Shown here in pieces: positions 1 to 64,000 of a DNA stretch of 64,000 nucleotides. The notes under the pieces were generated by a model. That model made no database searches. It saw nothing but the letters and a program-made list of their open reading frames with translations, and had not been told where the DNA came from. Made by a program: the position numbers and the translations under genes. Each line of letters opens with the position of its first letter. Positions within the stretch are counted from its first letter, which is position 1. The DNA comes from Mesostigma viride (Eukaryota; Streptophyta; Mesostigmatophyceae; Mesostigmatales; Mesostigmataceae), in NCBI GenBank assembly GCA_009746045.1, contig RPFO01000448.1, positions 2,465,009-2,529,008 on the forward strand, written 5' to 3'.

Positions 1-1210
1 TGCCTGTTCCTATGCTCGGACGCAGTGAGCTGAATGTAATTTATGCCTAACAATACCCTCGCAGGCCTGACGGTATTCGTGCTAGAGCTTATCTTTTGCT
101 ATAACACGGGCCTGTACGCTTCTGAGCTGGGAAGCAGCATAGGTAGCAAGGCTGGCTCTGGAGGTTCCAGGGAGAGAGAAAGCCCTGTGAAATATCATGA
201 AGACGTATGGTTTGCCGTGTGCACTCGCGTAGTCTTCCCTGCCCACCCCCCCCCCCCCCCCCCACTACCACCACAACACACGCACACACGGCGCACAAAA
301 GATTTCCCGACCAGATTTCGCCCGTTGGTGTACGAGGGTTCATCAGATGTTGGAGGCAGCCACACTGATGCTGGACTCCCTGGCAGGCCGAGCTGCTTTA
401 TATATAGTCTGGCCTGCGCATGGCTGTCTGCCATTGCACTGCTATTCTTAGCTATGGAAGTTCATCCCTGCACGTGCAAGACATCTCAGCATTGATGACT
501 TCTAACAGAGAGCATCTTCTGGGGCCTTCACTCCGTTCTCTCACACTGACCTGCAAGTATGCTTGATTGCCTGCATGCAAGGTGCAACAGAATTAGTAAC
601 CTGGTATTGAGATTGTTTAATAATAACAAAGGATTGAGATTTTGTATCTACAGCTTCCATTCCTGTGTAGGCAATGGGAGCAGAGGGAGGCGTGAAGGGA
701 GAATGGGTGGGGCAGGGGGCCTTGGGGAGGGGGGGGGGGCAGTGTGTTGAGATACAATGCAGGACCAGGGGTGCGGGCGAATCACGGCATGCCATGTATT
801 GGCTGTGTGTGTGTCTCTTCTTCTGGCTATGTGCTGCCATTTTGCATGGTCCTTCATGCCCTCAGTGCTCTGCTGTGTGGCTCATCTTTGTCTATATATT
901 CTTTGTATTGGCTGTGAATGAGCCTTTCACTGTGGTTGGTCGTCTCTGAAATGAGCTACTTTTCATGGCATGCTTCTGATGTGCTCGTTCCATTAGCGCA
1001 AGTATTTCGGGCCTGCATGTCGCATAGCCTTAAATATGGAGGGAGTCTAATTAGGCACTACTTGTCCCCGAGAGGTTGCCACAGGCCCCAACCAACATTG
1101 GATCGGTCTATCCTCTTACGTACTCGTTCGTAGCTTGCGCCGCACGTGTCATGAACACGCCGCCTTCATGCCTCGCTCCTGCTCCCAAACCCCCGCGTCT
1201 CTGCCCCCAG
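1..1210. other. Upstream introns or 5' part of the FAM210-like gene, no exon assigned
   Basis: Open frames here (for example 43-495, +) carry no recognisable domain and cross a C-homopolymer (about 247-263) and a CA-rich tract, so they look like intron. A GGCCTGCGCATGGCTGTCTG stretch near 411 resembles the dispersed repeat core described in the findings. Confidence 0.3.
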
Positions 1211-1794
1211 GCGTTCACTTCCAAGGGCGACAACGGCGCGCCCAAGTCGGACGGCGCCAAGGGCCTGCTCGCGCGTTACGGCAGCGCTTACCTACTCACC
1301 AGTATCTCGCTCTCCCTCGTCTCCTTCTCACTCTGCTACGTGCTCGTGGATAGCGGCGTCGACGTGGCGGCCCTGCTGGCAAAGGTAATGTGAAGTGCAA
1401 AGCATGACACTGTATAGTCAGGTATGTGGTAGGACGCTCGTTGGGTGTATGGTAGGCGGCTCCTTGGATGCAGGGTAGCAGGCAAGCTCATTGGGTGTAC
1501 GGTAGGCGGCTCCTTTGATCTATGGTAGGAGGTTCATGCAACAAGCTCTCATAGGACCATCGTTAAACTTGTTTTCCTGTCTACATGCCTGGTTATCCCT
1601 GGATGTGGCAGGTGGGCATCCAGGTTGACTCCGACTCCAGCATGGAGCAGGTTGGCACGGTGGCGCTCGCGTATGCTGCCCATAAAGCGGCATCTCCCAT
1701 CCGTTTCCCACCAACCGTGGCTTTGACTCCGATCGTGGCACGCTGGATGGGCAAGAACATGGATGAATCGGGCGATGCCGATGCCAAGAAATAG
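1211..1794 (+). CDS. FAM210/DUF1279-family protein, last two exons (5' exons not found)
   Basis: Two exons join in phase: 1211-1384 (acceptor ...cccccag, donor GTAATG) and 1612-1794 (acceptor ...tggcag, stop TAG). Together they give about 118 residues with the DUF1279 pattern: an ARYGSAYLL start, a hydrophobic segment around SISLSLVSFSLCYVLV, the SGVDVAALLAKVG motif, then LAYAAHKAASPIRFPPT and ALTPIVARWMG. Known members (FAM210A/B in animals, DUF1279 proteins in plants and algae) are small organelle membrane proteins with one or two membrane segments. Location in mitochondrion or plastid is inference, because the N-terminal targeting region lies in exons I could not place within 1-1210. The C-terminus is hydrophilic (ESGDADAKK). 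The intron carries a roughly 60-bp tandem duplication at 1440-1535. Confidence 0.8.
1440..1535 (+). repeat. Tandem duplication in FAM210 intron
   Basis: The stretch TTGGGTGTATGGTAGGCGGC recurs about 60 bp downstream with one substitution and similar flanks, and a third partial GGTAGGAGGTTC follows. Confidence 0.6.
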
Positions 1795-2240
1795 AGGATG
1801 CCCAAGGCATGCCACTACGATCAATAATAAAAGCCTACCACCACTGAGAGTGAAATTTTCCCTTTTGGGGGTTAATGTCAGACTTCTGTGTCAGATAAGT
1901 GTCAGACTAATTATTCAAATGGTAATTTTCAAATGATCGACATGTCTATATCAAGTGAGACAACTATAGTGAGACATGTTTTTATGTGTGAATAAAATGG
2001 ATCATGTACATAATATGCGCATTTGAACGCCGTGATGCCAGCTAGCTGTTAATTAAGTGAGACAACTATGTTGAACTTTGGAGGAATTAAACTATAGGCA
2101 CCACTTTTTTTTCCCCACCCACCACGACAAGGCTTTTTCTGGCAGTACCAGGTTAAGCATGAGCCAAACATCGCCTCATGCATGCCACGTACGTACGCTG
2201 AAATGCATGCATGACACAATATCTATATTGGGATTTGCAA
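1795..2240. repeat. AT-rich spacer with two AAGTGAGACAACTAT motifs
   Basis: No gene seen. The 15-mer AAGTGAGACAACTAT occurs at 1953-1967 and 2055-2069. The same word recurs at 24143 and 47605, always on the plus strand, and is interpreted as one end of a dispersed element. Confidence 0.5.
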
Positions 2241-2244
2241 GTGC

Positions 2245-2410
2245 TGGGTGCAGACATGGAGGCAGGCGGCCCAACCGGGCCCCCGGCCCCGCACCGCCCA
2301 TGTCAGCGGCGGACTACCTCGCCCCCCCGCTGACCGGCCTGCTCGGCGACCCGTCAGACATGCCTCCTTTCACCTCCCGCGAGGTCATCAGGAGGCGCAA
2401 GGCGAGATGA
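2245..2410 (+). CDS. Possible terminal exon, unknown protein
   Basis: A GC-rich block stands out from its AT-rich surroundings. It is open on the plus strand, preceded by an acceptor-like ...GGGTGCAG, and ends in the basic tail REVIRRRKAR then TGA. The encoded stretch is proline-rich (about 50 residues) and contains SAADYLAPPLTGLLGDPSD. I do not recognise a family. It could be the last exon of a gene whose other exons I cannot place, or chance GC-rich sequence. Confidence 0.25.
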
Positions 2411-3361
2411 AGGTGCCGCGGCTGGCAGCGTCCTCTGCTGCCACGTCAGCAACTCTAGCTCAGAGGCTGAAGGCTGCCATGGCGCCCCCGCCCCCCCCAC
2501 ACACACACATTAATTAGCAGAATTCCTTTGCTGACGTAACCAGCAAGCAACTGGCAGTTATCGTCAAACAGGCAGCCAAGACTGCCGCCACTGCAGTCAG
2601 GTGTCACAAAATGCACATGGCTCAGTTACGACAACGCAATATCATCAGGACTCAACAACTTGGGGATTCCAGGTCGGCGAGCACCCGAATGAGACGGCTC
2701 AAGAACTTACCGAGGCACTGCGAGGCTCGGCGTTCTTTGGGGTGTTGCAGCTCCGCAACAGTGCATGCTGTTATCGAGAGGGCCATCCGACTGCCAGCCG
2801 TCCGAGCTAGCTTGGCCTGGTTCTTGTCACCATATGGCCTCCATATGAACGACAAGCGGCGGGCCGGTCATCGGGGCCCGCCGCCTGGTCAAAATTCCAC
2901 CACCCGTTCAGCATGAACGACGACGTTGCCGGCCCAGCTGAAAGCGAGCTAGGAGCAAGGTCTGGATGGAATCACACCCGCGTCGTGGAGGCCCGGCGGC
3001 AGCATGCAGCACGTACCGCGGGGGGTCCGACGTACCGCAAATGCAGGTGCGTCTTATGCAGCTAGATGGCAGCTTCGCTGCATTCTGTAAAGGTGTTCCT
3101 ATCGACACCGGGAATCCAGAGTCTAATAAGTAGTAAGCGTCCTGCCCCTGACGGTTCCAGTAGGTAGGATGTACACCCTACCCGTCGGCTCGCGGCTAAC
3201 AGGCTTGAATCCCGGAGGGGACAGCCTCGAGCTCTCGAAAAAGTCCCCACCCGTTCCACTGACCCCCATGCATCATGCATCGACCTAGTGGACTGTTACA
3301 CATGGTGGTCGGTGCCGGTATCTTGCATGGGCCAGAACAATATAGCCAGAACAATATAGGG
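2411..3361. other. Gene-poor stretch
   Basis: Short plus-strand frames at 2525-2916 (including an IVKQAAKTAATAV-like run) show no family resemblance and are broken. They may be eroded transposon coding sequence. A CA microsatellite lies near 2497-2511. Confidence 0.3.
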
Positions 3362-3549
3362 CTGTTTCGAAACGTTAAGTGAGATGCCTTCGGATCGCGA
3401 GACTCACACAGCCGCGAAATCATGCCAAAGGTCCTATGTTCGATTCCTTGCTGGTCGCTACTAGGCTTTCTTACTTTCTGTGTTTCGCGGAATCTCAGAT
3501 TTGGGCAGCTAGCGTTTTCACGTTAATGTTGCTTTCTGACGACAATGTA
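3362..3549 (+). repeat. Dispersed ~185-bp repeat, copy 1 (possible SINE)
   Basis: Nearly identical to 8690-8872: both run from CTGTTTCGAAACGTTAAGTG to TTTCTGACGACAAT with only a few differences. The internal word ATGTTCGATTCC (3436-3447) resembles a pol III B box (GGTTCGANTCC). No convincing A box was seen, so a tRNA-derived SINE is only a possibility. Confidence 0.7.
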
Positions 3550-4055
3550 AGATCGGTTGATATTAGTTAGATTCGGCTACGTCCTCTAGGTTAGTACGTC
3601 ACACTACAACCAGATTCCAGCCATGGTCAACCTGCCTACTGCCTAGCTACTTCGGCGATACTAGAATATCGCGTAGGTCCGTGCGTAGTACTCCTGCGCA
3701 CTATAGGTCTAGTGGTGAGTCATCTTCTATAGATTCAGCAATATCGGTGTATCATATTGGTGCGTTGTATCATATTCGGTATGGCGGGGACCCCCGGGGA
3801 GGAGTTATCCGACAGTCAACTAGCCTGGGTATGGCTCAGAACTAATATGCTATATGCGATCTGGACTATCCGGAACGAGACGGTTTTCAAAGTGCGGCAC
3901 GCCGTGCACTGAGTACACCAAAGCCGCCGTGGTGAGGCGGTTTATCTTCCTCTGGAACTCAGCAATGCGTCGCGCTTGGCTCTTGGCGCAAGAACAATAC
4001 AAGGTGTGGGACCCCGGGCCCAACAATGACAGGCCCAGCCCCTTGGCGCTCTTCC
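3550..4055. other. Spacer with eroded coding-like sequence
   Basis: No recognisable gene. A minus-strand open frame near 3850-4055 (around RIAEFQRKINRL) is weakly coding-like. It is cut by the hAT-type element that begins at 4064. Confidence 0.25.
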
Positions 4056-5526
4056 ATGCTCTCCAGTGTACAGCCATACGCAATACGCAATCATACGGGG
4101 CCCATGGGTATGGTGTATAATACGCCATACGGGGTATAATACGCAAATCATACGGGGACTCTTGAAAATGCTGTTTTTTGCATGGTTCAGGGGGGTCTTC
4201 AACATTCTGACCAATCAGGCATGTTTTTTTTTGTGTTCTTGCAACACCACTTGCCTTTATTTAACACATCATCACATAATATTGCCGTTGCCGTCGCTGC
4301 ATGCCTACAAATACAAGCATTGTACATCTGTTGTTATTAATAATGTCTGTAAATAGCACAAAATAACAAAGTTGTATGCACAATCAGTGCACACCTGAAA
4401 AGGATAGTAACACAAGTAGATATGCATGCACATTGACACTTGCAGTGGTATAGAGATCGCTGCCACCATTACTGTATGTTGAAGTTAAAAAACCATGCCA
4501 TCACTGCATGGAATGGCTATACTAGGACTGAAATACTGCACATGGTCAGTCGGCCAACTTGCCAAAAGTAATAAGACATTGTGCCAGAAACAGACATCTT
4601 GCCTACTCGTGGTAGGCCACCATGCAATATTGATCTACATGAAGCAAGAATCCATACGGGCTGCCAACAATGTGGCTAGCGTGCAGGATAGCATGCATGC
4701 CAGCAACCCGACCCAGCTTCCCTAAACCATTAACACATATGGTACGGTGGCTGGCTAGCAGCAGCCTGCATGGCTAAATAAGGCATTTATGTGCATCGCG
4801 AGTCACACCAAATACCCCGCAGCCTGCGACGTAATGCCTCCGGCGGCCTCTTGCACTCGCTCACTCTTGCCTCCTTCGCATACGTAGCGCCCATGATATG
4901 GCGGGTGCTAGCCTTGCTCGGGTGGTAGAACCCGAGAATTTTGCATCCAAAAGTGTGCACGTCACTGAGCTAGTAGTTACCTGTCGGCTGCCCTTTCTTG
5001 TTGAGAGTCTGTTCTTTCACGATGTGTGTCCAGACAGTCTCGAATACGGCCTGCATCTCGTCGGCCCCATTATCATCGTGTTCCATAGACCCACACCATC
5101 ACCGTCGCTAGCCATGGTGCCTGGATGTCAATTGTGCTACGATTAATTAAATGTTAGGTGCCAGATGCGCGCCCTTGTTGGCAGACAACATAACTTCGTC
5201 ACCTAATTTCCTCGTCCTTCGTCAGTCCTAGACCCTAGTCCGACACGCAGCAATCTGCAGCAATGCACGTACAGTCGTACATGCACGGCCAGCTTGGCAC
5301 CTGCATCTAGTTCCGGCTCCACGTGCCGTCCAAAATGATGCCAGAAGCTACTTCGAACGAGGTTCATACGCAAAAAATACGCAAAAAATACGCAATACGC
5401 AAAAAATACGCAAACAATACGCAGTGCGTATTTTTTTTCCCATTTTCATACGGAAATCTTGCGTATGGCGTATAATACGCGCCATACGGCGTATTATACG
5501 CCGTATGGCTGTTCACTGATGCTCTC
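4056..5526. mobile_element. Non-autonomous hAT-type DNA transposon with intact TSD
   Basis: The element proper is 4064-5518. Its ends are inverted repeats: left CAGTGTACAGCCATACG, right complement CAGTGAACAGCCATACG. It is flanked by a perfect 8-bp direct repeat ATGCTCTC (4056-4063 and 5519-5526), the target duplication length typical of hAT elements. Both subterminal regions are packed with short ATACGC/GTATAATACGC repeats in both orientations, as expected for transposase binding arrays. The roughly 1.2-kb interior holds only short open frames without a transposase signature, so the copy should depend on transposase supplied elsewhere. Confidence 0.85.
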
Positions 5527-6237
5527 CTGGCTGGGACAGAGCAGGGTGTTTACTTGCATTCCTCACGGTGACCTTACGCGCGTCACTTGGCTCCCCTGGT
5601 CACATAATAATGCTCCTTTCTAAACCTTTCACCTATCACACTACCCTCAGTGGGTAACCAGCTGGTCGATACGTGGTACCTACATGGTTTTTGGCACTTT
5701 TTGACCCCTGAAAATGAAAAAAATCATAACTCATAGACCACAACTCCAAATACCCTCAACCCAGGTGCCACGAATATCTACACTTCAAGGGCTTTCAGAA
5801 TATGCAATAATATCCCGAGTCCATTCAGTGCTTTGCAAGATATTAACTGCCAAAGTTGGACAAAAGACGATCATTTTCAGGCAAGAAAAAGTGAACCTAC
5901 CCCTAAAATCCAGGGCAGGGTTTTAAACATTATTTTAATGATTAGATAATTTCAATTGATAGTCCAGGGGTCCCCAACCAAGGGGGGTGCACTCAGAAAT
6001 GCATTCTGACCATGGCACCACGCTCATATTGACACATGGGTACGAGACGCTAAAATGGGGGAAAATGACATGTCAACCCCTTACTCCTTTCAGATAAGTT
6101 ACACGTCGTGTGGGGCATTGCACATGATGCCAGCATGAAATAAACATCATAAACAATAAAACACACCCTGTGCAAGCTTAAAGCTGACCTAGGCCACGCA
6201 CAAACTTCGTGCCTTGGCCGCGGTGCCAGTGGCCCCA
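5527..6237. other. Spacer between hAT-type element and piggyBac pseudogene
   Basis: AT-rich. A short open frame at 5714-5926 (+) has no recognisable features. I could not identify piggyBac terminal repeats or a matching TTAA pair. Confidence 0.3.
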
Positions 6238-8376
6238 TCAGCCCGGCTCAGCATGCAGATGCACGTTGCATTCTGTGCATGTCATGTTGATCTTGCTGTC
6301 CTCCTTGCATGCAGCGCACCTCTTTTTCACAGGGCTCACACCTGGAGCATGGATAGCAGCCTGGGCAAAGACGACCTTTGGCTTTCTCCATGCCAGGCGG
6401 GCAGGACCGTTGTCAGGGCGCCTGGCCCTCTTGTCCATCTCCTCAGCTGCAAACAGCATCTCCCTTGCCAGCTGCGCCCTGAATTCCTTTTGGCTAGTGA
6501 AAGCATCATCGCCCCGCTGGAGCTGCTGGTACTTGTAGGCAGTGACCACCGCCAGGTTGATGAGCCACAGAAACGTGCGGTGCCACGGGCGCCTCGTGAC
6601 GATCTCCATGTTGCAGTTGGCACCCAGCTGGTCAAACCGGTCCACCCCGCTCTTGTGCTGATCATAGAAGGACTTGACAGTAGGGATGACTACCTCCTCG
6701 AACTCACGGTCCAGTCGGTCCTTAATTCTTGTTCCACCGTTCCTTGGTCACAGGCTCGTCGTTGTCAGGGTTGCCATGCCTGGTGGAGTAGAACCTCACC
6801 ACCTTCGTGTCCACGTAGGTGAATGCAGAGAGTGCCTTGCCAGTGGCAATCTCCCTCATCCTGTGCATCATGTCACCACGCACCATACCCTGTGCCTTTG
6901 CCTCCTGGTCGGTGATGTTGATGTCAGCAGGGTAGCACTTCTTGTCCTTCCTGACCGTGCCCACATAGAACAGCCCCTTCTCAGCTAGCCACTCAGCGAG
7001 CGGTGCGGAGCTAAAGAAGTTATCTGCCACAACTGTCGCGTTTGGTGGCAGCCTAGCATAAACCTTGTGCACCAAGCCTGCCACCCACGTGGCCCCAGTA
7101 GCCTTCCCACCTGCCCCAGCTGCCAGCAAGCCCAGCTCCTCGTGCGTGGGCAGCCCCACCGACCACCGCTGACCGCCCAGAAAAGGAATGAAATAGAGCA
7201 GGACACCTAGCTGTTTGCCCACATGCAATGGCGTAATGCTTTACCCCCCAGCGCGAATGCGAGGGCTTGTCTGGCATGTACTGACGAATATCATTCTTGC
7301 CCCTTGTGAACTCCATCGACTCATCCACAGCTACCACCCCGCTTGGTGTGAACGTGCCATTGCACAGGTTGCCCTGAATGTGCTCGATCATCCTACGTGA
7401 ATACCACATGGGGTCATAGTCAGGGTCGTCCTTTGCCATTACGCGCTCGTCTCCGCTGACATCCCTCACACTCAGATTGCGCAGAATATCCTGAAATCTG
7501 TTGAGTGTCATGATGGCCTGAATGCTTGCTAGACCAATATAACAGTCGCTAGACCAGTATGTGGCGAAGCTACCCTTGTGCCAGTGAATGGACATCAGCA
7601 GCAGGCAGGAGATGAAACGGAGGAGCTCAGCAGACGTGCAAGGCTCCCAAGTGCGCCCCTTCTTACTCGCGGCAGCCAGATCGTCCCGGCGCCCTTGCGC
7701 CTTACGGTTGGTCCACTTCGCCACCATGTCGATGAACTCAATGTGCAGCACCAGATGGAAAAATGCGAGGCATGTCAAACCCTCTCCCCTCTCATGCAGC
7801 TTTGCACGAGGAGGAGGTTCTTTGGCCGCTGCCGGCATGTCCAGATCGTAGCCTCCCCACAAATCTGCCCCTTCTTGACCATCGGCATCGCTCGTGCCCT
7901 GCCCCGCAGGCCGGTGCCTGGCCACGGCGCCCCCCACTGCCTTGCCCACCGCCAGCAGACCTTCCGCGCTTTGCAGGGCGCACCCCGTCGTCACCATCAT
8001 CGTCGTCCCTCTCATCTACCTCGTCACTCTCTGGCTCAGAATCATCGGCATCGTCTTCGTCGCTCTCTGAACTGCAGCTATCGGAGTTGTCGCCAACCTC
8101 CTTGAAGTTTTTCCTGCCCTGATCGTTCCACCATTTCTCGCACTGGGACTTCTTGTACCACCAACTATTGCCGTCATCCTCGAAGGTCAGCTCCATCTTG
8201 TACCCATCCCGGCCACCGCCAGCGGCACAGGCCGTCACGATACCTACGTAGTCATTGCCCGGGTCGCTAAATTCGATGCCGGGAACGCGCAAAACTCGCC
8301 CTATCCACAATTTTCGCAAGGAAGGCGCCATAACCTTCCCGCGCTCAAACGGACCGATTTCGCGCGAAAATGTCAC
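6238..8376 (-). pseudogene. piggyBac-type transposase (DDE_Tnp_1_7), frameshifted
   Basis: Reading leftward from 8376: an N-terminal basic/aromatic part, then a strongly acidic Ser/Asp/Glu stretch (about 8100-8000), then the transposase core. The core shows the first catalytic Asp in VAVDESMEFTRG, the conserved HSRWGVKHY, the second Asp in VVADNFFSSAPLAEWL followed by YVGTVRKDKK, and the third in SGVDRFDQLGAN. A Cys-rich C-terminal segment (CAACKEDS, CTECNVH) resembles the piggyBac zinc-binding tail. The frame changes at least three times: between about 8015 and 7800, near 7235, and at about 6722 where one extra T gives a stop after WNKN. All three Asp are still present, so the copy looks recently dead. 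Introns instead of frameshifts are possible for the first break but not for the single-base one. Confidence 0.88.
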
Positions 8377-8689
8377 ATGATAATTTCCTTTCCCAGGCTA
8401 TATTTTACAGGCTATGGGGAATTACCCCCCCAACCCTATACTTTTTCTGAATGCTCACGAGTTCCTGGACACATTGGACTACTTGCCACCGTCACATCTG
8501 GCGCGGCGCTCGCGGAAATTCGCGAAATGTGAGGGGTACCCAAACTGGGTGCTGTAGCACCCAGTTTACGGACCATTCCGCCTAACGATATTCCTATTGG
8601 TTAATAAAAAATACCCATTTACCCGGAAAATTCAGCAATATCGGACATATTGGCACCCCTCTCCGGTAAAGAGGTTTTTCGCAGTTGGC
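8377..8689. other. Region 5' of the piggyBac pseudogene
   Basis: No gene. Contains an inverted pair AAACTGGGTGCT / AGCACCCAGTTT near 8541-8567, a small hairpin of unknown role. Confidence 0.4.
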
Positions 8690-8872
8690 CTGTTTCGAAA
8701 CGTTAAGTGAGATGCCTTCGGATCGGGAGACTCACACAGCCGCGAAATCATGCCAAAGGTCCTATGTTCGATTCCTTGCTGGTCGCTACTAGGCTTTCTT
8801 ACTTTCTGTGTTTCGCGGAATCTCAGATTTGGGCAGCTAGCGTTTTCACGTTTCAATGTTTCTGACGACAAT
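8690..8872 (+). repeat. Dispersed ~185-bp repeat, copy 2 (possible SINE)
   Basis: Second copy of 3362-3549 in the same orientation, with the same B-box-like ATGTTCGATTCC. The two copies bracket the hAT-type element and the first piggyBac pseudogene, probably by coincidence. Confidence 0.7.
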
Positions 8873-9262
8873 ATAGCTTTAAGCAGTAAAATTTGCAACA
8901 CCCCAAGTTACGCATGCATGCTGGATTACCTCCGCCTCTGCGCTGTGCATTCATCCCCGAATACCCGGCAGTGGCTGACACCCAACTGTTTTGTCCTCAA
9001 TTGAGGACGGTGCGATACTGTTAATAACTCACTCCAAAAAATTTTATTAAATATGGTTTTTTGAACCATGCTCATACATGATATGTAAATGACATGTCCA
9101 ATATGCTTAACATCCACAATATCTGCCCATGCATTTGCTATATCCGATCATGCGTTGTGAAAGTCAAGCACGCGCGCAGGCGGCGACCAAGAAACAGCCC
9201 CCCCCTATAGTGCATGAGAGAACGGGCTACAAACTCAATGGGATGATGCTAGCAAGTGTCCT
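8873..9262. other. AT-rich spacer
   Basis: No gene or strong repeat seen. Confidence 0.3.
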
Positions 9263-11565
9263 TTACACATCAGAAGATGTGCCCGTGATGTGGGCCTTGT
9301 AGCACGCGCACCTGTGCTTAATTGCCCGCCAGAGGGCGCACACACGTAGTAGACATTCTTGTTCAGCGTCGAGCACGCACTCCTTGCAGCTGAACCATGC
9401 AGCACGTACTTCATGTGGCACAGCTAGGTAGCACCGCTTCTGCTTCTTCACCCTCTCGAGGGTGTGACCGCTGCCCCCCAGCAGGAGTGGTGTGACCGAC
9501 GTCCTGGTGGGTCGCTGCCGGCGGCCCCCCCCGCGCACAGGGCGCGGCGGCGCGCCCTGCCACCTCGAGGTAGTGGCGGTATGACGCGTTGAAGCCGGGG
9601 ACCACCATGCGCATGGCGAAGAAGCCGTTGGTGTGAGCATGGTGGACATGCTCTCCGAGATCTCACGCGTCTTGTAGTTCTTGGTGTGCCATAATATGCC
9701 GCTCATCGCCATGCCCCGATGCCCGAGCCCTGCCACAGCTGGTTGTTCTGATACGTCGATGCCACCCATCTGGGTGCGGTACAGCTCCCAGATGGGTGAT
9801 GATGCTGTGCATCCTCCCATCCATGCATGCGGTGGTCCATGCAGTACGTACTTCTCCTGCTGGTTGCCCTGCAGCGTGCATGGTGGAGCTGCCACGAGGC
9901 CACAAGCAGGAGGGGCAGCTTGCATGGACATGTGACCATGCACACGTACGCATATAGATGGGCATGGTCTCCTTGTTAGGCAGCGGCACCGCGTCGCCTT
10001 GTACGCCACGTGCTGCCCGCGCGTCTTGAGGTCCGCCATGAGCGCATGCATCCTTGGGGAATTGTTCTAATGTGGCCCGTCTTGACGTTGAGCACCCCGT
10101 ACGTGCATGCCCATCCATGATCGAGATGGGACAGGGCCACCACGGACTTCGCTGCTGGGTGATGATGCTGTGCAGCTAGCCTTCCATCTGCGGTGGTCCC
10201 GCCAGTACTTCTCGATCCTGCTGGTTGCCCTACAGCGTGGTGGAGCACGAGGCCACAAGCAGGAGGGGCAGCTTGGACATGTGACCACACGCATAGATGG
10301 GCATGGTCTCCTTGTTATATAGGTGCCCAGTGGCACCGTCGCCTTGCTTGTACGCCACGTGCTGCCCGCGCGTCTTGAGGTCCGCCATGAGCGCATCCTT
10401 GGGGAAGTTCTTGTGGCCCGTCTTGACGTTGAGCACCCCGTACGTGCCTATCTATCCATGAGATGGGACAGGGCCACTGCACGGACTTCACCGAGCCGGA
10501 CCACGAGTCCGCGATGAGGATGTCGCCCTTGCCCGCCCAGGCACCGAGCCGAACCACGAGCCGCAACGTGAGGCCAGTGGAGTTGCCCCACTCTGCATTG
10601 TGACTCCTTGGTCCCGGCTCATCATGGCTGCGGCCCCGGCCCTCCTGAATCTCCATGCCGATCAGAATGCAGGACTCGGCCGGCTGCATCCGCGATGGTC
10701 TTCAGCTCACGGCCGATCGGCTTGGGCTTTATTATACGATCGAGCGACCACCATGAGCCCCGGCATCCCCTTCCCCAGCCTTAGGTGATCATGCTCTCGT
10801 CCGCGACGAGCAGCGAGCCAGGTGAGACCCCAGACTGCAGGTGCCTGTTCACAGTGTCATACCAGCCCCTAAATGCAGCAAAGTCATCATTTTCTGCAGC
10901 ATCCTCCTTGGGGGGGAACCCGAAAGTCCATGTCATCCGCTCGAATGTCCTGCGGTCCATGAAGCGCTTGAAATTGTTATATCGACAGTGCCGTTCTTCT
11001 CCCAGTAAACTTGGTAACCACCGATCGACAGCAGGGAGAGCCATCATCAAGCAGCGCACGCCAATGAATTGCCAAGAAAGATCCACGGCGTTACCTCCCA
11101 GCCGGCACCATAACCCTTGTCCTGGCCGACCTTGGTCATGTGGCGACAGAAATCAGCTCGACGCCACGGATGAAAAAGCGAACAAACGCAGACGGATCCG
11201 ACGTGCGCGCCTCGGTAAATTAAGCCGACCAAGCTCGCCTTCTTGAGGTCCGCCGAGAAGCTGGCTGCGCGAAAATCGGTCCGGATTGTGGTTTTCGTGG
11301 TCGACCACTGAGGAATGAAGAGCGGGGACGCACCATCGCCAGGCCTGTCCGTGATTATAAACGGTCCCAAACGTCAGGGGCGTGCTGGCGCTCATCGTCG
11401 GAGTCGGTCAGTCGATTTCGTCGGCAAAACCATCCTCCTCCGACTCAGGCTCCACGACAGGAGGCTCCGTCTCAGAGCTCGGCCCTGCACATGCCGCAGC
11501 GTCAACATCCATAGGAACGATCGCCGAGCTCCCAGACCCGGAATATGGCAGGAGCATGTCGAGGG
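9263..11565 (-). pseudogene. Second piggyBac-type transposase (divergent lineage), heavily decayed
   Basis: Reading leftward: an acidic N-terminus (PMDVDAAACAGPSSETEPP, near 11500), then a conserved core segment at 11086-10781 (DLSWQFIGVRCLMM, FERMTWTFGFPP) ending in the first catalytic Asp (VADESMIT). Next comes a stretch around 10690-10500 with GMEIQEGRG, LTLRLVVRLG and the second Asp in ILIADSWSGSVKSV, then VKTGHKNFPKDALMADLKT (about 10430-10380). The third Asp lies in MGGIDVSEQ followed by WHTKNYKTRE (about 9760-9670), and a short Cys-containing tail follows. The frame changes repeatedly. Part of the core is duplicated in tandem (9793-10140 and 10156-10478). It is much more divergent than, and not a recent copy of, the pseudogene at 6238-8376. 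Confidence 0.75.
9793..10478 (-). repeat. Degenerate tandem duplication inside the second piggyBac pseudogene
   Basis: Copy A (9793-10140) and copy B (10156-10478) align over more than 300 bp, from GGGTGATGATGCTGTGCA to GATGGGACAGGGCCAC. Copy A carries extra 4-bp blocks (ATGC/GCAT or GTAC) at several places where B has none. Confidence 0.85.
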
Positions 11566-12341
11566 GCGTTTGAGAGCAAAATCCTTGCACGCATGGGCCT
11601 TCTTGGTGAGATTAAGCTGACCGCCCACCGCCTCCCCCGCGCGCGGGGTAAGGCAGGCGGGCGCCTCCGCTTCTTCTCATCTTTGAGAGCCCAGCGGACA
11701 AGATTTCGTTTCTCAGACGCCGCAAGCGGCTCGAGAACACTCCCTTCACCGTGGACGACGACTTGAACCTGGCGCAGCAACAACGGCGACGGGAGCTATG
11801 GCCGACCTACCTCCAGCTCCGGCAGACCAAGGCGGGCCAGCTGGTGTACTGGAAGGGGGCGCGGCCATCTACGTCGGCCACAAGCCCTGGCACGCGACCC
11901 CCTCGACCACCGCGGCCCCAGCGACCCCAGAAGCCCGGCCAGCCTAGGGGAATACAGCAGCAGTAGTGTAGAATAGTTAGACAGTGGCCTTTGTACATGC
12001 ATGCCCGCCTACTACAGGCACTATACCAGCTGAGGCCTAGCCTTTTTAGTCATGTACATGTGTGCCTATCATGAGCCACCCTCCAGATGATGCCTAGCTT
12101 TATTTTATTATGCCGTGCCCATGCAGGGAGTCACTCTCTGCTGAGAAGCCATGCCCTAGCTCTTGTATAGCTATGCTGATCTTCCCCACCTATGACGGGC
12201 TCCCCTTAGCTGGGTGTTGCCCGAGACTCTGGGTGGTGCAGGTGCCCTAGTGCACCTAGAGCAAGTGTTGTTTACATTCTTACCCTTGCAGGAAGTAGCT
12301 TAGAATGTATTATAGGCCATATGCCCCTTCTCTGGGCTATT
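11566..12341 (+). repeat. Left arm of a large inverted duplication (LINE ORF1 3' part)
   Basis: The plus strand here matches the minus strand of 12400-13408 from TTTGAGAGCAAAATCC to GGCCATATGCCCCTTCT. Its degraded reading frame includes DDDLNLAQQQRRRELWPTYL and YWKGA, which resembles the C-terminal domain of L1-type ORF1 proteins (family assignment is inference). It is 3'-truncated compared with the right arm, lacking the terminal hairpin. It abuts the second piggyBac pseudogene at 11565/11566. Confidence 0.8.
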
Positions 12342-12347
12342 AATTAA

Positions 12348-12395
12348 TTAATTAGTAGGAACAGAACTCCGTTGGGAGTATCTGTAGCACATATC
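12348..12395 (-). repeat. LINE 3'-terminal hairpin + TTAA tail (H1)
   Basis: Minus strand: GTGCTACAGATACTCCC, a 2-nt loop, CGGAGTTCTGT, then CTAATTAATTAATTAAT. Almost identical to the copy at 15734-15792. Confidence 0.75.
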
Positions 12396-12841
12396 CCTGA
12401 GAAGGGGCATATGGCTTTTGATACATTCTAGGCTACTTCATGCAATTAGGGTGGGAATGTAAGCTACCCTTGCCGTCTAGGTGCACCATGCAGGGCACCG
12501 GCACCCTCATGATCTATCACGCTATGCCCAGCTAAGGGGGAGCATGTCATACATGGGGGAAGATCATCATGGCTATACAAGAGCTAGGGCATGGCTTCTC
12601 AGCATGCAGAGAGTGACTCCCTGCATGGGCACGGCATAGTAAAATAAAGCTAGGCATCATCTGGAGGGTGGCTCATCATAGGCACACTGTCATATGTACA
12701 TGACTAAAAATGCTAGGCCTCAGCTGGTATAGTGCCTGTAGTAGGCGGGCATGTACAAGGCTACTGTCTAACTATGCTACACTACTGCTGCTGTATTCCC
12801 ATAGGCTGGGGCTTCTGCATGGGGTCGCTGGGGCCGCGGTG

Positions 12842-13063
12842 GTCGAAGTTAGGTTAATATTTGTGCGGAAACCTTTTGCCACTTGGGCTTCTCAGGTTCC
12901 GCACAATATTACCGGCGATAACCACTCGCCGGTACACTCAAGTTCACGCCGGCTTGAACTTGAGTGTACCGGCGAGTGGTTATCGCCGGTAATATTGTGC
13001 GGAATTAACCTGAGAAGCCCAAGTGGCAAAAGGTTTCCGCACAAATATTAACCTAACTGTCGA
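12842..13063. mobile_element. 212-bp foldback MITE with 5-bp TSD
   Basis: The element is 12847-13058. Its two halves are near-perfect inverted repeats of about 100 bp (ends AGTTAGGTTAATATTTG and its complement) that differ by one 3-bp indel and meet at a short CGCCGG centre. It is flanked by GTCGA (12842-12846 and 13059-13063). The homologous left arm near 11915 shows the uninterrupted site with GTCGA only once, so both boundaries and the 5-bp duplication are read directly from an internal empty-site control. No coding capacity. Confidence 0.92.
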
Positions 13064-13451
13064 GGGGGTCGCGTGCCAGGGCTTGTGGCCGACGTAGATG
13101 GCCGCCCCCTTCCAGTACACCGGCTGGCCCGCCTTGGTCTGCCGGAGCTAGCTGGAGGTAGGTCGGCCATAGCTCCCGTCGCCGTTGTTGCTGCGCCATG
13201 CACCTGGTCAAGTCGTCGTCAAGGGTGAAGTGAGTCTTCTCGAGCCGCTTGCGGCGTCTGAGAAACGAAATCTTGTCCGCTGGGCTCTCAATTAAAGATG
13301 AGAAGAAGCGGAGGCGCCCCTGCCTTACCCCGCGCGCGGGGAAGGCGGTGCAGGCGGTCAGCATCACCAAGGAGGCCCATGCGTGCAAGGATTTTGCTCT
13401 CAAACGCACGTGCAAGCTTCTCGGAATTCTCATCTTCCTCCATATATATAT

Positions 13452-15151
13452 CCCGCGGGTGGTTCACTGGCTCCGTGGCGCTCCCCCCCACTTGGTGCGG
13501 CTTGCCGCGGAAGGCCATGACGAGCGCATTCAGGCCGCCTTGCAGGTGCTCCTCCCCGGCCCTAGCCTGCCAGCTCACTCCATGCGCTTGGCCACCCTCC
13601 CCTGCCGCATGGGCGGGTGTGGGCTCACCCGCGCCGCCCGCCTCGCCCCCGCCGCCTTCCTTGGCTCTGTTGCTCAGGCCTGGGCGGAGATCCGCCGGTT
13701 GGTCCCCAGCGCCGTCAGCGCCATTCCCGACTTGGTCACCCCATCCCCCTTCCCCTTTGTGCAGGCTGTGCAGGATTCTTACCTCGGGATCCAGCAGGCT
13801 TGCGACCTCGTCCGCCCCGCTCAGGCCGTCCACCGTCGCCTGCCCCGGGGCACGCCCGGCGTGTCCACTGTCGTCAGTCCTAGTGTCTTCCCTGCCTGCG
13901 TTCATGAAAAACAACAAAAGACCTACGCGGGTATACTACACTGTGCCGACTGGATGGGTCTGCATGCGAGCTTGAACGATCAGGGGAAGGCTTGGCTTCA
14001 CTCCGTTTCCCTTGAGGGGAGCGTGGGGTCCGCATTCCTGCGCGCCCTCCCCATGAGCCCTTTGTTCACACTGGTTCCGGCCCTTTACGCCATCGCTCTC
14101 CGCCACCAGCTCTTTGCCCCGCAACCTCTCATCACGGCGGGTGCGTCCTGCGGCAGCTGCGGGCTTGCTCTGGATACTACTGGGACGCACTACATCGCGT
14201 GCATGGGTGGCCAGCAGAACCAGAACTGGTTCCTCTATCTCCATACCGCTCTCCTCCGGGTGGTGTGTGCCATGGTTCGGTCGGTCTTTCCCCACTCCAC
14301 CATCAAGTGCGAGGACGCGGATGGGGCCGCCCTCTACTCACCCAACCATCGCCCCGATATTACCGTGCTTGACTACGACGGGCAGGGTTGCCACCTGCTC
14401 ATCGATGTCTCCGTGGCTCGGCCGCTTTCCGGTCGCCACATCCTCCGGGCGGCTGTGGATGCCGGCGCTGCTGCCGCTGTGGCTGAGCGCGACAAGTTTG
14501 CCTCCTACGGCAATGTGGGGCCCCACCGGGTCATCCCCTTTGTCCTTGAGGAGTTCGGGGCCATGGGCCCCAAGACAGCGGAGTTTTTCCACGAGTGCTG
14601 CCAGCGCCGTGAAGACCGCCTCGACCTCGAGGGTCAGACCGCCCCGTGGTCGGCCCGCACGTGGTCCTCGTATTGGCGGCAGCGTCTGTCACTCGCCCTC
14701 ACTCGCACCGTGGCTGATGTGTTATTCCGCCGCACCCGGGCCGACTTTGTCGCGACCCATGCGGTCTAGATCCCTTCCAGGCCTGCATGGTGGGCCGGCA
14801 GCGCTGTTGCTGCGTGTAGTTTTGTGATGTATAGTTAGTTGTACCTTGTGCCGCTGGCGTGATCCTTGGATGTCTGTGTCAGATTACTATTAATTTCTTC
14901 AGGGTTATTCTCCCAGTTATCGGGTTTTTCCTTATGTTGCATGCCTATCTCACCTCCGTAATCTATCATTCTCAATGAATATATATATATTAAAAATATA
15001 ATTACTTACAGCAGAGTGAAATCACTCAAACCAAAGCAAACGCCCAGCTATAAACCTATATACAGAGCCATGTCAAAGCTCTATACTACCATAAGACCAA
15101 TGGAAACGCCTAACGGGAGGAACCTAATAGCCCTGCTGCACCGCAAAATAA
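13452..15151 (+). mobile_element. 5'-truncated LINE with restriction-like endonuclease C-terminus, inserted in ORF1 element
   Basis: Open frame to a stop at 14769. The encoded part is the C-terminal third of a non-LTR retrotransposon polyprotein: the region after the RT core (LRGAPPHLVRLAAEGHDERI, LPCRMGGCGLTRAARLAPAAF), then a CCHC-like knuckle (CGSCG...H...C), then the RPDITVLDYDG...LLIDVSVARP motif of PD-(D/E)XK restriction-like endonucleases, as in R2-type elements. A 3' UTR and an ATATATATATATT tail end near 15000; a further 145 bp (15004-15148) precede the right junction. Both junctions are ATATATAT runs, consistent with a target-site duplication. The 506-codon open frame starting at 13249 is a chimera across the left junction. 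The copy lacks RT and is inactive. Confidence 0.75.
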
Positions 15152-15692
15152 ATATATATATATATGTCGAAGTTCTTGAGGATGTCGTTGAGGCTGCGCT
15201 TGGCGAGCTCGGCCTCCTCGCGGAGGTACGTCAAGCGTATGCCGCTGGAGCTGGGCTGCGACGGCGGAGGTGGTGGAGGTGGTATGTTGCTTAAGCATGT
15301 CCGCCCAGGTCGTGATGGGAGGAGCATCGCCGGCCAGGCCAGCAGGGGCTGGCTTGGCGGCAATGTGCCGCTTGGGTTCAGGCGACGCTGCTGGCGAGGC
15401 GAGCCCGCCGAGGGGGCTGGGCGACCACTAGAGCTTGGCTAGTGGCGCCGCTGCCTTCTGGGCCGGTGGGCGAAGCTGCAGCCGGAGCTGCAGACGTATT
15501 TTCATTGCTGAGCGCAGCCGCCAGGCTGCGTTGCGTCGAGAGGCGTTTGCTCATCGTATATTGCGTAACAGCTGCGGAAAAATATATCAGCACGTGCGTC
15601 GTAGAAAAACGCGTCGATCGTGATATTCACGGCTAAATTCGGTGCTCAAACGTGAAAGTTATGAGCTCCGCCGTCAGCCATGGCTACCTCGT
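15149..15692 (-). mobile_element. 5' half of ORF1-only LINE derivative (copy 1)
   Basis: Minus strand, reading from 15692: a short leader, then the start MSKRLSTQRSLAAALSNENT at about 15552. A Ala/Pro-rich linker follows, and then a coiled-coil-like stretch (LREEAELAKRSLNDILKNFD) that is cut by the LINE insertion at the ATATATAT run and resumes at 13449. The frame at both sides is compatible with one continuous ORF1. The 5' boundary (CACGAGGTAGCC at 15692) coincides with the 5' boundary of the second copy at 48062. Confidence 0.75.
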
Positions 15693-15733
15693 GGCTCCGT
15701 GGCTCGTGGCCATGGATGATATCTCTGGGCTAT

Positions 15734-15792
15734 ATGTGCTACAGATACTCCCAACGGAGTTATGTTCCTAATTAATTCATTAATTAATTAAT
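15734..15792 (+). repeat. LINE 3'-terminal hairpin + tail (H2)
   Basis: GTGCTACAGATACTCCC AA CGGAGTTATGT, then CCTAATTAATTCATTAATTAATTAAT. Only about 40 bp separate it from the 5' end of the neighbouring ORF1 element, so this is either a severely 5'-truncated copy or a SINE. Confidence 0.7.
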
Positions 15793-16421
15793 GTCGAGGG
15801 GAATGGGTATGATTGTCTTATCAACATATCCCAGCGAACATTAACTTTCCCGTCATCCTGCAGGTTTTTCACAGTGCCATGCAAGATAAGAGTATCCGGA
15901 TTGCACTTTTTCTTGCGCGGGCTAGCTGCATGCATGCACGGACCACCTAGCAGCACCGCGCGATCCTGCAGGCTCGTCAAAACAACTGGCTAACGCGCTC
16001 ACACGGTCCTTTGGCCTGAGAGCCGCCATGCATGGCTCGGAAATAATTGCAAAAACACTCAATCCGGATTATTAGCACGAAATGCCAAAATAGGTTCTTT
16101 TCTCCACCACATAATTTACAGGTACGGACGGATCCTGTCGACCGGCCCCAGTACTGCGCCGCGCCGGGTACCGAGTCCATTTTCGCGGGAAAAGGGTCAG
16201 ATCATGACTGTTGGGACCAAGGTTTCGCGCCAATACCTGCTGCTGAAGCTATAGGTGTTGTCCTTACTGGGAGGATTTTGTCCTCAATTGAGGATTATGT
16301 GAGTTTGGGGCACCAGAGCAGCTAGGCGGCTGCCACTGGGCTCACATCCTACGCTTGCAGGACAATGTGGTACAATGATGCGATACATATGAAGGACTTT
16401 TAAGGGGATTAAAAGCACTCC
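15793..16421. other. Spacer without recognised gene
   Basis: Short frames only. GTACGGACGGATCCTGTCGA near 16121 and neighbouring GC-rich patches may be old element sequence. Confidence 0.3.
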
Positions 16422-16463
16422 GGTGCTCCGTGACTCCCCATGCACGGGAGCACGAGTATAATT
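16422..16463 (+). repeat. LINE 3'-terminal hairpin (H3)
   Basis: GGTGCTCCGTGACTCCCC, loop enlarged by ATGCA, CGGGAGCACGAG, then TATAATTT. Followed within 10 bp by the dispersed GGCCTGCGCTGGTTGTCTC repeat. Confidence 0.7.
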
Positions 16464-16471
16464 TCCCGATT

Positions 16472-16493
16472 TCTGGCCTGCGCTGGTTGTCTC
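16472..16493 (+). repeat. Dispersed GGCCTGCGCTGGTTGTCTC core
   Basis: Full match to the repeat core also seen at 29531, 46443, 56711 and, in reverse, at 47243. Confidence 0.7.
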
Positions 16494-16555
16494 CTTGATA
16501 ACTAATAAATTAATGATGAGATGAAAAGCACTTATCCCCCCATTTCCATAGATAT

Positions 16556-17075
16556 TCCCCATATTTCGGATGAGATTAGGCAGCATAGGATCTAGCATTT
16601 GTAGGACATCTTGCCCGAACCAGTACGTCAGGTAGACACCGCCCTTAATTGGTCTGGCCGGCCGGCCCCCAGCGGTTTGGCCAGCCATGCAGGACAGACG
16701 CCGGCATATCCTGACCTGGCCTCCAGGCCCCCAAGGACACTGCGCCGCCGCGGGCGGGTACGCAGACCTGCTGGATGAACTTCTTTACATATCAGTTGCT
16801 GGCGACCTAGTGGTCCCGGCCAGCCCAGTTTGAATAACGCACATTTCCTCCCTCTAGCTCTCTGGCAGTGGACTGCTAACTATGCAGGACAATAATTATG
16901 TATATAGAGGTGCATGCATGCACATGCATGGAAGACCATATTGTCCAGGTCCACACGCCAGAAACTGTGGGCAAGCCCCCCTCCCCCAGGCATCCGGAAG
17001 GGGCACTTTGCTGATCGAGTAGAGTAGCTAGGATTAATCTTGAAGCTTAGATTATTCGCTTAGAGTTAGCTTATA
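16556..17075 (+). mobile_element. 5'-truncated LINE fragment (C-terminal region)
   Basis: Aligns with 17790-18220 of the next copy, from TTTCGGA(T/C)GAGATTAG through the CAGGTAGACACC block and the 3' TTTGCTGA...GTAGAGTAGCTAGG segment. The frame is broken by stops. It differs from its neighbour by extra GCATGCATGCACATGCATGG-type sequence near 16910-16930. Confidence 0.75.
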
Positions 17076-18271
17076 CTTACTTACTACATACCTGTTCATT
17101 ACTGTCGTGGATCACGTTATGCGCCGGGCACGTGCGCGCTTTACTGCTCCGAGCCCCGTGATGATGTGATGATGTCCAAGCCGGCGGCTTGGACATCATA
17201 CTAACGAGCGCGAACATGGCGGCGGGTGGCCCTGGTTACAACCTGTCCGACCTGATTTATGCGGATGATACCACCCTCATCGAGCGCCCCGACTGCACAT
17301 TCAGACCTGGCAGCCTGGACTGTCTGGGCTTGGAGGCGCGGGCAGTGGGGTTGGAGATTAGTGTCAAAATGGAGGCGATGGTGGTTGGGGCAACCAGTCG
17401 CCCACCGCTGCCGCGGCTGCTAGACGGGAAGGAGGTCGAGTTCCGTGATCGCTTCAAACTGCTGGGGAGCATGCTCCCTGACACCGCCGACGATGTCGGG
17501 ACATCCGCATCGGCCTGACCTAGCTGGGCTCTAGAGGCATCGGTCGCTCAAAACCTACTGGCAAGCTCGAAGGCCCTGGGCGAGCACCGCAAGCGCATGC
17601 TCCTCAAGGTCCTGGCTGGTCCTCACGGTGCTCACCTATGGCGCCGAGGAAATATGGACGCTCACGGACACGCTGGCCACACGGCTGAACGGCATGCACG
17701 GTAACCAGGATGCTCCGGCCAGGCCCTGCTGCATGAACGTAGGGTTTTCCACACATAGGTCATTAGGGTCTTTGTATACCCGGGTATGGCCTCGCATTTC
17801 GGACGAGATTAGACAGCGTAGGATAGCATTCGTAGGACATCTTGCTCGCACCAGTCAGGTAGACACCGACCTCGGTCTGGCCGGCCCCCAGCGGATTGGC
17901 CAGCCAGGGCGGCTTGTCCTGACCTGGCCTGGCCCCAAGGACATTCCTAAAAGGGTAGGTAAACATGTCATGACGGCTACCCACAGCAGTTGTTGGCTGA
18001 CCTAGCTAGTGGTCCCAGCCCCGTTTGATCGAACATCACATTCACTCCCTCTCTCTTGCTTGGACTGCTATGCAGAACAAGAAGAGGAGGAAGACGATTG
18101 TCCATGCAGGCTCACACGCCAGCCCCTGTGGGCAAGCTCCCTCCCCCCAAGAGGAAGGGGCGCTTTGCTGAGTAGAGTAGCTAGGGTTTTCTAGCTAGAT
18201 TAGATTAGCTTAGAGTTAGATTAGTTCGGTTTCGCGGCTTCGCCCACCTCCATCCATCCAGCAAGGGAATA

Positions 18272-18321
18272 TGTGCTACATGATCTCCCAAGGGAGTCAT
18301 GTTATAATTTAATTTTAATTT
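18272..18321 (+). repeat. LINE 3' hairpin + tail, first of a tandem pair (H4)
   Basis: TGCTACATGATCTCCC AA GGGAGTCATG, then TTATAATTTAATTTTAATTT. The stem CATGA..CTCCC/GGGAG..TCATG pairs almost completely. Confidence 0.75.
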
Positions 18322-18378
18322 AGCTTGGCTTAGGTTTCGCGCCGCTTAATTCGCTCACCCCCACCCATCATGGAATAC

Positions 18379-18440
18379 GTGCTACATGATCTTCCAATGG
18401 AGTCATGTTGTAATTAAACTTTTCAATTTTTAATTTAGTA
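18379..18440 (+). repeat. LINE 3' hairpin + tail, second of a tandem pair (H5)
   Basis: GTGCTACATGATCTTCC AAT GGAGTCATG, then TTGTAATTAAACTTTTCAATTT. Preceded, like H4, by a CACC(T/C)...CATC(C/A)ATC segment, so the repeated module is larger than the hairpin. Confidence 0.75.
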
Positions 18441-18556
18441 ATAAGGGTTGAAGGTTCCTTTGCTCTGTATCGGCACCCGCGTGACACAGTCACCTGCTAA
18501 ATAATTAAATAATGGAAAAGCTAGATCAAAGACAAGGCCATATCTGCATTGGCCCA

Positions 18557-18645
18557 TGCAGGTTGTAGAGGACAATGATCCCCCCGCAGTGGGGAAGAAG
18601 CGCATCTCCCGCCATGGGAAGAATGCACGGCGTGACCGCTAGTAG
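18557..18645 (+). mobile_element. Very short LINE C-terminal fragment
   Basis: Encodes QVVEDNDPPAVGKKRISR, matching QVIEDNEPPPVGKRPRV at the end of the copy at 22412-24103. Everything upstream is missing. Confidence 0.6.
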
Positions 18646-19035
18646 GGCTTGGCACTACCTGCTACATGGCATGTCCCTTGGCTGGTTACAAGAACAAGGG
18701 GTCGCCTGCCGACCCCGGCAACTACAGAGGGGACCGTGTGCATTCAAAGTGCCACAACGGTATGAAAGTGCCAAAAAATGCCCTTATAAGCCCTACATGG
18801 AGCAAATTGAGTCCAAACATGCTAGATATTGGTAGGCAGCATGTCCAGGACACCAGTAGAAGGAATTTGACTTTCCAGAATTTTCCGACGTCGGTTGGTC
18901 TATTTTTGGCATGTCTATTTTTAGCAACTTTCCAGATTTTAATATAAACAAATACCATTTAGTATGCAAATAAAGAGCTCCTGGCCTGGCTATTTGCAGG
19001 TAGGCTAATGCTCATGCCTACCAACTGTGCACCAG

Positions 19036-19575
19036 GTCCCATGGTCATCTGACCTCATTTGGTGACAAACTGCCACCAAATGCTAGCAAAAACGCACTGT
19101 TTCACCACATCACATTGCAGTTTCCATAGAAGATGTGTTCAGTCGAGGCTGGAAATTTGCAATCACATTGCACATCATAAATGTGGACATGGCACAAAAA
19201 ATCAGGTCCATCGTACTGTATTTGGTAACAAAATGCCACCAAATGCTAGCAAAAATGTGCGTTTTTCGCGTTTTTTAGACACATTTCATGACAGTTTTCA
19301 TACAAGATGTGCTCAGTTGGGGCTGGAAACTTGCAAGCATATTAAATATCATCATTGTAGACATTGCACAAAAATTCAGGTCCGTTGTACTTCATTCATT
19401 GACAGCTCGCTACCAAATGTGAGCAAAATGTGCGTTTTTTGCATTTCCGCCACATTTCTTGCAGTTTCCCATGCCAGATGTGCTCAGTTGAGGCTGAAAA
19501 CAAGCGCGCATGTTAATCATCATCATTTCAGACATTACACAAAACTTCAGGTCCATCAAGTGTCATTGGGTTCAC
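19036..19575 (+). repeat. ~172-bp tandem repeat, three units plus a partial
   Basis: Units start at the word GTCC(A/C/G) at 19036, 19206, 19380 and 19551 (periods 170, 174, 171). Each contains CCAAATG(C/T)(T/G)AGCAAAA, AGATGTG(C/T)TCAGT and ACACAAAA.TTCAG. The plus strand keeps a 214-codon open frame (19059-19703) with repeated Cys/His-rich blocks such as RCAQLGLETCKHI. Diverged units with an open frame could mean a repeat protein exon, but a chance frame through a satellite is equally likely. Confidence 0.65.
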
Positions 19576-19703
19576 TGGTCCATGCAACACCTGCCAGTTT
19601 CCAGCTAATCACTCAACCTTGGATGCAAAGTTCTTTTGTAACGGTATGGCCAACTCCCACCAACTGTGTTGCTAACTGTTCAGACCTTGCACAGATAATA
19701 TAA

Positions 19704-20110
19704 CACAACTTTTGTGACACATAGACAAAGATATATGAACATGATGAACAGTGGCTAGACATGGCTGTATATATGTCCATGCTCAGGCAATTTTCAGTAG
19801 GGGCTTGTTAGACATAAGAACTGCCAGCTGTCACGTTCGCTAGCATGATCAGTTCAAACCCACAGCATGCACGGTAGTCGCAAACTCAGCTTGGCAATGT
19901 AATAATCTAATCATGCCAGGCATCTTGGCCGTCGGCATGGCTGCGATGTGTTTTGTGCGCCTTGATTCGGTAGCAGCACATCCCTTGGCAACCGGCCCGC
20001 CTGACTAAGGTTGCCACACATGGTCCTCTGCATCACCATGGATGTCCCCATGTCCCTGTCTCTGTTATAGGGGTTCACGTTGCTGGCAATGCAGCTTCCA
20101 AGTTGGACTA
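19704..20110. other. Spacer without recognised gene
   Basis: Nothing beyond scattered short frames. Confidence 0.3.
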
Positions 20111-21330
20111 GATCTCCTCAGCCAGCGCTGTGGTGCATAGCCAGACAGCTCATACACTGCTCAGTTGCTACCTCGAGGTTGCCGGCTTGAAATGTGCCAC
20201 CAAACAAAGGACTGCACTTGGCCGCCATCATACCTAGCATGAAGAAGCCACTGCACAACCCCGGTGAGCCGCTTGGCCACCATACCGCAGTTGTCTTCAA
20301 CAGATAGTGCAAGGCCAATGGCCTCTTCACAGGCGCGTGCCTTGTGCTCATGCTCTTGCTCTGGCCCTTGTCAGCATGAGATGCATGCCCTTGCATGCTT
20401 CACCATGTTTCTCCAAGCCATCCGTGACTACTTGCTTCAGAAATGTCATTCAACTCCTGCACGTCCTCAGCCAGACTGTCAAACTAGCTGGTGCCCCATC
20501 CCTCACTTTGGTGAGGACTGCGATTCTGGCTAGCAGCTTAGCGATCGTGCGTGGTTGTGCCTGAGTTTCTGGGTGAGTGGCAGTGGCATTGGAGCAAGAG
20601 TTGTTGAGCATGTGCGTGTGTCTATCCTCTTGACAAACAACCCCTCGCACCCCTGACATTGAGGAGTTTGGCCATGTGCCAGGTTGCCAGAATTCCGCAA
20701 ACATGCATCATAGGGAAATAAAGGATGGCTGGTTGTGCACACGACATGAGAAAACAAAACACACATACCTATCAGGAGGGCAGGCTTGGGTTGCTTCATT
20801 GGCGCTGGTTGCAGCGTGCGTAATAATAGCCCGCCATTGGCTTATCCACCCGTGCCCTTGGCAAGCACGCACAGCCTGAACTGCATGAACTGCATGGATG
20901 CGGCCGTCCAGGATGCCCTCTGCTCATCATTCAGGGGTGTGAAGGCAGCTTGGGTGCTGGCGTGTAAGGCAGCTTGGGTGCTGGCGTGCAAGGCAGCTTG
21001 TGCATCAGTGTTTGCCGCCCGGCCGTGTGGCAGCACAGGTAGCTGGCCTAGCCCGGCCACTGTCCTCTCTCCGCTCTCACGCAATATGCCACCCTCTCCA
21101 CAAACCATGACAGTTCTCATGTGCATGCATGTCTTAAGATGCTTGTTGAAGGCAGATGCTTTCAGCTTAGAGATGGTGGGCACGTATGCAGTGGGTGTTA
21201 TGGACTCACAAGCATGTACGTGAAGCCATCAAGCATCCAAGAAAGCCACCAATTGCTTCTGGGTTTTCCATCAATCTTCGTGGTCAACCATGTCATGCAA
21301 CATTACTTGCCGTGAGCACAATGCCAATAA
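20110..21330 (-). pseudogene. Decayed coding region, possibly a hAT-like (BED-type) transposase
   Basis: A minus-strand open frame at 21183-20842 includes SKLKASAFNKHLKTCMHM, an Ala/Gln-rich linker with a 23-bp unit repeated two to three times (QAALHASTQAALHAST), then FTPLNDEQRASWTAA. Zinc-finger-like N-termini of algal hAT transposases look similar, but I cannot see the catalytic residues or the hAT dimerisation region. Further minus frames to 20118 are fragmentary. Treat the family call as a guess. Confidence 0.3.
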
Positions 21331-21346
21331 ATTGCAGCATGTACAA

Positions 21347-22086
21347 CTAGAGCAAAGCAACAGCTTGTGATCCATAGCCCTGCCTGCAAATCATTGCCAT
21401 CGGCGGCAATAGCGCTGCAAGGCTGCCAGCCAGCCCGTAATATCTTGCCCGCAATCCATCATGCAACCTTCCTAATATCCGTGTGAAGAATTCCTTGACA
21501 TCCCTAGCCTCTAAGGTAACCTGTACGTCGCTGATGTGAAGAAAAGGCTCGCCATGAAACCGTAGCTCGCTATACGATTCATGACGCACTTCCCGTAAGA
21601 TAAGAAGATGACCAAAAGAGAAACTCCGGAGATGGGGAACTGGTAACATATTCATCCGTGACAAGGTCAGGGCTTCAACAAGGAGTGAATTCGCCCCTAG
21701 ATATGAGTATGGGAACATACCGCTCGGAGGTATCCATGTCTGCCTTGCGCTTGATGTCTGTTTCGCACACCCCGCCGCAGAAAGTCGTTCCGGCATTCAC
21801 CTGCTGACCGCAGTTTGTGCATGTCCAGAGGCTGATAAAAGCCCCAACATCGTGGGCGTCTTTAGAGTCCACAAAGCCTGCATTAAACATGAAGTTCGGG
21901 CAAACGCAGATATATACGCAGGATGGGTCTGCCAAGCCTGACGCAGCCTTGAAATTGGTCGGAAATATGCGGTAGCTCAGGAAAAAAAAATTGCAGCGGT
22001 AATGAAGAAAGTCGTTCGGTCAAAGTCTTTAGAATTAAAAAATGCGCCGCTTGTGATCGAAACCCCGATCTTAGGGCGCACTTCAT
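21347..22086 (-). CDS. Possible gene with zinc-ribbon motif, unknown
   Basis: Minus strand: a frame starting at 21935 encodes about 70 residues with WTCTNCGQQVNAGTTFCGGVC, a CxxC...CxxxC zinc-ribbon-like pattern, up to a donor-like GCGGTATGTTCC near 21725. A second frame at 21796-21347 includes RSFSFGHLLILREVRHESYSEL and QVTLEARDVKEFFTRILGRL, which has coding-like composition. I could not prove one transcript. No family recognised. Confidence 0.35.
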
Positions 22087-23914
22087 CGGGAAAATTTTTT
22101 GCTGCGGTCAGGTGGGGTCGAGAGAAAATCTACGACCATTCAGGCACCCACCTATGAATGACGCAACATGCTGTTCGATTCCTCAAATTTTATGGCGAAA
22201 AAAAAACAGTGGTGGATCGAATAACACCCTAGGAGGATAATCGTAAAATTTCAGCCTTGATAGTGCCTTTATACACGCTCAGCATGGCCTGCCAGACCGC
22301 CATGCCTGTCGCCCGGAATTCGGTCACTTTCGTGCACGCGCACACCAAAAATCGCATTTGGCGCCACTTTTCGGGTACCGCTTACGAGGGCAGATTTTGG
22401 CGCGGCTCGTACCCTCAAGCTTCTTATGCGGCTCATCCTGAACCGCCTGCGCACGGCCCTGGACGGTCACCTCAGCGAGACTCAGCACGGCTTCCGTTCA
22501 GGTCGCAACACAGTACAGGCGCTCTTCGCTACTCGCCGCCTAGTGGAGGAACTGCAACGCCTTCAGCCTGGTGAGTCCCCTTTGCACCTTGTGCTGGTGG
22601 ACTTCATCAAAGCCTTCGATTCGGTTTTCTGGCCTGCGCTTTGGGACATCCTCGAGTTGTTCCGGATCCCCCGCCCCCTGATTGCTGTCATCCGCAACCT
22701 GTATGAAGGGTCCACCACTTCGGTGCGCACTTCTTACGGGACCACGCCCCCATGATGCCCTTTACAGAAGGGTGTGTGGCAGGGCTGCGTGCTGTCGCCC
22801 TACCTGTTCATTATTGTTGTCGAATACGTAATGATTCAGGCGCGCAAGCGATTTGCCCGCATCGTGGGCAGGGAACCAGGAGTGCAGGTTGCTAACAAAT
22901 TCTGGCATGGCGGTGCGGACACGGAGATTCGGCTAGCAGACATCATTTACGCAGACGACACCACCCTCTTCGAGGACACTGAGCACGTGCAGACATGGCT
23001 TGACTGCCTGGCTCTCGAGGCCCGCGCGCAGTGGGGCTTGAGGTCAGCAAGAAGACAGAGGCCCTGGCGGTTGGGCTTACCAACTCACCGCCGCCCCTCT
23101 ATCTCCTAGACGGCTCTCGAGTCCTGTATCGGGACCGCGTTAAGCTGCTGGGCAGCCTGCTCCCCAGCTGCGAGGTTGATGTGGACCATCGCATCTCCCT
23201 CGCCTGGCACGCTTTACGCCAGTACCGGGCCCTGTGGCGCAAGCCCCTGGGCAAGATCGAGAAACAGGACCTGTTCAAGGTCCTCATCCTTCCTGTTCTC
23301 ACGTATGGCGCCGAGACGTGGACCCTCACCGCCGACCTGGCCCGCAAGCTGGACGGCGCGGTCACCAACATGCTGCGTTCCATTTTCAGAGTAGGATATG
23401 CTGCTCATGTCCGCAATGAGGACCTGTACCAGGGCATGCCCTATATCACCAGCACCATTAAGCAACGCCGCCTGCAGCTAGTAGGGCACCTAGCTCGCAC
23501 CAACCAGGTAGACACCTCACGTGGCCCCCCGCAGGACTGCGACCAGCCCAGCCTGGCCGGCACCTCCTGACGTGGGCTGGGCCCAGTGATGTTAGACGCC
23601 GCAAGGCCCGCACCTTCAAAGAACAGCTAGTCGAGGACATGGGGGGCCTAGGCCTCTCCGTGATTTGGAAGAAGATGATGGACAAGGCCAAGTGAGCCCA
23701 GGTCATAGAGGACAACGAGCCCCCCCCAGTGGGGAAGCGCCCGCGTGTGCAATCCCGCGGGAGGCACGCCAGATAGCTCCCCCTAGGGCAGCGTGCGGCT
23801 GCCTAGATAGATGTTGTAGTTAGAATGCTGTTAGATAGATGTAGTATGTAGCCAATGTAGATAGATTATACCGGTAGGAATGTTTGCACCCATCCATCCA
23901 TCCATCGGGGTTAA

Positions 23915-23967
23915 TGCTCCGTGACTCCCCAACGGGAGCACGAGTCTAATTAATTAATTAATTAATT
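23915..23967 (+). repeat. LINE 3' hairpin + (TTAA)n tail, first of a tandem pair (H6)
   Basis: TGCTCCGTGACTCCCC AA CGGGAGCACGAG, then TCTAATTAATTAATTAATT. Preceded by ACCGGTAGGAATGTTTG and CATCCATCCATCCATCGGG. Confidence 0.8.
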
Positions 23968-24052
23968 GGCTGGTTGGTTTGGGCATTAGATATCGATACA
24001 ACATAGAACCGGTAGGATTGTTTGTCCATCCATCCCTTCATCGGGCCAGGTA

Positions 24053-24103
24053 ATACTCTGTGACTCCCCGCTGGCAGCACGTGTTTAATTCATTAATTAA
24101 TCT
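24053..24103 (+). repeat. LINE 3' hairpin + tail, second of a tandem pair (H7)
   Basis: ACTCTGTGACTCCCC GCT GGCAGCACGTG, then TTTAATTCATTAATTAATC. Preceded by ACCGGTAGGATTGTTTG and a CATCCATCC run, so the whole module of about 100 bp is repeated. Confidence 0.75.
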
Positions 24104-24535
24104 CATCCTGAATTGGACTCGACAAACGTACGCGGATATACTAAGTGAGACAACTATACTTAATTAGATAACAGCAGGCTCAAGCCACGCGGGATGGTCG
24201 GGATTCTAATATCCAGGATGTTGGCCTGCGCACGCACTGGTACGTTGTAGCTTGATCATTGATATGTCCAGACCTGAGCAAGCATTAATGAATTCTCTAG
24301 CCTTTCAATGTCAGTTGAACGAAGTTTGATTGACGAAGCTTGATATTGGTTCACATTAGGCATGCTTCACAGGCTGTACACTGTATGGAGAAATTTCTCA
24401 TAATACCATTGGAATCGGTTGCTGTTACTGCACACGATGCTCCCAACACTGGAAAGGAGACACTTAAACCCATTTGATACCAGCACCAATCACTACGGCA
24501 ATTTCCAATGGATCTGCCCAGCATGTCCAGATTTG
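24104..24535. other. Spacer between LINE tail and the 3' end of SAS-6
   Basis: Contains AAGTGAGACAACTAT at 24143-24157, then about 80 bp that resemble the flank of the dispersed repeat at 46443 (ACAGCAGGCT...GGTC.G.ATTCT), ending in GGCCTGCGC. No gene. Confidence 0.45.
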
Positions 24536-27500
24536 TCAACCATTACTGGCAACTGTGTGGAGCGACGGCGGGGGAGCAGCTAGGCCCGAGCCTTGCTGTA
24601 GCCAGGAATGCCCCCCCGCTTGGTCCACGGATACCTGTGGCCGGGTATACTTCAAAGTGGATGGCTCATTAGACGAGCTGGAAGGCCCCGTACCTGGTGG
24701 CTTATAAGTGACTTGGGGGCGCCGGTAAGCTGCCGTGCCTGTCATTGGTATCGATGAGCCCACAGTGGCAGAACCCCCTGCCTTCTCTCCTACTGCTGCC
24801 CCCGGTAGCCCTGCCGTTCCTGGAGCGGAAGCCGGGTGGAGGCCAGAACAGGATGATCCGGAGGTAGGCAGGGTAAAAGGTGAAGGAGACACGTCGGAGA
24901 GTGACGGCTTGAAGGTGTATCGGGATGGCCCACCCAGGACGGTGCCGAGGCGACCCAGCTGGGCATCGTTGACTTGGGAATTGAGCCACCTGAAAAAGAT
25001 TTTCATGGGAGGCAGGACACAGCAGGCAAGGCAACGGAAGGGTTGACCGTGGATGAATTAATCGTGGTACAGCAGGATTATACACAAGCAGAAGCTAATT
25101 TGTTGTCAAATAAGGGTATTGTGGGTCGCTCCAAAAAGATCTGAAAGGGACTATGGAATAAGATAAGCCGTTGTACACAAGGTTGCATCTTACCATTCTG
25201 GCCGCCAGAGGGATGAGAAAACATTGTTCTGAAACAACGACAGCTGGCAAGCAGGTGTCCAAGCAACCAAGACATGTGAGGCGGCTGGGAGTCGAGGTAG
25301 GCTTGACATTCCCAAGTGCAGGGTTTGACAAAAATTCCAAGTCCATCTTGGTTGTTACATGTATCTGGGCTGCTGGGCAGCGCTTCGGCAGAGACTTGTA
25401 TGAAGAATGCTTAACCTGGTGAAACCTTCAGCGGTTATAGTAATGAGACAACCGGCATATAAACCAGGTCGTCCAAATCTTCCACATTTCAGGCCTGCAC
25501 TGGCTGTCTCGCTGGTATATGGTCATTTCGATGATAGTGATAGTGACAGAAAGACGAATGGTTGTCTCACTTGCCTGTGGTGATAGTGATAGTGAGGGGC
25601 GGCATCCTATCCGGCTGCATGCAGGTACGACAATGCGCTGGTGCTGAAGAAGAGGACAGTGCACAAGTTTTTCCTTGTAACAACAGCTAGGGTATGCATC
25701 TCACATGGCTGCGACAAATACTAGTATATTTGACACACGTGTGCACTGGCCATGTAAGAGGAACCTCCCGTACCTGCCCTGCCTGCCTCCTTATTATCGC
25801 TGAAAACAACGTGCCAAAAAAAAGTCTCATACTTGGGTGCTAGTTTCACTGGTTTTCTCATCTACGAGCATGCTGTCTAGGAGGCCATGGGTGACATGCC
25901 AGGCCCTGCCCCATAAACTCTGGGGTCAGCGAAGAGGTAAGTTTGGCCTCTCTCTAAAGAGCGCAACTCACTGGATCATCTGCTGGTTTGTCTGCAGCAA
26001 CTTCTGTGCTTCCTCTAGCTTGCCCTTGAGGTCCTGAACCTGCTTGCCCACAGCAGGTGGCCACGACGGCCAGCAGGGTGCAATCAGATGGGAGTCAGTA
26101 TAGCAGGAGAGTCAGAAGAGAAAGTTAGGCATCAGGGAATGAAAGCATGAGTGACTGAAGGGAGTGCGAGTCAGAAGAGAACGCCCTCATATACAAAGAA
26201 AAATAAATAACATGTTAATGATGAGAGTCGTTAGGTGGCAAAGGGCCAGGATAACCACGCAAGCACACATACACAATGCGAGCACCAGAGGGGATTGGGA
26301 ATGGAGGAGAATTTCAGAGAGTGATTATAAATATTAAGAAAACTCCAGAGATGTACTAGGAATTGTCACAGATGTTTCATGGCAGTTCCTTTCCTCGAGC
26401 TCCAATGCTGGGATTGCAGTTGCCTTCCCGGCATTGTGAACCGCTCTAAAGCGTTTTGCTCGCCATGTTCAAAGTGAACAAGGGCACACGTAACGTTTGT
26501 CACGGGCAGATAGTCTGGCTGGGTACCTGGTGAGCAGGTTGACCACCGAGCCCACTCCACCGCTTGAGGCCGACCCCCTCCTGCCGCTTTGCACGGCAGC
26601 CCCTGCTTCAAAACTGACTCGGCTCTGCATTTCAGGTTCCCCACATATTTCGCTCTCGCCCTGACACTCCCATCAGCAAGCCTATCTCTTCGTGTGTGCC
26701 AGCAGGCCAATGAGAATCGGCATCTGAAAACATGTCTACCCACATGGTTGTCTCTTAATAATAGCAATTACAATAACAATAATCACGTAGGCTCTGGTGG
26801 ACTCTTGACATCCACGCACCGTCGCCTTGAGCAGGTCACACTCCTTGCACTTGGCCTCGAGCTCCTGCCTCGATCGCATGAGCTCGAGGCTGGCCTTGTC
26901 GAGCGCGGCCTGTCGATCCACGAGCAGCTGCTCCTGCTGCGATAGCACAGAGGACTTGAGCTTGAGCTTGGACTTGGCGTTGCGCACGTCCGACTGCGCA
27001 GGATGCCGGGTGAGGTGGTTGGCCACATGCATGGGTGGGTGGGGAATGGGGGGATTGGGGTGGGTTAGGTTATGTGGGTGGGCACATGGTTTCAGGGGGG
27101 CACATGAATGGGTAACGCACGTGGGTGCATGCGGTGGTTGGTGTGGGCATGTGCATGACCTTGCTGCATCTGGTGGCAAGCCGCTAATTAGGCTTGCAGT
27201 CGACTAACCACCAGAGAAGTTGTCCCTTCCCCCTGCCTCCCCTGGTTGAGCTTCGCAGGGCTGCACTTGTTCGGTAGCCTGGAGGGGCAGTATCCACACT
27301 TGGTCAAGATATTGACTGAACCTAAGAATCATTGGCTGACCAATGAGACACGTGACTCCATGGGAATGCCAGGGATCCTCGTCATGACTTTCTGTGCCTA
27401 TCCACCTGCCAATGATGTGCATGTAGCTGTTGTTCCCCTCTGCCTGCCCACCTGCAGGTGCCCGACGGTCTGGTTCCCCTTGGTATGCCCAAACAACCTG

Positions 27501-30500
27501 CCAATGCTCCAATGAGGCTTGCCCTTCTTGAGCCCAAACAGCCTACCAATGCTGCCATGAGGCTTCCCCTTCCTGTGCCCCAGCCACCGGCTGGTGCTCA
27601 ACGACCTAAACTGCCCCTATTCTGCCCCACCCACGTGCATGTGCTCAATGGTCTAACAGCCCCCAACTTGTCACACCCACCTGCAGGTGCTCGATGATCT
27701 GGTTCCCCTTCTTGATCTCGGCCGCGCTGAGCGCCACGCGTTCCTCCTCGCGCATCAGCGCCGACCGGGTCTCCTGCAGCGCGGCCTCGAGCGCCCCCCT
27801 TTGCAAGGGGAGTACATATAAACAATATACTTTTACTGGGAAGGGTAAGTTGCAGGATATGATTAATTGATATTGAGAACGTTTCTGAACTATACATGCA
27901 GGTGAACATGAGCGAGACAACCAGCGCGGACATGACATTGTGAAGCAAGTATATTGATGGAGGCAAAATTGATTGTCAAAACACCTTAATTATATGCTCA
28001 GGCTGCAGCCATCCTCACTCCCCCACAGCCCCCTCTTCCGCCCATCCACCTTGCCCACACACCATGCCCACGTGCATAAGGTCTGCCAAGGCAATGGCAG
28101 TCCGGACCACTTCCATGACAACATCGTGGACGCTGCGCTAATCAATGTCCAAGCCACAAATATCGAGATCAATTATTAAACACCTCATTCATAGAAAGAG
28201 GGACAGATACATGCAGGGGAGGGGGCTATTATACCAAGTCGCGAGGAAATGACTGCACAATTGGCATGGCAGGTAAGAAGCGATAGCCCGTAGCAGCCAC
28301 AAGTATGCACAGCGAGCACGGGAAGGCTATATAAGGTCATTGCTTGTTTTCATGTATTATTATTCACCTGTGTGAGCTGGCAGCCTCAGCCTGCGCGGTG
28401 AGGTTGGCGATAAGGCCATCCTTGTCCTTCACCTGATGGGACCAGCCAGGTGGTTGGACAGGTGCAGGGCGCACGCACAGGCCAAATGTGCAGATGAGAT
28501 GCCTGTTAGATGCTGCCATGAAGGCAGCTCAAGCCTGCAGGGAAACATGGTCATTTGCCAGTAATGATCCTAGCGAGCGCTCCATGTGCATGACAATGTG
28601 TGATGGGCCATGCTACACCATGGGAGAGGCGACTGCCCTAACAGGTCGCAAGCAGGAACTGCCATATAAACTTGTCAATTGATCTGAAGATAAAGCCAAC
28701 CGAACGCAAACTCTGGAGGAGAGCTCACCAGCTGGAAGGACCAATAGTTTCAACTATGTGCCAATTTGTGTGCGTAAGAAGCCAACAGATGATGCCAGAC
28801 TGGAGACATGTCCTGTGCTGCTGCCTGCCAATAGGATGCCCATCTACAAAATGTAAGGGCAACCCTTATAGACAAAAAATCAATGCAGAGCTGAGGTGCG
28901 AATATGTAAACATGAATACAGATATGTATGGTTATAACATACGCATACAGACTTTGATGACTCTCTCAGCTAGCTTCATCCTCCCTGGTCTTCTTGCATC
29001 CCAAAATTCCCTGCCTAGTCTTGCTTACGCACCGAAGTATTCATTCTGGACTACTGTATGTATGATATACTATGTGCGGACCTTCCAGATGTTGCGGCCT
29101 GCGCTGGTCGTCTAATTGCTATATAATGTGTGGTGATACCAACCGGCCACCCAGCACTGCTCGTCCACCTACCTCCTGCTCGAGCGCGCTGAGCCGGATG
29201 AGGTGCTGGTGGAGCGACTTGCCGACCTCGTGGTGCTTGCCGTCCAGTCCCAGGTTGTCGTCGCGCAGCTTCTGGCACTCGGCACGCAGCGCGCTGGCGT
29301 CCGCCTCGCTGCCCCGCAGCTTGGCACCCAGCTCCGCCACCTTCATCTCGAGCGAGTACTTGCAGTCGGTCAGGGAGCGCACCTGCAGGGGGGACGGCGC
29401 GCCGGGCGCCGCGGGCACGGTATTCATGGGTCGATTCAAGAGTCACAAGGGCATTTATCGATGTTGCCTTGCAGCCGCAAGGCACGAAGAGCAGCATTGG
29501 TTCATATCTAGCAGTGTCATGTTTATCATCCTGGCCTGCGCTGGTTGTCTCATGGACATCGAGTAGCGCATAGTTTCTCAAGGGCAAGGCATCCCACTTG
29601 TGGCAGTAGAATTTCCGCCTACAGCCATCGGTGGTAAATATGCCGTGTCTTCCCCAGACTACAGGGTTTCCCCCCAGATCTCATGATTCCCCGCAACTTT
29701 GATCATCATTTAGAATTATGATAGTGGTATGCAATTACAATCATCTCATGAAACTACAAATAATTACTACAATAGACATATAATTTTAAAACAATAAGAA
29801 CTACCTACCAGAAGTTATTGTTATCAGTCAGGAAGATGTTAGATTATATCTGTTGTTTGTAATGGTCCCCAGCATGCCCCCACCTGCTCGTCCAGCTTTG
29901 CATTAGAAGCCACAAGCCCTGCGTTCCGCTCCTCCAGCTTGGCCTCCGCCTCGGCGCGCGCCTGCTCCAGCCGACTGGTGGCCTGAGCAAGCTGGGCCAT
30001 CGCCTGGAAGTGGGGTGGGGGAGGGGGGAGGGAGCGGGGGCACGACAAAGAAACAGGACAAGGGCACGGAACGATGAGGAGGGACAAGGGGGCGGGATAA
30101 GGGGCCGGTGCAAAGGAGGGGGACGAGGGATGAAGGATGAGGGATAAGGGATTAGGGATACGGGACCAGCAACAAGGGGTGAGTATGTACTAAAGTAGTA
30201 CAAATTTGTGTCTCCCATTTCACAAAGGAGTCAAGTAATGATTGGGAGTGTGCCATGGACATACCACCAGTAAAGGGTGATTTGCACATACCGCCCGATG
30301 GGCAACAGAAGCGATAGCAGCGGCCACATCAGCAGCCAGTTCCACTTTTCTGGCTCTCCCTAGCAGGCAGGCTCCTTTTCCACAAGTGTGAAACAAGTGG
30401 GAGCGCTTTCGCTAGCAGCGAAAATCATTCACCAAGCAGCTTGGAATATTTCAGAAGCAGCCAGACTCCGCCAGTAGCAGACAGGCTTTGCGCAAGCCGC

Positions 30501-30872
30501 TTTGGGCCTTGTTGGCCGCCATGCTCCCTCATTACGTTGGATATATTTAAAGAAGCCACAGTGACTATTCTCCTCACCTCCTCCTTGGTGCGCGAGAGCT
30601 GCAGCGCATGCTCCGCACGTGTCTCCATCAGCAGCGATGTGTTCTGCTCGCGCAGCTGGGAAAGCTCGCTGGTGGTGGTCATGAGATGGGGTGGGGTGGG
30701 TTGAAATGTGCGTGGGAGGGGTGGGGTGGGGAAGTTAGATGTGGGCAGTGGAAGTGGTGGAAGGGTCAGGGGGGGAGAGAGGGGGGCGAGGAAGGGGGGA
30801 AGGTTGCAACGGGAAAGGGTGGGTGGGTAGGAGGTGTGGAAGGCTTGTGATTTGCTGGGATTGGTATGTGTG

Positions 30873-30952
<80 letters not shown>

Positions 30953-33190
30953 AGGCGGAGGGTGGGTGGGCGGGCGGGCGGGCGGGCGGGCGGGCGGGCG
31001 GGCGGGCGGGCGGGCGGGCGGGCGGGCGGGCGGGCGGGCGGGCGGGCGGGTGAGTGAGTGTGTGTGTGCGCGCGCCTGTGTGTTTCTGCCAGAATACGTG
31101 AAAAGGTGGGGAAACAGACCGTGAGCACTTCAGGCAGCGCTTCGCATGGGCTAACTTAAGGACTGGCTGGCCATGGGAATAAGGGGTCACGTGGTAGAGA
31201 CTACAGGAGATAGCCACGATGAAACCGAAGCATACCATCAGTACCGCTGCACTGCCAGCATCAATCCCAGGAGACTACTTATCTACCGTTTTCCCACACT
31301 GCCAAGTAAAAGAATCCAATGAGAGGCTTTCAAGCTTATCAAATGGCGTCCAGATTTGAGACACTTGGCATAGCCGGGCAATGGCCAGACAAACTATTTC
31401 CAGGGATTGAAGCTAGCTCTAGCAACCTAGATGAGCAACGAGCCGAAAGAGGGCAATACCTGCATAGGAGGGGAGCTAGCCATGAACCTCAACCAACAAT
31501 ACTTGTGGTTGAATCCCAGCTTCAGAAAGTAAGTGGACTTTACACCCCATTTTGGTTCCATTTGGTTCCATTTGGTTCCATTTGGTTTCATTTGGTTTCA
31601 TTTGGTCCCATTTGGTCCCATTTGGTCCCGTTGGTCCCATTTTGGTCCCATTTGGTTCCATTTGGTTTAATTATGTTATTTATTTACTATTTATCTTGTA
31701 CATGTTGTATATGTTATTTCTGTTAGGTATGATATTTACTAATTATTTATGTTGTACAAGATGTAATTTACCAGGTAGGCATTCCATTCCATGACACCCC
31801 ATTGGCTCCCTAGGCTATTTGTGGTTCTTACCTCCGTTGTTTCTCATTCTCCTCAGATAGCCCGTCAATCGACTCGTTCGCGCTGGTCAGCCGGGTCTTC
31901 AGCTCCGTAATTGCAGCCTGCGCCCCAATAACAACCGTTCGACGTGATCATAGCACACAATTATAAGGCTGGCCAGTTAGGGTAGGTCTCTGGTAGGGTA
32001 AGGGTAGTACGGTAGGTGGTATGGTAGGTGGGTCTCTGGTCTTGCGAGTTGCACCACTGTAGTAGGCGAAAGGGCTGATGTCTATCTCCAGCATACTATG
32101 TTGTGGACATTGGCTTTGCCTCTGACACCACATGCACCCTTGGTTCAGCATCATGTACAACAATGCACTTTACAGCCATGCAAAGGGTTAATTTTATGGC
32201 AATCAGAGCGCAAAACGGTAAGGGAATCCACAAGCATTGCTAATGTGTTCTTCACACTTGTCTTTCAATCACAATCATGCTAGAAAAGCTAAGTGAATGA
32301 CATATGTGGTAGGTATATGGACAGTGCTGGTTGGCCTCATAACAGTATACAGAGATACAGAGATGTAAGGACGAGAGTACAACTGGCAGGCATAATATAA
32401 CCAGGCATGGCACCAAACAAACGACAGGATACGATTCAGCAACATGTAAACTCTAGTACATATTATTGCTGGCATCCTTCATGATAGCGAGGCCGCAAAG
32501 CAGTTCTACAAACAAGTGCCCACTTACCAGAGCGTCCAGCACGCGGCTCGCTAGGTATTGCTTTATGGCCGAGTCGTTGCCAGGCCGGAACAAGAGAGAG
32601 ATGTGGCAGAGCTGTTTGAAGTGATTGGTCTCTATGATGCTGAAAGTTGATTCTCCATGCCGCAGAGATAGGACCGCGACGAACCTGCATCCGCATTAAA
32701 TGTCCTGCAACGGGGTGTCATTATTATGATGTGATTGCTGAAGGTGAACAGTTGACCTCAACGCGAAGAAATGAAAAATGGGAAGTGAGATTCAAAGTCT
32801 AATCGTAGCAACAGGCCATCCGCGCGACATGCACCTAGGATTAATCTCCTGAGCCGATTCGATGCATAGCTCGAGGAGCTCCACCATTTTTGACGGAAAT
32901 GTGGAAAAATCTACCAGTATACTCTGTTCCGCCTTCAGGTTCAAGAAATCATCCTCGTTAACCTCCATGGTGTGCAAGAAAAATAAATCACGCTCATTTG
33001 TGACCTGCATCCGCAGCCACCTGGTGCAGCGGTTGCTGTGAAGCGTGGTCTGTTTACTGCTGCCCAATGCCATCCGAATGGTAAGATTGTCAGGCTTGCT
33101 GTCTCCTCCGACATGGGTGACTTTAATAGGGCATTCCTTTTCAAACACGATTGTTATATCTTCAGAAACATTGGACGGAGCCCTATCCAT
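24536..33190 (-). CDS. SAS6: SAS-6, centriolar cartwheel protein, complete gene (11 exons)
   Basis: Exons on the minus strand (all GT-AG, phases agree): 33190-32835, 32684-32528, 31917-31832, 30668-30578, 30003-29884, 29382-29173, 28432-28368, 27798-27681, 26993-26820, 26039-25972, 24989-24536; about 632 aa. Residues 1-171 are the SAS-6 head domain, with DLFFLHTMEVNEDDFLNLK, QSILVDFSTFPSKMVELLE and SIIETNHFKQLCHISLLFRP. Phe141 in ETNHF matches the Phe known to mediate head-to-head dimerisation (F131 human, F145 Chlamydomonas). Residues 172-482 are heptad-rich coiled coil. TNQQMIQWLN (476-485) is the conserved end-of-coil motif, and a disordered Ser/Pro tail follows. SAS-6 oligomerises into the nine-fold cartwheel that templates centrioles and basal bodies. 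The start ATG has the context AAAATGG. Head to head with the TBC1D13-like gene. Confidence 0.95.
25443..25572. repeat. Short element bounded by inverted GAGACAACC, in SAS-6 intron 10
   Basis: TGAGACAACC at 25443 and its complement GGTTGTCTCA at 25560-25569 bracket about 130 bp that also contain AGGCCTGCACTGGCTGTCTC (25491-25510), a variant of the dispersed repeat core. Confidence 0.5.
27451..27680 (-). repeat. Array of degenerate copies of SAS-6 exon 8 3' end plus donor site
   Basis: On the minus strand exon 8 ends AAGGGGAACCAGATCATCGA...CACCTGCAG|GTGGGT. Inside the following intron this junction recurs about five times in 230 bp with decay, for example GACCATTGAGCACATGCAC|GTGGGT (near 27633), GGTCGTTGAGCACC...GGTGGCT (near 27585), two AAGCCTCAT(T/G)G.AGCATTGG.AGG units (27500-27560), and finally AAGGGGAACCAGACCGTCGG...CACCTGCAG|GTGGGC at 27451. 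Translation gives KKGNQIIEHLQ for the exon and TKGNQTVGHLQ for the last copy. Confidence 0.85.
27914..27930 (-). repeat. Dispersed repeat core, reverse orientation
   Basis: GAGACAACCAGCGCGGA; reverse complement of the TGCGCTGGTTGTCTC core. Confidence 0.5.
29097..29113 (+). repeat. Dispersed repeat core
   Basis: GGCCTGCGCTGGTCGTCT, one mismatch to the core; inside SAS-6 intron 6. Confidence 0.5.
29531..29551 (+). repeat. Dispersed repeat core
   Basis: CTGGCCTGCGCTGGTTGTCT; full match, inside SAS-6 intron 5. Confidence 0.65.
30874..31050 (+). repeat. (AG)n followed by (GGGC)n microsatellites
   Basis: About 38 AG units (30874-30950), then about 20 GGGC units (30970-31050), in SAS-6 intron 3. 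Long open frames across them are artefacts. Confidence 0.95.
31552..31668 (+). repeat. CCATTTGGTT/C 10-11-bp minisatellite
   Basis: About eleven units of TCCATTTGGT in SAS-6 intron 2/3 region, with alternating TTCC, TTTC and TCCC variants. Confidence 0.9.
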
Positions 33191-34030
33191 TTTGAGAACC
33201 CCAGATCAACTTCGCCCTTCTATTATACTAGGCATTGCCAAACTAGAAGCATCTCCATCTCCATTCGCATCACTTCACGTCAAGAGACCTAAACCATTTA
33301 TGCCACCATTGTGAAACGGCGTTTCCTTAGATCAGCCTTCTTCCGATTTCGAAGCAATGAACGACGTCAACTCAAGGTACGAACAAGACGAGAGCAATCG
33401 CATTTGGTGACATATATATATGGCTGTCGACGGATTATCGTCAACCATTATTCTTACCAGCTTCAAAATTGGGCGCCAAGTGTTTTCCCGCCAGGCTGAC
33501 CAGTCCCTTCCGCGCGTGTGTGAACTCGAGTGTGTGGCCCCTTCGACTTGCCGGAAGCAAAACGTCAACTCCCACGTAAACCGCGCCGCGCCGCGCCGTG
33601 CGAAGCTGTACCAGTCGCCGATGCGGATTGGTCCAAACTGCGCACTTGGGACACATGGCTGATGAATGCGCACTTATAACCAAACATTTCCACGTGGCAT
33701 TACCATGTGGTGATGGAAGTAGGAAAGATGACACGGACATGTCCGCGCAAGGCGGTGTGAACGTACTGGCGCATGCCACGAACCTCGAACGCGATGATGG
33801 CTGTCCAGTCACAAAAGCCACGAAAACTCGCGTGCCTGAAAGTCTGGCTTTCCAACCAAGGTCATGGCCACTGCAAAAATCTAAGGGCGTCTCGTGGCAT
33901 TAAACCAAACGTTTGTTAGGTGAAAATGTGCTTGCCGCAGTGCTGAGCATTTTGATGACGAATTAATTGAGTCTGTAAAGTTGGTAATTGCCCCGCTATC
34001 GCTCACGAGAAGTGCAGCAGAAAGCGGCCA
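33191..34030. promoter_or_regulatory. Divergent intergenic region between SAS-6 and TBC1D13-like genes
   Basis: About 840 bp separate the two start codons, which face away from each other. No gene was recognised in between. CATATATATATGG at 33410-33422 is TATA-like, but a core promoter cannot be fixed from sequence alone. It presumably holds both promoters and 5' UTRs. Confidence 0.5.
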
Positions 34031-37000
34031 ATGGGCAGCACTAACCAAGACTGGGTATACCTTTCTCCTACAGAATTCGATGTAAGAAAAATTGCGGATG
34101 CCGATGCTTACGGGCTCATAAAAAGTCAACGCGTAGAGGAAGAGGTATGCTTTGGATTCGGCACGTTTCCTTTCCCGTTGACGCGTACAGACGATGATGG
34201 TCGCCCCTCGGCTGCATTGCCAACTATCTGCTATTGCGTGGAATTGTATCACGCCCTAGTGATCCACCGCTTGCTGTGGTCGTTTTCATTCCATATGCCT
34301 TTTTGCCGGCCCTGCCCCCTAATTTTGCGTCCACAACCTAATCCGCTTGAAATGCATTTCTGTGGCATTCCTCATTCCGAGTGTGCGCACCTGTGTCCCC
34401 ACACATCTCAGCTGCGCAAACCAGTCATCTCGCTGAAGAACCTGCGTAAATTAGCGATGGACGGCCTTCCCGAGAATGGCGGGCTGCGCTCCAAAGCTTG
34501 GAAGGTGAGCCCGCGCCAACCTACGGCATGGACTTGATAAGCTTCTCGTGATGCAGCGATGTATCGTCGATAGGTGTCGCGTGCGCATGAATGGCATATA
34601 TTACATAAATGGCGTCCGTGTGTGACAATTTTGATGGGATACTTGTCAGGGGGCCACTGTTGTCCCCTGGTTGCGCACATCCAATAATTCTGGTTGCATC
34701 AGATACTCTTTTGAAGTGGGCATTCTCTCCCCAAGGGTTTGCCTACTACACGGGAGGCTTTGCGACCTAAGCGGGCGCGACCTAGCTAACACTGGCACTG
34801 AAGATAATCTTAAAGCCATAAGAAAATAACGATGGGGAGAAATTCTGGGCAGTCTTGCCCGGCTCTCTCGCCATGACCGTAAGAGATGCCATCACTTCCA
34901 TGGCAAGAATGGTTGGCCACATGTGTGGCCGGCAGTCTCATTATTGTCCCTTTTGTTCTAAACACTCCTTCCCCAGGCCACTTTTTGCCTAATCAGTCCT
35001 CACCCAAATCCACCATGTTCCTAACAGTTTGTGCTCCATCGCTAGGGGTTTACGCAGAGCAATGACTGAGGACAAGAAAACATAATAACTTTCGACAACA
35101 GCAGTTACTTACGACAAAAGAGCTTGGCGTGCCGACCATCTGTGGGCAATTGTGAGAATGCACTTCCTCAACTTGGTGGCATGACCAACGGAGCTGGTGG
35201 GTACGACCACGAGTCGCCATCAGCGATGGCGTAAAGGAGCATATACGAGGGGTCAAGATGCGGGATAGGTAGGCAGTTGCGGGGGGTCACCCTGCAATTG
35301 CCGTGTGCATTTTTTCCCCATGACACATGTATGGCCATATGTATGATACATGTATGGCCACATGTATTGCCCATGGCACATGTATGGACATATGAATCTT
35401 GCTGGCTTGAGTGAGCAGGTTTTGTGCGTTGCGTTTGGATCACTTTTGGACCCTCGATGGCGCTGCTCTGCTCCTTTCATTTCTCGGAACGCCACCCCTC
35501 ATGTATCTGCCACGCCGTCACTATGACACTATGACACCATGACACCATGACACCATGACACCATGACACCATGACACCATGACACCATGACACCATGACA
35601 CCATGACACCATGACACCATGACACCATGACACCATGACACCATGACACCATGACACCATGACACCATGACACCATGACACCATGGCACCATGACACCAT
35701 GACACCATGACACCACGACGCGATGACACCATGACATCATGTGCTCATCATGATAATGTTTACACCGCTATGGCGCGGGTCACAATGACGGCTATGGTGA
35801 TACTGCGTGGTCACTATGCCACGACCACCAGGTGCTGCTGGGATACCTGCCTCCTGAGACGGCGGCGTGGCCGGCTGAGCTGGCGACCAAGCGCGCGCAG
35901 TACCGGGACTTTTGCAAGGAGCTGTTTGTCAACCCGGTGCGCAGATGCTACAGGATTAGGGTGTGATGGCTTGATGGTTCTGTGATGCTCTATCAACCCG
36001 GTGCATAGGGGCCACACCGTTAGGAGGTTGCTACAGGATTAGGGTGTGATGGCTTGATGCTTCTATGATGCTCTATCAACCCGGTGCATAGGGGCCACAC
36101 CGTTAGGAGGTTGCTACAGGATTAGGGTGTGATGGCTTGATGGTTCTATGATGCTCTATCAACCCGGTGCGTAGGGGCCACACCGTTAGGAGGTTGCTAC
36201 AGGATTAGGGTGTGATGGCTTGATGCTTCTATGATGCTCTATCAACCCGGTGCGCAGGGGCTACAGCAGTAGATGTGCCTACAGCAATCGTTGTTCCATT
36301 GGGCGGCAGCAATAGCGAGCACAGCAGATCGAGAACACCAGATCGAGAACAGCATAGCGAGCACAGCAGATGGAGAACACCAGATCGAGCACAGCAGATC
36401 GAGAACACCAGATTGAGCACAGCAGATCGAGAACACCGTGTGGAGCACAGCAGAGGGGTCGAGGGACGTTGTGAAGTGGCAGCGGCAGGTCTCATATAAT
36501 GGCATGGATGCATTCCCTGTTAGAACGGTGTACACATTTTTGCAATGTCATTAGTAACCATTAACGACATAAAGTAATAATCTAAGCATCGTGACTATCA
36601 CAAATTGGCGTTACCTTATCATCATCATTATCATCATTATCATCGTCATGGCTGTTTTTATACTACCGAATGTTAACGATCGCTTTTAGTATCTCTTACT
36701 TATTACACCTGGCTACTGCGCCCCCCATACGCGCGACTTTCTTGGGTACGCAAATTCAACGTTTTGATCCCTCCGTTTATAATCTTTTTTCATGTTTCAA
36801 CCCCTCCATAAAATTTTCCTTCAGAGAGACTTGATGGGCAACGCCATCAGTCGAGACCCCTTCTCCTCCGACCCCAGGCGCAGCGACGCCATTCCTGGTG
36901 CTGCTCCCTCGGCCAGGCCTGACGCAGGCAACGGCTCAGCCAATGATGATGGCGGATCTGGCGGTGATGGAAGTGGGGCCACACCCTTGGGCTTTACCAT

Positions 37001-40000
37001 CCTGGCCGGAGGGCCATCAGGGGGCGGCAAGCGGTCAAGCGTGGAGCTTGAGGATGGGGACTTGCGGCGGGAGAGTATGGCGATTGGTGACGGCAGTGGT
37101 GGCAACCCGTTGGATGACCACCCGCTGAACGTGGGCGCGACCAGCAAATGGAACAGCTATTTCCGGGTAATGGACCTTTGTTTCTGGCAACTGTAGTTAA
37201 CGGGCATGACTGAGCCGAGCTTGCCATTCCCCCCTGCTGTCACATGATTTTATTTAATTTTTTTCTTCCCCCCACCCACCCACCCCCCTCCCCTGGCTTC
37301 TGAAACGGGATTAATGATTGCGTCGGGTAGTGGTTATTTGGTAATTGCTGCTCGTTTTGATGCTGCTTGCTTGAGACCTTGCGTCGGACAATGTTCAGGG
37401 GACAAGAATGACATGTTGCTGTCCACTTTATATGATCACACATAGTGACGCACATTTGTTATCATCATGACGTTATTAGCATTGTGTACTTTTTACATAG
37501 CACATGTTTGTTAAGTGTATGCCACGATGCCTGTATTGATATTCTTTACAGGATGCAGCTAAGCGTCGCTGTTGGTGATGAGGGGGCCAAAGGCTGGCCC
37601 TCTGATGTGTGAAAGTTTTTGGGATGGCCCAGTTGGATTGTTGCGAAGCAACGCCCCATTCCTCAGAGCTTGCTCCGCGGCCAAGCTCATACCTAGCAAT
37701 ACATGGCAAAACGCTGCTAGCACCTGCCTACCCACCGTCCCTCCCTCCCTCCCTCCCTCCCTCCCTCCCTCCCTCCCTCCCTCCCTCCCTCCCTCCCTCC
37801 CTCCCTCCCTCCTCCCTCCCTCCCTCCCTCCTCCCTCCCTCCCTCCCTCCCTCCTCCCTCCCTCCCTCCTCCCTCCCTCCCTCCTCCCTCCCTCCTCCCT
37901 CCCTCCCTCCCTCCCTCCCTCCCTCCTCCCTCCCTCCTCCCTCCCTCCCTCCCTCCCTCCCTCCTCCCTCCCTCCCTCCCTCCTCCCTCCCTCCCTCCCT
38001 CCCTCCCTCCCTCCCTCCCTCCCTCCCTCCTCCCTCCTCCCTCCCTCCCTCCCTCCTCCCTCCCTCCCTCCCTCCCTCCCTCCTCCCTCCCTCCCTCCCT
38101 CCTCCCTCCCTCCTCCTCCCTCCTCCCTCCCTCCCTCCCTCCTCCCTCCCTCCCTCCCTCCCTCCCTCCCTCCCTCCCTCCCTCCTCCCTCCCTCCCTCC
38201 CTCCCTCCCTCCCTCCTCCCTCCCTCCTCCCTCCCTCCCTCCCTCCTCCCTCCTCCTCCCTCCTCCCTCCCTCCCTCCTCCCTCCCTCCTCTCCCCTCCT
38301 CCCTCCCTCCCTCCCTCCCTCCTCCCTCCCTCCCTCCCTCCCTCCCTCCCTCCCTCCCTCCCTCCCTCCCTCCTCCTCCCTCCCTCCTCCCTCCTCCCTC
38401 CTCCTCTCCTCCTCCCTCCCTCCCTCCCTCCCTCCCTCCCTCCCTCCCTCCCTCCCTCCCTCCTCCCTCCCTCCTCCCTCCCTCCCTCCCTCCCTCCTCC
38501 CTCCCTCCCTCCCTCCTCCCTCCCTCCCTCCCTCCCTCCCTCCCTCCTCCCTCCCTCCCTCCCTCCTCCCTCCTCCTCCTCCCTCCCTCCCTCCCTCTCC
38601 CTCCCTCCTCCCTCCCTCCCTCCTCCTCCCTCCCTCCCTCCTCCCTCCCTCCCTCCCTCCCTCCCTCCCTCCTCCTCCTCCCTCCCTCCCTCCCTCCTCC
38701 CTCCTCCTCCCTCCCTCCCTCCCTCCCTCCCTCCCTCCCTCCCTCCCTCCCTCCTCCCTCCCTCCCTCCCTCCTCCCTCCCTCCCTCCTCCCTCCCTCCT
38801 CCCTCCCTCCTCCCTCCCTCCCTCCCTCCCTCCCCCCTCCCTCTCTTACTGTGCTCACCGTTCCTTATCAAGTGCGACCATGTATCCTCATGGGTTGCTG
38901 CTCGAATGTCCAAAGAAGGAAATCTAGCCCTGGCATGGTTCCACTAGCGTGGTCTTTATTCTTTTAGTTTCCCTATTGTCAGTAATTATATTGGCAAACT
39001 CTAATCTGTGGGTTGCTTCGTTTCCTCTGTACGGAGAACAACTACTTATAAGAACAGTGGCCTCTCTTGATGGTGGATGGCTTTACTGGCATTCCTCTGG
39101 CGTTCCTCTGCTGGCATATTCACTGAGATTTCGCCGGCATTCTCGCTTTCGTTTATTCGGCGTTACTTTGGCATCCTTCTGGCGTTTACACGGGCATTTC
39201 TCGGGCGTTTGTTTGGCTCAGGACAATGAGGAGTTGGAGCAAATTGACCGCGACGTCAAGCGCACGCACCCAGACATGCACTTCTTCAACCAAGGGGATG
39301 AGTGTGCGCACGAGAACCAGGTGGGGGCAGTAGGAGAGGAGAGGGTGGGCGTGTGCACGAAACAAGAGGGTGTTGCGTGCGGATGAGGCCCCTCACCCCA
39401 TTTTCCGCTATCTTCAGCAACCCCTCCCCCCGCCACCCCCCCAACTCTTTGCCTGCTGATGCCTGTCGGGCTTCCAACCACCCACCCATCCAACCGCCCC
39501 CTAACCCCCTGCATGCATGAGGGTCGCGCAACGCGATGCTTCCCCCGCCCGTGCCCGTTCTAATGCTTTCTCGCCCACCCACCCTGCCATACGTCGCCAA
39601 CCCTCTGTCTCTGCGGGCACCTTCACCCCTTGCCCTTCACGCGCAGGAGGCCCTACTGCTTTCTTATTCTCTTTCTGCTGCTGTTTTTTTCCTCCCCGCG
39701 CACCTTACCGAACCCGCCCGCGCACAGGATACTTCAAGCATTCACGCATTTCTAATTGCACTCTCTTTCTGCTGGTATCTGTCTCCCCCCTCACACACCG
39801 CCCCCCCACCCCACCCACACACACCTTCTCCCCTCACCCCACAAGCAGGAGGCGCTCAAGCGCGCACTCTTTGTGTTTGCCAAGCTGAACCCTGGCATCC
39901 GCTACGTGCAGGGCATGAATGAGGTGCTGGCGCCGCTCTTCTACGTGTTCAAGAATGACCCCGACAAGGACTTTTCAGTGAGTGGCAATAATGGAATTTG

Positions 40001-42964
40001 TAAGGTTTGGGTGGTGTACTAATGGGGGATAAAAAGGTTTTTGTCTTACCTTCCTTCTTACCTTCAACTGAGGCATGGGATGGTTGTTTGAAGATCACGA
40101 AGAGGAGTTTGTGGTGAGGGAGGAGATGGGAGGTGGGTGGTGTATTAGCAGTTGGGTGGTGGATTAGAGGGAAGGCAGGTTCCGATAACTTTCCGGTGAG
40201 GGAGGAAATGGGATGGAACGGTTGGGTGGTATATGAGGGGTTGGGCTGTTAATGCGAGTGGAATGAGGTAGTGTTTCTTACTAGTTTGGCCTTTGTTCAT
40301 CTGTGCAAATGGGTCCCTATGTGTTTTGATCGGTGTGTTCCACTTGCCAGGACAAAATAGATAGAGCCCACATGCTTTTGCATGCGCTGTTTCATCCGTG
40401 CATGCGTGTATGCGTGGATGGGTGCGCCTGCCTGCATTGCTGTGCATCGTGTGCGTGCGCTCGTGCGTGCGTGGATGTGTGCCGTGTGCCAGGACAATGC
40501 GGAGCCGGACGCCTTTTTCTGTTTCGTGCAGCTGCTGGGAGAGTTCCGGGACCATTTTTGCAAGCAGCTGGACAACAGCGAGGTGGGCATCCACTCCACC
40601 ATGGCGAGGCTCATGGAGATGCTGCGGCAGCAAGATCCCCAGCTGCACCACCACCTGACGAACGTAGCCAAGGTAAGCAGAGCTGCACCACTACCTGAGG
40701 AGCGCAGCCAAGGTAAGCAGGCGGCATTGATTAATGCGGCATTGATATATTTGAGTGATTAAACTTATTACAGCAGCCAAGGTTTTGGCAGCAATGATAA
40801 TGGTCGTAAGGGTGAGGGGACACCACGACCTGATGAACGTGGCCAATGTAAAAGGCAACAATAAGAAGAACTGATAGAAATAAGAACTAAAAAGATGAAG
40901 TAAAAATGGCCCACGTGGGGGGTACACTGACAAAATGATGAGGTTGATGGGTGCCACTCCCCGATGAATGTGGAAACACACACGTTGGAAGGCAACATTA
41001 ATGATAAATAGTGTTACGTCCCCAGATTTACACTCTCCCCAGATTTAACCTGAGCGACGTAGCGAAAGATCAACTGTGTCAGTATTAGGACAAATCAAGG
41101 TGGCCTAATGCAGTTGCGCTTCACGACTGGGGTCGTGAGATATCTGGCACCGCGACTTGATGCCAAGCTAATTAATACACACTTATAATGGCTAGCAAGA
41201 CCATTTACAAATGGATAGTTGCCCCAGGTTCAATGTGTAGGCTTAACCGCACTTAACATTCATCAAACCAAGAGGACGAGACCTTCGTCCTCGGACCAAT
41301 TTCAGTCACCTAGGTGCGCTACCGACGGCGGAACTGGTAAGCAGGCGTGGTGCAACGGGCACCGACCTTCCAGAACCTACCAAAGCACCACTCACAAGAT
41401 TCTGTTTGGCATCTAGGGCCGACCCGGCCCTGAGAAGATCTTGTACCGCAACCTAGGCCCAAAATAACTAGTCCGAATCACACAAACTATCTCAATTTCA
41501 TACCAAAGTCCCGAACTACGGACAAATCCCCAAATAAGTCCCGAAATGAGTCCTAAAGTCCCACGGACTATGGAAGCAAGCCAAAAGCACAATTAATTTC
41601 ATTGTTGCGCCCGTTCGACAAAGGGTCGGGCCGCAACAAAAAGCTCATGAATAACGATCAAATAAACTAATGATTAAAATAATAATTCGCATTATAGCAG
41701 CCAAGGCGGCTGACAACTGTGGTAAGGGTGAGGGGCACCACCAACTGATGAGTGCGTGACTAAGGGGATGGCCGCATTAATAATCATATACTACTAAGTG
41801 GCCAAGATCCGATTCATGGTGGTTGTCACGAAAATGATGGCGTTTTTCGCGAGTTCTGTGGTGGTTGTCGCAAGAATCCTGAACTAACCTGCATTGATCA
41901 ACTCAATGAACATTGAGATTGCTTGGGTCAACCTGATAGGCCTGCGTTGATGTGCTTGAAACCATTATGGGACACTCTTGAAGTGTACTAGCTATAGCTA
42001 CCTTCACAGATTTGCTGCGCTGCACACCAACGGTCCTACAAGTGCGGCTTTGGGGGGCCGCAGTTGTGAGGCCTTTATGAGCTGGTGCACAAATTCGGCT
42101 TGCCATGGATTTGAGGTTAGCTTTGACAGCTAAGGCGCCTCGCTGTGCCATGCGATGATGGCCAGGCACTTTGGACTTTGGGCTAAAAGAGTCTTGTTTG
42201 GCTTGTACTTGTCAGGTGTATGACTACAGCTGATGAGCAAGGTTAGAAAGGTTTTTTTGGTAGGGGCTGCAAGTTCCACAAGGGAAATGTTTGTTCTGAA
42301 CGTGGTCGGTTTTGTGGCAGGTGTGTGGTAAGTTGGTTTCACAGGTTACGTTTAAGATAAGGATCTAAGGATCAAAGGATTTCGGGATTTTGGACAGCAT
42401 TGCTCAGTTAACGCTGGCCGCTTTTATAATTGCCAGAAGTCTGGGTGAATAGATATCTGGTAATAACCTCGAACGCACATCATTTTATTATATTCCTAAA
42501 CATGTCGTCTCCTTTTTTGCTGATACGCGGACCTTTTCATTTTGAGTTCACCATCTTGAACGATTGGCAGAAGACATGGCATCCACTGCTATGCTTATGC
42601 TACCGTCGGTGACTCCTTGTGCTATTGAGGTGGCTCCTCAAACAGGGGCATATCTTGGGTGATCAAGGGAAATCCACGGAATCGATTTCGGCCTTTTTCT
42701 GATTTTATCCCTGCTCCGTTCGCCCTACTGTCTCCCACCCCTTCGTGGCCCTGCCTTGATGCCTCCCCCCCCACCTTCCACCCACCCCCCTCATTTATTT
42801 GCCGCCACCACCACCACCACCACCACCACCACCACCACCACCACCACCACCACCACCACCACCACCACCACCACCACCACCACCACCACCACCACCACCA
42901 CCACCACCACCACCACCACCACCACCACCACCACCACCACCACCACCACCACCACCACCACCAC

Positions 42965-43024
<60 letters not shown>

Positions 43025-46000
43025 TGCCACCGCCACCACCACCACCACAACCACAACCACAACCACAACCACAACCACAACCACAACCACAACCACAACA
43101 ACAATGACAACGACGACAGGTCAACCCCCAGTTCTACGCGTTTCGATGGCTCACGCTGCTGCTGACGCAGGAGTTCTCGTTCCCGGACTTGCTGCGGCTG
43201 TGGGACTCGTTGCTGAGCGACAGCGTGGGCATCATGGTGCGTGGGTTCAATTTGTGTTTTGTGTTGTGTTGTGTTGTGTTGTGGGTGGGTGGGTGGGTGG
43301 GTGGGTGGGTGGGTGGGTGGGTGGGTGGGTGGGTGGGTGGGTGGGTGGGTGGGTGGGTGGGTGGGTGGGTGGGTGGGTGGGTGGGTGGGTGGGTGGGTGC
43401 GTGGGTGGGTGGGTGGGTGGGTGGGTGGGTGGGTGGGTGGGTGGGTGGGTGGGTGGGTGGGTGGGTGGGTGGGTGGGTGGGTGGGTGGGTGGGTGGGTGG
43501 GTGGGTGGGTGGGTGGGTGGGTGGGTGGGTGGGTGGGTGGGTGGGTGGGTGGGTGGGTGGGTGGGTGGGTGGGTGGGTGGGTGGGTGGGTGGGTGGGTGG
43601 GTGGGTGGGTGGGTGGGTGGGTGGGTGGGTGGGTGGGTGGGTGGGTGGGTGGGTGGGTGGGTGGGTGGGTGGGTGGGTGGGTGGGTGGGTGGGTGGGTGG
43701 GTGGGTGGGTGGGTGGGTGGGTGGGTGGGTGGGTGGGTGGGTGGGTGGGTGGGTGGGTGGGTGGGTGGGTGCAACGGGTGGGTGCAAGGGGTGGGGTATT
43801 AGGGTGCATGCGTGTGTGCGTGCTTGGACGGCGCGTCTTACGTGCTTTGGAGGGGACAGGAGGGGGGAGAGGGAAGGCATGATGATAAATTGCGTGCACG
43901 TGAAATAAATTAATAATTGATCAACTTGCTGTGTGTGTGCAGGTCCATGTGTGCGAATCTGATGTGCAGGCGTGGTGTGGATTGTAGTCTTTGTACATGC
44001 TTGCTGTGTGTATGTGTTTGTGTGTTTGCAGGCGGGCTTATATGTGTGGGTGAAGGGGTGGGTTGCATGAACACTGTGAGCGCTTGTGTGTGTGTGTGTG
44101 CTTGGGGTGTGTGCGCATGTGTGTGGGCGCGCGTGCGCGCGTGGAATGGCTGTGGGAATGCAAGATGGAACACAAAGTACAAAAAGGAGTCAAATTAGCA
44201 ACGAATGATATTTATCATCAGGGGGGCCTTTCTTATGTCAGAGGCTGGCAGTGAGCTGTGGTGATAACTCACACACCATACACAGACTGCTTCTACACTA
44301 ATGTAGTACTACTGTAGTCTATACTACTGTAGTCTATACTACTGTAGTCTATACTACTGTAGTCTATACTACTGTAGTCTATACTACTGTAGTCTATACT
44401 ACTGTAGTTGTAGTATAGGGCGTGCACTTCTTTCATGATGATAAATATATAGTAGTATATGGTCCTTAAGTGCCCCACGATGATCCTTCAGTGATTCTTA
44501 AATTATATACAGATTGTGATACGATGAACGCTGCGTGCCCTGCATTGGTGGGTCCTCGTTGCTGGCTCTGTGGTCCCCCCGTCAGAGGGTGGAGAGAGCG
44601 CATTAATGAATGAATGACCTAATTAATTAATTAATTCATTAATTAATCAATTAACACGTAACTACAGAGGGGGGATGTTTGATACCAGCCAGTGAGAAGG
44701 GCTTTCCATGACAACCAGCGTGCTCCGCGACTCGCCGACGGGAGCGCGAGACTGATTCATTAATGACGACCTGTCCATGCTATCATGATCCATTTGCTCG
44801 GGCCTCTCGGGCCATGCCTGTCCCCATGTCCACCACGGGTTGAACAGTCTCGGCCCTTTTGATGGAAAGCTCTTTCGTTGCTCGTAGCAGCGCCGCGATC
44901 ATATCACCATTTTTCTCGTTCCTGTTCTATCACTGCATCTGTACCATCTACCTGTAGCACGTAATCGCGATTCCCTCATTCCATGCTGCCTCCTTTTGTT
45001 TTTTTACTCGCGGTTGTCCCTGTGTGGCATATCTGTATGCTGCCACGGCCACAAGATGTGCCCACACTTGGCTCTGTAAATCAATCAATCAATCATTCAT
45101 GGAACTGATCTACGGCTTGGGATCTACGGTTCGGTCGTATTGGTCTCTCCTGTTGTGGATGGGGAATCTTTGCCATGCACGGGGGTTGGGACATGGCATG
45201 ACCTTGCCACTGCCGTGAGCTGGGTTGGGCTTGGGCGTGTGGTGGATGTGGGTCATTTGAATATCAAATAGAAGATTCAACTTGGGACATGCCATGTGGT
45301 TTCGGTGGGTTGGGATGTGGGACCTTGCGTTATGACCTCGTCCCCAAGCACAGCCGATGCTGCTCAACACGTGCTGCAGCATGCTGCTGTATGTGCGGGA
45401 GACGCTTCTTGTGGGTGACTTTGTCGACAACCTCAAGGTGCGCTGTATGTAATTAAATGTTGGATTCCTTACGATCAAACACCTCAAGGTGCGCTGTTGA
45501 GAGCTATATAGAGGGTTGCTTACGCTCGAGGACCTCCATGTGCAGTATTGTGCACTATCTATAGCTATATACTACTAAAGAAATAGTTACGTTTGACGCC
45601 CTCAAGGTGCACTATCTATAGCTATATACTACTTCAGAAATAGTTACGTTTGATGACCTCAAGGTGCGCTGTGTATTGCTACTACTATTCATAGAGTTAC
45701 TTACGCTTCACAACCTCAAGGTGCACTGCACATCAATTAGCATTTCAAATGGCAGATATGGCAACTGTATATGGTAGAGGTATGGCCCGCCTGCAATGGT
45801 CATTGTCTTGGTCAGGGGCTCTTACATTTATTGTTTTATCTTTCATTTGGGAACTCTGCCCCTCTGGTAGCATAAAGAACTAACTGAACTATAGCCGTTG
45901 GTTCACCACGGAAAGACAGAAGGCACATGTTAGCACATGTTGGGCCTTTGTACTTGGTGGCCTCTCTCCCAAACTTCCAGCCGAATGATGGTTCCTAGTT

Positions 46001-46959
46001 ATGGATCGGTCGGAGTATTTTACTACTACTTCAAAAGGCAATTATGGAACTCACTAGAAGCAATTGTGGAACTCGCTGGGTGTCTACTAGGGCTTGGAGT
46101 GTTCAAAGTCAAGCCAGGTCAAAGTCAAGCCAAATTTTCTGAAAGGTGCTGCAGATACAACATCACTTAATATTTGCGCACTAGGCATTAGAATAAGAAA
46201 GCCAACCTGGTCTTGCTTTATTGGCATCTTCGTTGGTGGGCATCCATTGAACTCTTGGTCGCAATTCCACATGTTCCTTGGCAGGATGTCTTGTCCCAGC
46301 TAATGATGGTCTCGTATAATTGTCCTCTTTACTACGGCAAATGTATGATACTTCCACTCATTTCCATCATCCTGGACGACTCGACGAACGTAGATAAGAT
46401 TACAGCAGGCTTGAGCTCCCATGGTCCGAATTCTTCCAGATTTCTGGCTTGCGCTGGTTGTCTCTTCGAAACTAATATGGAATTTTATGCGGGTTATGTA
46501 GTCAGCTTGTTCACCTGTGGCCGTCACCTACATACCACTAATTGCGTTCACCTGTGGTCACATATATAACTGATTTCTCTTCTCCATGAATACATAGCTG
46601 ATTGTGCTCATCTGTGGCCAGTGTGCTAGGTAATTACTTGCGTACGTGTCATGAGCATGGGCATGCCACGGAGTACTATGCTAATCTCATTAGAATATAA
46701 TTACACGAAAGTTACAAATATCGTCTGCATCAGTGTACTACTGGTTACCGATACTGCTGCCACCTCAAGTGTGTTTGTAATGCGGTTAAAGAACTTACGG
46801 GATTTCTCTGTTGTTGTTTCTGATGCGTAATAATTTTGTTTTGTTTCTGTTGGTATCCTTTCTTTTGGACATGCCCGGCAGCTGCTGCAAAAATACCCAC
46901 CATGCGATGTGAAGGAGATCGTCCGGGTAGCACAGTCTTTCGGCACGCAAGCGCGTTAG
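34031..46959 (+). CDS. TBC1D13: TBC-domain Rab GTPase-activating protein, TBC1D13-like, 10 exons
   Basis: Exons: 34031-34144, 34412-34504, 35832-35936, 36825-37166, 39222-39320, 39849-39977, 40493-40672, 43120-43236, 45354-45437, 46882-46959 (TAG); all phase 0 and GT-AG, about 446 aa. Family hallmarks in order: [42 protein letters not shown]...SKWNSYF, the arginine-finger motif [11 protein letters not shown] (Arg232), the glutamine-finger motif RYVQGMNE (Gln272), [58 protein letters not shown] and the end [14 protein letters not shown]. Both catalytic fingers are present, so it should accelerate GTP hydrolysis on a Rab. Residues 105-205 are a Gly/Ser-rich insert absent from animal TBC1D13. 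The first exon is the least certain. Introns are swollen by repeats. Confidence 0.93.
35521..35740 (+). repeat. (ACCATGAC)n 8-bp satellite
   Basis: About 25 units in TBC intron 2, with one GCACC and a few CACGACG variants at the right end. Confidence 0.95.
35937..36255 (+). repeat. Tandem copies of TBC exon 3 3' end plus donor site
   Basis: Exon 3 ends TTTGTCAACCCG|GTGCGCAG at 35936. The word TATCAACCCG|GTGC(A/G) recurs ending at 36000, 36083, 36166 and 36249 (spacing 64, then 83, 83, 83). Each is followed by GGGGCCACACCG and GCTACAGGATTAGGGTG. The last copy restores GTGCGCAG exactly as at the true donor. Confidence 0.92.
36305..36465 (+). repeat. GAGCACAGCAGATC minisatellite
   Basis: About nine units of roughly 17 bp alternating GAGCACAGCAGATC and GAGAACACCAGATC in TBC intron 3. 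Confidence 0.85.
37738..38846 (+). repeat. 1.1-kb pure pyrimidine tract (CCCT/CCT)n in TBC intron 4
   Basis: Over 1100 bases of C and T only, mostly CCCT units with scattered CCT units. All three frames stay open as Pro/Ser/Leu runs, and as Gly/Arg/Glu runs on the other strand, purely because of composition. Confidence 0.98.
40640..41765 (+). repeat. Degenerate copies of TBC exon 7 3' end plus donor
   Basis: Exon 7 ends GCTGCACCACCACCTGACGA...GCCAAG|GTAAGCAG at 40672. A near-perfect second copy ends GCAGCCAAG|GTAAGCAG at 40712. Further decayed copies: CACCACGACCTGATGAACG..GCCAAT|GTAAAAGG (about 40847), GCCACTCCCCGATGAATG (about 40960) and CACCACCAACTGATGAGTG (about 41745). Copies 3 and 5 share a longer unit (AGCAGCCAAGG...GTAAGGGTGAGGGG), and the LTR-like insertion at 41012-41638 separates copies 4 and 5. 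Confidence 0.82.
41012..41638. mobile_element. Probable solo LTR in TBC intron 7
   Basis: Starts TGTTACGTCCCC and ends GGGCCGCAACA, giving short inverted termini TGTTACG/CGCAACA as in many Ty3-type LTRs. Flanks AATAG and AAAAG agree at four of five positions. 627 bp, no coding capacity. Without a second LTR or internal region the call remains provisional. Confidence 0.5.
42803..43103 (+). repeat. (CCA)n/(CCG)n/(CCACAA)n array abutting TBC exon 8 acceptor
   Basis: About 300 bp of CCA units with CCG and CCACAA variants, ending 16 bp before exon 8. Confidence 0.97.
43281..43771 (+). repeat. (GTGG)n array beginning 45 bp after TBC exon 8 donor
   Basis: About 122 GTGG units with one GTGC interruption near 43399. 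A short GTGTT run links it to the donor GTGCGTGG. Confidence 0.97.
44307..44412 (+). repeat. 15-bp ACTACTGTAGTCTAT tandem repeat
   Basis: Seven units in TBC intron 8. Each unit contains the self-complementary ACTACTGTAGT-like core, so the array can form alternative hairpins. Confidence 0.93.
44590..44765 (+). repeat. TTAA-rich tail and LINE-type terminal hairpin (H8) in TBC intron 8
   Basis: 44618-44650 is a TTAATTAATTAATT run. At 44719-44757, GTGCTCCGCGACTCGCC GA CGGGAGCGCGAG is followed by ACTGATTCATTAATG. No RT sequence lies upstream, so these are minimal 3'-end copies. Confidence 0.65.
45438..45735 (+). repeat. Tandem copies of TBC exon 9 3' end plus donor
   Basis: Exon 9 ends GTCGACAACCTCAAG|GTGCGCTGT at 45437. 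Copies of ACCTCAAG|GTGC end at 45488, 45606, 45663 and 45720, plus a diverged ACCTCCATG|TGC at 45540 (spacing 51-66 bp). Most are preceded by TTACG(C/T)T and followed by GCGCTGT or GCACT. The last copy, CACAACCTCAAG|GTGCACTG, is closest to the exon. Confidence 0.92.
46443..46464 (+). repeat. Dispersed repeat core
   Basis: TCTGGCTTGCGCTGGTTGTC, with the upstream flank GATTACAGCAGGCTTGAGC shared with 24170 on. Confidence 0.6.
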
Positions 46960-47639
46960 CTGTGCGCCAACAACTGGAGAGGTCATGATCGGAAATACTG
47001 GGTGATCAAGCTGTTTTTAATGTCAACAGGACTTTCCTTTATTGCTGCTGAAGGGCAGCTTGGAGCAAGCTCTCCGTGCTTCTTTGCTTGGGAAGATGGG
47101 ATTCATATTGCAGCTTTGTATAGCAGCACTCGCTTCCTATTTTGGCTGGACATGGCTTGACTTGCCATCCAGTAATCCGCGCGTGCCCTCAGGATGTTTT
47201 GGCACCCTCATGGTACATTATGCCCTCACCCCTCATATCAAGGAGACAACCAGTGCAGGCCTCATATTCTGATCAGACACTCCGCAAAGGTGAAAACCTT
47301 TGCGTTCAGTGCCGGGCCGCGGAAAACGCGGAAAACGCGGAAAACGCGGCCTCATATGATGATGTGAGAGGCATGTACTACTTATTTTGACCTACCCTGG
47401 TCCATCACCTCTATTCGCCCCATCCGAGGGATCGGGCCGTTGCTTGCATGGAATCGATCACGTGCACGGAATCGACACGTTAATTAATAAATGAGCACGT
47501 GACTGCTGGAAAGCAGGGCCTTGTAATTATCATGCCACACTGATTGGTTGCTGTCCGCTGCCGGCCTGTTATATGCATCCTGGTTGTCACTGTCATATCT
47601 ATATAAGTGAGACAACTATTCGCGAATCGAGGCGTGCGA
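46960..47639. other. Region 3' of the TBC gene
   Basis: No gene recognised. It holds a reverse copy of the dispersed core (GAGACAACCAGTGCAGGCC, 47243-47261), a GGAAAACGC triplication (47321-47350) and AAGTGAGACAACTAT at 47605-47619. Confidence 0.5.
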
Positions 47640-48062
47640 TCCAAAGAACACGCAGGCCAGGAGGCGATCGTGGCTGAGCTTGTCAAAAAAAGCCGGGCTG
47701 GCTGGCGTCAAAGTAGTACTCCTCCCAAGTCGGCTCGGCAGGGCGACTGCGCTTGGGTTCAGGCGACGCGCTGCGGGCGAGGTAAGCCCGGGGGGCTGGG
47801 CGATCACTAGGGCTTGGCTAGTGGCGCCGCTGCCGTCTGGGCCAGAGGGCGAAGCTGCAGGCGTATTTTCATGGCTGAGCGCAGCCGCCAGCTGCTGCGT
47901 TGCGCGGAGGAGCGTTTGCTCGCCATATATTGCGTAATAGCTTCGGAAAATTATATCAGCGTGTGCGTCTTAGAAAGACGAAGCGATTGTGATATTCACG
48001 GCCGAATTTAGTGCCCAAACGTGAAAGTTATGAGCTCCGCCGTCAGCCATGGCTACCTCGTG
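47640..48062 (-). mobile_element. Second copy of the ORF1 element 5' part
   Basis: Minus strand matches 15375-15692, including the 5' boundary at CACGAGGTAGCC, the leader and the Ala-rich N-terminal coding part. The N-terminal start codon context is altered and the frame is broken. The left end reads HDRLLACVFFGSHASIRE and stops at about 47640. As in copy 1, only ORF1-type sequence is present. Confidence 0.7.
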
Positions 48063-48623
48063 AGCTACCTCTTGAACGGAGCAAGCTGTCCTCCCATGTC
48101 AAAGAGACAACGTAATCCCCCTATGGCATGCCCGCCATACTCTGATTTCCCCCGCCATACGTACGTTCAACAATTTAACGCAAATATGGAATGGCTGTCT
48201 CACTACACGGCCGGAGAAAAAGGTTACAGATATAATTATTCAACAATGTGTAGAGGGCATTCCAAAAGAATAATTAACTTTACACTACTATCTGATCAAA
48301 AGCGCCTCCACAGAGATAGCTCGACTCTAAACCACCAAAAGCCTTAACAATATTTCAAGAAACAATACCACTTGACATATACACGCCAGCTGAGAAGGGG
48401 AAAGCCAGCAAGCAAGGCCTGCAAAGCCCGAATCGTGCACGCGCCAGCAACGACAGGTGACCGGTACTACCACACAATGCTTAGTTAAGGTGACCCCCAC
48501 CCATGGACAGACAAGGCAAGCATTGGTTGGCACATGTGCTCAAGACAATAAACAGAGATATTCTCCGCGCGCTACATCCAGTCTGCCGAGTCTGGGCCTA
48601 CAAAGGCCGGTCCACCGGCGATA
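48063..48623. other. Spacer 3' of the CRAL-TRIO gene
   Basis: No gene recognised. Short GAGACAAC word at about 48108. Confidence 0.3.
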
Positions 48624-51600
48624 TCAAATCGAGGTCAACCGCCGGCGCGCCCCCATCTCCCCCAGCACGCGTATCAGCCGCTGCCGCATGGTCGCGGTGA
48701 ACGCGAGCATGACGAGCATGAGCACGGCGATCGACATGACCACGCTGCGTGTGGACAGGTGGCGCCGTGGGAGCAGCCCATGCAGCAAGCCCCCCGAGTG
48801 CCGGTGGTGGCCTCCATGCGTGCCCTGTGGGTCTGGGAGGTGCACCCCTGTGACCACACTGCTGCCATGGCTGCTTCCTACCAGTGACCCCTCGGCAGGC
48901 GTGATGCCGCCGTGGCGGGGCCCCTCGGGGCACTCGATGACGCAGCGGGCGCAATCACACGCGCCGCCATAGAGCCGCGGCAGGCAGGCCTCAGAGACAT
49001 GGTCAAACAGACGGCGGTGCTCGTGGCGTCCCACGACGACGATCTTCTGCTGCGTGATCGGGTGCAGCCACGCCTTGACGGCGGTCACGACCAGGTTGAG
49101 AGTGGGGGAGGCGTCGGTGAGGAGCATGCGCTTGAGGCGGAGCGGGTAGTTGTGGGCAAGTGTGCGCGCGATGCCTTTCACGAGACCCAGCGGCGCGTTG
49201 GTGATGCCCACGCCGGAGCAGTCCATGACCACCACCATCTGCTCGCGCTGCTCTTCCTCAAACAGGCATGCGACCGCGTACTCGGTTTGGCTGACTGCGG
49301 GGTGATAAAGGGGGGGGCGCGGTTGGAGGAGTTGTGTGTGTGTGTGTAAAATTGAGAGAGATAGAAAGCAAAAGGAAGTGGGTTCATGTATGGACAGAGG
49401 GGGAAAAGAGGATCGGAGGGGTGGCTAAGGGAGAATGATCAAAATTACAAGTCCATTTCAAAAACGGCATGCCCTCCCCCCCCGCCCCCCACCCATCATT
49501 CCCGTCAGCCCCGCCCCGCCCCTCCCCGCCCCGCCCCGCCCCGCCCCCCCCCCCCCCATCCCATCCCGACAATGTTGGCATCATGTCGGCCCACCATGTT
49601 GGCAGCATAGGAAGCCATGCATGTGTGCACACATATGATGGGAAAGAATCCTTCCCTTCCTCACCCACCCCACCCCCACCCCACCCCCACCCCACCGCCC
49701 TCCCAACCCCATCCCAACCCCATCCCACCCGCATCCCAACCCCATCCCAAGCCCATCCCAACCCCATCTCAACCCCTCACGTACTGATGGCCTCGATGAA
49801 CCGCGCGTGGTGCAGCCTCCGGTTCTTGAACGCATCGAGCGCCTCCCCCACTTTGATCACCAGCACGGGCTCCCCCGCGAGCCCCTCCTTGTGCCAGTAC
49901 ACGAGCTTGCTCCAGCTGGTCAGCTCGGCCGCGGTCATGAACGTGTGGCCGCTGCGCCAGGCCAGGTGGGAGCGCACGCGGCGCGCGGCCACGCGCACGT
50001 CCATGCTGGACACACGCATGTAGCGGAGCAGCTCGCCGCCCTCCATCCTGGGGGAAGAGGGCGAGATGCCAGGGATGAGGGCGGGGTGGGGTGGGGTGGG
50101 GTGGGGTGGGGTGGGGTGGGGTGGGGTGGGGTGGGGTGGGGTGGGGTGGGGTGGGGTGGGGTGGGGTGGGGTGGGGTGGGGTGGGGTGGGGTGGGGTGGG
50201 GTGGGGTGGGTGGGGTGGGGTGGGGTGGGGTGGGGTGGGGTGGGGTGGGGTGGGGTGGGGTGGGGGAATAAAGTGGTGAGTAGTCGAAAGAGGTTATCAC
50301 TCGCCGCCCTCAATCATGGGGAAAGATGGCTGAATTCCAGGGGTGAGGGCGCGATGCCAGGTATGAAGGCAGGATGAGTGCGGAGTCGTAGGTGCGGGGA
50401 AGTCCAGGGGTTACAAGGGGTGAGAGAAAGGTTGAGGAGTAAAGGAGGCAACATCAACCAATGGGATTTAAAAAATCGCTCACCACCCTCCATCCTGGGC
50501 AGTGGGTGAGGTGCCAGGGATGAGGGGGGGGAGTGACGATGTCGGGCTGGGTGCGGGCCTCATGGGTTGAGAGGGTGAGGATATAGCGTGGAAAATGCGG
50601 TGAGGAGGGTGTACCGTGGATAAAGTAAGTGGGATTTAGTCGAAATGAAAATACGGTGGCAAGGACCAATCCAAAGGGGTAATCTATTTACCGTCGTCCA
50701 TCCTGGGGAAGAGGGCTAACTGCCATGGGGTGCAGTGCCAGGGAGGAGGGTGGGGTGATCAGGGGGGGGGAGTGAGGGCGGGGGAATGAGGGCGGGGGAA
50801 TGAGGGCGGGGGGATGAGGGCGGGGGGATGAGGGCCGGGTGAGTGTCGGGCCGAGGGCTAAAACAAAGGAGTTGAATAAGGGTGAGGGTGTACCACCATG
50901 TAGCGCCATGCGCGGGCAGGCGGGCCAACAATCTCGCTGCCTGCTCCCAAGGGGGCCAAAGGCACCCGCAGGCAGTCTAGTACCAGGATAAAAAGCCTAG
51001 ATACTTCTTGGCAGGCAACCTGCTGATTGACAACTAATGTCATTTGTTGCCCTTTGTTGGCAACCTGCCAGTTATCAATTCAGCATGTTCACTCTCGCTA
51101 CGCGATTCATAATCCGTTCACGCTTGTGTGGCGCAAGCAGCTTGCAGGACGGTAGGGGGGCAAGTGTAATCCGTTCACGCTTGTGTGGCGCGAGCAGCTT
51201 GCAGGACGGTAGGGGGGCAAGTGTAATCCGTTCACGCTTGTGTGGCGCGAGCAGCTTGCAGGACGGTAGGGGGCAAGTGTAATCCGTTCACGCTTGTGTG
51301 GCGCGAGCAGCTTGCAGGACGGTAGGGGGGCAAGTGTAATCCGTTCACGCTTGTGTGGCGCGAGCAGCTTGCAGGACGGTAGGGGGGCAAGTGTAATCCG
51401 TTCACGCTTGTGTGGCGCGAGCAGCTTGCAGGACGGTAGGGGGGCAAGTGTAATCCGTTCACGCTTGTGTGGCGCGAGCAGCTTGCAGGACGGTAGGGGG
51501 GCAAGTGTAATCCGTTCACGCTTGTGTGGCGCGAGCAGCTTGCAGGACGGTAGGGGGGCAAGTGTAATCCGTTCACGCTTGTGTGGCGCGAGCAGCCTGC

Positions 51601-54600
51601 AGGACGGTAGGGGGGCAAGTGTAATCCGTTCACGCTTGTGTGGCGCGAGCAGCTTGCAGGACGGTAGGGGGGCAAGTGTAATCCGTTCACGCTTGTGTGG
51701 CGCGAGCAGCTTGCAGGACGGTAGGGGGGCAAGTGTAATCCGTTCACGCTTGTGTGGCGCGAGCAGCTTGCAGGACGGTAGGGGGGCAAGTGTAATCCGT
51801 TCACGCTTGTGTGGCGCGAGCAGCTTGCAGGACGGTAGGGGCGCAAGTGTAATCCGTTCACGCTTGTGTGGCGCGAGCAGCTTGCAGGACGGTAGGGGGC
51901 AAGTGTAATCCGTTCACGCTTGTGTGGCGCGAGCAGCTTGCAGGACGGTAGGGGGGCAAGTGTAATCCGTTCACGCTTGTGTGGCGCGAGCAGCTTGCAG
52001 GACGGTAGGGGGGCAAGTGTAATCCGTTCACGCTTGTGTGGCGCGAGCAGCTTGCAGGACGGTAGGGGGGCAAGTGTAATCCGTTCACGCTTGTGTGGCG
52101 CGAGCAGCTTGCAGGACGGTAGGGGGGCAAGTGTAATCCGTTCACGCTTGTGTGGCGCGAGCAGCTTGCAGGACGGTAGGGGGGCAAGTGTAATCCGTTC
52201 ACGCTTGTGTGGCGCGAGCAGCTTGCAGGACGGTAGGGGGCAAGTGTAATCCGTTCACGCTTGTGTGGCGCGAGCAGCTTGCAGGACGGTAGGGGGGCAA
52301 GTGTAATCCGTTCACGCTTGTGTGGCGCGAGCAGCTTGCAGGACGGTAGGGGGGCAAGTGTAATCCGTTCACGCTTGTGTGGCGCGAGCAGCTTGCAGGA
52401 CGGTAGGGGGGCAAGTGTAATCCGTTCACGCTTGTGTGGCGCGAGCAGCTTGCAGGACGTTAGGGGGGCAAGTGTAATCCGTTCACGCTTGTGTGGCGCG
52501 AGCAGCCTGCAGGACGGTAGGGGGGCAAGTGTAATCCGTTCACGCTTGTGTGGCGCGAGCAGCTTGCAGGACGGTAGGGGGGCAAGTGTAATCCGTTCAC
52601 GCTTGTGTGGCGCGAGCAGCCTGCAGGACGGTAGGGGGGCAAGTGTAATCCGTTCACGCTTGTGTGGCGCGAGCAGCTTGCAGGACGGTAGGGGGGCAAG
52701 TATAATCCGTTCACGCTTGTGTGGCGCGAGCAGCTTGCAGGACGGTAGGGGGGCAAGTGTAATCCGTTCACGCTTGTGTGGCGCGAGCAGCTTGCAGGAC
52801 GGTAGGGGGGCAAGTGTAATCCGTTCACGCTTGTGTGGCGCGAGCAGCTTGCAGGACGGTAGGGGGGCAAGTGTAATCCGTTCACGCTTGTGTGGCGCGA
52901 GCAGCTTGCAGGACGGTAGGGGGGCAAGTGTAATCCGTTCACGCTTGTGTGGCGCGAGCAGCTTGCAGGACGTTAGGGGGGCAAGTGTAATCCGTTCACG
53001 CTTGTGTGGCGCGAGCAGCTTGCAGGACGGTAGGGGGGCAAGTATAATCCGTTCACGCTTGTGTGGCGCGAGCAGCTTGCAGGACGGTAGGGGCGCAAGT
53101 ATAATCAGTTCACGCTTGTGTGGCGTGAGCAGCTTGCAGGACGGTAGGGGGGCAAGCTGGGCAAGCTCCCCTCAAGCATGAACAACAACAATAAAAATTG
53201 TGAGCACATCCAACAGAGACAAGGGGCATGGAATCGCAAGGCCTTACCACGGCGGCACTGTGATGTGCTCCGCAGCGAGCGCGGCCGTCAGGCTGCGCAC
53301 CGCCGCATTCTCCTCCTCAGTGTGCAGGCTAGGGGGGCAGGGCAAACACAGAACAAGTTTGTGGGGCAGCAAAAACAATTAAGATCACTAAGCTCCCAAC
53401 AAGACCAGCATTTGCTTGAATACAATAAGTTGAGCCCTGCCACAAATGCAGCAGTTAACAGTGGCCTTAAGGTTTCTCAATCCGCACGCGGAAGCAAGAA
53501 GCCTCCAGGATGGGAGGGAGGGGAAAGAAACAATTGTAGATCATTGCCAGCCTAGCTTTCTTAAGGCATGGTCCGCCGACACACAAGCTGACATCATCCT
53601 AAATTAAGTAACACCGGCATGCGTCACAGGCCGGCCTGAACAGTGCTGAAAACGCCACTACAAACAACGTGGTCACGCACCCCCAGGCTAGCGCGTTAAC
53701 CGTACAGGTAGTTGTACAAAGTTCCCAAGACTGACAAACATAAAACTCGCCCATCGACCCCTTGGACCGGTCCGAATCCACTACACAATAATAAGTCACG
53801 ACTCACTAACAAAACCAAATCAGTCAAAGATTCGTTAAGCAACCAGCCGACCCTACAGGTCCCCAGATGATCTCAGCCGGTGCAACCAAATACGAATCTT
53901 TGCAAGCAAGTCGTATAAAACCTACAATTAACTTTCTCGGACCATTAATTAATAGCCACCGACCCTTATAAACAACCGGGTCATCCAAGGAGAATTCAGG
54001 CGAACATGAAACCCTTTGTACAAATCGAATTTGTCAGCCCATGTCGCAGACAGCCTTCCTCATGCAGGCCAAGGCATAGCGGCCCTATCTTTCCCGCATG
54101 TGTTAATTAAACTATATTCAGAGAAAACCGATTAGTTTATTAACAAATAGGGAAAAAGCTCACAAGCTCGCCTAGAGCAAGTTTCTGGGCCAGTAAAGGA
54201 CAAGCTGATAAGCCCCCCCCAAAGTTTAGCCCCCCCCCACACACACAGGGGAAAAAAAATAATAAAAAAAATGATGGGGCCGAGTACAAGTTAAATGGGC
54301 GATATATGACATGTTTACAGGCCAACAGGAAAAAATTTACGGGCCAGGGTAACAAGGGCCAGCAGGGATCAACAGGGGCAAACAGAAAACGGGATCCTTG
54401 ACCAGCAATCGAGTTGAACTTTTTATGGGGGGCGGGGACAGAGAGCCCCAGCCATCACAAGTCTATGCTTTTACAGTGTCGGGGTATGATGGACGTTTGC
54501 ATGGAGCATAATTCCAGGTATAGAGGGGGGTGAAGTGTAGGGGTGGGAGGATAAGAGAAAGGAGCGGTACTTATCAGAAGCACAGCAAGGACCCTGCATC

Positions 54601-56394
54601 TGTACTAAAATGGGGAAGCATACACCTGACGTAGAAGATATAAGCACAACTTCCTACCCCCAGCCACCTCCCCAGCATACCAAACACATTAAACAGCGAA
54701 CGGGCTACTGCCCACAGAAATAGAATGCAGACAACCGGAATGAACCATCTCAAACACGACCCTGGTATCCCCTGCCAGGTGACCTCACCTGGCCACCCGC
54801 ATGATGCCTCGTGAAGTCGCCTGACGCTGCAACCGCCGGCGCTTGTTGCGGGGCAGCCAGGGGAAGAGCCGCGAGAGGATGGGTGACACGAGCGTCAGCG
54901 CGGCCATGGGCTTGACCACCGCCTGGGGACGTCGCCAAACAGTGGAAAAGTGGCGAGATCAGCCAGCAGTGAAGGCGTCGTGACGTCATCAGCCAGCAGT
55001 TAAGGCGTCATGACGTCATCAGCATAGTGACAAGCAGCAGAGTAGAGGCACAGTGACGTCATCCAGCAGGAGTAGAAGAGTGGTAACGTCGGCGAGCCGG
55101 CGCAACGGGCGAAAGGATGAGGGAGAAAAACATTCCACACTAGGGCATGGCCACGTAAAACCGTTCACATCCTAAGTTGCGTTCTGATCAAATGAAAGCA
55201 CACACACAGACAAAAAACTAAGGAAAAAGAAAAAACAACGTCAATAAAACTAAGATGTTAAACCCAACGTGAGTGGAGCTGTTTGAATGGACTATCTATG
55301 CTGCTACTACTTGGTGCAGTGGCCACAAGCCACGGAAGTCCAAGTTAAAACATGGGTGCAACTCATGCAGACTGCAACCCATGCAAACCCAACTTTAAGT
55401 CGTGAAAAGCTGCAAACATATACTAGACAACAAGGACAACCTACGTTACGAAGCAGGAAATTGCATGGAAAACAGACCAACCCTAAATCCTAAACCCTAA
55501 ACCCTAAACCCTAAACCCCAAACCCTAAACCCTAAACCCTAAACGAGGGAGTCCGAACGAATGGAATGCCAAAAAAATGTATATAAACAAAAATAGGCTG
55601 ATACATAAACAAAACTTGGATACACTTAAGTATAATTAGATACAAAGCAGGCAAAGCCAATCCATGCGAGCGCTCGCCCTCGCACTGGCACCTGGGGTCA
55701 CCCTGGCTCTTACCAGAGTCATGCCAGGCAGGGAAGGGGGATGTTCACCTGAGCGAGAACTGCTGCAAATGTCTATGAATGGGCTGCAAAGGCTGGTCAC
55801 GTCAATGAAGGAGCTACGAAGGCCGGTTATTTCAATAAACGAGCTACGAAGGCTGGCTAAAACAATAGCTTTAACGGCCCTCCCTTTCCCTAACAATGAC
55901 CATGAGGCCCACAGTGTCCCTGTGCCATCTATACATGGAGGGGATTCAAACCTGTGGAACTAGGAAGCTGCGATTTGCTCAACAAGGGAACTACAACCTG
56001 ATGAACTTGAGGATTGCAATCTGTGTGAGGAGCTGCTAAGGTAGCTGGTCAATAACTGAGATGTATAGGCACACCATCACAGGACCAAAACCATGGTATG
56101 ACGACACGCTAGAATCGGTGGAAGGCTCCTGAACGCTTAAACCAGATGTCGAAATCTTACCAATATAGGCGACAAATGACCAGGAATGTTCCTCTTCAAA
56201 AGGGAAGCGGTAAAGGTGCCTCCACAGAGCAGCTGGAAACTGCGCCACAAATGGGCAGGAAGTACCCGGCTCAGCGCCTCAAGCACTGCCACCTTGGTCG
56301 CCAGCTGTGCCGTCATAGCTCCGCTATCCAAACCTTCTGGCCTTTTTGCTAGAACCTCCGTCACGAAACTACTTGCGATATAGTTACCAATCAT
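48624..56394 (-). CDS. CRAL-TRIO (Sec14-like) domain protein with C-terminal membrane segment, 5 exons
   Basis: Exons on the minus strand: 56394-56161, 54922-54789, 53328-53248, 50047-49781, 49290-48624; all junctions agree in phase, about 460 aa. Residues from exon 4 (ELLRYMRVSSMDVRVAARRV, then LAWR) form the CRAL-TRIO N-terminal helices. The lipid-binding fold follows (LVYWHKEG..GEPVLVIKVGEA, MVVVMDCSGVGITNAPLGL, NYPLRLKRMLLTDASPTLN, KIVVVGRHEHRRLFDHV, LPRLYGG). After it come a Cys-rich turn (CDCARCVIEC) and, near the end, a hydrophobic stretch (VVMSIAVLMLVMLAFTATM) with a basic tail, suggesting a tail-anchored protein. Family members bind or transfer phosphoinositides and other lipids. Exon 1 is least certain. 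Intron 3 holds the 57-bp minisatellite, acceptor copies and a GGGGT array. Confidence 0.85.
49480..49780 (-). repeat. C-rich runs and GATGGGGTTGG repeats next to CRAL-TRIO exon 4 donor
   Basis: Minus strand: donor GTGAGGGG is followed by about seven GATGGGGTTGG-type 11-bp units, then GGGGT units. Near 49500-49555 a run of CCCCG units passes into a C homopolymer. Confidence 0.8.
50083..50264 (+). repeat. (GGGGT)n array 35 bp from CRAL-TRIO exon 4 acceptor
   Basis: About 36 GGGGT units with one GGGT. On the transcribed strand it is a CCCCA tract just upstream of the acceptor. Confidence 0.96.
50299..50755 (-). repeat. Copies of CRAL-TRIO exon 4 5' end plus acceptor site
   Basis: Plus-strand view of the true junction (50026-50090): CTCGCCGCCCTCCATC|CTGGGGGAAGAGGGCGAG, then ATGCCAGGGATGAGGGCG. 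Copies: CTCGCCGCCCTCAATCATGG (50301 on), CTCACCACCCTCCATCCTGG (50479 on) and CGTCGTCCATCCTGGGGAAG (50691 on), each followed by (GC)CAGGGATGAGGG-like sequence. Spacing is about 267, 180 and 207 bp. Confidence 0.85.
51108..53158 (+). repeat. 57-bp minisatellite, about 36 units, in CRAL-TRIO intron 3
   Basis: Unit: AATCCGTTCACGCTTGTGTG GCGCGAGCAGCTTGCAGGAC GGTAGGGGGGCAAGTGT (57 bp, 19 codons, hence open frames on both strands). Three 56-bp units (missing one G, near 51270, 51893 and 52237) reset the frame. Variants recur: CCTGCAGG for TTGCAGG, GACGTTAGG for GACGGTAGG, AGTATAATC for AGTGTAATC, GGGCGCAAG. Very low divergence indicates recent homogenisation. Confidence 0.97.
55481..55544 (+). repeat. 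Interstitial telomere-type repeat (CCCTAAA)n
   Basis: Nine CCCTAAA units with two variants (CCTAAAT-type at the left and CCCCAAA), in CRAL-TRIO intron 1. Confidence 0.93.
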
Positions 56395-56787
56395 TGAAAA
56401 TTCAATGTCATCGAGCCGCTAAAAGTTAAAGCCCTGTACGAGATGACTTCCGTCGCCAAGCGTGCTCCATGTGGCCGTGACGCCTCTCTTCGTCTGCATG
56501 CTAAAATGTTTTTCTTTCGTCTGCACCAGGAAGAGAAGCGATACTTTCGGCTACCGTCGTCGCGCGGCAGGCATTTCTTTCGTTCCACCGCAAAGCGTCT
56601 CACGCAAACAGCAAACACACTAGGAGGCACACGTGGACGGACCGCAAAGCAATTTATGGCAAGGATAGATAACGCTAGGCTGCATATTTAGTTCGTGCAT
56701 GCCCCTACGTTCTGGCCTGCGCTGGGTGTATCATTGACATGTGAACGTTGCAAACGTGACCGCATACATCAACCCTCCCAGTAATGA

Positions 56788-57059
56788 TCACAGAATTTTC
56801 GTGGCTTTGCTAATGTAGCCTCTCGAGTAAATCTCCACATCCGCATCGAGAGCCGAATTTTCCCAATCCAACATGTCCCCAAAATTGACGATTCGTAAAA
56901 TAGCCAGGTGCGGCGAGGGCTCGGGCACACGCGGCTTACAATGCGTGCCTTTTCCGAACAAGCGGTGGAATTCTTGCGACTGTGCACTGTGCAGGGCTGG
57001 CACTGCTAGTCTGCTACAGTAGTGTTCCAGCTGTGCTGTGCTGGCAGCATGCGGATCGC
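56788..57059 (-). CDS. C-terminal coding fragment, unknown protein
   Basis: Minus-strand open frame with ordinary protein composition: SDPHAASTAQLEHYCSRLA, SQEFHRLFGKG, HLAILRIVNFGDMLDWENSA, DVEIYSRGYISKATKIL, stop at 56788. It begins right at the edge of the TTAA element (57060), where an acceptor-like TTGTTTTTAAG would be formed across the empty site. Upstream exons could lie beyond 58787. No family recognised. Confidence 0.4.
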
Positions 57060-58787
57060 TTAACACGTCGTACGTCAAAACTCAGTCCTAAAAATAGGAC
57101 TGAGTATGCCAACTTTGAGATCATGTAGCGGTAAGGGTAGGGGGGTACCCCATATGTTTGATATGCATCAGAGCACTCAATATCATGCTAATGCTTGGGC
57201 ATATGCCTAAAAAATCATATGTTGACCAAATCATGTAAAATTTTACAAGGGTGTCAACCCATGCTCGCGATTTGGCAATTTTCTGTGGAAGGACGAGTTG
57301 GGAAAATTCAATAAAATCCATATGCATGTTGAAAAAATATAGGCGTGTAAACAATATAGTTCTTGAAACATGGCAAAAAACTGGGCTCAATTTGGCCACA
57401 GCCTCTACCTGAAACTCACCAAAAACCACCAGCCCTAAGAATGGGTTTCGAGGTTGCTAGCAATGTGCAAGCATGTAAGTGCGGTCATACTACACACCAC
57501 CGTGGCAACCAACCATGCCAATCAACTCATTTCCCTTCTAGCATAACAGGAAAACATACTTGCATCATCATATTGCAGTTATATTATACCTTAGTATATG
57601 TGTGAGAGCCTATGCACGCACGTAGGGAATGGGCATTGATACCTACCTACAAAGGGTTTTATTATGAGCCTTAACCACCAATATAATGGGTAGGTTAAGC
57701 ATATTTCAATTGTTTTTAACAAGAATAGAGATGGCTAACACTGTTTTGCCTTGCCATGGCATGGCCAACATACTTGCTGGCACATGATGACAGTGGTTTA
57801 TCACCAAGATTCTTCACTCACCCGTATAAGCTTGAAAGCACGCTGGATGCAGCCCATGGCCATACAATCACGCAGTATGAACGTAGCAAAAGAATAACTA
57901 ACATCTATGAAGGTATTTAAACCCATACAGCGCCTAAAAAACTGCAAAAGTACACTAGGGTAAGGCAAATGCCTGGTAACATCATAAAAAATGGGGGGTT
58001 TAGAGAGGGGCAGGCAACGGTCAAGAAAGCGCATCAAGATTCGAAACTGACAGCGCCTTGCAAGCTCAAACTCATGTAAGAACATAACAAAACGATGAGG
58101 TGACGATATTTCAGCTTTACCGTGCACGGATGGCGTTATCTTGGCCCAGGCGGTGCCCGCAAAAGTGACACTTGCGGCACACAAACCATGACATGACAGA
58201 GTGGTCGAAATAATCAAATCTTTACTGCCACTGACTTAATTCTACACACATGCATGATAATAAGTAGAAAGAAGCATATAAACCCTTCGAACTGCACCGT
58301 AAAGTAAATTTAGTCATCAATTCCGTCAACCTGCCTGGTCGCAGTTTTTTCCAGCAAGAGCAGTGCCGACACCTGGTAAATCGCATCCCCGGGAGCTAAA
58401 AATTGGTTTGTGTCATCTTTAGGACATATAAAATCTATTTCCTGGGTTTTACCAGCTAAATCGTCCGCAAACGTAAACTGCATGCATGGGCGCAAGCCGC
58501 CATGGCTAGGTCGTGCATTTCCGGAACTCACGTTTCACGTGAAAAAGTACCCTTACCACCTGTACTTTGACCGTACATTTAGCCGCCCAAACAAAATCCA
58601 AAAAAATCGCAAAAATATGTCTAAGAAAGGTCATTTCACGTAGTATTTGAATAAATTTTGAGGGAATTTTTTTGACAAACATTCCGACTTGGGCGAATTT
58701 TCTACGAAACCCAAAAACTCAGTCCTAAGAATAGGACTGAGTTGAACTCAGTCCTAAGAATAGGTGCAGTGACGAACGACGTGTTAA
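57060..58787. mobile_element. TTAA-flanked element with terminal inverted repeats (piggyBac-type, non-autonomous)
   Basis: Bounded by TTAA at 57060-57063 and 58784-58787. Terminal inverted repeats CACGTCGTACGTCA (left) and CACGTCGTTCGTCA (right complement) differ at one base. Just inside each end lies a palindrome ACTCAGTCCTA(A)(A/G)AATAGGACTGAGT, once on the left (57081 on) and one and a half times on the right (58718-58765). The interior (1.7 kb) has only short open frames without a transposase. TTAA duplication is the hallmark of piggyBac elements; whether either piggyBac lineage in this window could mobilise it is unknown. Confidence 0.8.
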
Positions 58788-58910
58788 AAACAAGGGCGAC
58801 GTGTGCGCGGTACCTTGAAGTATGTTGTAAGTACGGCTGAATTGGCATGGTGAAGTACAATGGAGGCGGGAGCTGTTGTTGTTGTTGTTGTTGTTGTTGC
58901 CCACGCCGCA

Positions 58911-59296
58911 CATGGGCAGCAGACTGAGCAGAGAGTTGGAAACGGCCGAGGGCCAGGACACTGAACAGCATGCCATCACAAACATACAAGAAACAAAGAT
59001 ACTCAGCGGGGACATGTACGAATGCATCATTGGATACACCCAGACGGAGCTGTACTCGCTGGAGAAACGCCTCTCTGCTGCGAGTAGCGACTATCGACAA
59101 CACAGCCAGGCATTCGTACTGTACAGTAAGCCGAGGTCAGCGATCTCCAGTCCACCCTGGATTGGGCGGATCAAGTCCTGGCGATGTCTCGTACCACGAA
59201 GATTGCCTAAATATTGCCCTGGAATCACCAGAATGCATTCAAGCCGCAAATTTTATCCCAGGACTGGAGGAGTGGCCCACACTGGCCTTTGGCTGA
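58911..59296 (+). CDS. Small hypothetical gene, two segments
   Basis: The first segment from ATG at 58911 encodes MGSRLSRELETAEGQDTEQ and continues through ECIIGYTQTELYSLEKRL to about 59125. The second, in another frame, encodes HPGLGGSSPGDVSYHEDCL, then SPECIQAANFIPGLEEW and stops at 59296. The two would join over GTAAGCC...CTCCAG, an intron of only 25 bp; a frameshift is the alternative. N-terminal Met-Gly allows myristoylation in principle. No family recognised. A (TTG)n run lies just 5'. Confidence 0.4.
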
Positions 59297-59576
59297 CCTT
59301 GGCGTCACTTCGCAGCCACTCGTTCGTGAAGCCGTATCTCCGTTTTAGGTTGCCAGGTTAAGGTTTGAAATGGAAGTTGGAGTTCCTGCCACGATTGTGC
59401 CTAGTTTTACACACACAGGGAAACACAGATGATGCTGAACATCTGGAATAGCTGAACAAAAACGCCGTAACCGCTCGTGGTCCTTGCGATGGCGCCCGAG
59501 TAATCCTCATCCGGAGAAGAACACCCCCGTCCTGCTGCGGCTGTTTGGACGATTGTAACTATGTTTGTAAGAAAAG

Positions 59577-62500
59577 ATGGCTGAGGGCTTCATGCCCTCG
59601 AGATCGATTCTAGACATGGATTCCTACATGTTAATAGAGGAAGAGTCGAAGTTTCTGGAGGACGAGGCGATGATGGAATCGCTGGTCGCGGAACCCCAGA
59701 CAGGACAATTCGACCTAGGGGAAATAAAAGATGGGAATAACAGAGACGGCGCCACTGCCAGCACATCGGAATGCGAGCTTATGGGGAATGTGCTCTCATG
59801 GAGCGGTGTCAACGATTTTTCATGGTGTGTACTTGGCTTCGGCAGGGTCGTCGTTACCTCGTTCTCTATGCCACCGTTAGACCTTTAGTGAATTGCACAG
59901 GTTACATGTTCGAGGCTTTCAGGTACATGAAATCAATTTATTATTTCTTGTTGAACGTGTATACGAAGCCCAGGCCTATGCGGACTTGAAGCAGAATCGA
60001 AACAATACATTTAGCAACCTTAGCGCCAAAATGACAAAACGTCGTTATTATTACCTCTTGGGGCAATGAAGCAATGCAGCACTTGATTTACGTCGCCGTG
60101 GGGTTCTGCCGATGTGGCCAGGATGCGCTGTGCTTGCCCAGTTGATCGTAGCTCACGCAACAAGGCGCTACTTAGAGATACGCTTTCTGCCGTACTGGGA
60201 TGTTCGATTTTTATTATTAGTGAGGAGAAAAGCCGTGTCATGCTACTTTTTACGCGCCGCACGTTCATAGTCTCTTCGCGACGGCGGGAGTCGTTCGGGC
60301 GGGGTTGGGGAGGGGTTGGTGAAGGGAGAGGAAGAGGGGAAGGGGGCCATGCTTGTCAAATACAGATCACCAGCCAGGTTTTGCCAGATATTTCAGTGTG
60401 CGACACAGTAGTTTACAAGGCTAGACGGGATCATGTTAGCAAATGGAGGGATATTGAAATAAACTTTTTTCTTTTTTTGACCCCTTCCGCAACACCCCCC
60501 CCCCCCCCCCTTTTTCTCAAATTTATTACTGGAAGTTTGTGGTGTCTTTGAGACAGTTACGGCGATATGCCATATTTCCCCTCCCTTCATCCCTCTCTGT
60601 GGCATGAGAGCATGGCATGGCTTTATGGGAAAGGACAGGTCAACGGGTTTTTAAGTCATATTTCAGGCAGGTTAGGATGCTTCGCAGCGGTTTGCCACTT
60701 TGTAAACATTATTGTCATGGGCGAAGTCATGGTTCAGGGGAATACCGCGTCATTCTTATGTGTGGGGCTTCCATGGTGATTTGTTGTGAAGTTGCTGTCC
60801 CCTCTTCTTTCCAGCATGGTGGAGCACATAAATGTTGTCTAATGAACAGATGCACGGTATTACTGCGTGGTGGGGGAGGGGGGAGGGGAGGGAGGGAGGG
60901 GGGAGGGAGGGGAGGGAGGGAGGGAGGGGAGGGAGGGGAGGGAGGGAGGGAGGGGAGGGAGGGGAGGGAGGGGAGGGAGGGGAGGGAGGGAGGGAGGGGA
61001 GGGAGGGGAGGGAGGGGAGGGGGGAGGGAGGGAGGGAGGGAGGGGAGGGAGGGGAGGGAGGGGAGGGAGGGGAGGGAGGGGAGGGGGCGAGGGGGCGAGG
61101 GGAAGGTAGGTCCCCTCTCTTTCTTCTCTTTCTTGCCCGCCCTAAATTTTACCCTGCCTTTTTTCCCAAGAATTACTATTACAGGAGCAACGATTTATAT
61201 TTAGACAAAGCTGAATTGGGCGTTGGACTTGCCAGCAGTTTAAACTTGGGTACTTGCCAATTGGATTGCAGTAGACAACTAATGTCCTTTCCCTCGTGTG
61301 TTTCTGGCAAGAGAACGAAAATGCAGTGTCTGCAAGAAAATCTGTCAGCTTGTAATTTATGTCTGACTGCGCACATACATAGCACTGTAGAATGCAGAGC
61401 CTTCTTCCAGGTACACTAACCAGAACAGCCTGAGAAAGAGGCGGAAAATGAGATCCCAGATTTATCTTGTAGATGGCCATAAAATAAACCTCTGTGCTCT
61501 ATTTTTCTCTTTTTTTTGTTCGCTGCCGCAAGAGGGAAATCAGTATCGACAGTCTCTCTGTGCTTTATGCTCCTATGGAGCAGCTGGCTGTAGGAAAGTA
61601 CACGTAGAGTGGCTACGTAGCGGTGCCTGTGCCATTGATGCAGTTACTTGTGAAGTTGTGCTCAGGATGTGGTGGACAGGCCGCCTTGAATCCTTGAAAA
61701 ATAACATACACCACTTGGCAATTATTGTCCACTTCTTACCTGCTTGCTTATAACAACCTAATCGGGGTGGTTGCCTGGGGGTAGCCGTGACAGCTACTGG
61801 ACTCTCTGGATGCGCAATTAGGTTAGCTGTCATTGCCATTCATCTCGAACACAAGCGCAGATGCACCCAGTTAGCGAATACCTAGATGTCCGTCCGTGTG
61901 GCCTGCCCTTCTCCCATCATTCTCCCCCCCCACACCCTTTGCAGGCTGCAAGAGCCCAATCTGGGCCTGCCCCTCTCCAGCGCCGCAGCGCAGGGTGCCC
62001 AGCTGGGCTTACTGGACAGCGAGGGATCCCCTGCCACGATGGTGGTCACCGACCGGCTCCTCTCCGTGATGGACGCGGACTCAGGGGGCGGTGCCCCCGC
62101 CCGGAGTGGGGGCAACAGCCCAAGTTTTGCATCAGCCGGGATCAATGGGCGGAGCCGGGAGGGGGGCAGGGCCGGGGGGGAGGAGTCGAGTGGGCATCTA
62201 GGGAAGCGGCCCCATGGCCATAGTGCCTTGGGCATGATTGCGGAAACGGAGGTCGGGCCGGATGCGAGCGCGGGCAGGAATAGTCGGGGCCCGGCCGCCA
62301 GTAATCATGTCCAGGGTTCGGGCTCATCCCAGCATGCGGGCTCCAAGAGTGCCAAGGGGGCAGCGGGTGGGGGTGACAAGCAGCTGGGGGGCGGCCGGCG
62401 GCGCTCTGTGGGGGCATCAAAAGGGCAGGCGCAAGGGAAGGCGTTTGACGAGGTGATGATGCCGTCGGCGGTTGCGCGGCAGGTGGACAACGCGTTTGAC

Positions 62501-64000
62501 CACTCGCGGGGCGCGTTTGCGGGTGGGGGGCCAGGTATGTGTGAGGGGGGTTATTTTTACAATTTTACTGTCTCAGGCTACAACATGACTCAGGAGGGGG
62601 TCGAATAAGTAACTTGGTAGCTTGGGTACTTGAATTCATTACGTAGAGGTTTTGTCGATGAAGAATTTGAGTTAAGCGCGTGTGCCTTTGTTGGGGTGCC
62701 GAGAAGCACCGTAGAATGTACCTTAGCACCCTAGCCCCTCTGCAATGTGAGGGAGAACGGTCAAGTTCGTTGCCCAGGGACGCCACGTCCACTCACAGGG
62801 ACTATTGTGGAGGTTGTGGCACGTAGGGGTCGTGGCGGTTCAGCACAGTGGTAAGGGTTTTGGGAGTCCTGCCATGTCTTTCATACAACGTGGTTTACGT
62901 GACAGCTGGGTGTTGGGCAGCTGGTTTCATCATGACCGCTCGCTTGCGAGTAGATGACAGATAGGCAAAGCAGATAGCCCGGTGGTTGAGGTCGGGGTCT
63001 GCTTAGTTTTCATGCATGGGGTCTACTCATCTTCGCATGCCATGTCCTGATGGTGTCGACACAGAGATGTATGGTACCAGCCGATGTGGTTGGGGGGAAC
63101 CGCCGTTGCCAGCCTGGCGATGTGTCGCTCATGTGATTGACAGCGAGCTCCCCCCTGATCTGATATGCCCCCCATTTCCCTCTCACTTCTTCCTTCTACC
63201 CCTCCTACCCCTCCTACCCCTTCCTCCAAACCCTTCCACCTACCCCTTCCCCCTACCCCTTCCTCCTAACCCTTCTTCCTACCCTTTCCCCTACCCTTTT
63301 CTCCTACCCCCAACCTGGTGTTGCCACGGATGCTTCCTCCTCCTGCAGGCATGGCCGGCGACGAGGACATGGAGCGCATCTGGCCCGCCGGGTCGCTGCC
63401 AATGGCCACGCGCCAGCTGGCGTGCGGTGCGGACGCGGCCGGCACGGATAACAGGGACGGGTGCCGGGCAGAGGACAGCGGTGGGGACGGGAGCGGGAAC
63501 GCGAGCCGCCGGCGCAGCGACAGCACGGCGAGTCGTGACGGACGCAGCATCAGTGGGGACGGGGCAGTGGGCGGCGGCCGCCACAGCAATAACAGCAGCA
63601 GCAGCATCAATGACAACAAGGGCAAGGGGGGGGGCGGGGACGGTAGCGGGAGCGTGCAGGGCCCCCAAGGGCCCCAGGGCACCAACCACAGCGACGGCAC
63701 GGTGGACACGGGCATCCGGGGCGCGCCGCCGGATGCCCGGGGAGGGGGGGCAAAGGGGGGGGCGGGCGACCGGGGAAAGGGTCATGGCGGCAAGCTGGCC
63801 GGCTTGTCTGCGCTTACGGGCCAGGCAAGGGCAGGGGCCCGCAGGGAGGCGCTCGCTGACTCGTGTGGGAGCGCCGCCGACGAGCTCCAGGGGGGTGACG
63901 TGGCGATGCCGCAGCAGCCGCCACAGCAAGAGGTGTTGACGCGGGGACAGGAGGACCCGAATCACCGGAGTGATGCGGAGGGCCCGATGGGCAGTGGCGG
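59577..64000 (+). CDS. Large low-complexity gene, 5' part (continues beyond window)
   Basis: Possible first exon 59577-59825: starts AAAGATGGCTG, encodes MAEGFMPSRSILDMDSYMLI and an acidic region (EEESKFLEDEAMMESL), donor TG|GTGTGT. Exon 61945-62534 (acceptor CCTTTGCAG, donor G|GTATGT) encodes LQEPNLGLPLSSAAAQGAQL, then a Gly/Ser/Arg-rich stretch ending VARQVDNAFDHSRGAF. Exon 63349-64000 (acceptor CTCCTGCAG) encodes MAGDEDMERIWPAGSLPMAT and a long Gly/Asp/Ser/Asn-rich stretch that is open to the window end. The last two exons join in phase (phase 1), and the phase of the first fits the second. The product looks largely disordered; no domain is visible yet. Other exons may exist between 59826 and 61944. 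Confidence 0.55.
60020..60268 (-). CDS. Short hypothetical open frame
   Basis: 82 codons, minus strand, with plausible composition (SMTRLFSSLIIKIEHPSTAE, LLRELRSTGQAQRILATS). It lies within a probable intron of the plus-strand gene. No family recognised; may be spurious. Confidence 0.2.
   Translation of the reverse strand: MNVRRVKSSMTRLFSSLIIKIEHPSTAESVSLSSALLRELRSTGQAQRILATSAEPHGDVNQVLHCFIAPRGNNNDVLSFWR
60484..60514 (+). repeat. C homopolymer
   Basis: ACACCCC followed by a run of C, then TTTTT; no function seen. Confidence 0.8.
60873..61105 (+). repeat. (GGGA/GGGGA)n purine tract
   Basis: About 230 bp of G and A, mostly GGGA and GGGGA units, in the putative first intron of the terminal plus-strand gene. 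Long Gly/Arg/Glu open frames here are compositional. Confidence 0.95.

What the first reader, a model, noticed from the sequence alone, without database searches (positions are those of the whole stretch)
27451..50755. Splice junctions copied into their own introns, in at least five introns of three unrelated genes
Seen directly: TBC introns 3, 7 and 9 and SAS-6 intron 8 each contain 4-6 decayed copies of the last 10-30 exon bases plus the donor site, and CRAL-TRIO intron 3 contains four copies of its acceptor junction including exon 4 bases. The genes lie on both strands and are unrelated. Copies are most exonic-looking right at the junction. Inference: introns in this genome grow by repeated tandem duplication anchored at exon edges, giving rows of decoy splice sites. 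I know of no described class of intron repeat defined this way; ordinary minisatellite expansion would not be expected to start at the exon edge time after time.
Basis: partly seen in the sequence, partly recalled or inferred. Interest (0 to 1): 0.88.

Follow-up and report, generated by a model that had tools for sequence, protein, structure and literature searches.

The report
Tandem duplications crossing intron borders
In the green alga Mesostigma viride, short stretches of intron DNA are often duplicated side by side, and some of these duplications run over the exon border and leave spare, decayed copies of a splice site in the intron; the copies are real, but in the sample tested exon edges were hit no more often than other intron positions, so no special edge-copying mechanism is needed.

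Summary
The copies are real; the anchoring is not supported. The window is Mesostigma viride: hand-built TBC and SAS-6 models equal public predicted proteins over 446/446 and 632/632 residues. TBC introns 3, 7 and 9, SAS-6 intron 8 and CRAL-TRIO intron 3 carry junction copies above chance; so do some donors outside the window, including ftsZ and a dynein heavy chain. Own-junction copies scoring at least 16 occur at 7 of 118 donors, against 9 of 4633 swapped donor-intron pairs. But intron-interior words behave alike (113 of 1571), and matched pseudo-junctions give 264 of 2938, against 9 of 118 real donors and 3 of 111 acceptors. The profile rises from exon to intron without an edge peak. Arbitrary intron anchors show a similar identity peak. 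Best reading: local tandem duplication, about 40-200 bp, runs through introns and across exon edges; events that leave the outer splice site working survive. Copies decay as non-coding DNA; their units look private to their own intron within 344 kb. A deficit of acceptor copies is suggestive, not established. A boundary-crossing tandem duplication is already in print (potato RdRp). Sample: 344 kb of one contig.

The parts
34031..46959 (+). TBC1D13-like Rab-GAP gene, 10 exons, 9 introns (all phase 0)
   Evidence: Hand model; 446/446 residues identical to jgi/Mesvir1/20932 Mv08003-RA.1
35929..36265 (+). TBC intron 3: exon 3 end and donor (35936|35937) followed by an 83-bp tandem array; junction equivalents at 36000, 36083, 36166, 36249
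   Evidence: TRF array 35946-36265, 3.9 copies, 97% matches; alignments
40641..40851 (+). TBC intron 7: exon 7 end and donor (40672|40673), 40-bp tandem copy with junction equivalent at 40712, older copy at 40847
   Evidence: TRF period 40 at 40641-40720; scores 27 and 21
45415..45735 (+). TBC intron 9: exon 9 end and donor (45437|45438) and five copies, junction equivalents at 45488, 45539, 45606, 45663, 45720 (spacing 51-67)
   Evidence: TRF 57-bp array 45550-45727
24536..33190 (-). SAS-6 gene, 11 exons, 10 introns
   Evidence: Hand model; 632/632 residues identical to jgi/Mesvir1/20931 Mv08002-RA.1; matches solved SAS-6 chains
27446..27710 (-). SAS-6 intron 8: exon 8 end and donor (first intron base 27680) and three copies, junction equivalents 46, 93 and 229 bases into the intron (about 27634, 27587, 27451)
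   Evidence: Scores 20, 16, 24; TRF period 45 at 27487-27580
48624..56394 (-). CRAL-TRIO gene, 5 exons (start codon and exon 1 inferred), 4 introns
   Evidence: Hand model; PF00650 CRAL_TRIO E 1.6e-25 over residues 196-348. No public protein scored
50030..50716 (-). CRAL-TRIO intron 3 acceptor (exon 4 begins at 50047) and three upstream acceptor copies at about 50300-50330, 50478-50499 and 50690-50716
   Evidence: Scores 23, 18, 20
51110..53156 (.). 57-bp array of 36 copies in the same CRAL-TRIO intron 3, not touching an exon: an interior counterpart of the junction arrays
   Evidence: TRF, 98% matches

Best explanation
Introns of Mesostigma viride accumulate local head-to-tail duplications of roughly 40-200 bp. 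The process does not respect exon borders. An event whose segment starts a few to about 35 bases inside an exon and ends in the intron leaves the exon and its donor intact as the first copy, and puts a copy of exon tail plus donor into the intron; the mirror event copies an acceptor. If splicing keeps to the outer site (first donor, last acceptor) the protein is unchanged and the event is near neutral; further duplication makes arrays, and the copies decay as non-coding DNA. Shown: the copies, their excess over chance, a donor rate not distinguishable from intron interiors, non-coding decay, and no dispersed relatives of the units in 344 kb. Inferred: slippage or unequal exchange as the source, near-neutrality, removal by selection of duplications that change the protein, and that the decoys are unused.
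For: Tandem structure: spacings of 40, 46-47, 51-67 and 83 in the window and 151-152 at the donor near window -15377. No edge peak: 20-base words with a copy scoring >=14 within 300 bases, donors: 0/1593 at exon -80..-20, 8/393 at the exon edge, 13/393 across the junction, 20/649 at intron +20..40, 61/1414 at 45-100, 140/2119 at 105-200, 224/3758 at 205-400; acceptors: 2/1558, 1/392, 3/392, 15/630, 48/1344, 112/2062, 172/3623. Matched anchors: real donors 9/118 against 264/2938; hand-modelled genes alone 4/21 against 98/576; predicted genes alone 5/97 against 166/2362. A uniform-duplication simulation with full tolerance, with parameters set by hand, gives a junction/interior ratio of 0.49 and 0.76; observed about 0.85. 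Mismatches between exon ends and 14 copies by codon position are 20/100, 14/112, 15/108, so no coding constraint. In 17 of 18 tested copies splicing there would add a stop (16) or only shift the frame (1); one would keep an open frame. For the five window introns the only other hits in 344 kb lie in the same intron or at its own junction. Outside the window the ftsZ junction is confirmed by an ungapped protein alignment and one dynein heavy-chain junction by an alignment with a two-residue gap six residues upstream.
Against: In ftsZ and one dynein intron the copy resembles the exon part only; the intron part is not recognisable, which faster decay of intron pairs can explain but does not prove. 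The donor ratio has a wide interval (bootstrap of the related core-word ratio 0.30-1.62), so a modest excess at donors is not excluded. Acceptors are below interior (3/111 against 252/2822, Fisher p 0.016, P(draw<=real)=0.001), so tolerance may differ between the two ends. Identity in the three blocks next to real junctions (0.64, 0.80, 0.83) is above the pseudo-anchor means (0.55, 0.72, 0.73), though inside their ranges. Of 131 donors, 108 come from my own predictor, whose donor boundaries were right in 16 of 21 checked. Only one contig was sampled.
Confidence: 0.85

Rival explanations
1. Duplication is anchored at exon edges by a specific process: exon borders are hot spots that seed intron growth.
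For: Several junctions are copied in unrelated genes on both strands; 7/118 donors against 9/4633 swapped pairs.
Against: Edge and junction rates do not exceed intron interior rates; acceptors are below interior; the depth into the exon varies from 8 to about 35 bases.
Confidence: 0.06
2. The copies are kept by selection as decoy donors that regulate splicing (for example by binding U1).
For: GT survives in 18 of 20 donor copies (19, one), 14 of 20 decoys score at or above the median of 131 donors, and in TBC intron 9 the core CCTCAAGGTGC is unchanged in four of five copies.
Against: Copies were found by matching the junction, which favours kept GT; identity around real junctions lies inside the range of arbitrary anchors in all six blocks; two copies lost the GT; using decoys would break the frame in 17 of 18.
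Confidence: 0.06
3. Mobile introner-like or other transposable elements carrying splice sites.
For: Introner elements are known from Micromonas, an alga, and introner-like elements from fungi (review passages).
Against: The repeat units resemble their own exon and have no dispersed family in 344 kb; a 128-base query from the TBC exon 9-intron 9 border found one place in the 440-Mb genome. The genome-wide searches of five longer unit stretches did not complete.
Confidence: 0.02
4. Intron gain by tandem duplication of exonic AGGT segments: the introns themselves were born this way.
For: Exon-derived sequence lies in introns; this route is documented.
Against: Where the unit is fully legible it contains existing intron sequence after the donor, so the intron was already there.
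Confidence: 0.03

Closest known systems
Boundary-crossing tandem genomic duplication, potato RdRp gene (PMC4974935; abstract and passages, section 5)
   Same: A tandem duplication runs over an intron-exon border and copies splice signals.
   Different: There it crossed the acceptor side, changed the mRNA and created a new intron, shown by RNA-seq. Here most cases are at donors, copies are decayed and often multiple, and the public gene models use only the outer sites.
[quoted passage not shown]
   Same: Local duplication puts exonic sequence with a splice site into an intron.
   Different: That model makes a new intron from exon sequence; here an existing intron is lengthened.
Introner elements (PMC3443670, passages)
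   Same: Repeats found as introns in an alga, with introner-like elements in fungi.
   Different: Introners are dispersed families; these units look private to one intron.
Intronic minisatellites (general knowledge, recalled)
   Same: Head-to-tail arrays with decayed copies, expected from slippage or unequal exchange.
   Different: Only in that the first repeat happens to include an exon end.

Membership tests
Boundary-crossing tandem duplication | Adjacent direct repeats in head-to-tail order | tested here: met
   Spacings 40-83 in the window donor cases, 151-152 outside
Boundary-crossing tandem duplication | Repeat unit spans the exon/intron border | tested here: met
   8-35 exon bases plus intron bases in most copies; in ftsZ and one dynein intron only the exon part is legible
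Boundary-crossing tandem duplication | State before duplication seen in a relative | not testable with these tools
   No related genome is held for this assembly (note)
Introner elements | Same element in many unrelated introns | tested here: not met
   No dispersed relatives of eight tested stretches in 344 kb beyond 23-29 bp matches; only one border piece was searched genome-wide with an answer
[quoted passage not shown]
   Intron positions were not compared with other algae
Exon-edge-anchored intron repeat (proposed class) | Copy rate at exon edges above that of intron interior words | tested here: not met
   Donors 9/118 against 264/2938; acceptors 3/111 against 252/2822

The most novel reading that the evidence does not exclude
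Donor ends and acceptor ends differ: duplications across donors are tolerated at the full background rate while those across acceptors are purged, because the first-transcribed site wins. For donors that is the original; for acceptors it is the upstream copy, which would change the mRNA. The genome would then be a natural record of very many splice-site competition tests, with decoy donors as strong as the used one ignored downstream of it.
Probability: 0.25. Interest if true: 0.55.

Novelty: new member of a known kind. Interest (0 to 1): 0.3.

Why it matters
It turns a suspected new class of intron repeat into an expected consequence of local duplication plus selection on coding sequence, and suggests why a reader sees the edge cases first: the exon is the fixed reference against which a decayed copy can be recognised. 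It also yields sets of similar competing donors in conserved genes (ftsZ, dynein, SAS-6), useful for asking which of several near-equal splice sites a cell uses.

Tried and rejected
Single-word tests on the 23 hand-modelled introns alone were too few to decide about anchoring; I therefore extended to 344 kb. My first gene finder merged genes across strands and was discarded; the two-strand version was used. For ftsZ it predicted a small extra exon made of the very copy under study; I left it out on protein homology. I considered that the identity peak at the junction meant selection on decoys; matched arbitrary anchors show a similar peak, so I rejected it. The acceptor deficit is significant against interior anchors (P 0.001), but the direct donor-acceptor comparison is not (Fisher p 0.14), and the neutral simulation already predicts fewer hits at edges, so I do not claim it. 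Copies inside exons were not counted; the exon-interior controls ask only whether exon words recur in the intron. Rows dropped: junctions of predicted exons with coding score under 8, length under 45 or introns outside 100-4000 bases; weak predicted exons were skipped when defining introns, so some 'introns' may hold small real exons; 13 of 131 donors and 19 or 20 of 131 acceptors failed the complexity, masking or length filters. Intergenic anchors gave 26/512, from only 24 kb. The dynein junction at 169857 aligns with a five-residue gap exactly at the join, so it is uncertain; the host frames at -15377, 216424 and -81732 were not confirmed by homology. Literature: four paper searches were answered; seven failed and one was rejected for its wording, so I make no claim that this is absent from print.
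Full report
What the window is. The window lies in a 440-Mb assembly (G000, contig C1215: 2465009-2529008). The hand-built TBC model equals a predicted protein of Mesostigma viride letter for letter (446/446, jgi/Mesvir1/20932), and the SAS-6 model equals its neighbour (632/632, jgi/Mesvir1/20931). Mesostigma is a single-celled alga at the base of Streptophyta; its genome paper gives a mean intron length of 1142 bases with 30.1% of intron space made of repetitive elements (PMC6947507, passages). The third gene is a CRAL-TRIO protein; its intron 3 acceptor rests on reading frame and domain, as the protein search scored no relative.

The observation. TBC introns 3, 7 and 9 and SAS-6 intron 8 hold copies of exon end plus donor; CRAL-TRIO intron 3 holds copies of acceptor plus exon start. 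Clear copy numbers are 4, 2, 5, 3 and 3. Spacings in the donor cases include 40, 46-47, 51-67 and 83 bases. Similar copies were found outside the window at the donors of ftsZ (window position -4676), of an unconfirmed reading frame (-15377, three copies of a 151-152-base unit), of an axonemal dynein heavy chain (164796, and a weaker case at 169857) and of another unconfirmed frame (216424), and at one unconfirmed acceptor (-81732). The ftsZ exon join aligns without gap to solved FtsZ chains. The dynein join at 164796 aligns with a two-residue gap six residues upstream. The join at 169857 has a five-residue gap exactly at the junction and is uncertain.

Is it more than chance? Yes. A 40-base word around the junction finds a copy scoring at least 16 in its own intron at 7 of 118 donors. 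Words of other donors in the same introns do so in 9 of 4633 comparisons, and interior exon words in 0 of 725. For acceptors the figures are 1 of 112, 5 of 4410 and 1 of 667. Four of the seven donors are the ones named in the finding. In the exon-only test on the 23 hand-modelled introns, SAS-6 intron 8, TBC intron 7 and CRAL-TRIO intron 3 stand out, TBC introns 5 and 9 are borderline, and TBC intron 3 is at background because only 8 exon bases are copied.

Is the exon edge special? Not on this sample. Interior intron words of the same length score at least 16 in 113 of 1571 (donor set) and 112 of 1498 (acceptor set). Requiring the match to span the anchor (score 14), real donors give 9 of 118 against 264 of 2938 pseudo-junctions, and acceptors 3 of 111 against 252 of 2822. 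Drawing one pseudo-junction per intron (122 introns) gives a mean of 10.3 hits, 95% range 6-15. Within the three hand-modelled genes the figures are 4 of 21 against 98 of 576 for donors and 2 of 21 against 51 of 559 for acceptors; within predicted genes 5 of 97 against 166 of 2362, and 1 of 90 against 201 of 2263. The donor profile by distance rises without an edge peak: 0 of 1593 exon-interior words, 8 of 393 at the exon edge, 13 of 393 across the junction, then 20/649, 61/1414, 140/2119 and 224/3758 deeper in the intron; the acceptor profile is 2/1558, 1/392, 3/392, 15/630, 48/1344, 112/2062, 172/3623. Identity blocks around real junctions lie within the range of arbitrary anchors in all six blocks, although the three blocks nearest the junction on the exon side and over the donor are somewhat above the anchor means (0.64, 0.80, 0.83 against 0.55, 0.72, 0.73).

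How it works. Local duplications arise along introns (nearest-copy distance at interior anchors: median 83, quartiles 52 and 171), presumably by replication slippage or unequal exchange (inference). Segments in introns, or running from exon into intron, leave the message unchanged if the outer splice site stays in use; segments wholly in an exon would change the protein and should be removed by selection (inference; copies inside exons were not counted). A simulation with uniform placement and full tolerance of edge-crossing events gives junction-to-interior ratios of 0.49 and 0.76 for two substitution levels, 0.34-0.43 at half tolerance and 0.09-0.12 if only one in ten is tolerated (parameters set by hand, interior rates 0.11-0.19 against 0.09 observed). 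Donors observed are about 0.85, acceptors about 0.30. The copies decay as non-coding DNA: mismatches at codon positions 1, 2 and 3 are 20/100, 14/112 and 15/108 over 14 copies, and use of the copied donor would add a stop in 16 of 18 copies, shift the frame in one more and keep an open frame in one. Many decoys remain good donors by score (14 of 20 at or above the median of 131 donors), so their neglect, if real, needs a positional rule such as first-come use; no RNA data were available to test this.

What it is probably not. It does not look like a mobile family: for the five window introns the only other hits in 344 kb are in the same intron or at its own junction, and of three stretches tested outside the window one had none and two had only 23-29 bp matches elsewhere. 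A 128-base piece of the TBC exon 9-intron 9 border has one place in the genome. Genome-wide searches of five longer unit stretches did not complete. It does not look like intron birth from exon sequence, since legible units contain sequence of the existing intron; intron positions were not compared with other algae.

Comparison with print. A tandem duplication crossing an intron-exon border is described for a potato RdRp gene, where the duplicated acceptor signals were taken up and a new intron arose (PMC4974935, section 5). Tandem duplication is a listed route of intron gain (PMC3443670, passages). The Mesostigma cases differ in being mostly at donors, decayed, often multiple, and apparently silent. 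This is a new member of a known kind.

Limits. 108 of 131 donors and 108 of 131 acceptors come from a home-made predictor whose boundaries were right in 16 of 21 checked donors and 16 of 21 checked acceptors (on the 294-kb version). False junctions inside introns would push the real rate towards the interior rate, so the hand-modelled subset is the cleaner comparison, and it is small. All sequence is from one contig. Overlapping pseudo-anchors are not independent. The acceptor deficit deserves a genome-wide test but is not established here.

Noticed in passing
34031-46959: All nine introns of the TBC gene are phase 0.
   Followed up: no
51110-53156: A 57-bp array of 36 copies at 98% matches sits in CRAL-TRIO intron 3.
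   Followed up: no
55479-55544: A short interstitial array of the heptamer AACCCTA (plant-type telomere repeat, recalled) lies in CRAL-TRIO intron 1.
   Followed up: no
37738-38843: TBC intron 4 holds 1.1 kb of TCCC-type repeats, and introns 7 and 8 hold about 290 bp of CCA-type and 490 bp of GTGG repeats.
   Followed up: no
6238-8397 and 13234-14769, 22264-23570: Open frames that look like a transposase on the minus strand and reverse-transcriptase or retroelement parts on the plus strand (by eye, no family search).
   Followed up: no
L022, about 796 and 5857 (window positions 164796 and 169857): An axonemal dynein heavy chain gene with a donor copy in one intron and a weaker, uncertain case in another.
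   Followed up: partly
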